Assembly (NCBI GenBank): GCA_020975725.1
Contig: QXJR01000003.1
Location: 372,001-436,000, forward strand
Source of the DNA: Picocystis sp. L7
Taxonomy: Eukaryota > Chlorophyta > Picocystophyceae > Picocystales > Picocystaceae
DNA length: 64,000 nt
Direction: 5' to 3'
Part shown: in pieces, positions 1 through 64,000 of the stretch
How positions within the stretch are numbered: the first letter of the stretch is position 1
Layout of the letters: each line of letters starts with the position of its first letter
Position numbers and translations under genes: made by a program
The notes under the pieces: model-generated
What the model was told of the DNA's origin: nothing
Seen by the model: the letters and a program-made list of their open reading frames with translations, nothing else
The model's database searches: none

Positions 1-2784
1 GGGCAATGTTTTATCCCCTATACGACGAACCTAGCGGAGGAATATGCACGTGGGATGTTGCATTCTGCCCAGTGAGTGCGGTATATGAGGAAGACTTTGT
101 GGTGTGGGAGTGACGACCCATAATCCATGTTCGTGCATGAGGGAGCATGACTTGTCCAATAGATTGAATGGAGGCACCACACCAGCATCGACAGAAATGT
201 TGAAGACTTTGGTGCATTCATGCCCATAAAAAATCATTCCTTTCCTCGAAGGTCCTAGGAGTGGTCCCTTTGATGTTGAGGATACCAAGAGCGATGGATT
301 TGGCCAAGGGCACTTCCTCTTGACAAGCCAACCAATGTGCCCCACTTTACGTAAGAACCGCCAACATCTGTGGATGAGTTTTGCTGTCTCGTCTCCCCCT
401 TCATTTATTCGAACCACCTCGTTGAATCACCCACCACTGGAGCTTGCTGGAAGCAATGCCAACATTAGATTCGTCTCCTCTAAAATGCCTTACCTTGCAA
501 GAATTCGTTCTAGGCATTGGACGAAGACCCCACGGGTAGGGGGATTGCCGAACTTTGCACTCTTTCACCGCTTCCATAACAAGCGTTGGTTGGATTGTAT
601 GATTATCGTTTGTCCATATTTGATTTTGACTTGTACGACATGGATTGTCGCCCCAAACGCTTGTCACGGCACTCCCGTCCGCTAGGGCATGCGATGGATG
701 AATGACCCCACCAACTGGTCGTACCGGGAGTTCTTCTTGTGCTCCTCCCGAATGATACCCACCCTAAGTCATCAACTTCGTTTTGTAATGATTGCCTTCT
801 CATGAATGTCCCATTGCTCCTTGCGTTGCACAATCTTGAAACGCGGTCCTTCCACACCACACACGCTTGCTAGACAATGTCGAAGGAGAGAGTTTACTTA
901 CTTATTTTCGAACATTTGCGTAGGGATGGATGATATGGAACGATCCGATTTCATATGAATGGTTGACTCCTTCAATCTTTATTGCCACTTTACGATGGAC
1001 GCAGGCCTTTTTTGGCTTATGTCTAATCTTGTTTACTTGGTCATTGCTCGTATGTAAGCCGCAAGCCCACATCAAGGTTTCGGCATTGCATAGATACTTG
1101 GTCTTTGAAAGAGCGTGAGCGATCCATGGTACGTTCTGTGGTAGCTCCTCGGCTATTAGCGACTTCGGGATGAGCTCTTCTATGTGAGGGAATGATGTTT
1201 GAAAACTAAGGACCAAGTACTTGTCGAACCCGGCAGTGATGGTCCATAGCCGAGCACATAATTCTTGTTCAACCAATGGTGTTAACGTTGAAGCTTTCGT
1301 GACATTGTGGCTAGCTTATATTCCCAACTTCTATGATCCAAGCAAGGTTGTTGCTGCTCCAACCTTGTGCCCGGACATACCTCATGGACCATGTCGGGTA
1401 GTGGGAGCATGTTTGGATGGTCAAACGAGGTTGGAGTACGCTATTGCTGTTTACCAATTCTGGATTGAGAATACTACACAAGGTTTCCTAGCCCTTGCAA
1501 GCATATATAATACCGCTCTTGCCTCAAATATTGCTTGGCATTGCCTCCGCATCCTGTGGAGGTGGTGTGGCACTCCTTTAGGACGATGGTTGGCGTTTGG
1601 AAAGTGCATTTAGGCTTCGTCAAGTCAAGTGCGTGTTTCTCCATCCCTTGCACCGCCCTAGCTCGTCGTTCTAGACTTCACGTGCGTGGGTGATTCCCGA
1701 AGTTTGAGTCGTCCCTAATGATTGGTCGTCGTACCGCCCTAGAGTTTGCACGCTTTATTGTATGCTAGAGAATGTTCGTATTGGACGAGATGGTGCGTTC
1801 TTTTGCTGTCAAATCCCTCCCTTTCCTTGCGTTTTTCCAAGAACCGGGAGGTAGGTAGTGACTTGGTCACAAGTTATACCTTTAATCGAATTTGAGCGTG
1901 GTGAGCCGGATCACATGGGGGATGATTGTCCGTCCCGAATGACAAGGCTAGAATGTGAGAGCTTTACGTCCCTTCCCCCTTTGAAGCATTGCAAGGTGAA
2001 GTGCTGGCATTTCAGGTGGGCTTGGGCAAACGAGTGGGCACCCTGCGTCCTCCGTGGGTAATTTGGCATTGGAGGACACATCAAGGCCTTCTCATCCACA
2101 ACAATCTTGCAAACACGGGTGGGTATCCGAGTCTTTCGGACGATGCAGTTGAACTTGAAGTATGTACTACGTTTGTGCAAGGCTGAGAAAGGAACAAGTG
2201 CAACGCCTTTCCTTTGATCTTGGCCTTTGCTTCCAAGCGATGCCAACCATGTGGTTGGATCGCCGGTGCTCCGTTCTTGTGGAATCGAAGCGGTGTCGTG
2301 TCTCGACGAGGATCGTCCTAGCCAGCTCAATTGGCGAGTTTCGCAACGCGTCTTCCCAACCGCGTGCAAGAACGGAACGGACGGAGGAAAACATCAAGGG
2401 GAAGTAGGAGACTGCTTTCGAGAACCGTTGCTTGTCCAACGGGGTGGAAGGGCGTCCCCTATGCTCTTACATGTGTCTATGGAGAGGGCCCATCCGGACT
2501 GGTTCCGGGCAAATGCATGAGAGTGATCGCAAGGCTTCCTGCCGCACCTGCGCTTACGGTGAGAGAATGTGACACCGTTCGCGCAAGCACCAAAAAACAT
2601 GCTGAACCACGGCAACAACTTGCGGATCGGGCCGCGGGGTGGCACGTGCGGTTGTGCTCACGGGCCCAAACGAGAACGGCGTTGGTGTGCCAAATACATC
2701 ACAGACGAGGTGGAACGGGCCGAAGGTCGAGTCGTTAGGATCGAAGAGGTTCCCCTCGCAGGAAAAAGCCACGGATTCTTCTAT
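1..2784. other. gene-poor region, nothing recognised
   Basis: No open frame here resembles a family I know. The frames are short, overlap on both strands and carry no clear domain. The first 2 kb looks less GC-rich than the gene blocks (judged by eye). The minus-strand frames at about 31-417 and 902-1276 read like eroded protein, so old transposon sequence is possible, but I cannot name a family. From about 2300 onward the base composition rises toward that of the neighbouring Tom6-like gene. Confidence 0.5.
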
Positions 2785-3058
2785 TCAAATGGCCATGAGG
2801 TCGCCGAAGTTTCGCATGAAGAACACGGATCCGGCGAAGAGAGCCAGACTACGTACGAAAACCTGCGAGTCGGAGGAGGGCAGAGTCCAGCCAGACGGTG
2901 TCAGCAGGCATTCTTTTCGAGCGATCAGCCATCGCCGAAGGCCCGCTCTGCTCGCGGAGGTTCGTCGGACACGTCGGCCTCACCATGTTCATCTTGCGGT
3001 TGTCGGCGTTTCCGAACTCGGTTTGGAAGAACTCCTTGAGCTTCGCCGCGGTGGCCAT
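2785..3058 (-). CDS. TOM6: Tom6-like subunit of the mitochondrial TOM complex, two exons
   Basis: Tom6 is a small tail-anchored protein that stabilises the outer-membrane TOM import pore. Exon 1 is 3058-2984 (25 codons) and exon 2 is 2862-2785; together they encode 50 residues. The join is in phase 0. The 121-base intron starts GTGAGG, has CTGAC at 2904-2900 and ends CGCAG. The N-terminal half is polar and charged (KLKEFFQTEFGNADNRKM). The C-terminal half is one hydrophobic segment, SLALFAGSVFFMRNFGDLM, which I compare from memory with the LFAAGVWLARNLSDI stretch of human TOMM6; length and topology also fit. The exon 1 frame is open upstream to 3256, so a longer start is possible, but the ATG at 3058 gives the family length. 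It is divergent from ALG1. No other family fits as well, yet the protein is short, so the name is an inference. Confidence 0.72.
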
Positions 3059-3452
3059 CCCTTCGCACGCCTTGCGTCCTCTCGTATTTTCTGTCGCCGC
3101 CTCGATCGCACCTTTCGTGCCACTCGCTTTCCCTTTGCTTTTGCTTTTCTTCCTGGATCGTTGTTCCTCCAACGGAGGCAGTCCACCTGCCGGCGCCGTG
3201 GCGTCTGGTCCTTCAACTGTAGAACGCACTCCCGTTTCTGTCCTGGTGGATCTCACGAACAGGTACGTCTACCCTAGACCGGCACAACACGTGTGGGCAG
3301 GTCTGTGCTTGGGTTCCACCTGGGTTCGTTTCCCTTTCCCACCCCGATGAAACCCGTTTTCCATCGATGGGCACGTTCCTCACTCCCGAGAAGTCGCCTT
3401 GCCCTCTACCCACGAGGGCGAGAGGAGGGGTGAATGAGGACAACCCGATGGA
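3059..3452. promoter_or_regulatory. shared upstream region of TOM6-like and ALG1 genes
   Basis: About 390 bases separate two diverging start codons. No TATA box is obvious. The stretch contains pyrimidine-rich CCCTTTC-type sequence near 3335 and two splice-donor-like sites, GTACGT on the plus strand near 3262 and GTGCGT on the minus strand near 3225. Neither has a CTGAC partner, so no untranslated intron can be supported. Confidence 0.4.
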
Positions 3453-4919
3453 ATGGCGATGGAGGAACGATCCCAACGGCAACGCCGATCGGAGATGGCG
3501 GTTCCTGCTGTAGCCTTCGTGGTGATGGGGGACGTGGGACGCAGTCCTAGAATGATACGACATGCCCAAGCAGCGAAGGAATGTGGCTGCAATGCGTATG
3601 TGTTGGGATACGAAGGGACCCCTGCACCGGCCGAGGTGACCACAATCACCTTCCGTCCCGCATCCACCTCTTCAAGGCTGCCGCGGACCCTTGCCACAGC
3701 CGCCAAGTTCCTGGCCATGATATTGTCGCTAGCTAGGGCATTGTGGAAAATGCACAAGGTGGACGCGATCGTGCTCCAAGCTCCGCCGGCCTTCCCAGCG
3801 GCCTTGGTGTGCTGGGTATACGCCAAGCTCAGACGAGCACGCTTTGTCGTGGATTGGCACAATTACGGTGACACCATACTTGCCATGGAATTGGGAGAAC
3901 ATCATGCGATGGTGAAGATCGCACGGGCCGGGGATAGGGTTGTTGCAGGTCTGGCAGATGCAAGCTTTTGCGTGTCAGAAGCCTTGCAGCTGGACCTAAA
4001 ACGGAGGTTTCACGTGGTCGCGTCAGTCCTCTACGATCGGCCGCATGATAGGACAGAAGCACCAGTAGGTGAAGCAAGGGAAAAGCTTCTCGCAAGGTGT
4101 TTGGGCGTGGAATCCTGCCAGGCCCTGGAGCGTCGACAAGCAGCCTTGGTGGTCACAAGCACCAGCTGGACCGTGGACGAGGATTTCGATTTGCTGCTAA
4201 ATGGGCTTGTGCAGTACGATCGAACCGTCGCATCTAGACGTGGATTCACCTCTAGGGTCGATTCGGATTCAGGTAGAATCAGAGTTCCACCCGATGGACC
4301 GTCTCGATGCAAACCAGTCCAGCGGGAATGGGACCCGCTGGAAGTGGAAGACCCACCAGGGCCGATTCCATCCGATTTCGAGTTTTCGTCATTGCCGGAT
4401 GTGTGGCTAGTGGTCACTGGAAAGGGGCCTCGACGAAAAGAATACGAACGAAAGATAAGGGCACTGGATTTGGAACATGTAGTCATAGCCATGGTTTGGG
4501 TGCAGGCTGAAGATTACCCACTTCTTTTGGCAACAGCAGACATAGGCATATCCATGCATTCCTCTTCATCAGGACTAGATCTTCCAATGAAAGTGGTCGA
4601 TATGTTTGCAGCTGGCATCCCGGTCCTTGCGTATCGTTACGAATGCATCGAGAAAGAACTCGTGCACGCGAACGAAAATGGTTGCCTCTTTAAGGATGCT
4701 GGAGAGCTTTGTCAGCAGCTCCAGCTTTTGCTTTGTGGTCATCCACAGAAGACTGCTTTGTTCCGCAAGGTCAAACAGGGTGCCCAGGGGGAATTCAAAA
4801 GAAAGTCGTGGAATCAGGAGTGGTTTGAGAAGGGATGGCCAGTGCTTTTCGATTTGAAGTCTCGAATTCCTGCGCACTACCACGAAGGAGTTACAAGCAG
4901 GGCGGAAAAGAGGGAATGA
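3453..4919 (+). CDS. ALG1: chitobiosyldiphosphodolichol beta-1,4-mannosyltransferase
   Basis: ALG1 adds the first mannose to GlcNAc2-PP-dolichol on the cytosolic ER face, an early step of N-glycan assembly. The 488-residue frame has the family signature VVMGDVGRSPRM near residues 23-34, a GT-B fold layout, and the nucleotide-sugar-side motif GLDLPMKVVDMF near residue 375 followed by GIPVLAY. Usual length is about 430-460; the excess is a charged, proline-rich insert around residues 265-310 between the two Rossmann halves. Most ALG1 proteins start with a transmembrane helix. None is evident here, although a hydrophobic stretch near residues 80-125 could bind membrane. ATGs at 3453 and 3459 are equivalent candidates and 3495 is a shorter option. 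No intron is needed. Confidence 0.93.
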   Translation: MAMEERSQRQRRSEMAVPAVAFVVMGDVGRSPRMIRHAQAAKECGCNAYVLGYEGTPAPAEVTTITFRPASTSSRLPRTLATAAKFLAMILSLARALWKMHKVDAIVLQAPPAFPAALVCWVYAKLRRARFVVDWHNYGDTILAMELGEHHAMVKIARAGDRVVAGLADASFCVSEALQLDLKRRFHVVASVLYDRPHDRTEAPVGEAREKLLARCLGVESCQALERRQAALVVTSTSWTVDEDFDLLLNGLVQYDRTVASRRGFTSRVDSDSGRIRVPPDGPSRCKPVQREWDPLEVEDPPGPIPSDFEFSSLPDVWLVVTGKGPRRKEYERKIRALDLEHVVIAMVWVQAEDYPLLLATADIGISMHSSSSGLDLPMKVVDMFAAGIPVLAYRYECIEKELVHANENGCLFKDAGELCQQLQLLLCGHPQKTALFRKVKQGAQGEFKRKSWNQEWFEKGWPVLFDLKSRIPAHYHEGVTSRAEKRE

Positions 4920-6197
4920 ATGGCGTAGTTGATTAGCTTTGATACCCATCCAACTGCCGGGCCAACACAGTGGACTCCCTCTTGTACCATGCCTCGTCTG
5001 GAAAGGCTGCTGCCCGGAACCTGTGCTATTCTGACTCTTTGGGAAGAAACGTACAATTGTCAAGTCACCCTTTCTCCTTTGGAATGTGACTTTGGTCCAT
5101 GTGTGCACGCTTGCTTGTATACATCTGTACCGTTGCTTGTGTTTGCAAGTCTTGGGCCCGCCACCCCGTGCATTCGCCGACTGGGTCATGTTTGCTTCGC
5201 TGTCATCCTGCACTAAAAACGGTACAAGATGCTCTGCACGAATTGTGCAGCCGTACACCGGGTTTCGTCCGTCGCATGTTGGCCCCTGCGCTGGCTCTGG
5301 CCGCACGCGCTCACTAAAAGACTCACAAAACCCGGCGGAATTGAAAGCTGCATGGGGCTTGCAGTGGAGGGATGGCAAGGATGAAAGATTGGCAACCTTT
5401 CTGTGTCTCAGAGACGCGTCAGGCTGCGGGGGGTTGTTTTCATGGCAAATGGAAGTAGCGATGGGAAACGCAGCAGTCGCGTCGACGCAGGCCTCTCCTA
5501 CCAACGGCTGTCCCTGCTCGGACAGCTGCTGCTTCGACCGATCTAGTCCGCATCGGTTCTCACTACGCTCCATTTTGCTTGCATGCAGAGACGGACCACG
5601 CTCGGATGTCTTGCACAGCTGCATTTGCCAGTTCTGTCGGGGGTGCTCGCCTCGTCTGCTGCCATTCTGCCCGTGCGAGGATGAACATGGAGTTGAATGC
5701 AGCAGGAGCGTTGGAGTGGTCTTGGGTGGCATCGTCGGTTGCGTAAGCGCTCGCGTTCGTCGCGGGGGAGCTTGGTTTGCAATTTGCGCCCGGCGAAGGT
5801 GGAGGAACGCAAGCCCATCGCGGGCGATGGTCGGGGGTTGGCACTGGTTGGTGGCTGAAAGGCTTGATTCTACGGGTGTCATTTCACGAGGGACAAGGCT
5901 GCAAGTATTTACCAAGGACAAAGAGCCTCCTGCCATGCAATTCGAAGCCTTTCGCCACGCCTTCTTCGGACGATGCCGGCAACGAAGCGGTGTGCCTCCT
6001 GCAGCATCCCCCCGGCCCCTTTTTTGTCGATGGGCGCGCCGTCCTCCGTCCTGGATGGTATACGAGCAAAGTACCGACGTGTCCCGCCCGGCACTGGCGG
6101 TTTGCACGTCGCTTCGATCGTCCAGGAGACGTCGGGCTCCCGCGTTGCGACGGTGCGTAGGTCCTTTTACGAGCGGGGGTGGGTCGTACGTGACGTT
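4920..6197. other. 1.28 kb between convergent ALG1 and PSMA6, unexplained
   Basis: Other tail-to-tail pairs here are separated by 15-170 bases, or about 390 at the most, so this gap is unusually wide. Both strands carry long open frames (plus 5086-6369, minus 4575-6107), but they are cysteine- and arginine-rich, run through the neighbouring genes and resemble no family. A CTGAC lies on the minus strand at 5422-5418, yet I could not pair it with a donor that joins convincing coding sequence. A small spliced gene or a noncoding RNA may be hidden here. Confidence 0.4.
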
Positions 6198-6938
6198 TCA
6201 GTCCCTTTCGCTGATGGCGGTGAGGTGTTCTTCCACCTCCTCGTTCGTGAGCACTCGGAACTTGTTTTTGGCCTCGGTGACGACCGCGACTTCGATCTCG
6301 TGTGCTTTGAAATCCTCGGAGAGCACGGTTTGGACTGCGGTGATGGCCATCCTCACGCATTCGTCGTAGGTGTACTGAGGGTTGTTTTTGATCTTCTTTT
6401 CCAAGAAGTTGGTGGCTTCTTGTTCCTTGGCACCGGCGCATGCTGCCTTGTATCCTACGTAGAACCCTGCTGGATCCACCTTGTACAGTTGGGGTCCCAG
6501 CGTCTCGTCCACGCCGATCAACATGGCGGTGACGGCGAAGGGACGCATGCCGGCTTGTTGGGTGGCCACCTGCGCCTTATCTGCCACGAGCTTGGCCAAG
6601 TAATCCACGGGGATCTCGCACCCGTACCTGCGCTTGTAATCCGCCGCTTGTTTCCTCGCGTTCTCCACCACGGCCTTGGCGTCTGGGGTCTGTCCGATCG
6701 CCACCATGCCCACGCGCGAGGAGAGTGGAAAGAGGTGCGTCACACTGGTCGGATCCAAGAGCTTGTCCGGTATTTTCTTCTGGGTCACCACACAAACGCT
6801 GTCTACGCCGCGCACGCCCACTGCCGTGTATCCGGACGACTTCATCGCCTTGAACGCGTATTCCACCTGGTACAGCCTCCCTTCGGGTGAGAACACGGTG
6901 ATGTTTCGATCGTATCCCGATCCCGATCCACGCGACAT
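6198..6938 (-). CDS. PSMA6: 20S proteasome subunit alpha-1 (PSMA6 type)
   Basis: This is a structural alpha-ring subunit of the 20S core protease. The 246-residue product has exactly the human PSMA6 length. Its start, MSRGSGSGYDRNITVFSP, carries the alpha-subunit N-terminal gate signature YDRxITxFSPEGRLYQVEYA that defines the alpha-1 paralogue. A GVDETLGPQLYKVDPAG block and a basic C-terminal half follow. The frame is open much further upstream (to 7436), but that part is low-complexity promoter-like sequence, and the ATG at 6938 is set by the family alignment. As an alpha subunit it should lack catalytic threonine. The gene is intronless and lies downstream of the zinc transporter gene on the same strand, 523 bases away. 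Confidence 0.97.
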   Translation of the reverse strand: MSRGSGSGYDRNITVFSPEGRLYQVEYAFKAMKSSGYTAVGVRGVDSVCVVTQKKIPDKLLDPTSVTHLFPLSSRVGMVAIGQTPDAKAVVENARKQAADYKRRYGCEIPVDYLAKLVADKAQVATQQAGMRPFAVTAMLIGVDETLGPQLYKVDPAGFYVGYKAACAGAKEQEATNFLEKKIKNNPQYTYDECVRMAITAVQTVLSEDFKAHEIEVAVVTEAKNKFRVLTNEEVEEHLTAISERD

Positions 6939-7461
6939 CTCGACGTCTTTCGAATTCCTTGGCTGGTTCCCCGCGTTCCGAACGAATCCACGACGAAGAC
7001 GTGTCCGTGTCCGTGTTCGTTCGTGTTCGTTCGTTCGAGGTTGTGGTTGTGGTTGGAGACGGATCGATCGATCCCCTCCCCCTTCTCGACCACCCACCCA
7101 AGGGACCCGGATCGGGTCCGACCCCCATCCTCCCCCTTTTACGAAGGGGGAACCGTCCCTTGGAAGCGACCATCCAACCCCGGGGGAGCGATCCCGTACG
7201 TGGAGAGGGGAAGGTTCCGATCGGAGGAGATCGAGGCAAAACACCCCAAGGGGACATGGACCGGTCCAATGACACCCAAGGAGGGCCAGAAGACACCGAT
7301 GGAGGAGGAAGGGAACGCATGAGATTACGCCGTCGAAACGAACCAAGAGAGAAGCGGGAGAGTCCGATGCAGAGCCTACCGGAGGGCAGAGGAAAAACGA
7401 GCGACGATCGAACAAGGAAGCATCGATCCATTCCACGCATGCGCCCCGCGTTCGTGTCCAG
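6939..7461. promoter_or_regulatory. upstream region of PSMA6 and 3' flank of the zinc transporter
   Basis: No gene is seen. The stretch is rich in GGGATCGATCGATCC-like palindromes near 7060-7080 and in CCTTTTACGAAGGGGG near 7135, a variant of the CCCTTTCG element found upstream of many genes in this window. The long minus frame through it is open only because the DNA is GC-rich. Confidence 0.4.
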
Positions 7462-8841
7462 CTACTGATTGTGGTTGTCGATCTGGATGGTCGTGTGGCT
7501 CAGACCCCATTTGCTCTGACAAACCTGCTGGACGCCATCCAACACCAGGTTTGGATCCGCTCCTTCCATCACGTCCAAGTGGGTGGACATCAAAGGACGA
7601 CCCAACGTCAGGGACCACACGTGGAGATCATGGACGCTCTTCACGCCGGGGATGGAGACAATGTCCTGGCCGAGCTCTTCCATGTTGATGTGACGTGGCA
7701 CCCTCTCCATGAGCACATCAAAGATATCCCTCGTGATGTTCTTGGTGGTGAGCACGACCAGGATGGAGAACAGAAAGGTGCAAATCGGATCGAGAACGAC
7801 CCAGTGCGGTTTCCACCAAATCAAAGCACCCGCAACCGCAACCCCCACACTCTGCACCAGGTCGCCGAGCACGTGAATGGCCGCTCCTCTCAGGTTCATG
7901 TTCTGGCTCTTTGGTGATGTACCATCCGTGCGCAAGATCTCGCTGGCACTCAGCAAAGGCTGGGTCAGCGATGTCGCCTCCTGTGCGTCCTCCGTTGGGT
8001 CCAACCCCGCCGGATCGCGATGCGTCGGTTCCGCAAGATCCCCCTCCTGCGGGGATCCTCCCTCGGGGGTTCCGTGGGAGTGGCCGTGGCCGCCCTCTAC
8101 ATCCTGCGCACGAGCTTCCGTTCGTTCTGGGGGAGGATGGTGATGCGATCCATGGCTGTGTCCGTGTCCCGTTCTGGAGGTCGACGGGTGGATGTGTCCT
8201 TCGGTCCATTCGGGCGGGGGTGCGGCGTTGCCGTGGCTGTGTCCGTGCAGATGGCCCATATCCGATCCTCCGCAGCCGTGTAGGATGATCGCCATCGTGA
8301 TGTTGACCCCGACCCCGCAGCAGGCAATCACGAACATGACAAAGCCGTTGACTTCGTGCGGTTCGATCAGGCGACGCACGGCTTCGATGACCAGTCCGGC
8401 GGTGACGATCCACACGAGGACGACAGAGAAGAGGGCTCCGATGATTTCCGCTCGATGGTATCCGTACGAGTGATGGTCGCTCGACCGCAGTGAGGTGGCC
8501 CAAAGCGCGGCGAGTGCGATGAGGAAGCTTGCCACGTCGGACATGAGGTGCGCCGCGTCGGTGAGGATGGCCAAGCTTCTCGCGTAGATTCCTCCCGCCA
8601 CCTCGACCACCATGAAGACGAGGCAGAACACCGTGACGGCGACCAATCGATGCAGGATCTGCGTCGACGGGCGTTCAAGCGATGGACAGGTGCGTGTCAG
8701 CCACGTTCCTTCGTGTTCGTGCATGTACTGCTTCCATCGCTTCGTTCCGCCAGGCATCGCGCCTTGTTGCCGGAGCGGGCACCGATCGTCTGGCAAAGGG
8801 TTGGTGGACGCGAAGCTTCGTCTTCTGGTTTCTTCCTGCAT
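7462..8841 (-). CDS. zinc transporter, cation diffusion facilitator (MTP/ZnT)
   Basis: CDF proteins are proton-coupled exporters that move Zn2+ out of the cytosol into vacuole, Golgi or secretory vesicles. The 459-residue frame has six predicted membrane helices. The HxxxD zinc site DAAHLMSD lies in helix 2 (about residue 92), and the matching HVLGD is in helix 5 (about residue 322). Between helices 4 and 5 (about residues 190-267) is a histidine-rich loop with repeats such as HLHGHSHG and GHGHSHG, typical of the SLC30A2/3/8 and plant MTP1 group and thought to sense or feed zinc. The C-terminal domain contains HDLHVWSLT, a family marker. It is intronless. Substrate Zn2+ is inferred from the loop and the H/D sites. 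It is divergent from the FSP1-like gene. Confidence 0.95.
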   Translation of the reverse strand: MQEETRRRSFASTNPLPDDRCPLRQQGAMPGGTKRWKQYMHEHEGTWLTRTCPSLERPSTQILHRLVAVTVFCLVFMVVEVAGGIYARSLAILTDAAHLMSDVASFLIALAALWATSLRSSDHHSYGYHRAEIIGALFSVVLVWIVTAGLVIEAVRRLIEPHEVNGFVMFVIACCGVGVNITMAIILHGCGGSDMGHLHGHSHGNAAPPPEWTEGHIHPSTSRTGHGHSHGSHHHPPPERTEARAQDVEGGHGHSHGTPEGGSPQEGDLAEPTHRDPAGLDPTEDAQEATSLTQPLLSASEILRTDGTSPKSQNMNLRGAAIHVLGDLVQSVGVAVAGALIWWKPHWVVLDPICTFLFSILVVLTTKNITRDIFDVLMERVPRHINMEELGQDIVSIPGVKSVHDLHVWSLTLGRPLMSTHLDVMEGADPNLVLDGVQQVCQSKWGLSHTTIQIDNHNQ

Positions 8842-9326
8842 CGTCTCGTACGTCCTCTCATCGACGCACCTGGTTGTGCTCGTGGTCTTGTTTTTTTTCG
8901 GGTTCGACTCCCGTGTCCCAATCTTTCCCTTGTGCGTGGTAACACCTCAGTCCCAGCTCGGGTGCCGAGCACTGCGGTGCGACCACTCTCCTGGATCCGT
9001 TGTGGTTCCCTTCCCTCGTTTGGTTCCGGATCTCCAACGCGTCCTCCATGGTGTCTCTCCCTCGCGAACAGGGACGATAGTGTCGGACGACCGAAGGTGG
9101 GATACGTCCAACTCCGTCCTTCTCCCCTTGGTCCCCCAAGGAGGATCGGACGGGAATTCGATCGTAGATCCCGGACAGCAAGGAACCTTCAAAGGGAAGG
9201 GGTGGGGGGGGGGGAAACGAAGGTGCCCCACCACCCAGACGAAATGGGAACACGAGTCGTGTCCGAAAGGACACGAGCGAAGAACACGTGACGGGTGGCG
9301 CTGCACCGCGCACCCATCGAAGCCAC
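8842..9326. promoter_or_regulatory. divergent promoter region with an 11-base G run
   Basis: This 485-base stretch separates the zinc transporter and the FSP1-like gene. It holds a plus-strand G run of 11 near 9205-9215 preceded by GGGGT, which could form a G-quadruplex, and CAAAGGGAAGG next to it. No gene is visible; the flanking long frames are shadows. Confidence 0.4.
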
Positions 9327-10679
9327 ATGGGAAAGAACGACACGAGAAGAAACACACCCTTCCACGTGGTGGTGGTGGGCGGAGGATTCGCTGGAAGGAG
9401 GGCAGCTAGGGTGCTCCTGGGGGGAAACGACGAAGCAACCTGTACCGTGATCGATGAAAAAGGATACTTCGAATTCGTGCCCTCGAACTTGCGTTGCCTT
9501 GTCGAACCCGAGCATGCCGAAAAAATCGTCATGCCACACCATGTGCCCGCCACTTTACGAAACAGACTGCGCACGTGGATGGCCAACATCGCACCCAGGA
9601 AGGCCCACAGCGCGATGGAGGAAGACAAGCACCATCCAAACGAAGGCAGGGTGAAATTTGTGAAGGGCAGGGCCACCCAGATCGATTTTCGAAAGCGAAG
9701 GGTTGTACTGAACACCGATCGCAAATCCGCCATCGACGGGGATGAAAAACACGTGGCCTACGACTACTGCATTGTCTGCACGGGATCTACCTACGCCTCG
9801 CCCATCAAAGGTACCGGTACGGATTCCGAATCTGTGGTGGAATGCAGGAGACAAGAGATCAAACGTGCAGCAAGCAGACTGGCCAACGCGGCGACCGTTG
9901 CGGTGGTGGGTGGAGGAACTGTCGGAGTGGAACTCGCTGCAGAAATCGCCGGAGCATTTCCACGGCAAAAACAAGTGACACTGGTAAGTGGCAGTGCAAC
10001 ACTTTTGAGTAGGATGCCCCCTGCAGCAGGAATGTACGCTGCGAGGTGGTTGACGAAGCATGGCGTGTCGGTTTTGCTTGGACAGAAGGTAGCAAAGGAA
10101 GAAGATTCCTACCTCATTACCACAGAGGGAAGGAAAGTACGTGCTGACGTGATATTTAAATGCACAGGAGGTCAGCCAGTGGATGGACTCTTGCACGTGC
10201 AGGATGAAACCTCCCAGGAAAGACCTCCTGTGCACCACAGTTTGGGCTATGGAGAATGTAGTGTGAACCCTTTTCTTCAGATTGAGCAAGATTGGGCCGA
10301 TGGCCGAGTGTTCGTTGCGGGGGATTGTGTGCCAGGAGGTAACTGTGAGAAGACGGCTTTCATGGCAGACCTGCAGGCCACAGCCGCTGCACAGAACATT
10401 CTATCCTGCCAATCAGGGCGGTCAATGGCGCCTTTTCCCCAGGCGGTCTGCTTCGGAAAGCCTGTGGCACCCAGGCTTGCATTTGTCTCCTTGTATAAAT
10501 ATAGCGGCATTTTTCAAGTGAATGACACGGTGATTGGTGGTCCCCTTGCTGCACTTGGAAAGTATGTTCTTGAATGGCTGCAGATTAGAGCAGCCGAAGA
10601 GAGAATCTTCTCTCACAGTATTTTTTCGGCCTTGGAGGCTGCAAGTGTCCTAGCTGCAGTCACCCTTTTTGGCAAATGA
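9327..10679 (+). CDS. FAD-dependent pyridine nucleotide oxidoreductase, AIFM2/FSP1-like
   Basis: Members of this family use NAD(P)H to reduce quinones; FSP1/AIFM2 protects membranes from lipid peroxidation by regenerating ubiquinol. The 450-residue product has an FAD-binding VVVGGGFAGRRAA motif at about residues 15-27, an NAD(P)H-binding VAVVGGGTVGVELAAE at about 191-206, and the second FAD motif GRVFVAGDC near 326-334. The last 20 residues are hydrophobic (SALEAASVLAAVTLF) and may anchor the protein to a membrane. The frame is open a little upstream from a GTG at 9288, but the first ATG is at 9327. Alternatives are a plant-type small NDH-like or a bacterial NDH-2-like enzyme; length and spacing suit AIFM2-like best. 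No intron. Confidence 0.85.
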   Translation: MGKNDTRRNTPFHVVVVGGGFAGRRAARVLLGGNDEATCTVIDEKGYFEFVPSNLRCLVEPEHAEKIVMPHHVPATLRNRLRTWMANIAPRKAHSAMEEDKHHPNEGRVKFVKGRATQIDFRKRRVVLNTDRKSAIDGDEKHVAYDYCIVCTGSTYASPIKGTGTDSESVVECRRQEIKRAASRLANAATVAVVGGGTVGVELAAEIAGAFPRQKQVTLVSGSATLLSRMPPAAGMYAARWLTKHGVSVLLGQKVAKEEDSYLITTEGRKVRADVIFKCTGGQPVDGLLHVQDETSQERPPVHHSLGYGECSVNPFLQIEQDWADGRVFVAGDCVPGGNCEKTAFMADLQATAAAQNILSCQSGRSMAPFPQAVCFGKPVAPRLAFVSLYKYSGIFQVNDTVIGGPLAALGKYVLEWLQIRAAEERIFSHSIFSALEAASVLAAVTLFGK

Positions 10680-13600
10680 TGGAGATGTTGACGGTTGTGT
10701 GGGTGTAAGAATCTATCCACTCTCTGGTCATTGGTAACTTGTTGGAAGCTACCAGCTCGAACCTGTGCTATCCTTTCTCTGTGTTGCATTTGTATCGCTG
10801 CATCGACCTTCTTGGAGATGTGCAACAGAAATGCTTCGATGTTGCACGGCTTGGAATCGATGAATAGGATGGATAAAGGGATGCAGTCCGTGTCCTTGTT
10901 TTTGGAGCTTATGTCTGAATGTGTATGATAGCCATCGTCGTAAACAACATTTCTTCGTACGTTTTGGTGGCAGTGTACTTTTGAATTGCATGTGTTTTCT
11001 AGCTTGCCATCTTGTTGTTTCGTCGCTCATGGCGCGTGGATGACTGCTGCACACATTTTGGAGTCAAATATTTCAATGCCGTTTCATCATTGTGGACAGT
11101 GAACAGACGTCCAAACAACAGATGTTGCCAATGCACTAAAGCGTAGACAATCGCGCAGGTTTGGCGCTCGGCGGCGTGGTTACTGCGCTGAGCGGAATCG
11201 AACTTGCGACTCCAGTGATTGATGGGTCGCCGCTCAACTGGGGCGACTTCCTGTTGTAGTACAGTCTCCTCGCCATTATTTGATGCGCCGGCATCAATTC
11301 AACTGGGGAGATCTTCATCAAATAGTACCAGTGCTGAGGCATTGAAAAGACTTGTCACCAGCTCCTCAACAGCTTCATCGTGTTGTTTTATCCTTTTGCG
11401 CAGGAAGTCGCGAGCATTTGTCTTCTTGTTCAATTCTGTAACTACTGCTGCGACGCCTGAGTAGTGCGGCACAACTATAAGCTCGCTCAAAGAGAGGCCT
11501 AGCAAAGCCATGTTTTCTTTCCGTATCCTTGGCTTGGGAAAGTGTTGAACCTTGTTGAGTGTGGTAGGCGAGCAACGAAGCTCCTGGTTGTTCGATCCCG
11601 AGCCTAACCCAGCCCAAAGGTGTACAAGGAAAACGACGCATCGACACTTTCAGCGCACATGTGTAATTCTACACGTCTAGAAGAAAACTTCTAGGTAGTG
11701 GAATTGGAATTATTTACTGCTTCGGTGAACCAGGACCTCATCCACGTAGACAGTAGCAAGTGGAAGGTGGCCAGAGATCCTATTCCTCTTCCTTTGGAAT
11801 GTTGCAAGTGCGTTGGCGATTCCCGTGGACACAACTGTTCATGTGCAACTACCGAAGGGGTCAACTCCACTATTCTACGACTATGTTTAAGAATTATGGG
11901 CAAGTGGTGGAACCCATCCAATACCTCCGTTGTAGAGAATTAGTCAGATCCACCGTAACCGTACCGAAAATCATTGATGCTTGGCAGGGGTATCAATCAT
12001 TGATCGCAAGGTTGCCCAAATCGGGATAATCGAACACCACAAACCAAACCCCGTCTTTGGGAACGATGACGACTGGTGCCCCAGGGCAGAGCTAGCATAC
12101 ACATCCTTGTTTCTTGCATTCATATACTTTGCCAAGAGTTTCCATGACTCTTCCCGTTCCAAAGATGAGAGTCGGAAGTATTACGCAAGCTACGGCAAAC
12201 TTCGAGGTTCCACGGGGATCCTAGATTTTTCATCAGCAACCCGTTCATGCAAGGTTGCGTAGGAGGCTTGAAGTAGTCCTTGTACTTTTCAAGTAACCCT
12301 TCCAGTCTCTATTGATCCCTTTCGGACAACGCTGCTAGTGCACTCAATTGGCACCGCTTTTACGAAAGTTCCTACCCCTTAGCTTCCGGCTCCCGACGTC
12401 AATCTTGTGATTTTACTATGAGATACAAGCCGTCTGGTATGCGCATGGCTTGCCTGATTTCGACGGGAAGGAGAGTCAAGTCAAGTCATCGTGCCTAGAT
12501 GAAGTTGCCAAGTCCTTGAAGTATGTGGCGACGTGAGGTGTGATCCTCTAGGCCATCATTTTTTGTGCCAATTGAGCACCCATGTATATGCTTTGAGAAT
12601 CACTTCCGGGAATGCACTCAATCTCTTACACTTGTGAAACGCCGAACTCATGACATACATGCAAGCTATCCATACTTTTCTAGAGGCTTTCGAATGGTGG
12701 CTTGTCGGTCTTGTTGCCGTTGTAGCTCCAAGTTCCACATAATCATCCGAGATTTTGCGTGAGGTACCATCATTGTCGGCTGTTTGATGCTTTTTAACAA
12801 CGGGGCATATCAAATGAAAAGCTGGGAAGAGTGTCAAAATAGTCTCGATTGTTAACTAATAATGGTCTTCGACCAAACAAGCATCGTGTGGAGAGGGATT
12901 TTTTCTTGGGGTAAGGTCATTGGTTGCTTGCAAGGGTCGAATTTGACCACGAGAGAGATTATGAACGGCCTACATATGTAAAGCGTGTAAGTCCATTCAA
13001 GTGGAGCCTCGATCCTCCAAAGGGTATTGCTCAAGGTTTGTGAGAGCATTTGATAACGCTCTCGGGTCCACGCGGCTTGTCCCCATCAATCGCTCGAGGG
13101 TTTTCACTTTTCTGTTCCGAACCCTGGAGGGATCCCCAACCCTTGATGTTACATCCCTACTTGTAATAGGCATTGCACACTACCAACTCAACACATCGCT
13201 TGAAGAGCTCGATAGGTAGCTTGGTATTTAGCGCATTTGTCTGCAAGTCTTCTTGGAGGGCGTGTATGATTTTCATGTCCTCCTCCAAGTCGTGGAACTG
13301 TTTCGACAAACGCTGTTGCTAGAGTAAGGGTTGGCCTTGAGGGCTACTCACCAGAGTGGCATTGAGCACCCTTGACACGAAGTTGCTTAGGACTTGTTCG
13401 CTTGCGTTGGGTGACGAGGTATGTTTTGCTCGATCTCTACTATTGCTCCAACCAACGCCCATGGAATAAAGTCGGCAACCTTTTAGAGACCAACTAGCAA
13501 CTCATGCTTCTCGCGGAGTTGCGACTTCAACTTCTTAGATAACCCTACACCCAATCGGGGTGCAAGCTCCTTGCCCGATATGCGTTACATTGTTGGATCA

Positions 13601-16600
13601 TTCCCCTTGCGAATCACGATTAAAAGCGATAGCAATCTATTAAGTACAACACGGCGTTTGTGAAGACGTTGCCAATTCAAACAATTTCGGGTCACCCAGA
13701 GGACGACACGTTGAGGAGAAAGGCAGGGCCATTCTAAAGCGTCAGCCACGTGGGACGACTTCCACTGCCTTGATCGAGGCTTGGCACTACTTGCAAGTCG
13801 CGGCAAGCTCGTGCTTGGAGGAGGGACATTGTTGAGATGATGCCTTGTCGAAAATCTACGTTCAATTCATGTGAGGGGTCCTCCAAAAAGCCCAAAGCAA
13901 GCGGTGTTTCATGTGGATCTCTTATCTTGAAAGGGCGCCTAGATGCCTCGTGCCCTTGTTGCCCTGTTTGGACGGTTGTACGACATGCATGCACGTGACC
14001 TAGACGTCGAGATTCCTCCCCAACGATCAAACTTGGGAAATTTGCGTGGATTTGTTCGAAAATGCATCAACGGTGTAGTCGTTCACATCCTCTCCTTGCT
14101 CCATTATAATATTGTCGAAGGCTTTGGTAAGGTGGTTCAATTGAGATTGCGACAATTCTTGTAAATGCCTTCCAACTTGTCCCAAACTTGCTTTGTTGTC
14201 TTGCAATGCTTGAGAACGCCTTGGTGCCGGCTTGACACCCTAATGAGTATCCGGGACCGGGCTCTCCGGACCGTTTTGGCCATTACTTGGCTTTCTGTGG
14301 TTAGGTTACCGTTTTCACCCATTGCATAGGATGGTTCGACCTCCACGCATTCATAGAGATCCCAAATCTTAAGGCAATGCATCATCTTGAATGACCATGA
14401 TGGGCAATTGGTGGGATTGAGTTGTGGCACTTACTTTGTATCGAGGTTTTCAACGGTGGATTCGGCAGCCATTACCTCTCTCTTTTCGTCTTTTTTTCTT
14501 TTTTTGAGGATGTCCCTAAACTAGATGAACGGTTCGAACCGAATGGATTTAGCCAACAAATCCATTGGACGAGCGATTTCATGGCAGGAGCTTCTTGAGT
14601 ATGAGCAGATATATAAACTCATGCATTTGAAGTATCAAATGTCGCATGAGTGCGACACAAGGTGAGCATGGTGTAAACTGTTCTTTTCGGAGCCGTCGTC
14701 TCTCCATAAAGGTTTGAGTTTCCTCTTTATTGGACAAGAAACTCCCCCAGAGGGTTCCATGGACCAAGGTTTCTCAAAAGAATTCGGCCCCTTTTTGCCG
14801 GGGTCTTCACGGTTTGTCCACGATTGAGCCTCGAAACAACGGGGATCGCTCCGAGGCTATCTTGCCGTTGGTGTTCGTGGCAGTCCTTGGCATCCCATGC
14901 CGAGTATGAGATAAAGGGTTGTTCATCAACAACCTCCCCAAATCGACAAATCGCGCCCGCCTAGTTGGGCAGGTGAACTATTCTTACAACAGCTACTTCA
15001 TCTAGCGATTCATTTCAAGCTCCGAGCCCGCTCGCTCTAAGCCAGTGTTTTACACCGCGGTCGTAGAACGCCGCGCCCCATCAAGGGGGGGGGGCTACTC
15101 TATGCGACCTAAGAATGCGGACTGCTGTCACATCCTTGCAAATACGACTTGTGAGGGCTCGCCGGACACTTTTAGAATGGGTCGCATCGTTAAGAGATGC
15201 CCAAGAGTGCACTACAGATAGAATCACTTATGCGCAACTGTCAAGGGCAATTTGCTTCCTAGATTTCCATGGCGAGTTCCACTCCGCGTCTGAGCGTTTG
15301 AAGGGCCATTGCGGCTTCCACCGGTTCCTTGGCTCTTTTCATCTTTACCCAACAAGAAACTTCCTTGCACTACCAAGGCAATGCACAGGTATCTTCCGAC
15401 TAGTAATTGAAGGGGTGGCCATACTAATTCCTTTGATGGTCCTTGACTTGCACGAGGCATTGAAGATGTTGCTAGATTTAGGGGAACGTATTTTGTTACT
15501 TCCTCGGGAGTTAATCGATGGTTCGTTAACTCCTCTTCCGGCTCCTTTATCTATTCCTTGAACGTCTCTATTGGGGTCGATTCGTCCAGTGATGCTTTGG
15601 CCATCACAGCTGATGGGTTCATAAACTCTGCTATGGTTAGTGCATGGTGCCGCGTGGCACTTGGCCGTTCAACACTCCAAGTCGATGGCATTCAACTTGT
15701 GAGAAAACAAGGGCGTGAAGTTCAATGGATTGGAATATCGAAGCGTGCTTGGAAGCAAAGATGAGAAAAATTCCTTTGTAAATAAAAGGTCAATTGAGAG
15801 GTCCTAGGGAGGCCTCGCGTGGGGCGGGGTCTTACGAGGCCTTATCCGACCCGATTGTCGGCTCGCCATGATCTCTTAGCGATTACAATGCACCATCTAG
15901 CGAGGGAGCACGGGCGATCCGAGTGTTCAAGATGACTGGGGCATTCCTGAACATCCGATTCCTAATGAGGGTTGACTTTTGAAGATTTTGTCCCTCGAGT
16001 GGAGAACCCGATCATGTGGGGGCCACCAACGAGCAAATTGGTCCCCCACGTCTAGTGCCTTGGATCGGTGTTGAGCCAAGCATCGCTTGAGGGAAACCTT
16101 GCCCCGGCCTCTCTTATTCATGTGGGTAGTACTATTGCGATCAAAATCGCAACGGTACCTTATTGTAAGGGAACGCCCCCATCCCAACCATCCAATATGT
16201 TGCGTCCTAGGGGTTTTGCGGACGGGGTTCACTTGCTCAAAGAGCAAACGGCGCTTCTAGTGGGTTGTTGAGCACGTCGGAGAGGCGGAGGAGGGAGTCT
16301 AGGCGTCGAATAGGACAAGTGATAAGTGAAAATCAAAGCAAAGAGGGACCATCGGTCTACCTCTCTCTCACAACCACTTATTCGCGGTTGGAGTTCGGGG
16401 CAGTTGAGGAGACAAGGCAGCCCACGTGGTGATGAAAGTTGCATCCGACCGTCCATATAAATCTCAATGGGGCGACCTTGAGCTGTCAGTTGTATTGGGA
16501 CCGTCAAGTCCCCCTTGTCCTACCTTCTAGATGTACACAAAGTCTGTTAAGGTCATACAGATCGAACTGTTTCAATGAGGGGGACCTCTTATCCCTTACT

Positions 16601-17021
16601 AAGAACTGACCTTAGTCGGGGTGGATTTCTTCAGTCGCAGTCCGTAGCGGGTTCAAAGTTCCAACCCTGAACCTGTATCGATTGTGTGGTGAGAAGGGGC
16701 CCATTAAGGGTCCTGTATAGTCCAAGTCTCGGGGGCCTCGTCCTGGAGATCACAGTCTCGTAGGGCCCCAAGCACGTTAACAATCGAAGCAAGCAATTCC
16801 GAGACGTGGGCCCTAAATAGGGCAACCCAATCAATAAGGGTTGATAGAAGCTTCTCGAAAGGGGGTCTTGGAATATGATTCCCTTACAGCGTGTGCTTGC
16901 TTTGACAACTCTTGTTTCTGGGTCGCAAACAAATTCCTCATGGGAGAAATCGGCCTCCTACTGTACAACGAGGGTCCACGGACTCAACAAGCATTGTCTT
17001 TATTTCACCCAACCAATGCAA
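10680..17021. other. 6.3 kb gene-poor island with transposon remains
   Basis: No intact host gene is recognised. The island looks less GC-rich than its flanks and has many short frames on both strands. The one piece I can place is a Ty1/Copia gag fossil on the minus strand (separate entry). Two overlapping minus frames at 11136-11511 read like a protein fragment (for example RKRIKQHDEAVEELV) but match no family known to me. A G run lies near 15087. Most of the rest is probably eroded transposon sequence; this is inference from texture and context. Confidence 0.5.
13585..14430 (-). mobile_element. LTR retrotransposon fossil, Ty1/Copia family, gag part
   Basis: The frame at 14430-14137 matches the N-terminal gag (UBN2-like) of Copia elements: the opening LNPTNCPSWSFKM, the central block KTVRRARSRILIRVS, and the helix ending KTTKQVWDKLEGIYK are in the family's order and spacing. 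Weaker gag-like sequence continues to about 13585 on the same strand. No integrase, reverse transcriptase or RNase H could be identified, and no long terminal repeats were found by eye, so the ends are unknown. The copy is fragmentary and broken several times, so it is probably old. Confidence 0.6.
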
Positions 17022-18260
17022 CTACCGAAACGATTTTTGAAGAAGTTTGGTGGCCAACTCTACCACCACACTATCCTTGCCCCCTCGCACCCATTCCTCA
17101 AGTCGCTTTTGTAATTGGCTAATCTTTGCATTCTCATTTGGCAACAACTTCACAGGCAACCGCAGAACCGCCTCACAACATAGGACAAAAGCTTTGTACC
17201 CATTTGGTTGATCCATTGCATCTACCAATGCAAATGCCCATTCCCCCAAGATCGTAGGAATCATGGAGCTCGCTACTATTAACTTCACTTCTCGTTCTTC
17301 GATTTCCCTCACCATCCCTGCAATTTTCCAAACACTCGACAAGAAGAAGGGAGCGTCATCATCTTGTAGACGATCGTGCAACTTGGACGCCCAACGTGGC
17401 AATGCAATCATTGCCTCGTCCAAATTCTCCCTCGTTGGTTCTTTTGCAATTTTTTCAAGCCATGATGCCACTTTCCTTTGCAATCTCTTTACCTCCATCG
17501 CAGAAGTGGAAGGGGCACTACTCGTCCTATCTCTCCCATCTGAATAGGGTTCTTCTGCTTCGGTTTTATTCGGCAAGCTGGGTTGCATCGGATCACCCTT
17601 GCAAGTTTGTGTGTCGTCAATTGCCGTGGGTTGGGCTCCCGCTCCACCAACATTTTCACCTCCGTCCCCTTTATCCGAGAGATCTTGAACTGAATGTGCG
17701 CCCTCCCCCTTTGGATGCTTCCCTCCACTCAAAGTATGCAACCGGCCCTCGTTTTGCAACTGACGAGTCTTCTCCAACAAACCATTGACCACCCTTTGGC
17801 TTTTAGAGTTGTAGTCTTTGTCGGTCAACCAATGCAATGCATGCCGTCCTTGTTCTTTGGAGTACACACGTTTGCAAAAGAAACCGGGAACCCGCCTCAT
17901 GCCCTCCTTCTCAAACTCTTGATGCCGTGGAATGCAATAAACAACGATGGTTTGGAGCACTGCATCAAGAGACAAGATGTCTTCGTGGAAGGAATAAAAC
18001 AGCTCTGCAACATGAGTGGCAGGGAAAGGTGCGCAATCCAGGTCTTCATCGTGCACATCTTGCAAAGGCCGATATAGCCAATGGACCTTCACGGTATCGG
18101 ATGTACCCTTGCCACTTCGTTGTTTCTTGCTAGAGTATATTTGCAACACGTGTGCCATTTCTGGCCTCTTTGCCCCCTCCATCTGCACGTATACAAAGTC
18201 TTGAGGGTGCAGCAGGATCCCGCTGCGCGTCTTGACCGACTTCAACGTCCGGGTGGCCAT
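17022..18260 (-). CDS. BAH-domain chromatin protein with TFIIS-N-like helical region
   Basis: BAH domains read histone tails or nucleosomes in silencing and replication proteins. In this 412-residue product, about residues 15-150 fit a BAH domain: HPQDFVYVQ at the start, VHWLYRP in the middle, HEDILSLDAVL, the FFCKRVY strand and WLTDKDYN at the end. After a glycine- and glutamate-rich linker, residues 270-410 form an alpha-helical region (RKVASWLEKIAKEP) like a TFIIS N-terminal domain. BAH plus TFIIS-N recalls plant SUO-type proteins, but I do not claim orthology. The frame begins upstream with a GTG at 18305; the first ATG is at 18260. It lies at the edge of the transposon-rich island and appears less GC-biased than neighbouring genes. 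No intron needed. Confidence 0.75.
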   Translation of the reverse strand: MATRTLKSVKTRSGILLHPQDFVYVQMEGAKRPEMAHVLQIYSSKKQRSGKGTSDTVKVHWLYRPLQDVHDEDLDCAPFPATHVAELFYSFHEDILSLDAVLQTIVVYCIPRHQEFEKEGMRRVPGFFCKRVYSKEQGRHALHWLTDKDYNSKSQRVVNGLLEKTRQLQNEGRLHTLSGGKHPKGEGAHSVQDLSDKGDGGENVGGAGAQPTAIDDTQTCKGDPMQPSLPNKTEAEEPYSDGRDRTSSAPSTSAMEVKRLQRKVASWLEKIAKEPTRENLDEAMIALPRWASKLHDRLQDDDAPFFLSSVWKIAGMVREIEEREVKLIVASSMIPTILGEWAFALVDAMDQPNGYKAFVLCCEAVLRLPVKLLPNENAKISQLQKRLEEWVRGGKDSVVVELATKLLQKSFR

Positions 18261-19626
18261 GCCCGGATCGACCTCGTTCCCTAGGGTTTTCGATTTCCCG
18301 TTCACCCGAGCTACCCCCCCCCTTCTATCTCCCCTTCACCCTGGTGGTCCCCTGCTTCGGTTCTTCCCGGGTACCGCCGTCTGGCTCCCGGTGGGACGAA
18401 AGCCGACTCCTGCCCAGCAGGCACTGCTTGCGACGAGCAAGTTCTGGTACGGCGGACCAGCAACGTCTTCACCTCCGGTCGCGTCTTTCGTCTTCGATTG
18501 CGTCCGACCCACCTCTTCGTCGCGCGCGGGCGAGGTTCCGCCTCGGCGCGGGATCAGAGGGAAGGTTCCACCGCGGATCCCTCCAAAGAGGCGTGTTTCG
18601 TTGGAGGGTGTCCAACCCACGATGTGAAAACTGAACCCGGGGTGGGAGAAGACATCGAGCCTGGATGAACCGATCCCCAAGGGACGGTCCAGGGACCCAT
18701 CCCAATCCACACCACGACCTGCGCTTGTTGGACGATGTTGGGGGACAACGGTATGATGCGACAGGCGACGATCCTCAACGAAGGAAGGCGATGATGCCGC
18801 AGGGGACGAGAGCGCAGGGCTCCCGTTGGATACAACCACCGACGCAGGTCCGAAAAATCATTCCAAGGGACTGCCCGCAGAATCTGCCCACGGGAACAAC
18901 ACACCGTGGCCATCCTAGGGGAGTACAGCGATGAAACCCGGCCCTGGTCCCGCAAGAACCGCGAGCTGCTTCGGCGGCTTCTTCTAGAGGCGCGATGGGA
19001 TGTCCATTTGTCCAGCATGTGTGAAAGGATCCAAGACAGGTGCGTTACATGCATGGTGCGATGCACCCACACTGGATCCCTCGTTGGACAGCGCCCTGGC
19101 TGCCAAACGATGGACGGGGGCGCTCCAGAGACCGTGAATATCCCATTGGTCCATGGTGTCGTACCAGTTGCATTCCCACTTCTTGGAGAATGCGTGATGA
19201 CAAACATCCATCCCTTGCGTGGCAATCACGGGTGGTGAGGAGACCCGGCCCTAGCCTGGATGGAGGTGTACTATCCGTGGTGTGTATTCGGTGGGCCAAA
19301 TCCTTCACTGCAGGGAGTGCAAGGATATAAATATAAATTGTACCATGGAGTGCAAGGGTGCCAGATAGTGTGGAGGTCCTCGAAGCTCTCCTCAGTTGTT
19401 TGAATGCCTTAGCGACTTGACCTCGGATGGCTGCAACATGCTTTAGGACAAATATAGCGCCCGCGGATGGCAACACTGTGGAGACCGCAGACTCCATTGA
19501 TCGTGCAGCTCTCTGTCCAGCACCCCCCGGGCAGTTGCAACTACCATCTGATTGTGCTGCAGCACCGGGTCAATGTTCCCCTGCATTGGATGGTGCCAAT
19601 GCGATTGCTTTCTTCTGTTCGTGCAG
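18261..19626. other. 1.37 kb between two same-strand genes, no gene seen
   Basis: The open frames (minus 18336-18839 and 18554-19225) overlap each other, have mixed composition and match nothing. I found no CTGAC-containing intron signal on either strand and no RNA gene. The part nearest 18261 presumably holds the BAH gene promoter, and it contains a run of nine C near 18313. Confidence 0.4.
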
Positions 19627-20751
19627 TCACCCGGCCGTGGGAATTGGACAGATCATTTGCGCTCCTGCCTGTCCATGAGGGACACTTTCCTGTGTTCTGG
19701 GGCCGGGGTCCGCCGGCCCGCTTGGTTCCTCCATCACCACCCCAACATACTTACCGGGGTCTTCGTATACGCAAGGAATCCCCTGAGAGCGCCAGAGATA
19801 TTTGTATCTCATGCTCTCATCCCGTACTTCCCTCCAATTGCTGGCATTGGCCGCGGCGATGCATGTATCCGTCTCGATGGCATAATCGGCTTGCCATTCG
19901 CTGTTGATGTTTCGGAGGGTGCATTTCTCTATCACGTTCTGCAGGCAAGTGAACCTGTAGTGATTGATCACAAGCAGCGCATTCGCTATATCAGGTTCGT
20001 GAAACTCGTTCACGAACTTGAAAGGTTCCGTGCGTATGTTTTCCACGCCCGCCACCCCATCCACGTACTTCCCCTCGTAGAGGATCACCCCGTGAATCTT
20101 GAGGCTTTTGAGCCGTTTGGGTCGGAAGACAGGTTTTGTTTCGTCATTGTAGTACAGGTCCTTGTACTTTCGCACTCTCAAGGGCGCGCTGTGCCTCTCG
20201 GAATGATTCCATCGCATGATGTTGTCATGCCTCACATCGTTCACCACCTCCAGCTCCTCGTTGTAGGAAAACATGATCCAGGGCACGTTCACCGCATCGA
20301 CCGATTCGAAGGAATCCTTCAATTCTTGTGCCACTGTTTTGCAGGGGTTCCTCCTAGTGGACAGGAACTCGTCTACGTCCAGGGAAGCGATCCATTCGCA
20401 TCCTTTCATGTGCTGGCTCCGGCTGACTTCGTCCAGCGGTTGCCACTGTGTCCCTGCGGTGTATTCGGAGAGGTTCATGGGGATCACCTGGACGTCGGCG
20501 TCGTGGTTCTGGTAGGGATGTCTGGCGTTGGTATCTTCGATCACGACGATCTTATCGACTCCTTCCCATCGGTGGTGTTGGACGAAGCTCTTCAACAGCT
20601 GGTGTTCGTCTCTCATCCTTGTGATGGCACAGAGGAAGTTCTTCTCCTGCGCCGTCGTTTGTTCGATCCGATGTGCTAGGTCTTCCTCTCCTTGCGTTCC
20701 TCCATTCCATCCACCCAAGAGGAGCAAGATCGTCCATCCCACCTTCTTCAT
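19627..20751 (-). CDS. secretory-pathway glycosyltransferase, GT92/DUF23-like
   Basis: The 374-residue protein starts MKKVGWTILLLLGGWNGGTQG, a clear signal peptide or signal anchor, so it should act in the ER/Golgi lumen or be secreted. Next comes the core typical of GT92 (DUF23) and related GT2-fold enzymes: FLCAITRMRDEHQLLKSFVQHH, a metal-binding WIASLDVDEFL near residue 125, then WIMFSYN and KSLKIHGVI. The family transfers galactose or other hexoses onto glycans; the substrate here cannot be told. Upstream in-frame ATGs exist (to 20832), but the one at 20751 is directly followed by the hydrophobic stretch. No transmembrane segment is seen beyond the signal. No intron. Confidence 0.82.
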   Translation of the reverse strand: MKKVGWTILLLLGGWNGGTQGEEDLAHRIEQTTAQEKNFLCAITRMRDEHQLLKSFVQHHRWEGVDKIVVIEDTNARHPYQNHDADVQVIPMNLSEYTAGTQWQPLDEVSRSQHMKGCEWIASLDVDEFLSTRRNPCKTVAQELKDSFESVDAVNVPWIMFSYNEELEVVNDVRHDNIMRWNHSERHSAPLRVRKYKDLYYNDETKPVFRPKRLKSLKIHGVILYEGKYVDGVAGVENIRTEPFKFVNEFHEPDIANALLVINHYRFTCLQNVIEKCTLRNINSEWQADYAIETDTCIAAANASNWREVRDESMRYKYLWRSQGIPCVYEDPGKYVGVVMEEPSGPADPGPRTQESVPHGQAGAQMICPIPTAG

Positions 20752-21995
20752 AGGTCCGCCTCGCCTTTGTGGGTCCGCCATCCTCCCACCTGTGTGGATC
20801 CCTTCCCCTCCAGGGTCGAGGGCCCATCTCATCCGAGGATGATGTCCTGGGTTCGAAAGGCAATGGGAAAGGGAAAAGGGACGGGTTCAACCCACCCATC
20901 GAACCCGAGACGATCGATCGGATCTCCAACCTGGGGAGCGTTCGTGTCGAAACCGAGGCGAAGCAACCGAGGTGCCACCCAATCCACGCGGTGGCCTTTG
21001 AGCTGTCGGACAACGGCGTCTTAGGAAGCCAGAACGTCGCAAGGTCGTGAGTGGGCCGGTTGTGGCCAACGTTGAACGTAGACAATTGTGCAAGGCCTCC
21101 TTTGCTCTCGCAGAGATGGGCCTTGTTCAAGAAACACACGCTTGCTTGTGTCCCATGCGCGATGCACAACGCGGTCGGAAGGGCAGTTGGAACGTAGCGA
21201 ACGATAAGTTCGAGGGACACAACTCAATTACTCCCGCGGGCACCCTCGTAAGGCGTGAAGCTACGAGCTATGCGCAAGAGGGAGGCCGGCGAAGGTTGGG
21301 GGGTTTGGCGGAGCCGATCGGACGGCATGCCTTGGTTGGGAGGTGGACTTCCGGAAGGGACGTCCATTCCATTCCCTTGATGGGATAGGATGGGAAGGCG
21401 TGGGGTGATGCGGAACGGGCGTACTTGGAGGTTGGAGAAGGGATGGGACGGACGTGTCCACTCGCATTCATACACGCGGAGGAGCGGACAGTCCATCACG
21501 GGTCGCCGATGGAGCTCTCGCGTTCTGTTGACCGTTATTGTTAGAGGGCCGTGACATGGGTGGTTGGTGGGAGGACCCGTCCTTGGGATCCTTGCGACCT
21601 TTTGCGTTCCTCCGGTACGTTGCATGAATTGTCAATGGCACATCCCTTCCACCCCGTCGTTCGGTCTCTCTAGGATGGGAACCACGGCTTGGTTGGTCGT
21701 CCTTCCATCACTTCCATGGGGACACCTTCTCCTCGTGCTTCGGGTGATGGACCCTTACGACGGTCTCCCCTGTCCCTTGTGGCCTGGGAGAGAAGAAACT
21801 CTTTCGTGGGCTGGGGGACCTCCTTCGACCTCCCATACGAGACCGAGGTGGATCGTCATTCCACCGGGACCGTCTTGTGTACTTGTGCTTCGAAAGGCGC
21901 TTTCGCACGCGTGGGATCCAAGGAAAGGAGACGTGGTAGGGGGGAGAGACAGGAGGAAAAGGCAGGGGAAAAGTGGATCGCATCACCAAGGGAAG
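20752..21995. promoter_or_regulatory. 1.24 kb divergent intergenic region
   Basis: It lies between the GT92-like and ARG1-like genes. I see TTCGAAAGG near 20853 and several AAAGGG copies close to the GT92 start, in keeping with the upstream element shared by other genes. Long plus frames cross it but have no family resemblance, and neither strand carries CTGAC. No gene is supported. Confidence 0.4.
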
Positions 21996-23258
21996 ATGGA
22001 AGGCAAACAACGAACACAAGGACGGTCCTCTCCGTCGGACGGCACGAGCACACAGGAAGAGTTGGGCACCACCGCACAGCTGAAACGGGATCCATACGAA
22101 GTGCTGGGCGTCCAAAGAGACGCAAACGAACAGGAGATACGAACCGCTTATCGGAAACTCGCTCTGCTGCTTCATCCAGACAAGGCCGGACCCGAACGTG
22201 CACAGGAGTTCCACGAAGTGAGGACAGCGTACGCCATCCTCAGCGACGAAGAGAAGCGCAAGGCATACGACAAAAAAGGGTTCGATGGGTTGGATGCTGA
22301 AGATCTGGTCTTCGAGGTCGACCTTTCCTCCATGGGAGCGGTCAACACGGCGATGGCAGCCATGTTCAGCAAGCTCGGAGCACCTATCAAGACCACCCTG
22401 CCACCCGAACTGCTGGATGAAATCGGAACCGGGAGCTTCCAGACAAGGAAGATCCAGCTCGAGCAGAAATTTCATGGAAGGGTGGACAAGCAAAAGTGTG
22501 CCTACTTTGCAGTGGAACTCTCCGATGAACAGGCAAGGGCGGGAATCGTGGTGCTCGTGACTTCGGAATCGAAAAGCAGGTTCAAACTTCTGCACTGCGA
22601 GAAGGTGGGACCGCATGACTATGAAATAGCAGACAAGGTCGACAGCGAGAAGCTCAGGGGCGTCACCGCGGCAGGAATGTTCTTTGTCGATGCAAAAACA
22701 TATATGCTCGGTGGGACTCCCCCGGCCATCGAGCAAGCCAAGTACGAGGTGCCAGAGGACTTCCTATTCCGACGCTTGGACTCTATGAAGCCCAGAGAGA
22801 ACAAAAAACTTGCGTCTGGTCAGCATGTATTTGCAGTTTACGGGGACAACTGGTTCCAGAAGACAGTATTCAGCATCACGGTACGGTCTTTGCTGGAAGA
22901 ACCAGTGCTCGATACATTGAGGAGCATCGTCTCTATCGAAGAGGATCTATCAGCCATGAAATCCAGTCTCGGAGCCTTCGAGGAAAGCTACAAACAGGCC
23001 CAGAAACGATATATCGATGCGTGCGAAAGGTACGACATCGAGGCCGCTCGATTGCAGGAGCTTACCGAGAACAGGGAAAAAGCGTACACTGCCCTGCGTG
23101 CGACAGGATCCGAAGCGGAAGCTGGCGGTACCAGCACGCCCCGGAGGGAGGCCACCGTGGATGTGAAGAGGGGCGAGATCAACATCAGAATTCCGGGACT
23201 GGGGTTCAACAAGCTCTTCAAGGACCGAAGAGGCTCGAAAAAAAGCCGTCCGGGATAG
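21996..23258 (+). CDS. J-domain co-chaperone, ARG1/ARL-like
   Basis: J proteins stimulate Hsp70 ATPase. The product is 420 residues, against about 410 for Arabidopsis ARG1. The J domain spans about residues 30-97 (DPYEVLGV, then HPD at 59-61, ending RKAYDKKGFDG). It continues with the ARG1-type middle region of about 200 residues (EDLVFEVDLSSMGAVN, YFAVELSDEQA, PEDFLFRRLDSMKP) and a C-terminal coiled coil near residues 310-360. ARG1 acts at endomembranes in gravity signalling in plants; in an alga the role is presumably vesicle-linked but unknown. The frame is open far upstream, but the ATG at 21996 gives the family length. It converges with the orphan gene ending at 23349. Confidence 0.85.
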   Translation: MEGKQRTQGRSSPSDGTSTQEELGTTAQLKRDPYEVLGVQRDANEQEIRTAYRKLALLLHPDKAGPERAQEFHEVRTAYAILSDEEKRKAYDKKGFDGLDAEDLVFEVDLSSMGAVNTAMAAMFSKLGAPIKTTLPPELLDEIGTGSFQTRKIQLEQKFHGRVDKQKCAYFAVELSDEQARAGIVVLVTSESKSRFKLLHCEKVGPHDYEIADKVDSEKLRGVTAAGMFFVDAKTYMLGGTPPAIEQAKYEVPEDFLFRRLDSMKPRENKKLASGQHVFAVYGDNWFQKTVFSITVRSLLEEPVLDTLRSIVSIEEDLSAMKSSLGAFEESYKQAQKRYIDACERYDIEAARLQELTENREKAYTALRATGSEAEAGGTSTPRREATVDVKRGEINIRIPGLGFNKLFKDRRGSKKSRPG

Positions 23259-23348
23259 GCCTCGAACACCCACCATGGCCGCAGACTGCGTCGTGTCGGG
23301 GGCGATCAAGTTCACCGCAGGGAGCAAGGGTTTCTCTCTTCCGTTGTC

Positions 23349-24221
23349 CTAGGCACATTCGAACAGAGTCTCTCTCTGATCCCACAGGCTGTACACTTCC
23401 AGGGTGGGTTGGCCCTGTCGACTTCGAAGCGCGTCCACCACGACCACATAGCAGGGTCCCTCGCATTTTTCTCCCTCGGTCGGGTTGGATCCCTCCTGTT
23501 CGTTGGACGAGAGGACGGCCTGCAGTTCCCGTGGGAGCAGCACTCCGACTCCAGATCTCACCAGCACACCACCGATCGTGGTGGGTTCCTGTGCATCTTT
23601 TTTTTCTTCGCGGAGGTTGTTTTTCAATTGTTGGATCCACTCGCGGTATTCCCTCTGGTGGAACCTTTGACCACGCGTGGGTTGTGAGGCGGGATGGTTC
23701 GGTCGAAAGGGCGTGATTTCGGTGGCACGCATCGTTCCATTCGACCATTTTCCTTCGATGAATCCGAGGTACGGTTCGGGCACGGAGGAAGCGCCTGCGC
23801 ACCTGTCTTGACGCTCCATGCATTCCACCACCTTGCGGATCATTTTCGTTTCGAGGACGAGTTCTGCTGGTACGTCCGTTTCGTTCTCATCCGCGGTTTC
23901 CATTGCGACCGCCCGGTGCAGGTCTCGTTCGAAATCGGATTCGTGGAGTAGGTCTTGTTCGTTCTCGCCGGCGTAGAGGGAATGTTCTTGCAGCACACGT
24001 TCGAGTTGTGTTTCGGTTGGTTTCGTTCCTCGGTCGAGGGGTGGTCGTGCGTGGGCGTCCTTCCATCGATCGGCTCTCGTATCTTTCTCTTTTTTCCGGT
24101 GTGGACGCAGCATGTCGGATGCGAACCACGCACGTGCTTCCTGGATCCATGCCTTTCTTCCCTCCGCTCCAAGCATTTCGCGAGGTCGCCAGGCGTGCAC
24201 GACGAACGCGTGTTCCGACAT
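23349..24221 (-). CDS. unknown protein, 290 residues
   Basis: I do not recognise this product. The start [16 protein letters not shown] at 24221 is the second in-frame ATG and sits 244 bases from the diverging PRP22 start. The protein is hydrophilic and rich in glutamate, arginine and glutamine, with no signal peptide or membrane segment. Helical charged stretches occur around residues 75-135 and near 190 ([13 protein letters not shown]). It ends in a more ordered strand-like part, [27 protein letters not shown]. It fills the space expected for a gene between convergent and divergent neighbours and has no internal repeats. It could be a lineage-specific subunit of an RNA or chromatin complex; that is speculation. 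Confidence 0.6.
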
Positions 24222-24465
24222 CCGGTCTCCTTGGGTGTCCTTTTTCCAGGACCCCTCCCGGTTGGGATGGGGCATCCCGGTTCTTTCCCCCCTTTACTGT
24301 TCCCTTTCGTTCGTCCCTTCGCCCCTCTCTGGTGGTGGGCATCGGGGACTTCTTCCCAAGGGTTCCATGGGGTTGGTGGAAGAAGGACGAAGGATCCCCA
24401 CCCACACAAACCACACACCTCCACCATTGAGGGTCGCATCGGACCGTCGGGAGGGTGGGTGCAGG

Positions 24466-27400
24466 ATGGACACCACGTTGGCCAAGCTGCAACAGCTCAA
24501 TCGGGTGCAAAAGGTGGCCGAAGGTGCGTGGAACGAGAGTGGAAGAGGGTAGAAACACGGAAAGAAACCGACGGACTGACCCTGGAAACGAAACCTGCGA
24601 AAATCACGGATGCGCACGTGAACACGCGCGTCACCGCCACCACGAACGACGTCGTAGAGCTCGAGAACCACGTGGGCGTAGCAGACAAGACGCTGGCGGA
24701 GTTCGTGATCGATCTGGCGGAGGGACAAGACACGGTCGAATCCTACCGCAAAACCTTGGCCGAAAACGGAGCCGAACTGCCCGCCTCGTTCGTCGCCACC
24801 CTGTACACCATCATCCGAAAGATGACGCCGACAACCGAACCCACGTTGCGGGATCGCAACGAGGATAGGAACGATTCCAACGCACCCAGCGACACGAGGT
24901 TCGTGGGACTGTGCATACCAGACACCCGAGAACAAGCCAGAAGGCTGGACGAAGAGATGCGAGCGGAAGCGGAAAAGAGAACCGGAAACGCTGAGGATGC
25001 AACGCCCAGTGCCACAGGAAAGACCGCACCCAGCACCTGGGAGAGCTACCCACAGGAACAAAAGACGCTTGCCAGGAGGGAAGGAGACAGCCGAGGAGAA
25101 GGTGGAAGAAAAGGAAGGATCGATCCAGACGATCGAAGACCCTCCTATTCCAAGGACGCCACCTCCCCAGGATTCCCATCCTCCAGGGCGCAGGGAAACG
25201 AACCGCTTTGGGAAGAACCGGAACTGCAACACGTCTACGAAGGCACGGTGGCCAAGGTGGTGGATTTTGGATGCTTCGTGGAATTGCGTGGGTTCAGGAG
25301 CAGGACTGAAGGTCTGGTGCATGCGAGCAACATCTCCTCCCAACGGGGGTCCGCCAAAGATCTGGTGCGAAAGGGAGACAAGGTGCTGGTCAAGGTCATC
25401 AGCCGCTCAGGAAACCGGATCGGGCTCAGCATGAGAGACGTTGATCAGAGGACTGGAGAAGACTTGAATCCCAAGAAACAGACAGGAACAGAAACGGCTG
25501 GGAGAGCTAGCGCCGGGTTGAGGGGGCTTTCAGGTGTTCGTATGTCGGATTCCCTGGAGAAATCTTCCAAGCGTCCAGGAGCTCAGCTCTCTGAAGCAGA
25601 AAGGTGGGAGATCAAGCAGTTGATTGCATCAGGGGTCTTGAAGGCCAAAGACTATCCCAACCTGGACGAGGACGTCGAGGATACACTCGTGACCCTGACG
25701 AGAACACGAGCAGAGGAAGTGGAAGAAGACTTGGAGATCGACATCAATGAAGATGAGCCTCTTTTCTTGAAGGGTCAAACAGCGAAAAGCGGACTGTTAG
25801 AACTATCACCAGTGAGGATTGTCAAGAATCCAGAGGGCAGCATGCAGCGGGCAGCTCTCACGCAAAGCACACTTGTGCAGGAGCGAAGGGAACTGCGTCA
25901 GCACCAGGAGCAGGCTGCACGGGATGCGCTCCCCCTCGAGCTGAGTCGCCCGTGGGAAGACCCGATGGCGCCAGATTCTGAGAGGCTGCTGGCGGCAGAA
26001 GTGCAAGGGCACGGGCAAGGTCCGTTGGAGGTGCCCGAGTGGAAGAAGATTGCTTTTGGACAGGCACCCACGTTTGGAAAGAGAGTTGCCGGTACCACCA
26101 TTCAAGAACAGCGAAAAAACCTTCCCATCTTTCATCTTCGAGACGAGCTGTTGCAAGCAATCCATGATAATCAGATCCTCGTGGTGATTGGGGAGACAGG
26201 GAGCGGGAAAACCACACAGATGACGCAATACCTTGCCGAAGCAGGATACACCACTGCAGGCAGGATCGGCTGCACGCAACCCAGGAGAGTCGCTGCCATG
26301 AGCGTATCAAAGCGCGTGGCTGAGGAGGTGGGGTGTAATCTGGGGGACGAAGTAGGGTATAGTATCCGATTTGAAGATTGCACGAGCCCGCAGACTGTCA
26401 TCAAATACATGACGGATGGTATGCTGCTGAGGGAGGCCCTGCTGGACGATATGCTGTCTCAATATAGTGTTATTATGTTGGACGAGGCACACGAGAGAAC
26501 CATCAACACAGATGTTCTTTTTGGCTTGCTGAAGGATGTTGTGAAACGGAGAAAGGATCTGAAACTCATAGTGACATCGGCAACGCTGGACGCTGAGAAG
26601 TTCTCATCGTACTTCTACGACTGCCCGATCTTCACAATACCTGGTCGAACGTTTCCTGTGGAGATTCTCTACACTCGTACGCCTGAAACTGACTACATGG
26701 AAGCGGCATTGATAACGGTTATGCAGGTGCACCTGACGGAGCCGGAGGGCGACATCCTGCTCTTCTTGACCGGTCAAGAGGAGATTGACAGTGCGTGTGA
26801 AACCCTTTACATGCGTATGAAATCGCTTGGGAAGTCGGTGCCTCAGTTGATCATTCTGCCCGTATACTCTGCCCTACCGAGCGAAATGCAGACGAAGATA
26901 TTCGACCCAGCCCCACCGGGGGCGCGGAAGTGTGTGGTGGCAACCAATATTGCGGAGGCAAGCTTGACGATCGATGGGATCTACTACGTGATTGATCCAG
27001 GGTTTGCAAAGCAGAAGGTTTATAATCCAAAGACAGGCATGGACTCACTTGTGATCACACCCATCTCGCAAGCCAGCGCAAGGCAACGATCCGGAAGAGC
27101 TGGGCGTACGGGCCCCGGAAAATGCTACCGGCTGTACACTGAAGCTGCGTTCAAGAACGAGATGCATCCCACCAATGTTCCTGAGATTCAACGTAGCAAC
27201 CTGAGTATGACGGTCCTCCAACTGAAGGCCATGGGAATCAACGATCTCATGAACTTTGACTTTATGGACCCGCCAGCCCCGCAAACTCTCGTGATAGCAT
27301 TGGAACTTCTCTACAACCTTGGTGCATTGGACGAGGAAGGACTGCTCACACGTCTTGGCAGGAAGATGGCAGAGTTCCCCCTGGAACCACAGTTAAGCAA

Positions 27401-28088
27401 GATTCTCATTGCGAGCGTGGATCTGGGGTGCAGCGAGGAGGTCTTGACCATTGTGGCCATGCTTTCGGCGCAGAACATCTTTTTTCGCCCCAGAGATAAG
27501 CAAGCTGAGGCAGATCAGAAGCATGCACGGTTTTTCCAGCCGGAAGGAGACCACCTGACGTTGCTTGCGGTCTACACTGCGTGGAAGAACAACAAGTTCA
27601 GCAATCCATGGTGTCACGAGAATTTCATTCATGCAAGAAGCATGCGGCGGGCTCAGGATGTCAGGACACAGCTTGTATCCATCATGGACCGTTACAAGCT
27701 AGACCTCGTGAGCTGTGGGAGGAATCTGAACAAAGCGCGCATGGCCATTTGTTCGGGGTATTTCATGTTCTCGGCTAGGAAAGACCCGCAAGAGGGCTAC
27801 AAGACACTCGCAGAACAGCAGGTCGTATACATACACCCTTCCTCTTGTTTGTTTCAGAAGCAGCCTGATTGGATCATCTACCACGAGCTTGTATTTACAA
27901 CGAAAGAATACATGAGAGAGGTCCTCGCCATCGAGCCCAAATGGTTGGTGGAACTGGCCCCCCGCTTTTTCAAAGTTTCTGACCCCAATCAACTTTCTCG
28001 GAGAAAACGCAAGGAGAAGATCGTGCCTCTGTTTGACAGATATGCTCAGGACCAGAATGCGTGGAGGCTGTCGAAGCGACGCGGCTGA
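24466..28088 (+). CDS. DHX8: DEAH-box splicing helicase PRP22/DHX8, two exons
   Basis: PRP22/DHX8 releases spliced mRNA from the spliceosome and proofreads exon ligation. Exon 1 is 24466-24523 (19 codons plus one base) and exon 2 is 24658-28088, giving 1162 residues (yeast Prp22 is 1145). The 134-base intron starts GTGCGT, has CTGAC at 24576-24580 and ends TCGTAG. The join restores the conserved N-terminal helix, LNRVQKVAE followed by [17 protein letters not shown]. An S1 RNA-binding domain lies near residues 210-285, [10 protein letters not shown] near 532, DEAHERT near 628, then [11 protein letters not shown] and QRSGRAGR, with the OB-fold end. A helicase whose own mRNA needs splicing fits a genome with few but real introns. 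AATAAA follows 15 bases after the stop. Confidence 0.95.
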
Positions 28089-28102
28089 CAGCGCGGACTT
28101 TT

Positions 28103-28108
28103 AATAAA
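28103..28108 (+). promoter_or_regulatory. polyadenylation signal of PRP22
   Basis: AATAAA lies 15 bases after the PRP22 stop and 64 bases before the facing CDCA7 stop, so the two transcripts probably overlap at their 3' ends. Confidence 0.6.
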
Positions 28109-28171
28109 CACAGCACTTTCGTTGAATGTCTTTCGTCTAATCTGCGAACGAACCCCATTTGCGGTCCATCA

Positions 28172-29201
28172 CTACGACCTGGAACGAAGCACCCTCCGCT
28201 GCCTCTTGTCACCAACCGCGAGTGACTCGACCGGCATGTCCGACCGCAATTTCTCGAGTTCTGATTTCCGGCCCTTCTTTGCAGGGACAGTCCCGTTGAG
28301 GAGGTCGTTCTTCGTTTCGTCGCACCCTGCGGAGCAAAGACTGCGGCCCTCGTTATACTTCAACAGGCGAGCCTGCACAAAATGGGCCACAGAAGGGAAG
28401 CCTCGCTTCTGTGCTTCAAAAATTGCTATCCCAGTGGGTGCAAGTCCTCTGCGAGTCATGCAGATGGAACTGTTGCAAATCCAGCCATCCTCTGGGAACT
28501 CCTCCTCATGACAGTGGGGACACAGCCAGTCCGGGTTGTTGCGGACATCCTCTAGTTCCAGGCCGTACCGGATCAGTAGGCAGGCACGGCAGAATCGGCC
28601 CGTGGCGGAGTGACAACGGCTGCATTCGCTCTTTCCGATGCATTCCTTGGCATCATCTCTTTCTTCGCACCTGGGACAGCCGATTTCTCCACAGAGCTTC
28701 TTTTGCCTGCAGAAGTGGCAACAGATGCCCACTTTTTGGTCGTACACGGATCCTCTACCCTTACTATCGCATCTTCGCGCGAGCAGTTCAGAAACGTTTC
28801 CGCCTCCTTCGACGCTCGGCAGCACGATCCTTCCGGTTTCAAATATGGGTTCCTCTTTGACACCTTCGTATTCCGGTGTGGTTCCCTTGAGCCTATGGGA
28901 GGACCGGAGCTGCACCGGTTCCCGTTTCTCTTCGACCTTCCTTTTCTCCCGTCTGACGAGTGGCTTTCTGATCCTCGCCGACACTTCCAGCAGCGTCTTT
29001 TGCTTCATGACGCCCAGTTGCGCTGCTCGTGGACCGCATCAGGTTCGGTTCGTGGGTTGCTTTCCGGTCAGCCTTTCGAGCGCCATCTCTTCGTTCCCCT
29101 TGGTTGGTTCCATCCTTTTTCGACGCACCCAATCGGTTCCTGTTCGTTTCGATTCGCTTCCGTCTCTCCTCTTCGAACTGGAGCGCTTCCATGGCTCCCA
29201 T
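28172..29201 (-). CDS. CDCA7: CDCA7-family zinc-finger protein (zf-4CXXC_R1), two exons
   Basis: CDCA7 activates the HELLS/DDM1 nucleosome remodeller and is linked to maintenance of DNA methylation. Exon 1 is 29201-29129 and exon 2 is 29022-28172, giving 307 residues. The 106-base intron starts GTGCGT, has CTGAC at 29071-29067 and ends GAGCAG. The join yields ERRKRIETNRNRLAQLGVM, the conserved N-terminal helix. Residues about 120-218 form the cysteine-rich domain: CCHFCRQKK, CPRCEERDD, CSRCHSATGRFCRACLLIRYG, NPDWLCPHC, and RRGLAPTGIAIFEAQ. The last part also has the GFPSV motif of the family. The C-terminus is basic (KRQRRVLRSRS), as for a nuclear protein. ATGs at 29201 and 29192 are both possible. 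Confidence 0.9.
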
Positions 29202-30563
29202 AATTTCGCGTCCGGCGTCGCTGGCGACGTCTTGGCGATCGTGGCGAGCGAAGGGATGTGTCCGGTTTGGCGGGAACGCACGGGATTGGTCCCTCCCCCG
29301 CCCCGGGGGGACCGATTCCCCGCCAAAAAAAAAACACGAACCCTCCCCATCGCAGGAACACGGGTTCGGATGGGTTCAAGGACATGGTTCACCCCCGGTT
29401 TCGAACCGGAGGGATGGGACGGGTAGATGGTTGGATCGATCGGTTCGGAACCCTTCGTGTACGCGCACGTGGTCCATCGTGTTGTTGGCGAGCTGAAACA
29501 TGTAGAAGATCGCACAGGGATTCCCATGCAGGCGTTTTCACACCACTCATGGTCCATGGGATCCCCAACGAGGACGACATCGTGTGCTCGAAGGGCGTCG
29601 AGATGGATCGCAGGATCTTGCACTCGCGATCGGACGGGGAACCGCACGTAGCGACGGAAACGGACGGACGCGAACGCCATGGTCCGCGATTCGTGTCGAG
29701 GCCCGCTCGCGTGCGGTGCGTCGTCGTCCCCGGTCCAACCTGCACGTCCGTTCGCCTCACACTTTCCATTCCAAGACCTCTTTCTCCCGTTTCCGAACCC
29801 GTGGATGCAACAACGCCTTGGCTCGCACTTGTGCACCTGTTTCCCCTCCAGGGTTCCTGCCTCGCGTATGGATGAGAACATCGCCTCGCTCCATCGCCAA
29901 GTTCAAAGGGGAAATCCTTCGCGATTGCGTTCCATCCTCGATTCCCTTCCGACGTTCCTTTCCATCCCCCTTTGGCTCGAACCGGAAGGGGATCGAACCG
30001 AAAGGGGATCGTTCCCTTTCACTCCTTTCCATTCCCAACCAACCAGGGTACGTCTGGGTGACCCTTCTCTCCCTTGGTGGTGGGACGATTCCGGGTCGGG
30101 GATGGATCCGGTTCCCACCGAGGCGTTCCCCCCTTTCAAAGGACATCGTAGACCCGTTCCTCCCATGGGTCAACCCCAACGGATGCACCCCCACACCTTC
30201 ACCCTTCGTGCTTGCGCCGCCACAGACGCACGAGGTGCGACGATCGCGCGACGATGGCGGAGCGAAACGGGGACGGGGATCGAAGCGGAGGGCGTGGAGG
30301 GATCTCCTGGACGCGTGGAAGGAGACACAAACGATGCGGTCGCGTGGGAACGAGGGGAACGTCCACGACCAAGGACATGCCGCCGCCGACCGGGTAGGGT
30401 TTGATGGCCCAAGCGAGATGAACGACGCAATGGAGGGGAAACGAAGGCACGGACGACGAAACACCAATGAAATTGCGACTGACGAACAGGACGAACGCGC
30501 TGGATCATCCCCTGCATGGCACGAAGCAGCTCTCGGCCCGGTGCAGGTCGAGCCCAGAACACC
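29202..30563. other. 1.36 kb divergent region with coding-like texture
   Basis: It lies between CDCA7 and RPS24. On the minus strand from an ATG at 29680, a frame with GC-ending codons reads MAFASVRFRRYVRFPV and onward to about 29540; a second frame just below it also looks protein-like. I could not join them with proper splice signals and know no matching family. Near 29970-30015 are three CGAAAGGGG or CCCTTTCG-type elements. On the plus strand, ACTGAC near 30478 with CAG near 30542 could be the end of an intron in the RPS24 5' leader; a donor-like GTGCGA lies near 30234. Confidence 0.4.
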
Positions 30564-31083
30564 ATGGGAGAGTCCAAAACGTGCACCGTCCGCACGCGCA
30601 AGTTCATGACGAATCGCCTGCTGCAGCGGCGGCAGTTCGTCGTGGACGTTCTGCACCCAGGACGCCCGAACGTTTCCAAGGTGCGCTCAGGAGACGGAAG
30701 CGAACGCGCAGACACGACGAAGGTGGAAGAACGACAGACGACCGAACGGGCGCTGACCGAGACCTCCTTGGTCGATCCGACGGATGCGCCCGAAACCGCA
30801 GTCCGAACTGCAAGAAAAGCTTGGCAAGATGTACAACGTGAGCGACGCGAAGGCCATCATCCTTTTCGGTTTCCGCACCCAATTCGGCGGAGGTAGGAGC
30901 ACGGGTTTCGGACTCATCTACGACAGTGTGGAGGCCGCGAAGAAGTTCGAGCCCAAGTACCGTCTAGTGAGGTTTGGACTGGCAGAAAAGGTGACCACGT
31001 CACGCAAGCAAATCAAGGAACGTAAGAACCGCGCCAAGAAGCTGCGTGGCAAGAAGAAGGCTGCCGTCACCTCCAAGAAGTAA
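30564..31083 (+). CDS. RPS24: 40S ribosomal protein eS24, two exons
   Basis: eS24 is a 40S ribosomal subunit protein. Exon 1 is 30564-30680 (39 codons) and exon 2 is 30802-31083, giving 132 residues (human has 133). The 121-base intron starts GTGCGC, has CTGAC at 30753-30757 and ends CCGCAG; the join is phase 0 after VSK. Family signatures are [17 protein letters not shown] in exon 1 and [17 protein letters not shown] in exon 2, with the lysine-rich tail [15 protein letters not shown]. The long plus frame through the intron is incidental. The converging FLU gene ends 390 bases downstream. Confidence 0.97.
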
Positions 31084-31472
31084 ACCAACACGCGGGGGGT
31101 GGCTGGGGTTGTGTAGTCGATCGTTTTCTTCTGCTTTTGGGATGCCCAAGCCGTACCTCCTCCCCACGCACACTCTTTCCCTTTTGAGCGAAGCGAACGG
31201 AGTGCCACCGGAGCAGGTGGTCGCGTGCGTGGGTGCGAACCTTTCTCGTCTTCCGTCCCTACGCGCGAGCCTGGACCAACGATGAACGTGTGGGTGGCAC
31301 GGTTGCATGCAACCCATGACGTCTCAAAAAAAGCGGACAAAAAGTGAACTACAGCCGAACATGCGAATTTTGAGGATTCAAGGGTGATCCAAGACGCCTT
31401 GGACCTTCCTCCTGGAAGTGGTTATTGCGCGGCATGGACACTGCATCCAAGCGCTCAACCCGAAGTGGTCTT
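31084..31472. other. 3' region between convergent RPS24 and FLU
   Basis: These 389 bases hold two 3' untranslated regions and show no further gene. Base use is mixed, with no repeat and no canonical AATAAA that I can assign with confidence. Confidence 0.4.
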
Positions 31473-32693
31473 TCACTCGATTTCTTTACCCAGCACGCTC
31501 AGGTATTTGTCGTAGTACTCACCGGCCGTTTCCAAGTCTCCCAGCTCCGTGTACAGGTCCGCGATGGTACCCAGCGCATCCGAGTCGCCCGTGAAGTCTT
31601 GCATCTCTTGGGACAGCTCCAGCACCCGGTGATGATACGAGATGGCTCCTTTCAGATCACCTTGGAGTCGTTTCGCAGCGGCGACCCCACGGGATGCTCT
31701 TCTTTCCTGGATCTTGTCTCCTTGTTGGCGGGTCAACATGAGCGCTTTGTTGAAGTACGCCAGTGCTTCCCCGCCCTTTCCTTCTCGCAGGCTTCGTTTG
31801 CCGTGTCGCAGGGCGGCGGGCACTTCGAGGTCGCACACGGGTCCGGCGGGTTCCAGGTCCACACTCGCGCCTGGATTGTACTTGCTGGTGGAGGTGGACG
31901 ATCCGTTCTTGTCCTCCGACACGCCGTGTTCTTCCTCTGCCTCCTGGGCCTCCTCCTCGGTGAGGAAGGTCACCGCGTTGTTCTTCAACGTACCGCTTCC
32001 GGTGCTCCTCCCTTGCGGCGCGTAGGTGAGTCCTGGTGCGTACAAGGTGTTGACGGAAGGAGACATGCCCTTTCTCGTTTGTTGCCTGAGCTGCTGGTTG
32101 ACTGCACGCAGCTTTTCGTTGACCTTTTCCAGTTCCGCTTTCCTGGCGCGCGCGGAAAGCCCGCCGACGAGTGCACCGATGGCGAGGATGGACGTGCTGA
32201 TGCCGACGATGTCCACGCCGTAAGGGGTGGCGCAGAGCGTCTTTCCCATGGCCAGGCTTCGCACGGCTTCCCTTTCACCTTCTGCACGAGCTTTGGCGAT
32301 GGCTGCTTTGGCCCTCGATTCTTCGTCCAGGATGGCTCGTCGGTCCGCCATGCCTCGTTTCTGCAGCTCTTCGATGAGCATGGTGGCTTCTTTGACACCT
32401 TCTTCTTCGAGTTGATCGAGCACGTATCTCAAGGAGAGTGCGGTTTCTGGTTCGATGGCTTGGACTTGTCCTGCTGGACTCCTGTCCATGGCTTGGAGCG
32501 TCGTGAACGCGGCGGTGGTCCAGGCGAAGAGGGCTTCCCTCCGTTTGGTGTTGGGTTTCGTGCCCGTCTCCCGCACGATCTTGTTCGTTGCGTTTCCATC
32601 CCGATGGCCTTGGTTCCGTCTCCTTTCGTTCGATCTTTTCGTCGCATCCGTCCTTCCCACGCGTGCAGGTGGCGTCCTGCCGGCCACCGCCAT
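31473..32693 (-). CDS. FLU: FLU-like plastid TPR protein, repressor of tetrapyrrole synthesis
   Basis: FLU binds glutamyl-tRNA reductase through TPR repeats and shuts down chlorophyll-precursor synthesis in the dark. The 406-residue product begins with an arginine-rich leader followed by KRREALFAWTTAAFTTLQA (about residues 49-68), resembling a plastid transit peptide plus a second targeting step. A hydrophobic segment (VGISTSILAIGALVGGL, about 163-179) is followed by a coiled coil (ARKAELEKVNEKLRAVNQQ). TPR repeats at about 285-395 include HGKRSLREGKGGEALAYFNK and IADLYTELGDLETAGEYYDKY, close to plant FLU. The start at 32693 is the ATG that opens this targeting region; the frame is open much further up only through GC-rich upstream DNA. 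Its presence shows the host makes tetrapyrroles in a plastid. Confidence 0.88.
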   Translation of the reverse strand: MAVAGRTPPARVGRTDATKRSNERRRNQGHRDGNATNKIVRETGTKPNTKRREALFAWTTAAFTTLQAMDRSPAGQVQAIEPETALSLRYVLDQLEEEGVKEATMLIEELQKRGMADRRAILDEESRAKAAIAKARAEGEREAVRSLAMGKTLCATPYGVDIVGISTSILAIGALVGGLSARARKAELEKVNEKLRAVNQQLRQQTRKGMSPSVNTLYAPGLTYAPQGRSTGSGTLKNNAVTFLTEEEAQEAEEEHGVSEDKNGSSTSTSKYNPGASVDLEPAGPVCDLEVPAALRHGKRSLREGKGGEALAYFNKALMLTRQQGDKIQERRASRGVAAAKRLQGDLKGAISYHHRVLELSQEMQDFTGDSDALGTIADLYTELGDLETAGEYYDKYLSVLGKEIE

Positions 32694-33411
32694 GGTCTCT
32701 CGGTTCCCACGTGCGCCTTCGACGGCGGTTGGACTCGTCCACCCTGTATTCCTCGGGTTGGTTCCCTCCCCTCCTCTGCTCTCTCTCCCTCCCTCTCGGG
32801 GACCCGATCCCGATCCTCGATCGGAACGCCCTTGGGTCCAAACGGGAGATCCTTCCTTTCGTCCTGCGGTCTGGAAGGGGGGGTTCCGATGGGTGGATGG
32901 GTCCGGTTCGATCCCCCCCCCCCATCCCGAATCGATCCATCCCGGGAAGGGCAAGGAGACCCGACCGATGGAGGACTCGTCCTGGTCCCTTCGCACCCTC
33001 CGTCTCGGGGGGGGGGATCCATCCCTACCACCCCCCCTTCCCATGTCCCACGCCTTGGTAAAGGGTGGATCGACGGGCACTGCCTTTCTTTCCCGAATCC
33101 AATCCCTCGCGTCTCCTCCATGCAGACCCAAGGGACGAAACCACACCCCTCCCCCCTTTCGAACCCATCCACGTCCCCCTCCGAAAGGGAAGGAACGAAA
33201 GGGGGGGAGGAAAGAAGAAGAAGAAGAAGAAGAAGAAGAAGAAGCCCACCCACCCACGTCGACACCGACCAGGTGTCGGTGGAACGAAACACAAGCACCC
33301 AACACCATGAGGATCCGAGGGTTCGGACGCGGATGGAAAGAGACGGTGCATCGAAACAGACGCGCGGAAATGAAAGGACGAATGGAAAGAAATGGAAGGG
33401 TTCGTGCGACG
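32694..33411. promoter_or_regulatory. divergent FLU / aminopeptidase promoter with homopolymer and AAG repeats
   Basis: The 718 bases contain a C run of 11 near 32913-32923, a G run near 33007-33014, CCCTTTCGAACC near 33166, CCGAAAGGGAAGG near 33181 and an (AAG)n microsatellite (separate entry). Long frames on both strands are compositional. Regulation of FLU by light is expected for the family, but no specific element is identifiable. Confidence 0.45.
33212..33244 (+). repeat. (AAG)11 microsatellite
   Basis: About eleven AAG units form a polypurine tract in the region shared by FLU and the aminopeptidase. Read as protein it gives poly-lysine or poly-phenylalanine in shadow frames. Confidence 0.9.
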
Positions 33412-34509
33412 ATGTATCCCAACAGCCAAGCCTACGATCGAGGGACGCTGGACGTCGGAGGTGGACACCAGCTCTATTACGAACAGCACGGGAATCGAAA
33501 CGGAAAGCCTGCGCTGGTCGTGCACGGCGGACCGGGAGCAGGGTGCTACGCGAAACACGCGCAATTCTTCGATCCTGGACACTACCGGATCGTGCTGGTC
33601 GACCAACGTGGCTGCGGCAAATCGACCCCCAGAGGAAAACTCGTGGAAAACACCACCCAACACCTGGTCCAAGACATGAAACGACTCCAAGACCACCTCG
33701 ACATCTCGTCCTGGGTGCTCTTCGGAGGATCGTGGGGGGTCACCCTCTCCCTGGCCTTCGCCTGCGAATATCCGGAACGCACCGAAGCGATGGTGCTGCG
33801 TGGCATTTGCCTCATGAGACCCGTCGAGATTGACTGGACCTTCGGTGGAGGGGCCAGCGTGCTTCGTCCCAGAGCATGGAAAAGCTTCTTGAAGCACTTG
33901 AACGAAGAGGAAAGGTCGGACCCTCTGAGGAACTATCACAAACGCTTGCTCTCGGAGGACAACCAGGTGAGAGACGCTGCCACGAAGGCGTGGCAGTCCT
34001 GGGAGATGTCCCTGTTCATTACGCCCCGAGACCTCACCCAGGTGTGGAACGGCGAGAACTGGGAATTCAAATCCAGCCGCGAGAACGGTGGCAAGGAGGA
34101 AACGACCCCAGCCCCTCCCCAACCGTCCAAAGAAAGCCTGGAGAAGAAGAAGGACGAGGCGCCCGAACCTTCCATCGAAGGGAGCGCCGACCCCAAGATG
34201 TCTCCTTCTGTGGCCCAAGCCATGCTCACGGCCCACTACAGCGTCAACCACGCATTTTTGGATCCCAGCTACTTGCTGGACAACGTAGATCGATTTCGAC
34301 ATGTACCCACCATCATGGTCCACGGGATGTACGACCTGGTCTGCCCGTTGCGCACCACCTACGACCTGCACGAACGTTGGCCAGAGGCCGAGGTACGCAT
34401 TGTTTCGGGCGGGCATTCCATGTACGATCCGGCGGTGCAAGAGGAGCTGGTACGATCCCTGAACGAAATCCGGGACCGGCGACCCATCCGGCCCATGCCC
34501 GTGAATTGA
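33412..34509 (+). CDS. PIP: prolyl aminopeptidase (proline iminopeptidase), S33 alpha/beta hydrolase
   Basis: The enzyme removes N-terminal proline from peptides. The 365-residue product starts MYPNSQAYDRGTLDVGG, as in family members, then HGGPGAG (oxyanion site, about residues 38-44), the VDQRGCGKS block, nucleophile GGSWG with serine near 107, an aspartate in MYDLVCP near 307, and histidine in SGGHSMYD near 334. Bacterial enzymes are about 315 residues; the excess is a lysine-, glutamate- and proline-rich insert at about residues 222-263 in the lid region. An ATG at 33307 would add 35 arginine-rich residues, possibly targeting, so the start is uncertain. The stop overlaps the poly(A) signal. 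The facing fibrillin stop is 15 bases away. Confidence 0.92.
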   Translation: MYPNSQAYDRGTLDVGGGHQLYYEQHGNRNGKPALVVHGGPGAGCYAKHAQFFDPGHYRIVLVDQRGCGKSTPRGKLVENTTQHLVQDMKRLQDHLDISSWVLFGGSWGVTLSLAFACEYPERTEAMVLRGICLMRPVEIDWTFGGGASVLRPRAWKSFLKHLNEEERSDPLRNYHKRLLSEDNQVRDAATKAWQSWEMSLFITPRDLTQVWNGENWEFKSSRENGGKEETTPAPPQPSKESLEKKKDEAPEPSIEGSADPKMSPSVAQAMLTAHYSVNHAFLDPSYLLDNVDRFRHVPTIMVHGMYDLVCPLRTTYDLHERWPEAEVRIVSGGHSMYDPAVQEELVRSLNEIRDRRPIRPMPVN

Positions 34510-34514
34510 ATAAA
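34509..34514 (+). promoter_or_regulatory. polyadenylation signal overlapping the aminopeptidase stop codon
   Basis: AATAAA begins with the last base of the TGA stop at 34507-34509. Cleavage would normally fall inside the facing fibrillin coding end, so the two mRNAs must overlap if this signal is used. Confidence 0.6.
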
Positions 34515-34524
34515 CAAGCACAGA

Positions 34525-35259
34525 TCAATCCTGCCTCCTGGCATTGAGGAAGATGGAACCTTTGTCCCCCCTTCCGATGCGTATCGTATCGTCGAGGTAA
34601 GTGGTATCGACGTATCCCCTGGCATTGACCCACGAGAGCGGAACGGTCACGGAAAGCTTCCCCAGTCTCAACACGAACCTTTCGAAGGCGACCTCGGCCC
34701 TTTCGTCGCTCACGACACGGAGGTTCCCTTGGATGTTGAGCATTCCTTGTAGACCGAAGGCGGTGGCGAATTCTGCGATGTTCTCCACCTTTCCTCCTTC
34801 CACGTCGATGTTCTGCGAGTTGGATTTGGTCCGAAAGAGACCTCCCAGCAATGGTTTGAAGAAGGAGAGGAAGGGTCCTTCCACTTCGCCTGCCTTGGCT
34901 TGGGCTTGGGCGTCCGCCGCTGCGTAGTACAGCAGGGCCCATTTCCCGGAGAGCATGGGATTCCTGGCCGGTTTTTCGGTGGGATTATCCCTTTCCATGC
35001 TTTCGAGCGCTTGCAGTATGTCGATCTTCGTCTCGTTCGTCGTCTTGGTCCCTCGGGAGGTGTTTCCGACCATCTGCATGAGTTTTCGTTTCTTCTCGTC
35101 TCTGCCCATATCCACGGGTCCAGGTTCTCCACGTACGCTGGATGTCCCGTCCGTGCGTCTTCCTGGTTTCCTCCTCCACCTTCCTTTTCCCTGACGCGTT
35201 CCCTCCCCATGGTTTCTCCACTTGTTCGTGAACCCCGTGTGCGTCCATGTTGCCGACAT
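34525..35259 (-). CDS. plastid lipid-associated protein / fibrillin (PAP)
   Basis: PAP/fibrillins bind lipids in plastoglobules and thylakoids. The 244-residue frame has the family's beginning, KIDILQALESMERDNPTEKPARNP, then LSGKWALLYYA, and the lipocalin-like end with DTTYLDDTIRIGRGDKGSIFL. The conserved domain covers about residues 65-240. The first 50 residues are basic and do not look like a good transit peptide. In this window introns lie near gene starts, so an upstream exon coding the real transit peptide is possible, but no CTGAC lies on this strand between 35260 and 35640. The start at 35259 is therefore uncertain. Confidence 0.8.
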   Translation of the reverse strand: MSATWTHTGFTNKWRNHGEGTRQGKGRWRRKPGRRTDGTSSVRGEPGPVDMGRDEKKRKLMQMVGNTSRGTKTTNETKIDILQALESMERDNPTEKPARNPMLSGKWALLYYAAADAQAQAKAGEVEGPFLSFFKPLLGGLFRTKSNSQNIDVEGGKVENIAEFATAFGLQGMLNIQGNLRVVSDERAEVAFERFVLRLGKLSVTVPLSWVNARGYVDTTYLDDTIRIGRGDKGSIFLNARRQD

Positions 35260-35614
35260 CCCGTCGATCCTTCTCTTTCTCCCTTCCCATCATGGGAAAC
35301 CCAGGGATACGAACCACCTTCCTTCGGTTCCACCCTGGGTACCTCCTGGTTCGAAAGGGGACTCCAGTCCCGGATCGTTCCCCACACGACCGGGTCCAAG
35401 GGCGGGGATCTCCGGGACGGGGTCCACCAGTGGCTTGGGATCGAGCCCTCCCCTCCCCCCCGATCCGGATGGGAACGTTCCTCCTTTCCCATCCGACACG
35501 AAAGGGAGGGTCGAAAGGAAGGACGTCCCTTTCGAAAAGGGAGGGGAAGGACCGATGCGAACCCCGACAAAGAGACCCAATTGAAACGTCGACGAACCGA
35601 AGCAGGCGGCGCAC
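35260..35614. promoter_or_regulatory. divergent fibrillin / CSE1 promoter region
   Basis: In 355 bases there are several TCGAAAGG or CCCTTTCGA elements (near 35351, 35508, 35514 and 35529), the densest cluster in the window. A hidden first exon of the fibrillin gene could also lie here. Confidence 0.45.
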
Positions 35615-38600
35615 ATGGTGGAACCGCTCGCTGCTGCGCTGGTGCAGACGCTCTCTCCGGATGCGGTGCGTGGAACGAGGAGCAGAGACCGACGCGTGGA
35701 AAGGAAAGGAAAGCGTGGAGCGAAAGAAAAGGACGATGGGATCGAGGAAAAGGAAAGAGGACGAGAACGCACCCAGGAGAACGTGCTGCCCAAGAAAGAG
35801 AGGTCCAACCGATGCGTTTTGGAGGACAAGACGAGGGGAAGAAACGTGCTGACGTGCGAGACACGATGCGTGGGAAACGCACGACGATCGACCGTGCGAA
35901 CGCAGGGTCCGCGGAAGCAAGCCGAGAGCTTTCTCAAGGAAGCAGCCAAACAGCCAGGATACGGCAGCTCCATCCTACAGGTACGCGTCCCAACTCACCT
36001 GGAAACTTCATCCAGACGAGGAGAAGGAGGCCAAACCGAAGAGACGGAGGGGAAACGGATCCTCACGAAGCGAGGAGTATCCTCGCCAGACCGACGAACG
36101 TCGCTGACCGATGCCGAACGTCCTCCAACGAACACGTGCACGTAGCTGGTGGCGTCGGAACAAGTGGACCCGCAAGTGAGGCAATCGGCAGCTGTGAACT
36201 TCAAGAACCACGTGAAGAAACACTGGGATGCGTCGCGAGCGCAGGGAATCTCCGAGGCACCGGTGGAGATCGGGGATGCGGAAAAGGAACAGATCAAGAC
36301 GGCCATCACCTCGCTCGTGCTCCACGCGCCGCAAGCCATACAAGTGCAGCTCAGCGAAGCCCTCGCCATCATCAGCGAGACGGACTTTCCTACCAAGTGG
36401 CCGACCCTGCTTCCAGAACTCTCCTCCAAGCTGGGATCGGGGGATTACCGCATCATCCAAGGAGCACTGCACACCGCCAACAGCATCTTTAGGAGGTACA
36501 GGAGGAAGATGGAAATGGATCAGGAAGAGGCCAACGAATTGAAATATGTCCTCGATACCTTTGCTGTTCCGTTGACTGAACTGATGACGGTAACCACCGC
36601 AAGTATTCAACAGACGAACGATGTTGCCGCGCTCAAGCAGATGTTGAGCTGCGTGAGGCTGATATGCAGGATGTTCTACTCGTTGAACTATCACGTGCTT
36701 CCGGAGGTCTTCGAGGATCGCATGAACGAATGGTTTTCGCACTTCCAATTCTTCTTGGGGTACAACAACCCAGCCCTGAACGAGAGCGATCCAGAAAAAG
36801 AAAGCTGCATCGATGGCGTGAAGAGTGCCATATGTGAGAACATCAACCTGTACATCGAGAAGAACGAAGAAGAATTTGAGCCCTTCTTGCCCCAGTTTGC
36901 CTCAAGCGTGTGGAGCCTACTTGCAGGGGCCAGCCAAGCCCCCGGGCAAGACCACCTCGTGGCTAGCGCCATGCGATTCCTGACGACCGTAGCGAAGAGC
37001 ATTCACCACAAATTGTTTGCAGACCCGCAGGTCCTGAAGCAGGTGATCGAAGGCATTGTGATTCCGAATCTACAGGTCCGAGAAGAAGACGAGGAACTTT
37101 TTGACATGAACTGGGTGGAATATGTGAGGAGAGACATGGAAGGTAGCGACAGTGACACCCGCCGTCGCATGGCTTGTGAACTGGTGAAGGGACTCATGCA
37201 ACACTATCCTAGCGAGGTGACGAACCTGTGCAGCACCTACGTATCGGCAATGCTGGAAGAAGGGGCCAGGGACCCTGCCAAAAATTGGAAGTCAAAGGAT
37301 TGTGCGGTCTACTTGGTAGTGGCTCTTACAGTGAAAGGTCAGACAGCCGCTCATGGCGCGACCCAGACAAACGAATTGGTGGGCATCGTCGATTTTTTTA
37401 CAAGCAGTGTTCTGCCGGAGCTCGAGTCTGTGCACCTGAACACCCTTCCAGTTTTGAAGGCAGATTCTTTGAAATTTGCTACCACGTTCAGGTCCCAGCT
37501 TCCCGTGGAGCTTCTAATGAAAGCGCTTCCTTTCGTCGTGAAGTTGTTGGGTGCTGAATCAAACGTGGTGCACAGCTACGCCGCAATCTGCATTGAAAGG
37601 ATGCTGGTGATGAAGGAGAATGGCAAGCCCAGGATCCCCCCTCACGAACTAGTCTCGTACATGCAGCCCCTTCTTACAGCTCTTTTCCAAGCATTGGATC
37701 TGCCCGAATCTGCGGAGAACGAGTATGTCGTCAAGTGCATCATGCGCACGATTTCTTTTGCAGGCACGAGTTTGGGTGGCCTTCCGGGTGATGTTGTACA
37801 GTTTAGTTTGAATAAGCTTGGCGCTAGGCTGGCTGAAGTTGCGAAGAACCCCCGGCAGCCCACGTTCAACCACTACCTTTTTGAGTGCATTTCGGCAATC
37901 GTCAGATTCGGGAGCACGTCTGACAGTAGCATAGTAGCATCTTGCGAGAACGTGCTGTTCCCGATTTTTCAAGGCATCCTGGAACAGGACGTAGCAGAGT
38001 TCACCCCGTATGTCTTTCAACTGTTGAGCCAGTTGGCGGAGGTACGCCAGCCCCCCCTCCCAGCAGCTTACAGTGCCATATTTCCTGCCCTCTTGGCCCC
38101 TGTATTCTGGGAGCAACCGGCCAACGTTCCCGCCTTGGTCCGCTTGTTGCAGGCCTACCTAGAGAAATCATCAGAAGAGATCGTCCAAAGCAGCAAGCTG
38201 GAGGGCGTGCTAGGTGTGTTCCAGAAGCTTATTGCATCGAGGTCGCACGACCACGAAGGCTTCTTCATCTTGAACACGTTGGTGGAGTTCCTGCCTCTCA
38301 ACTCTTTCAGCAAGTACCTCCAGACGATTTGGAGCTTACTCTGTCAACGTTTGATGGCCTCCAGAACGGCCAAGTATGCACGCAGTTTCGTTGTGTTTTG
38401 CTGCATGTTCATTTGCAAGCATGGAACCGAGGCCATGGCGGAGAGCTTGGACAGCGTGCAATCGGGCCTCTTCTTGAATATCCTTCAGGGGGTGTTCGTG
38501 CAAGACGCGGAGAAAATAAGCGGGAAGGAGGAGGAGAAGGTGTGCGTCGTCGCATTTACGAAGGTCCTCTGTGAATGGACCGGCCTCCACCCGCCTCAAA

Positions 38601-38920
38601 TGGCTTCTCTGTGGACTTCCCTGCTTTCGGCAGCGGTCACCTTGATAGAAAGACCAGAGGTACAGGCGGCAGGCGAGGAGGAGCTGGAGTTTGAAGAAAT
38701 GGGTTACACAGCAGCCTTTGCACCCTTGCACAATGTAGGAAAGAGAGAAAAGGATCCCGTGCCCGAGGTGTCGGACGTGACGGCGTACTTGGCCCAGTCG
38801 TTGGGTAGACTTTGCAACTCACATCCAGGACAGTTCATGCCTCGAGTCCAACAAATGGCCGAGTTGCAACAGCGGGCCTTGTTGGGTTACTGCTCCGCCC
38901 AAGGTGTGCAGCTGCGTTGA
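35615..38920 (+). CDS. CSE1: exportin-2 (Cse1/CAS), three exons
   Basis: CSE1 returns importin-alpha from nucleus to cytoplasm with RanGTP. Exons are 35615-35665, 35906-35980 and 36146-38920, giving 966 residues (yeast 960, human 971). Introns are 240 and 165 bases, start GTGCGT and GTACGC, have CTGAC at 35849-35853 and 36105-36109, and end CGCAG and CGTAG; both are phase 0. The joined N-terminus reads LSPDAGPRKQAESFLKEA then SSILQLVASEQ and QSAAVNFKNHVKKHW, the importin-beta N-terminal region. The rest shows HEAT repeats with Cse1 features such as QLSEALAIISETDFPTKWP and ANSIFRRYRR. The 3' end converges with the nucleotide-sugar transporter, 32 bases between stops. Confidence 0.95.
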
Positions 38921-38952
38921 AGAAACCGAATGAATAATTTGCCGCCATTTGC

Positions 38953-40170
38953 TCAGTCCACGTCCACCTTCACGGGATCGTACCCGATCTTTTCCACCAC
39001 ATCATCGGCGCATATCCTACCCTCATCTTCGCTGATTTTATTGTACCACCACACCCCGACCAGCGCGAGCCCCAGGCCAGCGAGTTGACCCAAGGTGAGT
39101 GACTCCTTGAGCCACATGGTGGTGAAGATGAAGAGAATCATCAGCTTTGCGAACCCGGCAATGGCCAAAGTCATGGCGGAATTGCGTCCGATGATGAAGA
39201 ACTCCGACAGGTTGAGCAGGATGGCCAGGCACGCTCCCAGGCACACGATCATGAACGTGACCGAGTAGCCGGAGAGGGGGGCACTCCAGAAGAGGAGTTG
39301 GTACTCGTTCACGAAGGTTTGTCCCTTCGGAATGACGGAGCAGTAGTGGGGGTATTTGCTGCACAAGTCGTCGGCGGTCTTGTAGGGGATGAAGGCAGCG
39401 GCGAGGAGTATGACCCCTGCACCGGGCATGATGTACGCCATGGCTTGCAAAGGGTTCAGCTTTTCCTTCAGGCGCTTTCCTTGGAGCAGCAGCTGCACGA
39501 TGACGCACCGGCAGGCGGCCATGACGGTGGCCAGCACCACGATGACGAATCCTTTCAGTACGAATTCTGCCTCCTGGTAGGTGATCAGCACCTGTCCCAA
39601 GATCATGAGCAAGACCGTACATCCGATCTTGAAGGAGGGTTTTACGAGATGCATTCCAAAGGAGAGCACTAGCGTCCACGCCAGGGTGAGCGGTTTGACC
39701 ATTTCCACGAAGGAGGCTTCCAGATAGACGAAGGAAGTGTTGGTAAGTGCGATTTCTAGTCCCAAGAACAAGGACACCGGTGCCACGGCCCACATGACGC
39801 TGGTCATTCCTTCTTGTTCCGGATGATTCCTACCCAGCGTTCCCTTCCATCCCATCCAAGCCACGGCGAAGGTCGCGTTGGTGAACATGTGGAAGGCGGT
39901 CACGAGGATGGGGAGCGGGAACGCGTGTCCTTTCGGTTTGGGACTGAACAACCACTTGTTGTACAGCACCAGTGCGATGCTGATCACGTACCAGAACAGG
40001 ATCCATGCCAACGTGCCCATCTTGCGCTGCTGCTTGGCGTCCAATCGCCTCCTCCACGATCCGAGCCCGTCGCTGGACGTGGTGGCGGATCCCGCGACGT
40101 TCCTCCTGGCGTCGGTCTCCAGCGCGTCTCCACCGACGTGTGGCGCAGGTCGCGGGCTGCACGCTTCCAT
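38953..40170 (-). CDS. nucleotide-sugar / triose-phosphate-type transporter, SLC35C2-like
   Basis: The NST/TPT family exchanges nucleotide sugars or sugar phosphates across Golgi, ER or plastid membranes. The 405-residue product has about ten hydrophobic segments from residue 50 to 370, starting MGTLAWILFWYVISIALVLYNKWLF, a classic first helix. Motifs include ALTNTSFVYLEASFVEMVKPLTLAW and the C-terminal KESLTLGQLAGLGLALVGVWWYNK. The pattern suits the SLC35C2-like (KVAG) group of Golgi transporters. The N-terminal 48 residues are hydrophilic and do not look like a transit peptide, so Golgi/ER is more likely than plastid. Substrate cannot be read from sequence. No intron. Confidence 0.87.
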   Translation of the reverse strand: MEACSPRPAPHVGGDALETDARRNVAGSATTSSDGLGSWRRRLDAKQQRKMGTLAWILFWYVISIALVLYNKWLFSPKPKGHAFPLPILVTAFHMFTNATFAVAWMGWKGTLGRNHPEQEGMTSVMWAVAPVSLFLGLEIALTNTSFVYLEASFVEMVKPLTLAWTLVLSFGMHLVKPSFKIGCTVLLMILGQVLITYQEAEFVLKGFVIVVLATVMAACRCVIVQLLLQGKRLKEKLNPLQAMAYIMPGAGVILLAAAFIPYKTADDLCSKYPHYCSVIPKGQTFVNEYQLLFWSAPLSGYSVTFMIVCLGACLAILLNLSEFFIIGRNSAMTLAIAGFAKLMILFIFTTMWLKESLTLGQLAGLGLALVGVWWYNKISEDEGRICADDVVEKIGYDPVKVDVD

Positions 40171-40562
40171 GCTCGCCCACGTAAGCCTTCAAACGTCCAT
40201 GCGACCTCCCTTCGCTCCCTGGACGCGCGTGCGACCCCTCCCTCGTTGGCGCACGCGTCGTGCGTCGACGTACGAGTCGCAATGGGAAAGGCGGTCCATG
40301 GCCACGTGGGATGGACCAACCAGAGGGGATGGTGGTGGTGTGGACGGGACAGTCCAACACCCATGCACAACAGATCCTGGCCACTCCCGTTCAAGCATCA
40401 GGAGGGCAGGTGATGGAAGAGAGAAGAGGAGGGGGTAACAATGCACGGGATGGATTGCACGCACCGAACCACCGATTGGAGCCACCACGGACGGGAAAGG
40501 AAGGATCGAGAACGTACATGAATCCCTCACACCCCCCCCCAAAAAGGGCGCGTCCCACCAAC
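40171..40562. promoter_or_regulatory. upstream of the transporter, 3' flank of SEC61A
   Basis: These 392 bases hold no visible gene. A C run lies near 40531-40541 close to the SEC61A stop. Confidence 0.4.
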
Positions 40563-42507
40563 TCAAAACATGCCCATCTCCGCCGCACGCTCCTTGTCGA
40601 AGGTCTCGAAGTACTGGTAGATGATGGTCACCGCCAAAAGGATCCCCGTGCCCGAGCCGATGGCGCCCATGAAATCGGCCAGGACCGTCAAGGCACCGAT
40701 GCACATCCCCCCGAAAGCCGCCGCGGTGGGAATGTAACGGTTCAACTCCTTGGTCAGGGAGGATTCCCGATGACCGAGCATGAACATCTGCTGGTCTCGG
40801 AGCTGCTTGGCCACGTCCTTGGCAGACGTGCCAGAAACCTCGATCCACGTCTTCGAGAACAACGCGCAAGCCGTAAGCACAAACGCGATGTAGATGAAGG
40901 CGTGGAGGGGGTTCAGTGCGATGTCTTCCAGGGAGGTGGGAGGAGAGATGTAGTAGACCATGCCTCCCACCGGAATCAGCTGCTGGCTGTACTCGTTCTG
41001 CTGCCAACGGCCCAACAGCTGGACGAGGAGGTTCCCCTTGTACCTCTTCCACAGGAGCTGAGAAATGAAGTACAGGTTGGACACCAACGCCGAGTGTAGG
41101 ATGATGGGCATGTTGGAGGTGTAGAACAGCTTGATGGGATACATCCCTTGCTGACCGCGGGTCCTCTTGGAACGGACCGGGAGGTCCACGCGGAAGCCTT
41201 GGAAGTAGATGACGATCAGGAAGACCACCACGGTCGCCAAGAGGTTGGTGATGTTGGGAAGGTTCTGCCTGTAGAACGCCTCCTTGAGCGCCCGCAGCTT
41301 GTCGTTGCGGGTGATCAACAGGTGAAACAAGGCGATGATGGCGCCTTCGAACTCAATCCCCCTTCCGGTGTTAATGGTGGTGGGACTGAAGGCCTTCCAG
41401 ATGATGTTCTCGCAGATGTTGGTGGCAATGAAGAGAGAGATGCCCGAGCCCAGGCCGTACCCCTTCTGCAAGAGTTCGTCCAAGCAGATGACGATGATGC
41501 CGGCCATGACGAGCTGCAGCACGATCAGTCCGGCATTGAGCGGACCTGGGGAAACCCACGCGAAGACGGGGTCAGCCTTCGGTTACGCGACGCTTCCTGG
41601 ACCTTTTCCGGAGGCAATTCCCATCCCGTTCGTCGCGCACCTAGATCTTTGACGTCTCCGTACATTCCGGAGACCACGTAGGCCACCGCTTCACCGAGGG
41701 TGATGAGGACCCCCAGCAGCTTCTGGGCTCCTTCCCTGCGTCGTCCGTTCGTCGTCCCACCAGGTGGCACGGTGGGTCAGCGGGTGTCCTGGAGCCACGG
41801 CGCGTCTCCCGTCGAATCGGGACGCTCGGATGGGGCGATGCTTCGCCTTGGATTCGCATCCGTTTCACTGGCGTTCCTTGGTGCGAAGGGTCGATCCACG
41901 GCGTTCCATCGGTTCGGGGAACGCGTCCTTAATTCCTGTCCTTCGCGATCGGTGGTGGGTTGGACGTTCCATCCACGTCTTCCCGATCGTCTCCTTCCTT
42001 TCTCCACCGCGTCCACGTTTTTTTTTTGCTGCCTTCGATTCGCCGAACCCCCTTTTTGGTTTCGGATCCATCCCTTCGATTCTCGTTCGATCGCCTTTTG
42101 TTTCTTTCGTTTTACGTGCTTTCCTCGTGGGGTTTGGGTCTTGGTTCGCGTTCGTTCACGTACATGAGGTCTCGATCTTCTTTGACGCTGTTGTCGACTT
42201 CGATGATTTTGCTCCCTGCGAGCAGTTGGATGACCAGGGAGGAGGTGACGATGGGACTGATGCCCAGTTCCATGCACGTTCCACGGTTGGACGCCATGAT
42301 CACCCTGGCCCAGTAGAAGGGATCGGATCCTGCTTCTTTGTAGATCCCGTAGAGCGGCAGTTGGCTGCACACGAGGAACACGAAGAGTGCGACTGCCGTG
42401 TAGAGCATTTTCTCTCGGAACGGGACCCTGCGATCGGCACGTTGCACGTCTGGCAGCAGGGCCATGAACGGCTTGACGAGGTGCAGCACCCTGAATCCAC
42501 CGGACAT
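40563..42507 (-). CDS. SEC61A: Sec61 alpha, protein-conducting channel of the ER, three exons
   Basis: Sec61 alpha forms the translocon pore. Exons are 42507-42164, 41735-41641 and 41545-40563, totalling 473 residues, the usual family length. Introns are 428 and 95 bases, start GTACGT and GTGCGC, carry CTGAC at 41780-41776 and 41575-41571, and end CGCAG and CCCAG. The joins give [19 protein letters not shown] and [16 protein letters not shown], both matching the conserved sequence. Other landmarks are [22 protein letters not shown] early, [16 protein letters not shown], and [17 protein letters not shown] late. Ten membrane helices are expected. Very long minus frames running past the start to 44949 are compositional. 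Confidence 0.97.
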
Positions 42508-43184
42508 GGTGCGGTTTCCTTTCCTTTCCTTTCTGGTTTCGTGGATCTCTCGCGTTTCCCTTCCTCTTCTTCTCGTGAAGATCTCTTCTCTTCTCTTCGG
42601 TTTCGATCGCGTTCGATCCTCCCTCCTCGTTGTGGTCCACGAATCGAACCTCCCCCCCGAAAGAAGCGAAGGAACAGGGTTGAGAACGAAGGACGGACGA
42701 ACGGTCCCTTTTCCCCTTCCCTTCGGGTCTGGGTGTGGGTCTGACGGTGGGTGTCCCCCATCCCCTCGGGTTCGTCGCCCCCTTTTCCTCCTGGGTCCTT
42801 CCTCCGTCTCCCTTCCCGTGGGAAGAAGAGGGGAAGCGAGAAGGGAAACGGATCCTTCCTTCCCTTTTCGGAAGGGATCGAGACCCCCCCTCCCTTTCGG
42901 GAAGGAGGAGGTGGGGCGCCGCCTGGATCGCCGAAGAGGAAACCAGGGAGGGGAAGCAGGACCTCCTCGACGGACACGGATGGCATCGATCCCTGGATCC
43001 ACCCACGGCCGTCCTCGGCCCACCCCACCCGCAGAGGATGCATCCCTCCGCCTCCTTCCCGTCCTCTTCGCCACGCGTTCCCCCCTTCGCCCAGGAAGGG
43101 ACGAGCGAGCGAACGGGGTCGATCCACGTCCAGGATTCTTCGCGTCACAAGCGGTGTGTGCTCGAACCGCTCCATCCGACCGCC
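42508..43184. promoter_or_regulatory. divergent SEC61A / RPL41 promoter region
   Basis: The 677 bases are GC-rich with CCCTTCGGG near 42716, CCTTTTCGGAAGGG near 42868 and CCCTTTCGGGAAGG near 42892, variants of the upstream element seen before many genes here. No other gene is supported. Confidence 0.45.
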
Positions 43185-43727
43185 ATGCGCGCCAAGGTGG
43201 GTCCACGAAACACGCGAGACGGAAGGGATGTCGAGGACGGAAACGGAAGGAACGCGACGGTCCGGGATCGGACGGGGATCGATCGCGGAAAAGCACGAGA
43301 AAGAAAAGAAGAAAACCCTCGCCGCCGCCGCAACGTCGTGAGGGGTTGTTGGGAAAAAGCACGTGAACACCACCGCCGTCGAGGCGTGGCGCTTCGGATG
43401 GATTCGACGGAGAGACGGGAGCTGACGACACACTTTCCGACGTCGATCGATCCATCGATCCATCCATCCCACGCACGCAGTGGAAGAAGAAGAGAGTGAG
43501 ACGCTTGAAACGCAAGCGCAGGTGCGTCGAACCAACCCTCGAGGTCGAACGACGATCGAACGCGCGACGATCCATCCGCCTCCTCGCCGCGACGAGAACG
43601 TGCGGACGCGGGGACGAAGAGGCGATCGAACGCACGGCTGACGCGCGTTCCATCGACGGGTGCCGTCGCGGACGTTCGGGTTTCGGGTTTCGGTCCACGC
43701 AGAAAGATGCGCCAGCGCTCCAAGTGA
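43185..43727 (+). CDS. RPL41: 60S ribosomal protein eL41, 25 residues in three exons
   Basis: eL41 is the smallest ribosomal protein and bridges the two subunits. Exon 1, 43185-43196, encodes only MRAK. Exon 2, 43481-43521, encodes [13 protein letters not shown] and two bases of the next codon. Exon 3, 43703-43727, completes arginine and adds KMRQRSK and the stop. The product differs from the human protein, as I recall it, at two positions (K for R at 6, V for M at 10). Intron 1 (284 bases) starts GTGGGT, has CTGAC at 43422-43426 and ends CGCAG; intron 2 (181 bases) starts GTGCGT, has CTGAC at 43638-43642 and ends CGCAG. The gene is invisible to frame-length searches. Near-identity over all 25 residues with correct splice signals makes this call firm. 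Confidence 0.96.
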
Positions 43728-44761
43728 GCGAGGAACGCAGCGACGGCTCCGCGTGGGATCGCCGCACCGGACGTGCGTTCCCTTTGCACGTGTTGGATTC
43801 GATCCGCGTGCGAGTTTGGATCCGAGGACGAGCGGAACCCGTGCGGATCCTATCTTCGGTGGTGCACGAACTCGCGTCCACCGTTGCGGCGCGTTGCGGC
43901 GTCTCGTCCTCGGAGGTGTGCCTCGTGGCGTGTGTAACGGATGTTTCGTAACCAGGTGTGACGTCGACGTGATCTTCCATCGTTCCTTCGCACCCACCTG
44001 GATGGGTTCCGTCCATGGGTTGAACCCGTGCTGCGTGTCCACCTCGTCCGGGTGCGTGGAAAGGTGATCGGACGCGCGTTCTCCACCCTCTCGCACCAGG
44101 ACGTGGGTGTGTTCCATGCGTTCCTTGGGTTGTGGTGCATTGGTTCCACGGAGGTGTGCCGTGGGATCCTCGGTGGCGACGAAAAGGACCTGCAGGATCC
44201 TCCAAACCGCCACCACGCCCTCGCATGAAAAAAAAAAGAAAACGAAGAGAGGAACGAAGGAAGGCGAGAGACGAGGCAGGGATCCGGGGGGGTGGGACGA
44301 ACGATCCCCCCCCCCCCTTTGGGTTGGGGAGGGTTTCGATCGATCGATCGGGGGTGGCGGGAGGACCCCACCCCTCCCCTTTCCCGCGTTCCACCGAGGA
44401 GAGGGGGAAAGGGAGAGGGGGGTGGTCCTGGGGTTCGAATTCGAAACCCCCCACCTTCCACCGCATCGCCTCGGATCCCCCGGGGGGGGGGAGGGGCGAA
44501 GGAAGGAAAGGGGAGGGATCCCGACCGATCCCACCTCCGTTTCTGCCCTTTCGACGCCATCGGACGAACCCATCCCGGGCCTTCCTTCCCGTCCCCTTCC
44601 CCCAACCCACCCTTCGGATCCCGGTGTGGAAAGGAAACCCGACCGGGTTCGAAAGGGAAGAACTGGACCCGATCCTGGGGGAAGGAAAGGAAAGGAAAGG
44701 AAAAAAGGGTGGAACGAGATCCGTCCACCCAACCCCGCGTTGGGAGAGGAGCGCCAACGCC
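43728..44761. other. RPL41 3' flank and NCAPH2 promoter
   Basis: About 1 kb with no recognisable gene. It contains a C run of about 12 near 44306-44317, a TCGATCGATCGATCGG palindrome near 44338, G runs near 44484, and TTCGAAAGGG near 44650. All frames are compositional. Confidence 0.4.
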
Positions 44762-46564
44762 ATGGACGCGAACGCGGTGCAACTGGAAGACCACGTCCAC
44801 CTCCTGCGTCCCCTGAGGGACCTGGCGGAGAACTGGAACGTGGACCTGGCGCAAGAACTGGAAGAGTACATGGAAGAACTCGCACAAGTCACCTTCCGAT
44901 TCGGGACGCAAGGGAACAACCTCAACTTCGCACAAGCGGCCATGCTCATCCAAGGATCCGCATGCGTGTACGGGAAGAAAGTGGAGTACCTGCATCATCT
45001 CGTGCTGGAAGCACTCGATCTCATCACCGAACAAAGGAGGGCCAAGAACGAAAGGAAAAACCAAGACGATCGACAGGACCTGGACACGGAAGTGGACGAG
45101 TTCTTCGAAGAAGAAGAAGAACAAGCCTTCCTCAACCTAGACGACGTCGTCGTGCAAGCCACGGAAGGAATCGACCTGGAAGAAGGACAAGAAACGCCCA
45201 AAGAAACCACCCCGATGCACGCCAAGAAAAATAACCCATTGCTGCACCTCGAAGACTGGAGCGCACAGAGGTCCTCCGCAGCTAGAGCCGCGGCAGATGG
45301 ATCCGCATTCCGGATGGCCACGTGCTCCGTGCATCGATCCGGCGCTCTCCTGCTCCAAGAAGGCGACGGAGATGCGCTGGACGAACACCTGCGACCCATG
45401 CAACCATGGACAGAGCAAGATCATCCCGCTGGAATGGAAGCCATGGACCCCATGCCCTCTCCAAGGGAAGATGCACCCATGCCAGGAGCCTATGACAGCG
45501 ACGACGGAGGAGATGCATTCGCTGGAAACTATCCACAAAGCCCAGGTTCCGCGCAGGAAGAGGAAGAAGAAGAGTACGATCCCTACCAACCCTTGCATCC
45601 GGATGATCCGGATGCCTTGGTTGTCCGGCCCCTGCGCAAGGGGAGGATACGCTTCCGCGCCGTGCCCAAAACTGGAAGTACACAACTCATCCCTGCTGCA
45701 AAGGTCAACGGACCCTGCTGGCCCGAGTTCAACTACGCGTTCGACGCCATCAAGAAGAAGGAAGCCATCATGAAAGCAGAAGAGAGGGCGAGGGCGAGGC
45801 AATCGCAGAAGACGCAATTGCACAGCCTCTTCGCGACCATGGGTGGTGAGGAAACGCAGGATGACTATGCAAACGAGGAGGACGAACAGTACGGTGCTCC
45901 GCAAGGTTTCGAATCCGAAGACGAAGGTCTCGGTGGGTATGGAGAGGATGAAGAGCCGCTCTCCATCGAAGAGGAGGCAGAATTCCTGGCGAATGGTTCT
46001 TCCTTCAAGGTCCAAGAGGCCGAGCTCAGCTACCGCGAGATTTGCAAGCAGCACATTGAGCGCCTGATTGCTACTGCGGCTGCAGCCGAGGTGCAAACAG
46101 AGCTCTCACGCCGTGTGTATGCCTGGAAGGAGAAGATACAACCGGTCCTGGATGAGCAAGAAGCCCACGGGGAATTCGACATTCAAGAATACGGGGACGA
46201 TGTCCTGGAGCGTTTGGTGGATCTGGAACGGGAAACTCAAGACAATGTCATTTCCTTCGAGAGCCTGGTGGAAGGCGAAAAAGTGTTTGAAGTACCCCGC
46301 AGGTTTGTCGCCACCTTGCAGTTGGCTTGCGAAGGCAACATCCAACTGCAGGCAGAGGAGGCAGAGGAAAACAAGGCAACCAACTTCAAGGTGCTGCTCC
46401 TGAGTCAGGATCATCACCACCGCGACCTCCTGAAGGAATTCCGTGCGCCTTCCTTGATGGAACAGAGGCTCAACGTTTCTGCTAATCAGCCGTCCAAGGG
46501 AGATGGCGACACTCCCCCGCCCAAACGACCAAACCGAAGAGGCATTCAAAAAGTCACCTTCTAG
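44762..46564 (+). CDS. NCAPH2: condensin II subunit H2 (kleisin beta)
   Basis: NCAPH2 is the kleisin that links SMC2/SMC4 to the HEAT subunits of condensin II in chromosome compaction. The 600-residue product begins with the family's N-terminal domain: [24 protein letters not shown], then [28 protein letters not shown], very close to animal and plant H2. The middle is acidic and low in complexity ([30 protein letters not shown]), as in the family. The C-terminal winged-helix region at about 410-560 has [17 protein letters not shown] and a [15 protein letters not shown] stretch. Presence of NCAPH2 implies a condensin II complex in this lineage. It converges on the trehalose synthase gene with 25 bases between stops. 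Intronless. Confidence 0.92.
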
Positions 46565-46589
46565 AGTACATTACAAAAATACTTGCACT

Positions 46590-49588
46590 TCACACATCCT
46601 CTTTTATCGCAGGTTTTGCCCTTGCCAGTGCCTGGTTTTCCAGCCGTAGGTTCTCCATCCCTGCTTCCAACCTCTTCGCATTCTCGGAAGTCTGCTCGGC
46701 TGCCGTGGCCAGCTCATGCAGCATGGTGGCCACTTCCGTCGAGTTGTTGAGCATATACCGCGCCTTCGATCGTTTACGTCCGACCGTGCAAGACCAGAAA
46801 CCGTCTTGTGCCAGTTTGATATACTTCGACCCTTCCCCTTCCATGGAAGCCTTTGCATGGCTTTCTTTCCATCCAGCCGGAGGCTTGACGTCTTGAGGCC
46901 CAAGGAAAGCCGTGGGCGTGGGAACTTCCTCGGGAATGGGGGACCAGTCGTGTGCACTGAGCGCCGCCGAGCTGCCAAGGGCACTAAGCCCCGTATTGCT
47001 GCCCATCTGATTCACGCTTGCCGTGCTTTCGATGTGAGGAAGGGCTTGAGAGCTCAGGCTGTGGGCGTCTCCCTCAAACATCTCCAGAAGGTCTTCCTCT
47101 GTGAGTTGCCCGCCGCGTTCGAAGTACGAAAAAATGTCCTCATCCCTTCCCATAAAATGTCCTGCGCACAAGATGAAGTCCACGCAGTCTGCCTCGCCCC
47201 CATCTTTGGCCATATACGCAAATATGCGCTCCATAGCCAACCCTTTCGAGATTCCCACCGGCCGCACCTCAACGGAACGCCCGCCTTGCACAATATCCAC
47301 AGCAGCATTGCTAATTGGGCCCGTCCACAAATGCTGTAGCATGTCCCTTGCCTGCAACCTTCCGAACTCGGGGTCCGCGTATTTGTAATTCCACACCATC
47401 GATGTCTCTCTACGATCCACGTACGACCTAGGGGTACGCTCGCAAAAGTAATCAAACACCAGCTGCACGCTCTCCATCCAGTCCATATTCGAGGCCTCAA
47501 TGGTCTCGATCCATTCATCTTCCTTGTCAGATTGCCCCTCCTGCCTGGGTGGACGCATGAAGCATCCGTTCTCCGCTGCAAGCCACACCGGAAGCTCACC
47601 GAACGCACTTGCAAGCTTGCTCTTCTCACTGCCGCTGAAAATACAAACGACGGTATTGGGATCGGAGCAGACCTTCCTTATACTGTCCTTCACTGTAGGG
47701 TGCACCCTGGTGAGGGAGCGAATCTGATCGTTCTGCCGCTTCTGTCGTCTGGGAGCCTCCGCGCTCGTGGTGAGTGTAGCGTTGTACCCAAGGATGAGAA
47801 CCTTCTTCTTGGAGCGCTTGTACCTTCTCACAAGCTTACCTAGAGGAAGCTGGGGAGGAATGTGCATGTTCCTCAGTTGTGCCTCGACATGCGTGTCGTT
47901 CAGTTCGCTCACAAAAGTATCTGCCCATACCTGCGCTGTGTGCGTCGTGACGTGCATATAGTTCTGACGTTGCCTGTCCTTGCGTTCAGATCCAGACATG
48001 GTCAAAGCATCCTCGATGTTGGCAGTGATGTCTATCACGTTGTGCGGATTTACAAGCAGCGCCCCGGCCCCCAAGGATTGTGCTGCCCCCGCAAACTCGC
48101 TGAGAATGAGCACTCCCGAGTTCTGCTTCTGGCATGCCACATATTCGTAGCTCACGAGGTTCATTCCATCTCTCAGGGAAGTGACAAGGCAAACATCGGT
48201 CACCGCGTACAGCGCAACGAGCTCGTGGAACTCCAGGCTGCGATCAAGGTGATGGATGGGCACGTGGGTCAAGGTACCAAACTTTCCGTTGATACGTCCA
48301 ACAATCTCGTGAACCAGGCTTCTGAGCTGTTGGTACTCTGGGACGTCCATCCTCGTGGGCACTGCAATCTGGACAAGGAGCACCTTGTCTTTCCATGATG
48401 GGTTCTCGTCCAGGAACTTTTCGTACGCCAGCAGTTTCTGGGGAATTCCCTTGATCATGTCCAGGCGATCCACTCCAAGCATGACCTTCCGTCCGGCGAA
48501 TCGTTTTCTCAGCTCCGCAATGTGAAACTTCACCTTCTCTGAATCCAGGGCCTGGGAAAATCGAGCGGGGTCGATCCCGATGGGAAAGGCGGCGATTCGT
48601 GTGATCTGTCCGCTGTCTTCCACGCCCTCGGGCGTTCCTTCCAGGCCGAGGATACGCGTGCACGCAGAGACAAAGTGCCGTGCGTAATCGTAGGTGTGAA
48701 ACCCGATCAGATCAGCGGAGAGCAGCCCTCGCAGGAGCTCCTCCCTCATGGGCAATGTCCTGTAGATCTCCGAGGACGGGAAGGGCGTGTGAATGAAGAA
48801 CCCCAGCTTCATGTCCGGACAGAGCTGCTTGAGCATTTGCGGGAGGAGCACGACGTGGTAGTCGTGGCACCACACGAGATCCCCGTCATCGTATTCTTCC
48901 ACCACCGCTTGAGCGAACCTTCGGTTTGCTTCTTGGTAGGCTGCCCATTGGGCTTGCATGGTTCTTGTTTCGGAGAGCCTTGCTTCCAGGGGCAGGGGCA
49001 CGTAATGGAAGAGCTGCCACAGCACTTGGTTGCAGTATCCGTTGTAGTAGAGGTCCACCGTTTTTTCGTCGAACCAGACGGGCACGTATCCTTCTTGTCT
49101 CAGCAGTTGATCCAATTCGTCTCGATCGGGTCCAGGTTCGAGGTGCATCCCCGGCCAACCGATCCATCGGGTGACGTAGGCGTGTTGCACGCCCATCATG
49201 GCGCTGACCAGTCCGCCGGAGCTGTTTTTCAGGGTCCATTTTCCATCTTCGTCTTTCGCTCCCGAGACGGGAAGTCGATTGGCTACGATGAGCAGCCTTT
49301 CTTCTCTCTTGGGCGACGCCGGCGCCTCTTCTTCCACGAACAGGTTCTGGCTGCTCCTGCTCCTCCTCAGTTGCCTTTCTCTCAGCAACCGATCTGCATC
49401 GTTCCGTTCGATCCGTGTCGTTTCGCTCGGTCAGTCCATCGTCCTTCCTTCTCCGTCCGGTTCCTTCCTTCGGGTCCCACGGACGCACCTACGCGCGAGG
49501 ATCCGGCCACGGCCGTGGCGCTTCCGGCCGCCACCGATCCTCCCACGGATCCGTTGTGCACTTCTGCGGAGCTGCTGGCGCGCGACAT
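46590..49588 (-). CDS. TPS1: trehalose-6-phosphate synthase, class I type, degenerate phosphatase domain, two exons
   Basis: The enzyme makes trehalose-6-phosphate from UDP-glucose and glucose-6-phosphate. Exon 1 is 49588-49489 and exon 2 is 49393-46590, giving 967 residues. The 95-base intron starts GTGCGT, has CTGAC at 49434-49430 and ends GATGCAG. Without it the frame has no ATG before the catalytic domain. The synthase domain (about 65-530) shows LLIVANRLPVS, GWPGMHLEPG, WCHDYHVVLLPQML, IHTPFPSSEIYRTLP, GVDRLDMIKGIPQKL and SLRDGMNLVSYEY. A phosphatase-like domain follows, but its expected DxDG catalytic motif reads ILGYNATLT near residue 566, as in plant TPS1, so it should not hydrolyse phosphate. 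The C-terminus has the VGRKRSKARYMLNNSTEV block of plant enzymes. Confidence 0.95.
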
Positions 49589-50026
49589 GGTCCCTGGCTT
49601 CGTCGCATCGCCTTCCCTTTCTCCGCTTCGCCATCCATCCCCGTCCATCCGCACCGATCGAACGGATCTGGACACGGGTTGGAAAGGGAAAGCTTCCCCT
49701 TTCCACCCCCCCTTTCGGGTCCCTTTCGGGTCCCTTTCCACCCCCGCGGTGGGAAGGGGAAGAGAAAGGGAGGTCCAACCGGGAGGGGGGGGGGGATAGA
49801 ATGCATCGCCACGACCCGCGGAGGATTTCCTCCGATGGGGAGGGTGGATCCTCGTCGGACCATCCTCGACCCTGCCCCCCCCCCTGCGCAGATCGCCATG
49901 ACGAATCCCAAGGGAGGAGGGCCCAAGGGAGAGGGTCCACCGGAGTGCTTGTGGGACAGAGAGAGAGAGAGACAGAGAGAGAGGTGAGGCTGGATGGATC
50001 CAGTCCAGGGTCGCAATTGGAGCATT
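49589..50026. promoter_or_regulatory. trehalose synthase promoter with two direct CCCTTTCGGGT copies and a GA repeat
   Basis: The 438 bases include two tandem CCCTTTCGGGT units near 49713-49735 followed by CCCTTTCC, G and C runs near 49786 and 49875, and a (GA)n tract at about 49955-49983. No other gene is seen. Confidence 0.5.
49955..49983 (+). repeat. (GA)n microsatellite
   Basis: An imperfect GA repeat of about 29 bases, interrupted by one C, lies just beyond the 3' end of RMC1. Confidence 0.85.
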
Positions 50027-52000
50027 TCAAGGGTGGTATCCCATCTGAATGGCCTGGTGGAGACGTTCACGTGCCAAAGTGCCCAATACAGATGCACCAC
50101 CGGGCATGGAATCGCAGCAGAAACGGTACACCGCGATGTAGGTGGAAGGGTCCTGCGTGGACCAAGCCGCATCCAAAAACACACGTGGTGGGAGGCTGTC
50201 CACACGCCAACGACGCAAGAAACGGAGGGATGCCAACAGACGACCCTGACGCAAGAGGAGGCGGACGCACTGCTCCCGATCCCCGCCCCGAGACGAAACG
50301 TCCACCATCAAGTCCTCCAACACAGATGCCGAGTACGGATCCCAGTCCTCTTCCACCAACATGGACAACAACAGGTCCGCCAAAGGGGCCAACACGTGCG
50401 TGGGTGGCATGGCCTCCGGACGGAACAACTGATACAGCTTCTCATGAGAACCCATGCGAAGAGACAACGATACGATCTTCGCGTAAAGAGCGGGATCGCA
50501 CTGACCAGGGGCGTGAGCCTCCATCGACCACATGTACTCCGTCAACGCCGACAAAAGGTATCGACCTTCCAAGCGACCCTCTGATTCCAGAGGATCAAAC
50601 ACGCGTTCCAACATCATGCAAGCAGGAATGCAGGGAGATTCCGGACCTCCCAGGGCGCCCTCGCGCTCGTGATCCGGCTTTTTCAATGCCGACTGGGCCG
50701 CTGCAGAGCAAGCGGCTGCCAAGACGTTGAACACTGCGGACAAAGCCGACACCTCTGCCCGTTCCACGAGCATGGTTTCCACCAGACGAAGGGTCAGGGC
50801 CCGAGGCCCCGGTGCTGGGTATCGGCGCTCGTCTCTTCGCTGGAGAAAGGCGGCCAGCTGGGCAGGTTCCGATGTGGACTCGGCCAGGCCCTGGAGGTCC
50901 AGGGTCAGGCTCCAAAGCAGGCCTGCCCTTCGATCCAGGACAAGGTCCGGCGCCAAAAACTCCCACCCGTCCCCGTACACTTCCATCACAAAGTCGTTCC
51001 GCCGTTTTCCCCGCAGGAGGACGCCTATGGGCAGCGGGGTCGATACCATCTGAAGCTCTCCTTGATACACGTCAAGCACGATTGGGACCTTCGCCTGCAT
51101 GGCATGCACGATGAGTGTATTGTCCACGGCGCTTGCTCTGACGTGGGCCGAATACACCGGAACGTCCATCTCCTTCACGATCGTGTCTCGGAAGAGGTGG
51201 TACAAGCTCAATTTGCAAGCCGTGCGATCAAAGTGACAGCAGTAGATCCGACTGTAGAGCACCAAGGTGGTGAAGTCCTCTTTCCTGGGTTCGAGCGTCG
51301 ACTCGTCCACATAAAACTTGGGCAGCTTCACACACTCGTGGGCGGTGAATTGGTACCCGTACATCCTACCTGCTCCTTTGGCCTTTGCCAACAGCAGGAG
51401 TCTCGGTTCGTGGCTGTAGATGCACCAGGCCACTTTGTGCTTCTTGAACTCTCGAGGGTCGACTTGCCTTTCTTTCGCGCGCACCCGGTAGAGTTCTACT
51501 CCGTTCGTGGTGACGACGACGAAGTTGCTAGCGTTGCACTTTGTCCAGAAGAACCCTACGATGCTGTGCAGGGTTTTGAGCTTGTGCCACACGAGCAAGG
51601 ACGGATCGTCTTGTTCCACGAACTCGATTTCCTTGTCTGTTCTCTGCAAGGCCACCAGGGTCCCATCGAGGGAGAACCTGGCTCCCAGCGAACGACCCGG
51701 ATGGATGTAGGTGACGTCTGGCGTCCTCCTCCTTCCTCTCCTGCTACCGCTTTGCTTTTCGACTTGCTTGTGTTCATTCCCACGATCGTCCCTTCCGTTC
51801 ACCTTGTCTTGGTCCAAGCACCAGGACAGCACTTTTCCGTCCTGCACGGCCAGCAGCTTCCGGTTGGCGTCGTCGTAGGACAGGCATCCGCCGGATCCTG
51901 AGGCCGTGGCCACGTCGTACCTCGCCACGGGTCCCGCAAGGCGCACTTGAGCCACGCGTTCGTCCGCCTTTTCGTCCATGTCCGTCGCTTCGCGATCCAT
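50027..52000 (-). CDS. RMC1: RMC1/Mic1-like regulator of the Mon1-Ccz1 Rab7 exchange factor
   Basis: RMC1 (C18orf8, Bulli) is the third subunit of the metazoan Mon1-Ccz1 complex that activates Rab7 on late endosomes. The 657-residue product has an N-terminal beta-propeller-like half with CLSYDDANRKLLAVQ, IVGFFWTKCNASNFVVVTTNGVEL and KVAWCIYSHEPRLLLL, then a C-terminal helical Mic1 domain at about 440-650 (TEYMWSMEAH, PPTHVLAPLADLLLSML, EDWDPYSASVLEDL). Spacing follows the family. The ATG at 52000 is preferred over 52081 because upstream sequence contains the promoter-like TTCGAAAGG element; an ATG at 51979 is also possible. No intron. The protein is common in animals and plants, so its presence here is not unexpected. 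Confidence 0.85.
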   Translation of the reverse strand: MDREATDMDEKADERVAQVRLAGPVARYDVATASGSGGCLSYDDANRKLLAVQDGKVLSWCLDQDKVNGRDDRGNEHKQVEKQSGSRRGRRRTPDVTYIHPGRSLGARFSLDGTLVALQRTDKEIEFVEQDDPSLLVWHKLKTLHSIVGFFWTKCNASNFVVVTTNGVELYRVRAKERQVDPREFKKHKVAWCIYSHEPRLLLLAKAKGAGRMYGYQFTAHECVKLPKFYVDESTLEPRKEDFTTLVLYSRIYCCHFDRTACKLSLYHLFRDTIVKEMDVPVYSAHVRASAVDNTLIVHAMQAKVPIVLDVYQGELQMVSTPLPIGVLLRGKRRNDFVMEVYGDGWEFLAPDLVLDRRAGLLWSLTLDLQGLAESTSEPAQLAAFLQRRDERRYPAPGPRALTLRLVETMLVERAEVSALSAVFNVLAAACSAAAQSALKKPDHEREGALGGPESPCIPACMMLERVFDPLESEGRLEGRYLLSALTEYMWSMEAHAPGQCDPALYAKIVSLSLRMGSHEKLYQLFRPEAMPPTHVLAPLADLLLSMLVEEDWDPYSASVLEDLMVDVSSRGGDREQCVRLLLRQGRLLASLRFLRRWRVDSLPPRVFLDAAWSTQDPSTYIAVYRFCCDSMPGGASVLGTLARERLHQAIQMGYHP

Positions 52001-52829
52001 TCGTGGTTCTGGTTGGGAGATGGGACGTTTTCCTTTCGACCCCGGTTTCGAAAGGGGAGCTTGACCCGAGCCCCACTCCATCGAAAGGGAGTGGAATGGG
52101 GGAACCCCGGTTGGATCCTTCGTCCACCACCACCACCACCACCTTGGAGGCCACCCTGACCACCCCCTTGGGCAAAGAATGTGGACAACACCAGAGCTGC
52201 AACCATGGATGTGTTGGATGAACCGTCATGCGTACCACGCCGTGGGGATGGTCAGGAGGGTGTGGTCGAGCGTGCCATGGATGGACGGCACCGGTCTTCC
52301 CTTCGAATCCTCCTTCTCTTGGAATTGCGATGGAGCTATTGGATTGAGCTCCCACCGCACAGGTCTCCATCCAACCGGACAGGTTGGGCATGGCCACGGT
52401 TCGCATCCCATCCGCCAGATGGAAGGTTGCATGGAGCCACGTGGATCCTCTGTGCATTCTTCCACCCAGGCACGGATGGTCCCATTCAGGCATGAGGTTC
52501 GGATCCTGTCCTTCCATCCTGGGATCCAGGAAGTGGACCGTTGGCATCCACCCTGGCACCCACGTGCTTCCACCTGTGTCGGAGAAGGCCCTCCCCCCCA
52601 GCACCACCCATCACGTGATCGCCCCACCTCGTACCTGGTACCCCCCCCCCCCCCATCCTCGAATCGCCATGGATGGGGTGGACCATCCAACGGTGGAGGA
52701 AGCCACAGATCGGGTCCCTGGTCTGGCCAACAAGCCACGTGCAAGACCAACAGATCGTAAGCAACGATTCGAAAGGAGATCGGGTGGCGTGAAGGACCAG
52801 AAGAAACGTAGATCGAAGCAGGGACGTGC
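52001..52829. promoter_or_regulatory. divergent region upstream of RMC1
   Basis: About 830 bases with CCCCGGTTTCGAAAGGGGAG near 52040, TCGAAAGGGAG near 52081 and a C run of about 14 near 52641-52654. A CTGAC at about 52157-52161 on the plus strand could belong to an untranslated intron of the small gene downstream, but I found no matching donor. Frames on both strands are shadows. Confidence 0.4.
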
Positions 52830-53105
52830 ATGTCCGAAGCCGTACTGGCCCAAGGGACACGTGGACTCGTCGCAGCGGGCTGCACGCTACTCCTGGCGTG
52901 GATCGCACTCGCGTTCGCGTTGCAAGCGGAAAACCGATTTGCAAGAGCGCTGGTGGTGCTGCCGTTGCTCGTAGTGACGTCCTCCGTCAGCCTTGCCTGC
53001 TGGGTCGCAGGAAACACCCTGAGAAAGACAGCCAACTGCTGCAAAAAAAAGACAACGCCCACACAGGGAGAGGGAAGGCCTGTGGCACCAACCGTGTATG
53101 CCTAG
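52830..53105 (+). CDS. small two-transmembrane protein, unknown
   Basis: The 91-residue frame starts MSEAVLAQGTRGLVAAG. It has two clear hydrophobic helices, CTLLLAWIALAFALQA (about residues 18-33) and ALVVLPLLVVTSSVSLACWVAG (about 40-61), and a basic, cysteine-containing tail with CCKKK. No family is recognised. It is read toward 5-oxoprolinase, whose start codon is 121 bases past this stop, so it could instead be an upstream open frame of that mRNA. Codons end mostly in G or C like real genes here, but this is a GC-rich region and chance cannot be excluded. Confidence 0.45.
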   Translation: MSEAVLAQGTRGLVAAGCTLLLAWIALAFALQAENRFARALVVLPLLVVTSSVSLACWVAGNTLRKTANCCKKKTTPTQGEGRPVAPTVYA

Positions 53106-53226
53106 CTCCTGCAGGAAAGGTGTGGAACCCTTCATCCTTGCGTCCAGGAAGAGCAGTGACCGCAGGAAATACAGGAGACCACCGAGAAGATTTATACAAG
53201 CCTCGTGGGCAGCACAGGGGTTCAAC

Positions 53227-56200
53227 ATGGACAACCACGGGGAAGCCGCAGGAAGGAAGGATGATCCAGGCATGTGGGAGTTCTGGATCGATCGAGGGGG
53301 AACATTCACCGACATCGTTGCGTGCTCTCCAGAACGAAAGCTGCACACCCACAAGCTACTGAGCGAGAATCCAGAGCAGTACAAGGATGCCGCCCTTGCC
53401 GGGATAAGGCATTTCTTACGTGCAGAGAAGGAAGGAATCGTACCTGCAGAGGAAATTAAATGCGTGAAAATGGGTACCACCGTGGCAACCAATGCGCTCC
53501 TGGAGAGGAAAGGAGATCGGGTTGCTTTGCTCATCACAAAAGGCTTCCGAGATGCCCTGCGTATTGCCTATCAAAATCGACCCAAGCTATTTGATCGCGA
53601 AATCGTGCTGCCTGAGCTGCTCTATGAAGAAGTGATCGAGGTGGACGAGCGCGTGGACAGAGATGGAAATGTCCTTGTGCCCATGGATGAGAGCGCTTTG
53701 GAGAAAGGTCTGCAGCATGCGTTCAACAATGGAATCAGGGCCTGTGCAATTGTTTTCATGCATGGGTACCAGTACAAGAACCATGAACAGAAGGCAGCCG
53801 CACTTGCACAACAAGTGGGGTTCACGCAAGTCTCTACCAGTCATGAAGCTAGTCCTCTAATCAAGCTTGTGGGCAGGGGAGACACGGCTGTGGTGGATGC
53901 TTACCTTTCTCCCATTCTGAGGCGGTACGTGAACCAGGTGGCTGGAGAGCTTGGAAACGTCAGGATCCAGTTCATGCAATCAAATGGAGGCTTGACAGAT
54001 GCAGGTTTGTTTCAGGGGAAAGATGCGATTCTGTCTGGTCCAGCGGGAGGAATTGTAGCTGCAACAGCAACTGCAGCATCTGCTGGATTCGATAAGCTGA
54101 TCACGTTCGACATGGGGGGCACCTCCACAGATGTGGCCCACTTTGCAGGAACATATGACCGTGCATTTGATACCCTGGTGGCTGGGGTGCGTATCAGAGC
54201 TCCAATGATGGAAATACATACGGTCGCAGCAGGCGGAGGTTCTATCTGTTTTTTCGATGGTGCCAGGTATCGTGTAGGGCCAGAGTCTGCAGGTGCTAAT
54301 CCAGGTCCGGCTGCATATCGTCGAGGCGGCCCCCTGACAGTAACTGATTGCAATGTCATGATGGGCCGCTTGCAACCTGGCCTGTTTCCTGCTGTATTCG
54401 GTCCAAATCAAGATGAGCAACTTGATGTGGAAGTTGTGCGGGAGAAGTTTATGGAGCTGGCCGGACGCATTGAGAAGGATACCGGCGATGCTCGTCCTCC
54501 AGAAGCAGTCGCAGAGGGTTTCTTGATGATTGCTGTCCAAAACATGGCCAATGCTGTAAAAAAAATAAGTGTGCAGAGAGGGTATGATGTGACCCGCTAC
54601 ACCTTGGTGAGCTTTGGAGGAGCAGGTGGACAGCATGCATGTAGAGTTGCTGATGCCCTAGGCATGACTTCAATTTTCATTCATGCTTTTGGGGGGGTGC
54701 TGTCAGCCTATGGGATGGGCTTGGCAGACGTCCGTGCGTTGCGCGAGCGTACCGTTGAACTAGTTGTAAGTGAAGCGCACATCCCGTCTATTTCCGAAGT
54801 ATTTGATCAATTGGGGATGGAGGCCATATCGGAGGTTGATGGACAGCAAGTGGAAGCCGACTGCATGGAGGTGCAGAAGAACCTGATGATACGATATCAG
54901 GGAACAGACACTGCACTCTCTGTACCTTTTTCTTTGAGTTGTGAGCGAATGGCCGAAGCTTTCGAGGACAAGTACCACCAGCAATTCGGTTTTACTATGC
55001 CCCAACGTCCACTCATTGCGGATACTGCTGTCGTGGAGGTGGTTGGGCGCACTTTCGGAGGTGTCGGCGATGCCTTTAAAGCCAGAGATGGAGGTCCCTG
55101 CGAGCCCCTGCAGCAGGTGTATGCTTTCTTTGACGGGGAATGGAGAGACATTCCAGTTTTTGCACGCGATAAACTTGCGGCTGGCCAGAGGGTGCAAGGT
55201 CCAGCGTTGATTCTTGAAGATACTGGAACCAATGTAGTGGAATGTGGATGGGAGGCAGTGTTGCACGCCGGAGGACTTCTCCTCTCAAGAACCACCCCGC
55301 TTGCTCGCAAGGTAGCAATTGGGACAGAATGTGACCCAATTTATCTAGAAGTTTTCAACAATCTTTTCATGTCCATTGCAGAGCAAATGGGGTACACGCT
55401 GCAAAACACAAGCTACAGCGTCAATATGAAGGAACGTCTAGATTTCAGCTGTGCAATCTTTGACCCGCTTGGGAATCTTATTGCGAACGCACCTCACATG
55501 CCGGTCCACCTTGGGTCCATGGGAGAGAGCATACGTGAGGTGATTCGACAAAATGAAGACAGCATGCAACCTGGTGATGTTTACGTACTGAACAACCCTT
55601 ACAGAGGGGGGACGCATTTGCCAGATGTGACGGTTGTGTCCCCCGTGTTCGATGACGCAAAGAAGAACGTGATCTTCTATGTGGGCTCTAGAGGGCATCA
55701 TGCCGATATTGGAGGAATTACCCCAGCATCCATGCCTCCGAACTCCAAAGCAGTTGACGAAGAGGGTGTCTTGATCACGAATTTCAAGCTCGTGGACCAG
55801 TACACCTTCAAGGAAGAAGAGTTTAGGAGTCTGCTGACTAGCGCCAAGTTTCCAGCCCGGGATCCGGATACGAATCTGGCCGATATACGTGCTCAGATTG
55901 CTGCAAATGAGAAGGGAATCAGGGAGCTGCGGAAAATGGTTGACAGTTTTGGTCTTGACACGGTCCAAGCCTACATGAATCACGTCCAGGACAATGCAGA
56001 GGAGGCTGTGAGAAGGGCCATCGGTGCGTTGAAAAGTGGATCGTTCGTGTACGAGTTGGATGATGGCAGCAAGGTTTGCGTGGAGATTGAAGTGGACAGT
56101 AAGACCCGGAGTGCGAAGGTTGATTTTACTGGGACTTCGGCACAACTCGAATCTAATTTCAATGCACCTTCTGCTGTTTGCCGTGCAGCCGTGATGTATG

Positions 56201-56862
56201 TTTTCCGGACTCTTGTGGAAGATGAAATCCCTATGAATGAGGGCTGCCTCAAGGCCATAGAAATTATCATTCCTGTGGGGACCATGCTCAATCCAGTGTA
56301 TCCTGCAGCCGTCGTTGCTGGCAACGTCGAAACATCGCAGGTGGTCACTGATGCCCTGTACGGTGCATTGGGAGTGATGGCTGCAGCTCAGGGGACAATG
56401 AATAACCTTACCTTTGGCAACAAACGCTATCAGTATTATGAAACTGTGTGTGGGGGAAGCGGAGCAGGTCCACACTTCAATGGGACAGATGCAGTGCATA
56501 CACATATGACAAATTCCAGAATGACGGACCCAGAGATTTTGGAACTGCGCTACCCGGTTCTCCTTGAAAGTTTTGAGATACGCCGCGGATCCGGAGGAAA
56601 AGGAAAGTTCAAAGGTGGTGATGGTATAACTCGCCGCATTCGCTTCCTGGAAAATATGGAGGTGATCATTCTTTCTAATCACAGACGCGTGCCGCCGTAC
56701 GGCATGGCAGGGGGGCAACCTGGAGAATGCGGTAAAAACTGGGTGGAGCACGCTGATGGGACCCGGAAAGATCTGGCCAGCTGTGAATCGATAAACGTGC
56801 AAGCGGGCGACGTGTTTGTTATGCAAACTCCATCGGGTGGTGGCTATGGTACCCCTCAGTGA
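53227..56862 (+). CDS. OPLAH: 5-oxoprolinase, ATP-hydrolysing, HyuA-HyuB fusion
   Basis: The enzyme opens 5-oxoproline to glutamate with ATP in glutathione turnover. The 1211-residue product has the ATP-grasping start WEFWIDRGGTFTDIVA at about residues 17-32, MGTTVATNALLERKGDR, then DMGGTSTDVAHFAG and VAAGGGS in the HyuA half, and the HyuB half from about residue 695 (DPIYLEVFNNLFMSIAEQMG, RGHHADIGGITPASMPP, GGGYGTPQ at the end). Animal and fungal enzymes are about 1285 residues. The WIDRGGTFTDIVA opening and shorter length recall bacterial and cyanobacterial fused enzymes as I remember them. The frame is open to an ATG at 53098, but the start at 53227 lies just before the conserved domain. 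Codon use looks less GC-ended than in neighbours. Confidence 0.95.
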   Translation: MDNHGEAAGRKDDPGMWEFWIDRGGTFTDIVACSPERKLHTHKLLSENPEQYKDAALAGIRHFLRAEKEGIVPAEEIKCVKMGTTVATNALLERKGDRVALLITKGFRDALRIAYQNRPKLFDREIVLPELLYEEVIEVDERVDRDGNVLVPMDESALEKGLQHAFNNGIRACAIVFMHGYQYKNHEQKAAALAQQVGFTQVSTSHEASPLIKLVGRGDTAVVDAYLSPILRRYVNQVAGELGNVRIQFMQSNGGLTDAGLFQGKDAILSGPAGGIVAATATAASAGFDKLITFDMGGTSTDVAHFAGTYDRAFDTLVAGVRIRAPMMEIHTVAAGGGSICFFDGARYRVGPESAGANPGPAAYRRGGPLTVTDCNVMMGRLQPGLFPAVFGPNQDEQLDVEVVREKFMELAGRIEKDTGDARPPEAVAEGFLMIAVQNMANAVKKISVQRGYDVTRYTLVSFGGAGGQHACRVADALGMTSIFIHAFGGVLSAYGMGLADVRALRERTVELVVSEAHIPSISEVFDQLGMEAISEVDGQQVEADCMEVQKNLMIRYQGTDTALSVPFSLSCERMAEAFEDKYHQQFGFTMPQRPLIADTAVVEVVGRTFGGVGDAFKARDGGPCEPLQQVYAFFDGEWRDIPVFARDKLAAGQRVQGPALILEDTGTNVVECGWEAVLHAGGLLLSRTTPLARKVAIGTECDPIYLEVFNNLFMSIAEQMGYTLQNTSYSVNMKERLDFSCAIFDPLGNLIANAPHMPVHLGSMGESIREVIRQNEDSMQPGDVYVLNNPYRGGTHLPDVTVVSPVFDDAKKNVIFYVGSRGHHADIGGITPASMPPNSKAVDEEGVLITNFKLVDQYTFKEEEFRSLLTSAKFPARDPDTNLADIRAQIAANEKGIRELRKMVDSFGLDTVQAYMNHVQDNAEEAVRRAIGALKSGSFVYELDDGSKVCVEIEVDSKTRSAKVDFTGTSAQLESNFNAPSAVCRAAVMYVFRTLVEDEIPMNEGCLKAIEIIIPVGTMLNPVYPAAVVAGNVETSQVVTDALYGALGVMAAAQGTMNNLTFGNKRYQYYETVCGGSGAGPHFNGTDAVHTHMTNSRMTDPEILELRYPVLLESFEIRRGSGGKGKFKGGDGITRRIRFLENMEVIILSNHRRVPPYGMAGGQPGECGKNWVEHADGTRKDLASCESINVQAGDVFVMQTPSGGGYGTPQ

Positions 56863-59800
56863 GGCATATCTCTGTACTTCTGGGCATTTTCCTACTGAAA
56901 TTCCGTGACCATGCGGCCTTTCTTGACAGATGTTGAATATTTGGTGGCTTTTTGGAAACCACTCCATCCTTTGCATGAACTTTGAGTAAAATGCCTTTCT
57001 TGCATTTGTAATGTCGCCGCTAGCCACCCATTGCGAAGCACAAGGACTCTTTTGTTCGCCCTAGCACCGAAACTTGCCCGGGCTCGTTTGCAATGCTTCC
57101 ACTTGGGAATCGAGGAAATAGGTAGCAACTAGGAAGAGCGTGCCATGCAAGGTTTTCCGGCACCATTGTAGCGGTGCTTGCCGTTTCTTTCCACGAGGAT
57201 CGTCCAGGGGCAACGTGTACTTGCTCTAGTTGCTTGTGAGCATACATGATTTCGAATGGCTTCGTTCTCGCTACGTTTTCGTTTTACAACAAATATTCTT
57301 GAAATGGACAGAACAGTGCACGTTAAGCACCATGCTTAGCAATCCTAGGCCAATGGCCGACATTTCAAGCGTCAACGTCCGCATCAATACTGTGTAAGGA
57401 TTGGGATTGGGTATGCTTGTCCTCCTCTCGGATCCCACCATTTGATTGAAAACGAAGAACAACGGAACACATGCAACAAACTGGCTCGTTCTTACAATCG
57501 AACACTTGTCGATGCAATCCGAGGAAGAGCGAGACTTGCATGTCATAGGTGCCAACTCGAAGTAAAGCATACACGCCCTGTTCTCATGACGAACGTGTGC
57601 GTCTCGCATTTTCTTGACTGGCATATTATTTTCATTGTCTTTCAAAAAGTTGGTGTCAGTAACGTGGGCTTGAGCGTGACTTTCTCCACACTTGAAGATG
57701 AAAAGGCTTGTTTGTATTTGCTTGCGTTGTAGAGCAATCTGTCCATAGTCGCACCCGTATTGTATCCTTGGTACTACGGTGTGGGTCCTAGCCATATGCA
57801 CCATTAGACGCAAGCGTCTAGTATATCGCGCAATCAGTACCGCTGCTCTCTGAACCTCTTGAATCACTTCTACAAACCACTGACAGCGAAGCTCGTTCTT
57901 CTCTTACATTCGTTGCAAGTCAAGAACGTGTTTGGTTCATTTTCTACCACTTCGTACAAGTGTTGCAAAGCAAATCAATTTTGCGCGGTTTGAGTTATTT
58001 CATTGGTATAGGTTTAGCATTGTCTTGTCCATCACGGCCAGGTAGGGCTACCACCGTCCTAAGAAGCAAATTTGAGTCCGATAAATTTTAGTCAGCAACG
58101 TGGCGCCTGCTTGAATGTGGAAATGTTGCGAACTAAGCCCCAAGAGCATGCGTTGCCCATTCCAACGTCAACCGTGTTTGTCATCCTTCTATGAACCACG
58201 TTCCCGCGACGTCCATGGATGTAAAGAAGGTAGCTAGGATGATTCGCCTCTTGAGGCTCTTTCCTAGATTATTCAACTTCGAGTCCACATTTTGCGCATG
58301 GTCCTCGCCGTCTTCACACGTCGGCCACGTCTGCCGTGTTCGATACTATGGGTGCACTTCCCGTTTGCTATGGCTACGCAAGGTAAGCCTACCCCTCCAA
58401 TGAAGGTAGGTCTCCATCGAAGGAACAAGTGGGCCATGGACCCGGTATGTCTCCAATCGGTCGAAAGATGCCCTTAGCTAATCTCGGAATGGTAGGAAGA
58501 GGTCGGTCCGGGTCAATGGGACTAAAAGCGACCTGTCCAACGGGCGAATCTTTTGGGATCTTTGGGGGACAACTAAGGGCGGGGGTGTCGTGTGACCAGA
58601 TTGCATCGAGGAGAGCCTGGCTGCTGAACCATTCGTTTGGGATGCGGGTCCATGTGAACACCGGCACCCGCCAATTAGTTGGGGAGATCCATCTAGAATG
58701 CTCCTTCCCATGAAGACCCTAAGAGGGCCTCCTTTGCCTTGAAATCGGTGAGAATTTGCTTGACCCTACGAGGTACACGGCGTCTCTCCCAAGAGCTTGG
58801 CGCACCTTCTCCACGTGCCAATTGCTCCCGACGACCTCCCAAAGCTTGCTCACGGCATCCCTTGCGCGAAGGAGCAGAGCCCCCCCCCCGAGAAACAAGA
58901 AGGCCCAAGAAGAGCCGAGAAAAGGGGTCACTACTTTCCAAGCGGTTCCTCCCACGTCCTACCGTGGAGATACAAGGTACATCAGAAGATAACGGGTGTG
59001 CAATAGTGCTCCTTAAGAATGCTTTGTAACACTATTGGCCCATGTCATCGCCTTGTCCTACCAAGGCACGTAACCAAGATCCTTACGGGCTGTTTTAGTT
59101 GAGACTTGACACGACATTGCCTTTTGCACGGTGTCCCACGCTTCCTTAATGACGTGCCTCGGGAATGCCCATCGAATGTCACCCTACATCTTCCCCTCCA
59201 TTGCACGAGGGGTCCACCTCGATTTCCCCTCATTGGTCACCCCTCCATCATTAGGCTTGGAGGTGGCACGGATCCACAATAGGATGGTTGATCCATGACA
59301 ATGGTTTCTAGGGGAGCTCTTTCTTTGCTTTATCGTTTCGGAAAGTGAATCGATGTAATGAAAATCCTTTAAAAACCTTGCCCACGAGTATTGGTGAGCA
59401 TGTTTATTTAACATACGTGAGATTAACCAATGATGGAAGTGGGACACAGACATGGCGCCACCTGGTCGAATCATGTTTGATTTCTCAAGAGAAGTCTTGA
59501 AAAATCCGAAGAGAACTTCGAATTTGGTCCTTTGGAGAGGCGGAAGATGACAAACGAAGGAGAGTATCGCATTGCGACCATTCCGGAATGGTAGGACATC
59601 CAACGATATCTTGGCCTCACGTCTTACAAGTTCACGTTTCATTTGCACCCTACACTTGCTTCGGTCCAGCCATGTTTGCATCATCCTTGCCTTCTGCCGT
59701 CCATCAACCCTCGAGGGTGGCATGCCTTGATGCTTCCCATTGAGAAGGACCCAAAGGGAGGTCCGTACGTCTCACGAAGTCTCTCTCCTGGTCGCTGATT

Positions 59801-60036
59801 GGTGGAAACACGTCCACCTGGGTCACTCCCCCCCATTTCCAAGGACGACACGGTCGACTACCACCTCGATTGCCGCAGAGGAACGTCTGATCACTACCAT
59901 AGCCTTCCTCGCACGATCTTGTCCTTCCCTTTCGCGTATCCACGGCCAATACCGCCGAGGACGGGGGTCCTCGGTCGGACACGCGACTCATACCACCCCC
60001 GAATCCTCTGCGAGGATCGGTCGTAGCCGGGGTACG
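56863..60036. other. 3.2 kb gene-poor island
   Basis: No host gene is recognised. Frames are short and, as in the 10.7-17 kb island, the DNA looks less GC-rich. On the minus strand, 59723-58389 reads in places like eroded protein (for example SHFHHWLISRMLNKHAHQY and HDTPALSCPPKIPKD), perhaps from an old transposon, but no domain can be named. The last 300 bases before 60037 should hold the bZIP promoter. Confidence 0.5.
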
Positions 60037-60939
60037 ATGCAGGACGCGTGCTGCGGTTCCATCAGATCCGATCGTTTGCGCGCGCCTCGTGCGCGCGCGA
60101 TGTCTCCGACGATGGCGTCACCCATGGTGCGTTCGCCGACCGCAGAGGCACTGGAAGAGGCCCTGGGTGGTCTCACGGACGAGGAAGTGGCCTCGTTGCT
60201 GTTTTCGGAAGAGGAGGAACCCTTGCTCGAAGCAGAAGCGTCCGGCGACGCCGAAGAGGCGCTGTTGGAGATCCTGCGGAGCTTGGACGACTTGGAAGAG
60301 AAGAGCAGCGATGAACAGAGCACGCACGAACCAGATGTTAAGAAACGAAAGAGGTTGGAGAGGAACCGAGCCAGCGCAGCACTGTCTCGAGAGCGGAAGA
60401 GGACGCAGATGCGGTCGCTGGAAAGCAAGTGCCGAGCGTTAGAGAACGCGAACGCGCACTTGAACTTCCTTTGGACCCGATCCTGCATGGAAAACCAGCT
60501 GCTCAAGGAGGAACTTGTACGTCTACGTAAAGGCGCAAGTGGATCGGAAGAAGGTGCGGCCCAACAGTCCGCAGTACTGCTCGATAGCTATGAAAACGAG
60601 ACCCCACCGCAGTTGGGTGGACCACACCTTCTTCCTTCCAAACCCTCGGCGAGCAGCAGGCTTTCAGTCCAAGGCAACCTCCGACTCCAGCTGTTCTGCC
60701 TCTCCCTCGCGTGCAGCCTCTCCGGAATAAACCTGGATCAAAGAAGTGAACGTATGGATGGCCATGGAGGACACCTGAATCCGATATGGGATTCGAGCCA
60801 TTGCTCTCCGTATGAGATGGAGGTGTTTGTCAGAGGTGGGGGGCATCGAAAGAAAGAGAGGAGGAGGAGGCTGGAAAGAGCACGAATGAGGTTTCAAGCA
60901 TATGACCCCGAAAGCATGATTTGCCCGGTTGCAGCTTAG
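60037..60939 (+). CDS. bZIP transcription factor
   Basis: The 300-residue product has an acidic N-terminal region (EEEEPLLEAEASGDAEEALLE) suited to activation. The basic region KKRKRLERNRASAALSRERKR lies at about residues 103-123 and carries the invariant N-x7-R spacing (N at RNRAS, R at SRERK). A short leucine zipper follows (LESKCRALENANAHLNFL, then LLKEELVRL). A moderately hydrophobic stretch LRLQLFCLSLACSLSGI sits at about 219-235, and the C-terminus is arginine-rich. The basic region resembles ATF6/CREB3/HAC1-type stress factors; the hydrophobic stretch is too weak to call a membrane anchor. Start at 60037 is the first ATG; 60100 and 60115 are alternatives. AATAAA lies about 8 bases past the stop. 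Confidence 0.85.
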   Translation: MQDACCGSIRSDRLRAPRARAMSPTMASPMVRSPTAEALEEALGGLTDEEVASLLFSEEEEPLLEAEASGDAEEALLEILRSLDDLEEKSSDEQSTHEPDVKKRKRLERNRASAALSRERKRTQMRSLESKCRALENANAHLNFLWTRSCMENQLLKEELVRLRKGASGSEEGAAQQSAVLLDSYENETPPQLGGPHLLPSKPSASSRLSVQGNLRLQLFCLSLACSLSGINLDQRSERMDGHGGHLNPIWDSSHCSPYEMEVFVRGGGHRKKERRRRLERARMRFQAYDPESMICPVAA

Positions 60940-60946
60940 CACGTAC

Positions 60947-60952
60947 AATAAA
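60947..60952 (+). promoter_or_regulatory. polyadenylation signal of the bZIP gene
   Basis: AATAAA follows the bZIP stop by about 8 bases, in keeping with the very short 3' ends elsewhere in the window. Confidence 0.55.
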
Positions 60953-61109
60953 ATTTTTCACCTGTTTATTATTGGAGACCGCCATGCTGCCAACTCCCAT
61001 GAGTGTCATTGACCTTGAGTGGATCAATCATCTCAGCAAGCATGCTGCGCCAAATTGCAACTTTGAATGCGCGACGCGCTCTTCCTTCGGACCGTCCACC
61101 CTGCTCCAT

Positions 61110-63194
61110 TCACCTCAGTGGTGTGACTGGGGCGGTACTGCATGCGGTGAACTCGCTCGTTTGCAAAAGATGTTTCTGGCCTTCATCAAGCCGCGCCGTA
61201 AGGATTCCTTCCCCCAACATCTTCTGAAAAAAGAGAATGCACTTTCCAGCTGCACATTCTGTCAGCTGATGCCCGCATTTGAGTGCTTCGAACATAGGTC
61301 CAATGAAAAGATCTACGTGCATCTTGAACTTCTTCTTTCCCACATTTTCAGCGATGATGGGGAGCTTGCGCCAGAGCGTCTCTTGTAGGTTGTAATAGTG
61401 TGAAAAGTGCCGCACGTATGCCAATTCGCTCAAAGGCTCCATGTAAACAAGGACCTTGTCCGGTATCACACAGGACAGTTCCGCCACAAGGCAGATGGCT
61501 CCGTCGGAGGCTTCCCAAGGCTCCTTCTCGCGCTGAAAACCATGGTCCATACATCCACTGCCACGTCGCAGTTTTGGAGCCAGTGAACCGCACGAGAACA
61601 TCGTCTGGTTGTCCCGCATACCATCATCGTCCTCCTCAAGCAAGCGCCGTGCATGTGCTACACCAAAGGTCGAAACGTTTTCGAGGTTGGAAAACCTCTT
61701 TGAATCTTCAGGCTGCTGCTTTGCCATGCAAAGACGCTCCTCCAACAATGGCAGTATGCGCGTTTCTGCTTCCACCCCGTACGCTCTCCTCACTTGAGCC
61801 AGTGCAAAGGCCGAGTTGTCTCGCACAGAAGCAATGTTGTCCCAGAGATGATCAAACCAAAGGCGATAGAGCTCGTCAAGTAGAGGACGGGCTTCCTCCG
61901 AAAACTCCATGGCCGCGCGCGCCGTGGCAGTGCATGCAACATCACGCACTGGCCAGCTCTCATCTCGGAAGCAGACGAGCAGTGCCTTGAGGAGGGTAGG
62001 TACATGTGGGGCCACGGCCCCTCGGTTCACCTTGGCCATGGCTTCTGCTATACATGCACATGCTGCTTCCCTTACTGCATGGTTGTCGGCCTTGCATTGC
62101 TGTACGTAGTACTTGGCAACATGTGGGAATACCTTGGCCATCCATTCCCTCCCGTGGTTTCCCATGACCGCTTCCCAGGTCTCCTGCGAATAGTTGCGCA
62201 CCCCCTCTGCCACGTAATGACGATTGAGTGCCATGCGCGGTAGTAGCAGCTCAAAAAACTCGGGCTTCTTACCTCCCACGTGAAGGAGGAACGCACGCGT
62301 GGCTGTACTGGCCGCGTATCGTACCTGGGACCAGTTGTCACCCAATCCCCGGGCCAGGAAGGATGCAAACGCGTGCCCGAGGGCGTACACGTCTTCTTCA
62401 CTGGATCCTTCGCACAGGGCTGCTACGACACGATGCGCCGCTTCGCGCACGAACCGATTCTCGTGGAGCATGGCTTTGGCCAACAACGCCAGCGTCTCTT
62501 CGTCGGCCAAGATTCGGTCCTCTTCCACCTCTTCCTTCGGTCCTGCCTCGATTCGGTGATGGCGTCGCATTGCTCGACCTTCCGCCATGCTCTGCAGCGT
62601 CCTCAGCGACGTCTCCAAGCACCTCCAGCCTTCGGTGCTTGGCCGGAACGTTCCTGTTCCTGGTTTGGGTGCAGCGTTGGCACGACGGAGCATGTCCACC
62701 AGCCATTCGTCTTCTTCGTCGCTGTCTTCGTCTCCTGGACCTGGGTTCGTGCGTGAGATGGGGCTTACCTCGCCTCCATCGTCCACCCTTTCGAAGTTGT
62801 CGCGAACGCTGCGCACGGCGGCGCTTCGCACGTTTCGAACCGCGTCGGCACGTCCACGTGCGCCCACGACACGCGCGGCTTCGGCGACCGCCTCTCGCAC
62901 GCGTGGTTCTGGATCCTCCAGGTGTTCCAAGATGGCGTGAACCATCTCCTGCGTCCTTTCTGCAGCTTTGACGACGTCTTTCTCCGCCATCGCCAAGGCG
63001 GAAGCGACGTGCATCGCCGATGCACGCGCCGTCCAGGCGTCTCCCTTCCTCCCTCGTTCCAGGAGCACCTGGAAGGCCTCTTCGGCACGTGCCATGTCCT
63101 CTGGTCGATCCAGCTGTCCTCTCAGCTCCTCCAAAGCCGCATCTCGTTCGATCTGACGAGGCGCGCAAAGGCGTTGCGCCAAATCCGACGCCAT
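61110..63194 (-). CDS. HEAT/ARM-repeat protein, unknown function
   Basis: The 694-residue product is alpha-helical throughout, with HEAT repeats from the start (ERDAALEELRGQL, EDPEPRVREAVAEAARVVG, RFVREAAHRVVAAL, NWSQVRYAASTATRAFLL, NHAVREAACACIAEAMAKV, ESWPVRDVACTATARAA). An acidic segment, GPGDEDSDEEDEWLVDMLRRA, lies at about residues 150-170. The closest thing I recall is a group of plant ARM-repeat proteins of unknown function with the same WSQVRYAAS and WPVRD blocks; importin-like scaffolds are the alternative. No signal or membrane segment. The start at 63194 is the only upstream ATG. It is followed at 61109 by the 3' end facing the bZIP gene, about 170 bases between stops. Confidence 0.8.
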   Translation of the reverse strand: MASDLAQRLCAPRQIERDAALEELRGQLDRPEDMARAEEAFQVLLERGRKGDAWTARASAMHVASALAMAEKDVVKAAERTQEMVHAILEHLEDPEPRVREAVAEAARVVGARGRADAVRNVRSAAVRSVRDNFERVDDGGEVSPISRTNPGPGDEDSDEEDEWLVDMLRRANAAPKPGTGTFRPSTEGWRCLETSLRTLQSMAEGRAMRRHHRIEAGPKEEVEEDRILADEETLALLAKAMLHENRFVREAAHRVVAALCEGSSEEDVYALGHAFASFLARGLGDNWSQVRYAASTATRAFLLHVGGKKPEFFELLLPRMALNRHYVAEGVRNYSQETWEAVMGNHGREWMAKVFPHVAKYYVQQCKADNHAVREAACACIAEAMAKVNRGAVAPHVPTLLKALLVCFRDESWPVRDVACTATARAAMEFSEEARPLLDELYRLWFDHLWDNIASVRDNSAFALAQVRRAYGVEAETRILPLLEERLCMAKQQPEDSKRFSNLENVSTFGVAHARRLLEEDDDGMRDNQTMFSCGSLAPKLRRGSGCMDHGFQREKEPWEASDGAICLVAELSCVIPDKVLVYMEPLSELAYVRHFSHYYNLQETLWRKLPIIAENVGKKKFKMHVDLFIGPMFEALKCGHQLTECAAGKCILFFQKMLGEGILTARLDEGQKHLLQTSEFTACSTAPVTPLR

Positions 63195-63314
63195 AGCCGC
63201 AGCTGCGAATATTCGCGAATGAAACCTCCGGCTCGTGGCCCGTGGGAGTTAACCCAAAAGTTCACGATACGGTGGGGTGGGGGAGGACCTGTTGAGAGAC
63301 CCGACCCCAATCGG

Positions 63315-64000
63315 TCACAAGGACAGACGGGCGATGTCTTCAGGACGAAAGTCAACGCGTAAGCTCATGACCTTCTTCACCTCGGCCGGGCTCAAACGCC
63401 AGGAAAGAGAACCAGCGTTGTCTCCCCAGCTGTCCAAGATCTCCTGCACGCTCTCCAGGTTCAAGATGATGGCGATCTGCTGAAGGCGGGAAAACTTGTC
63501 CCGTACCGTGCCCTGGGTCAAGCCGCTCAACCGACCGATCAAGTTGCGAACGTCCTTGTCAAACTGAAGGCCACCCAGCGGATTGAAGCGCTTCTGCATC
63601 ATCATCGCATCCAAACGCGACGTCAGGCTGTCCGCTAGACTCTGGATCAAACGGTCGTACAAGGTTGTGGTCAAGAGAGGCTGCAGCCATTCCACGGTAG
63701 ATTCCACTGTCTCTACCAACTTCACGGCCCATGGATCGTTGACTTCGTATTCTCCATATGCCTCCTCGCTCAACTCGTACGAAAATTGGGACACCTCCGC
63801 AAAGACAGGCTTTACCTTGGACAGTATGCCCATGGAAAGCTGCTCCAGACTGGACTTGGACATGTGAGAGAAATCTGACGCAGCCTTGCCCAGTTCCGAT
63901 AAGGCAGACTTGATGCGGTCCTGGTCCGTGGGCATGCTGAATACCTCCATCGCAAACTCCTCCAGTTCCCGCCTGAGCTTCTCTGCATACTCTGCACTCA
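63315..64000 (-). CDS. COG4: conserved oligomeric Golgi complex subunit 4, C-terminal part
   Basis: COG4 is part of the tether for retrograde Golgi vesicles. The 227 residues seen are the C-terminal domain; the frame is open through the window edge at 64000, so the start lies outside. Signatures include VESTVEWLQPLLTTTLYDRLI, LTSRLDAMMMQKRFNPLGGLQFDKDVRNL, FSRLQQIAIILNLESVQEILDSWG and the final LSPAEVKKVMSLRVDFRPEDI, which follow human and plant COG4 closely. The stop is 120 bases upstream of the HEAT-repeat gene start, on the same strand. Confidence 0.93.
   Translation of the reverse strand, partial: SAEYAEKLRRELEEFAMEVFSMPTDQDRIKSALSELGKAASDFSHMSKSSLEQLSMGILSKVKPVFAEVSQFSYELSEEAYGEYEVNDPWAVKLVETVESTVEWLQPLLTTTLYDRLIQSLADSLTSRLDAMMMQKRFNPLGGLQFDKDVRNLIGRLSGLTQGTVRDKFSRLQQIAIILNLESVQEILDSWGDNAGSLSWRLSPAEVKKVMSLRVDFRPEDIARLSL

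Follow-up and report, generated by a model that had tools for sequence, protein, structure and literature searches.

The introns of the 64,000-nt window, which is the whole stretch of DNA that was analysed, follow one strict set of splice signals: CTGAC is present in all 12 mapped introns, the donor is GTRCGY in ten and the acceptor is CGYAG in nine. These counts bear out the uniform grammar put forward in the initial annotation, and the low intron density that it implied also holds, with 12 introns among 25 recognised genes of the window. The 12 introns belong, with high probability, to the ordinary U2 type of an algal nuclear genome with few introns, in which those that remain have converged on this strict signal set and are spliced by the mechanism proposed below. 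The grammar itself is not new; almost identical donor and branch motifs have been in the literature since 2008 for Ostreococcus and since 2013 for Micromonas.

Intron set and gene models

We mapped 12 introns of 95–428 nt in nine genes (Table 1), compared with the eleven that the initial annotation had reported without individual coordinates. All of them start with GT and end with AG, and the nine spliced proteins contain no internal stops. Protein alignment together with the GT–AG ends fixes seven junctions, namely both in Sec61 alpha, both in RPL41 and those of eS24, CSE1 intron 2 and PRP22; we refer to these as the secure introns. The most convincing internal evidence for the splice signals comes from RPL41, whose spliced product of 25 residues matches PF05162 over positions 1–25. 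For the spliced eS24 protein, a gapless alignment with eS24 chains covers residues 4–127, with the junction at residue 39, and alignment of the spliced Sec61 alpha protein spans residues 6–470. Splicing also lifts the IBN_N match of CSE1/CAS from 47.7 to 62.4 bits.

Table 1. Introns mapped in the window, with two genes discussed in the text; the CTGAC column gives the position of the motif.
Feature	Positions	Strand	Donor	CTGAC	Acceptor	Remarks
TOM6-like small gene (50 aa), intron	2863..2983	-	GTGAGG	2904	CGCAG	weak homology
ZnT-type cation efflux gene, intron	8659..8869	-	GTGCGT	8700	CGCAG	
PRP22/DHX8 spliceosomal helicase gene	24466..28088	+				sole spliceosome component identified in the window
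PRP22/DHX8, intron	24524..24657	+	GTGCGT	24576	CGTAG	N-terminus aligned to DHX8 chains across the junction
zf-4CXXC_R1 (CDCA7-like) gene, intron	29023..29128	-	GTGCGT	29071	AGCAG	
Ribosomal protein eS24, intron	30681..30801	+	GTGCGC	30753	CGCAG	
CSE1/CAS, intron 1	35666..35905	+	GTGCGT	35849	CGCAG	
CSE1/CAS, intron 2	35981..36145	+	GTACGC	36104	CGTAG	alignment spans the junction at aa 42
Sec61 alpha, intron 1	41736..42163	-	GTACGT	41780	CGCAG	
Sec61 alpha, intron 2	41546..41640	-	GTGCGC	41575	CCCAG	
RPL41 gene	43185..43727	+				exons 43185-43196, 43481-43521, 43703-43727; 25 codons + stop
RPL41, intron 1	43197..43480	+	GTGGGT	43422	CGCAG	
RPL41, intron 2	43522..43702	+	GTGCGT	43638	CGCAG	
Trehalose-phosphate synthase/phosphatase (TPS), intron near 5' end	49394..49488	-	GTGCGT	49434	TGCAG	

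The motifs were partly in view when the other five introns (TOM-like, ZnT, TPS, CDCA7-like and CSE1 intron 1) were placed. The junction of CSE1 intron 1, at residue 17, lies at the edge of the alignment, which starts at residue 16. The ZnT donor rests on frame and motif because exon 1 is not aligned to a relative, and both ends of the TPS intron do so because its exon 1 is not recognisably conserved. The similarity of exon 1 of the CDCA7-like gene was judged by eye, and the adjacent GAG 3 nt upstream provides this intron with an alternative, in-frame acceptor. The likeness to TOM6 was also judged by eye, Pfam giving only Deltameth_res, under its cut-off; in this gene, a longer alternative intron with the donor GTGCGT at 3229 also matches the grammar. 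Three-frame inspection of the 5' ends of ten of the 16 recognised intron-less genes revealed no intron without CTGAC, an inspection that may miss introns in UTRs, in the remaining six genes and in unrecognised genes. Introns genome-wide could differ from these 12 (cf. chromosome 2 of Ostreococcus).

PSMA6, eS24 and a PAP_fibrillin gene present in the window point to a host that is probably an archaeplastid alga, which may be a mamiellophycean or come from a convergent lineage, for instance the red algae. Among PDB chains, PSMA6 and eS24 both score highest with plant-type ones: PSMA6 reaches 343 bits with 7qve_B and 302 with 1iru_A, the runner-up (identity 63%), and eS24 reaches 192 bits with plant-type chains and 171 with the next group. 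Searches for PSMA6 in viral contigs and for CSE1 in genome and viral contigs returned no relatives, and distant ones could be missed because the search patterns were short. The TPT gene of the window has no match in the PDB. An ALG1-like gene is also located in the window.

Branch site, spacer and acceptor

The putative branch A of CTGAC lies 27–79 nt (median 44) from the intron end, in agreement with the interval of about 25–80 bases initially proposed. Across the window, CTGAC occurs 18–90 nt upstream of YAG at 112 of 2606 sites (4.3%), which gives an enrichment of P 4e-17 for 12 of 12 introns and P 3e-10 for seven of the seven secure introns, for a motif that was picked after the fact. No rival 5-mer is found in more than eight of the first ten introns examined. 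The base before CTGAC is G in ten introns and A in two. The acceptors are CGCAG (seven), CGTAG (two), CCCAG, AGCAG and TGCAG (one each), and the stretch between branch and acceptor has a mean pyrimidine content of 51%, with 6–32% T and a longest pyrimidine run of 2–9 nt. The earlier description of mostly CGCAG or CGTAG acceptors that lack an evident pyrimidine tract is therefore accurate.

We then counted AG in the spacer, defined as the sequence more than 12 nt beyond the branch A. In all introns together, one AG occurs in 399 nt, against 33.4 expected from the upstream rate in the same introns and 22.7 from shuffled spacers, and the only one seen belongs to the in-frame GAG next to the acceptor of the CDCA7-like intron. 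The spacers of the seven secure introns contain none in 253 nt (expected 18.6 from the upstream rate and 13.2 from shuffling). Of the control dinucleotides, CA shows some deficit in the spacer too, with 20 versus 29.0 expected. The assignment of CTGAC as the branch site is newly supported, because AG is depleted beyond 12 nt from the branch A.

Donor site and the base at +4

The donors comprise GTGCGT (six), GTGCGC (two) and GTACGT, GTACGC, GTGAGG and GTGGGT (one each). GTRCGY thus predominates as originally stated, and the two remaining donors carry A or G at +4. G+5 is invariant, and exonic AG precedes the donor in eight of the 12 introns. GTRCGY accounts for 1.92% of the GT sites in the window, and its binomial enrichment is P 4e-16 for ten of 12 donors and P 3e-10 for six of the seven secure ones. 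This enrichment largely reflects the consensus at +3, +5 and +6, because C already occupies +4 in 141 of the 418 GTRNGY strings of the window (34%), which is CG-rich and in which C is the commonest base at +4 of these strings. Given this background, the enrichment of C+4 taken alone is only moderate (P 6e-4 for ten of 12 and P 7e-3 for six of seven secure introns).

Both strands of the window were scanned for GTRCGY, CTGAC and the first YAG in combination. The scan gave 15 combinations, of which nine are mapped introns, two reuse the sites of these introns and four lie elsewhere. The four matches, at 7196, 10034 and 17696 (+) and 23087 (-), were rejected, as they have no exonic AG and fit no gene model. 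The scan passed over the tenth GTRCGY intron, that of the CDCA7-like gene, since the first AG there is the GAG. With the looser donor GTR[ACG]G[CTG], 50 combinations were obtained, 11 of them mapped introns; the specificity of the scan therefore rests on the strict donor.

The initial annotation also held that C+4 weakens the pairing with snRNA. In a pairing calculation against the canonical U1 end, C+4 costs about 4 kcal/mol relative to A+4, which supports this part of the claim for U1 by calculation only. On the grounds of U1 pairing alone an altered snRNA is not implied, since GUAUGU, the donor of the yeast type, comes out about as weak against U1 when calculated in this way.

The preference for C may instead stem mostly from base composition. 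If selection at +4 were relaxed, for example through loss of U6 m6A (METTL16), a genome rich in CG would gain C before the fixed G+5, consistent with C being the commonest +4 base in the GTRNGY strings and with G or C at +7 and +8 in 11 and nine of the 12 introns, respectively. In yeasts, lack of METTL16 is likewise accompanied by a change of the +4 base, in that case A to U (PMC10581693). We regard this explanation as rather unlikely, since ten of 12 departs from the 34% background as given above, and C+4 also belongs to the donor consensus of Ostreococcus (PMC2483917) and of Micromonas (PMC3879977).

A change in the host snRNAs to match the donor, in which the central A of U6 ACAGA becomes G and pairs with C+4, or U1 nucleotide 5 becomes G, would account for the selection of C specifically, beyond mere avoidance of A. 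By calculation, a U1 with G at this position gains about 6 kcal/mol on C+4 donors. The same adenosine is reportedly a uridine in Cyanidioschyzon merolae U6 (PMC10581693), and the position is therefore able to evolve. In contrast, Schizosaccharomyces pombe has C+4 in 514 of 5056 classed introns (PMC8163875), so that a normal U6 can cope with C+4, and the two window donors with A or G at +4 also speak against this change, which we judge unlikely. Rfam detected no snRNA family in the window and nothing at gathering score, only three weak miRNA matches far below the cut-offs, and ARAGORN detected no tRNA there. U6 core patterns, both variant and canonical, had no matches in the viral contig collection; the one match to the U6 pattern in the genome contig collection is a canonical ACAGAG under the title of a bacterial MAG, which presumably stems from eukaryotic contamination and is uninformative for this host. 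In Ostreococcus tauri, U1, U2, U5 and U6 are reportedly annotated and expressed (PMC7671301).

Comparison with known intron systems

Further literature searches yielded nothing on this donor beyond the papers cited here. In O. lucimarinus, the introns outside chromosome 2 have the donor GTGCGTG and the branch motif GACTGACG, and ACTGAC occurs in 87% of 319 EST-confirmed introns (PMC2483917). The window shares with this species (Irimia and Roy 2008, PMC2483917) the G+3, C+4 and G+5 of the donor, the CTGAC core and the small number of introns; however, its branch context is mostly GCTGACC rather than GACTGACG, its donors are more variable at +3 and +6, and it contains gene-poor blocks. Two of 12 introns with A before CTGAC corresponds to P 6e-8 under 87%, and Ostreococcus itself was rejected as the host on this branch context, GCTGAC instead of ACTGAC. 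The gene-poor blocks, of several kb, also set the window apart from Bathycoccus, whose genome is compact.

In Micromonas RCC299 and CCMP1545, canonical introns have AG/GTGCGT at the donor and NCTGAC 43–52 nt upstream of the acceptor (Verhelst et al. 2013, PMC3879977). Both motifs recur in the window, with the exact GTGCGT in six of 12 donors, whereas the distance from branch to acceptor is wider. Micromonas introners have similar donors, and those of RCC299 have the GACTGACG branch motif (PMC3879977), so that the window signals might be common through common descent among recently spread introner elements. This origin is very improbable: no introner-like copies occur among the 12 introns, which differ in length and share only short stretches of sequence; compared with the window they gave self-matches only at E 1e-3, and the best intron–intron match had E 0.002 over 27 nt. 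Minor (U12-type) introns, which would fit the strictness of the donor and branch motifs, can be dismissed almost entirely, since an ATATCCT/GTATCCT donor or CCTTRA-like branch is found in none of the 12.

Strict signals after intron loss and a non-A base at +4 are also features of hemiascomycete yeasts, in which the donor is GUAUGU and the branch UACUAAC. Their U+4 pairs with the U6 adenosine (PMC10581693), whereas the C+4 of the window would not. Another alga with few introns, Cyanidioschyzon merolae, also has a branch motif that does not vary (PMC2483917); that motif is ACTAACC, in contrast to the CTGAC and C+4 of the window. In this species U1 has most likely been lost (PMC5880011) and the U6 box is altered (PMC10581693).

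Proposed splicing mechanism and implications

For the ordinary U2-type introns that we favour, we infer the following course from the motifs. GURCGY would be recognised by U1 and then by U5 and U6, with the mismatch at +4 offset by the invariant G+5 and, mostly, by the exon-end AG. U2 would base-pair with (G)CUGAC, which is nearly invariant and would supply its A for branching; a branch site of this strength would take the place of the polypyrimidine tract. Beyond about 12 nt past the branch A, scanning would settle on the first AG as the 3' splice site, and AG would therefore have been purged from the spacer. The reduced spliceosome with which the initial annotation associated such signals may exist in this host; PRP22, the single spliceosomal gene identified in the window, looks ordinary.

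Current work on splice-site choice by U6 and its methylation pays much attention to donor position +4, and a genome with mostly C+4 donors would be a natural test of the U6/+4 model: either the RNA followed the site, or C is tolerated. The broader conjecture is that C+4 is read through compensation in U6 (ACAGA to ACGGA) or U1, in this host and conceivably in every alga with GURCGY donors, and that the trait may have arisen outside Mamiellophyceae. It seems to us quite improbable; if true, such compensation would be a third reading of +4, next to A+4 opposite m6A and U+4 paired with unmodified A. Finally, the AG-free, pyrimidine-poor spacer would provide a clean case of branch-to-AG scanning without a polypyrimidine tract.

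Gene content of the window

The window resembles nuclear DNA from a eukaryote with plastids. We recognised 25 genes by a Pfam match (E 0.01 or better), a count that leaves out genes without such a match and comes from a scan of part of the frames and stretches; the smallest is TOM-like, with a match below the family's cut-off. The window has a PAP_fibrillin gene, its eS24 is closest by score to plant-type chains, and its PSMA6 scores best to 7qve_B (63% identity), which we take to be a spinach chain. Sec61 points elsewhere: its top-scoring chains carry the name Sec61 alpha isoform 1 and are presumably mammalian, a ranking that depends on how many plant Sec61 chains are in the PDB. Together this favours Archaeplastida, without separating red from green. 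The GC content of gene-rich stretches is about 51–61% (2-kb windows) and that of gene-poor blocks is near 48%; between the gene-rich islands, three stretches of about 48–52% have no recognised gene, and for these we raise the question of decayed mobile elements. In all ten coding regions checked, the first 600 nt exceed the last 600 nt in third-position GC. The palindrome GATCGATC has 11 sites, three of them in coding regions and two inside RPL41 intron 1; on both strands this gives 22 occurrences versus 3.2 expected from dinucleotides.

Coordinates of features in the window
Feature	Positions	Remark
RPL41 gene	43185-43727	two introns
RPL41 exons	43185-43196, 43481-43521, 43703-43727	joined, a 25-residue protein; full-length Pfam family match
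Palindrome GATCGATC	7062, 7066, 20912, 24707, 25118, 29434, 43277, 43445, 44338, 44342, 53286	
Gene-poor stretch	1-2500	scanned at small edges only
Gene-poor stretch	10700-17000	no Pfam match in three plus-strand frames
Gene-poor stretch	57000-59700	scanned at small edges only
Example coding regions, third-position GC	36152-38920, 53227-56862	

Introns and their protein support

Twelve introns of 95–428 nt are distributed over 9 of the 25 genes, and 11 are found in the 5′ half of the coding sequence. The cleanest proof case is RPL41, judged from its joined exons. Its two introns total 465 nt in a 25-codon gene, within a region that otherwise has few introns. The three exons of Sec61 alpha give one protein whose residues 6–470 align to Sec61 alpha chains, both junctions being gap-free, and the two joined exons of eS24 align without gaps to eS24 chains over residues 4–127. 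The PRP22 junction is spanned by an alignment to DHX8 chains, the protein having its N-terminal domain, and the second CSE1 junction by one to 'importin alpha re-exporter' chains; splicing also raises the IBN_N match of CSE1 from 47.7 to 62.4 bits. The seven secure junctions need only GT and AG as splice motif. For the other five introns (TOM-like, ZnT, CDCA7-like, TPS and CSE1 intron 1) protein support is weaker, and their placement drew in part on the motifs; an alternative second donor is possible in the TOM-like intron, and the CDCA7-like acceptor is one of two adjoining in-frame AGs.

Splice signals

The initial annotation had proposed a uniform grammar of GTRCGY donor, CTGAC branch site and CGYAG acceptor, and this is borne out. 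On the exon side of the donor, A−2 occurs in 9/12, G−1 in 11/12 and AG together in 8/12; on the intron side, G+3 and C+4 each occur in 10/12, G+5 in 12/12 and T or C at +6 in 11/12. All twelve introns contain CTGAC, preceded by G (ten) or A (two) and followed by C in seven, with the branch A 27–79 nt (median 44) from the intron end. The acceptors are CGCAG (seven), CGTAG (two) and others (three). The secure seven are alike (GTRCGY 6/7, CTGAC 7/7, CGYAG 6/7). GTRCGY makes up 1.92% of GT sites in the window, and CTGAC lies in range upstream of 4.3% of YAG sites; the intron counts are far beyond chance, even with seven introns. C+4, stressed in the initial annotation, is on its own only moderately enriched (P 6e-4 for 10/12, P 7e-3 for 6/7), because 34% of GTRNGY strings in the window already carry C there. 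A scan for GTRCGY, CTGAC and the first YAG returned 15 combinations, 9 of them mapped introns, versus 50 and 11 with a looser donor; thus, its specificity depends on the strict donor.

The strongest independent sign for CTGAC as the predicted branch site is the AG-depleted spacer between it and the acceptor. More than 12 nt past the branch A, AG occurs once in 399 nt across all twelve introns, versus 33.4 expected from the rate further upstream in these introns and 22.7 when the spacers are shuffled; the secure seven have none in 253 nt, versus 18.6 and 13.2. Among five control dinucleotides, only CA falls somewhat short of the shuffled mean (20 versus 29.0 for twelve introns, 15 versus 18.5 for seven); GA, AC, CG and GT equal or exceed it. 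The acceptor would be the first AG past the branch. Since the spacer averages 51% pyrimidine, with runs of 2–9 nt, in keeping with the absence of an evident tract noted earlier, recognition of the 3′ end probably depends on the strict branch site in place of a pyrimidine tract.

Donor pairing and published relatives

C+4 is mismatched to canonical U1, and the expected weakening amounts to about 4 kcal/mol relative to A+4, by calculation only, with the canonical U1 5′ end as generally known. In the same calculation the ten C+4 donors range from −2.1 to −7.8, with the yeast-type donor GUAUGU at −6.8; pairing with U1 at this level is therefore workable. The U6 ACAGA box faces donor +4 (PMC10581693, PMC11732430), and U6 would be the informative partner for C+4. 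We consider it unlikely that U6 or U1 of the host is altered to pair with C+4: in C. merolae the U6 base facing +4 is reportedly changed (PMC10581693), but S. pombe has C+4 in 514 of 5056 classed introns (PMC8163875). Such compensation is therefore possible, not required. A canonical U6 gene was seen at 2292-2312 of L001, a contig titled Verrucomicrobiaceae MAG, an indication that the record contains contaminating eukaryotic DNA.

Outside chromosome 2, O. lucimarinus is described with GTGCGTG donors and an ACTGAC branch motif, whereas G precedes CTGAC in 10/12 introns of the window; Irimia and Roy named matching snRNA changes as a possibility to explore and favoured a single unchanged spliceosome (PMC2483917). 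In Micromonas, Verhelst et al. report an AG|GTGCGT donor and NCTGAC at 43–52 nt (PMC3879977). By title, this was the sole algal paper among the four matches of a whole-word literature search for GTGCGT with introns, which mostly excludes subscription papers and the printed 7-mer of the Ostreococcus paper; other lineages may be in print. With the Ostreococcus and Micromonas reports, the intron grammar of the window is of a known kind.
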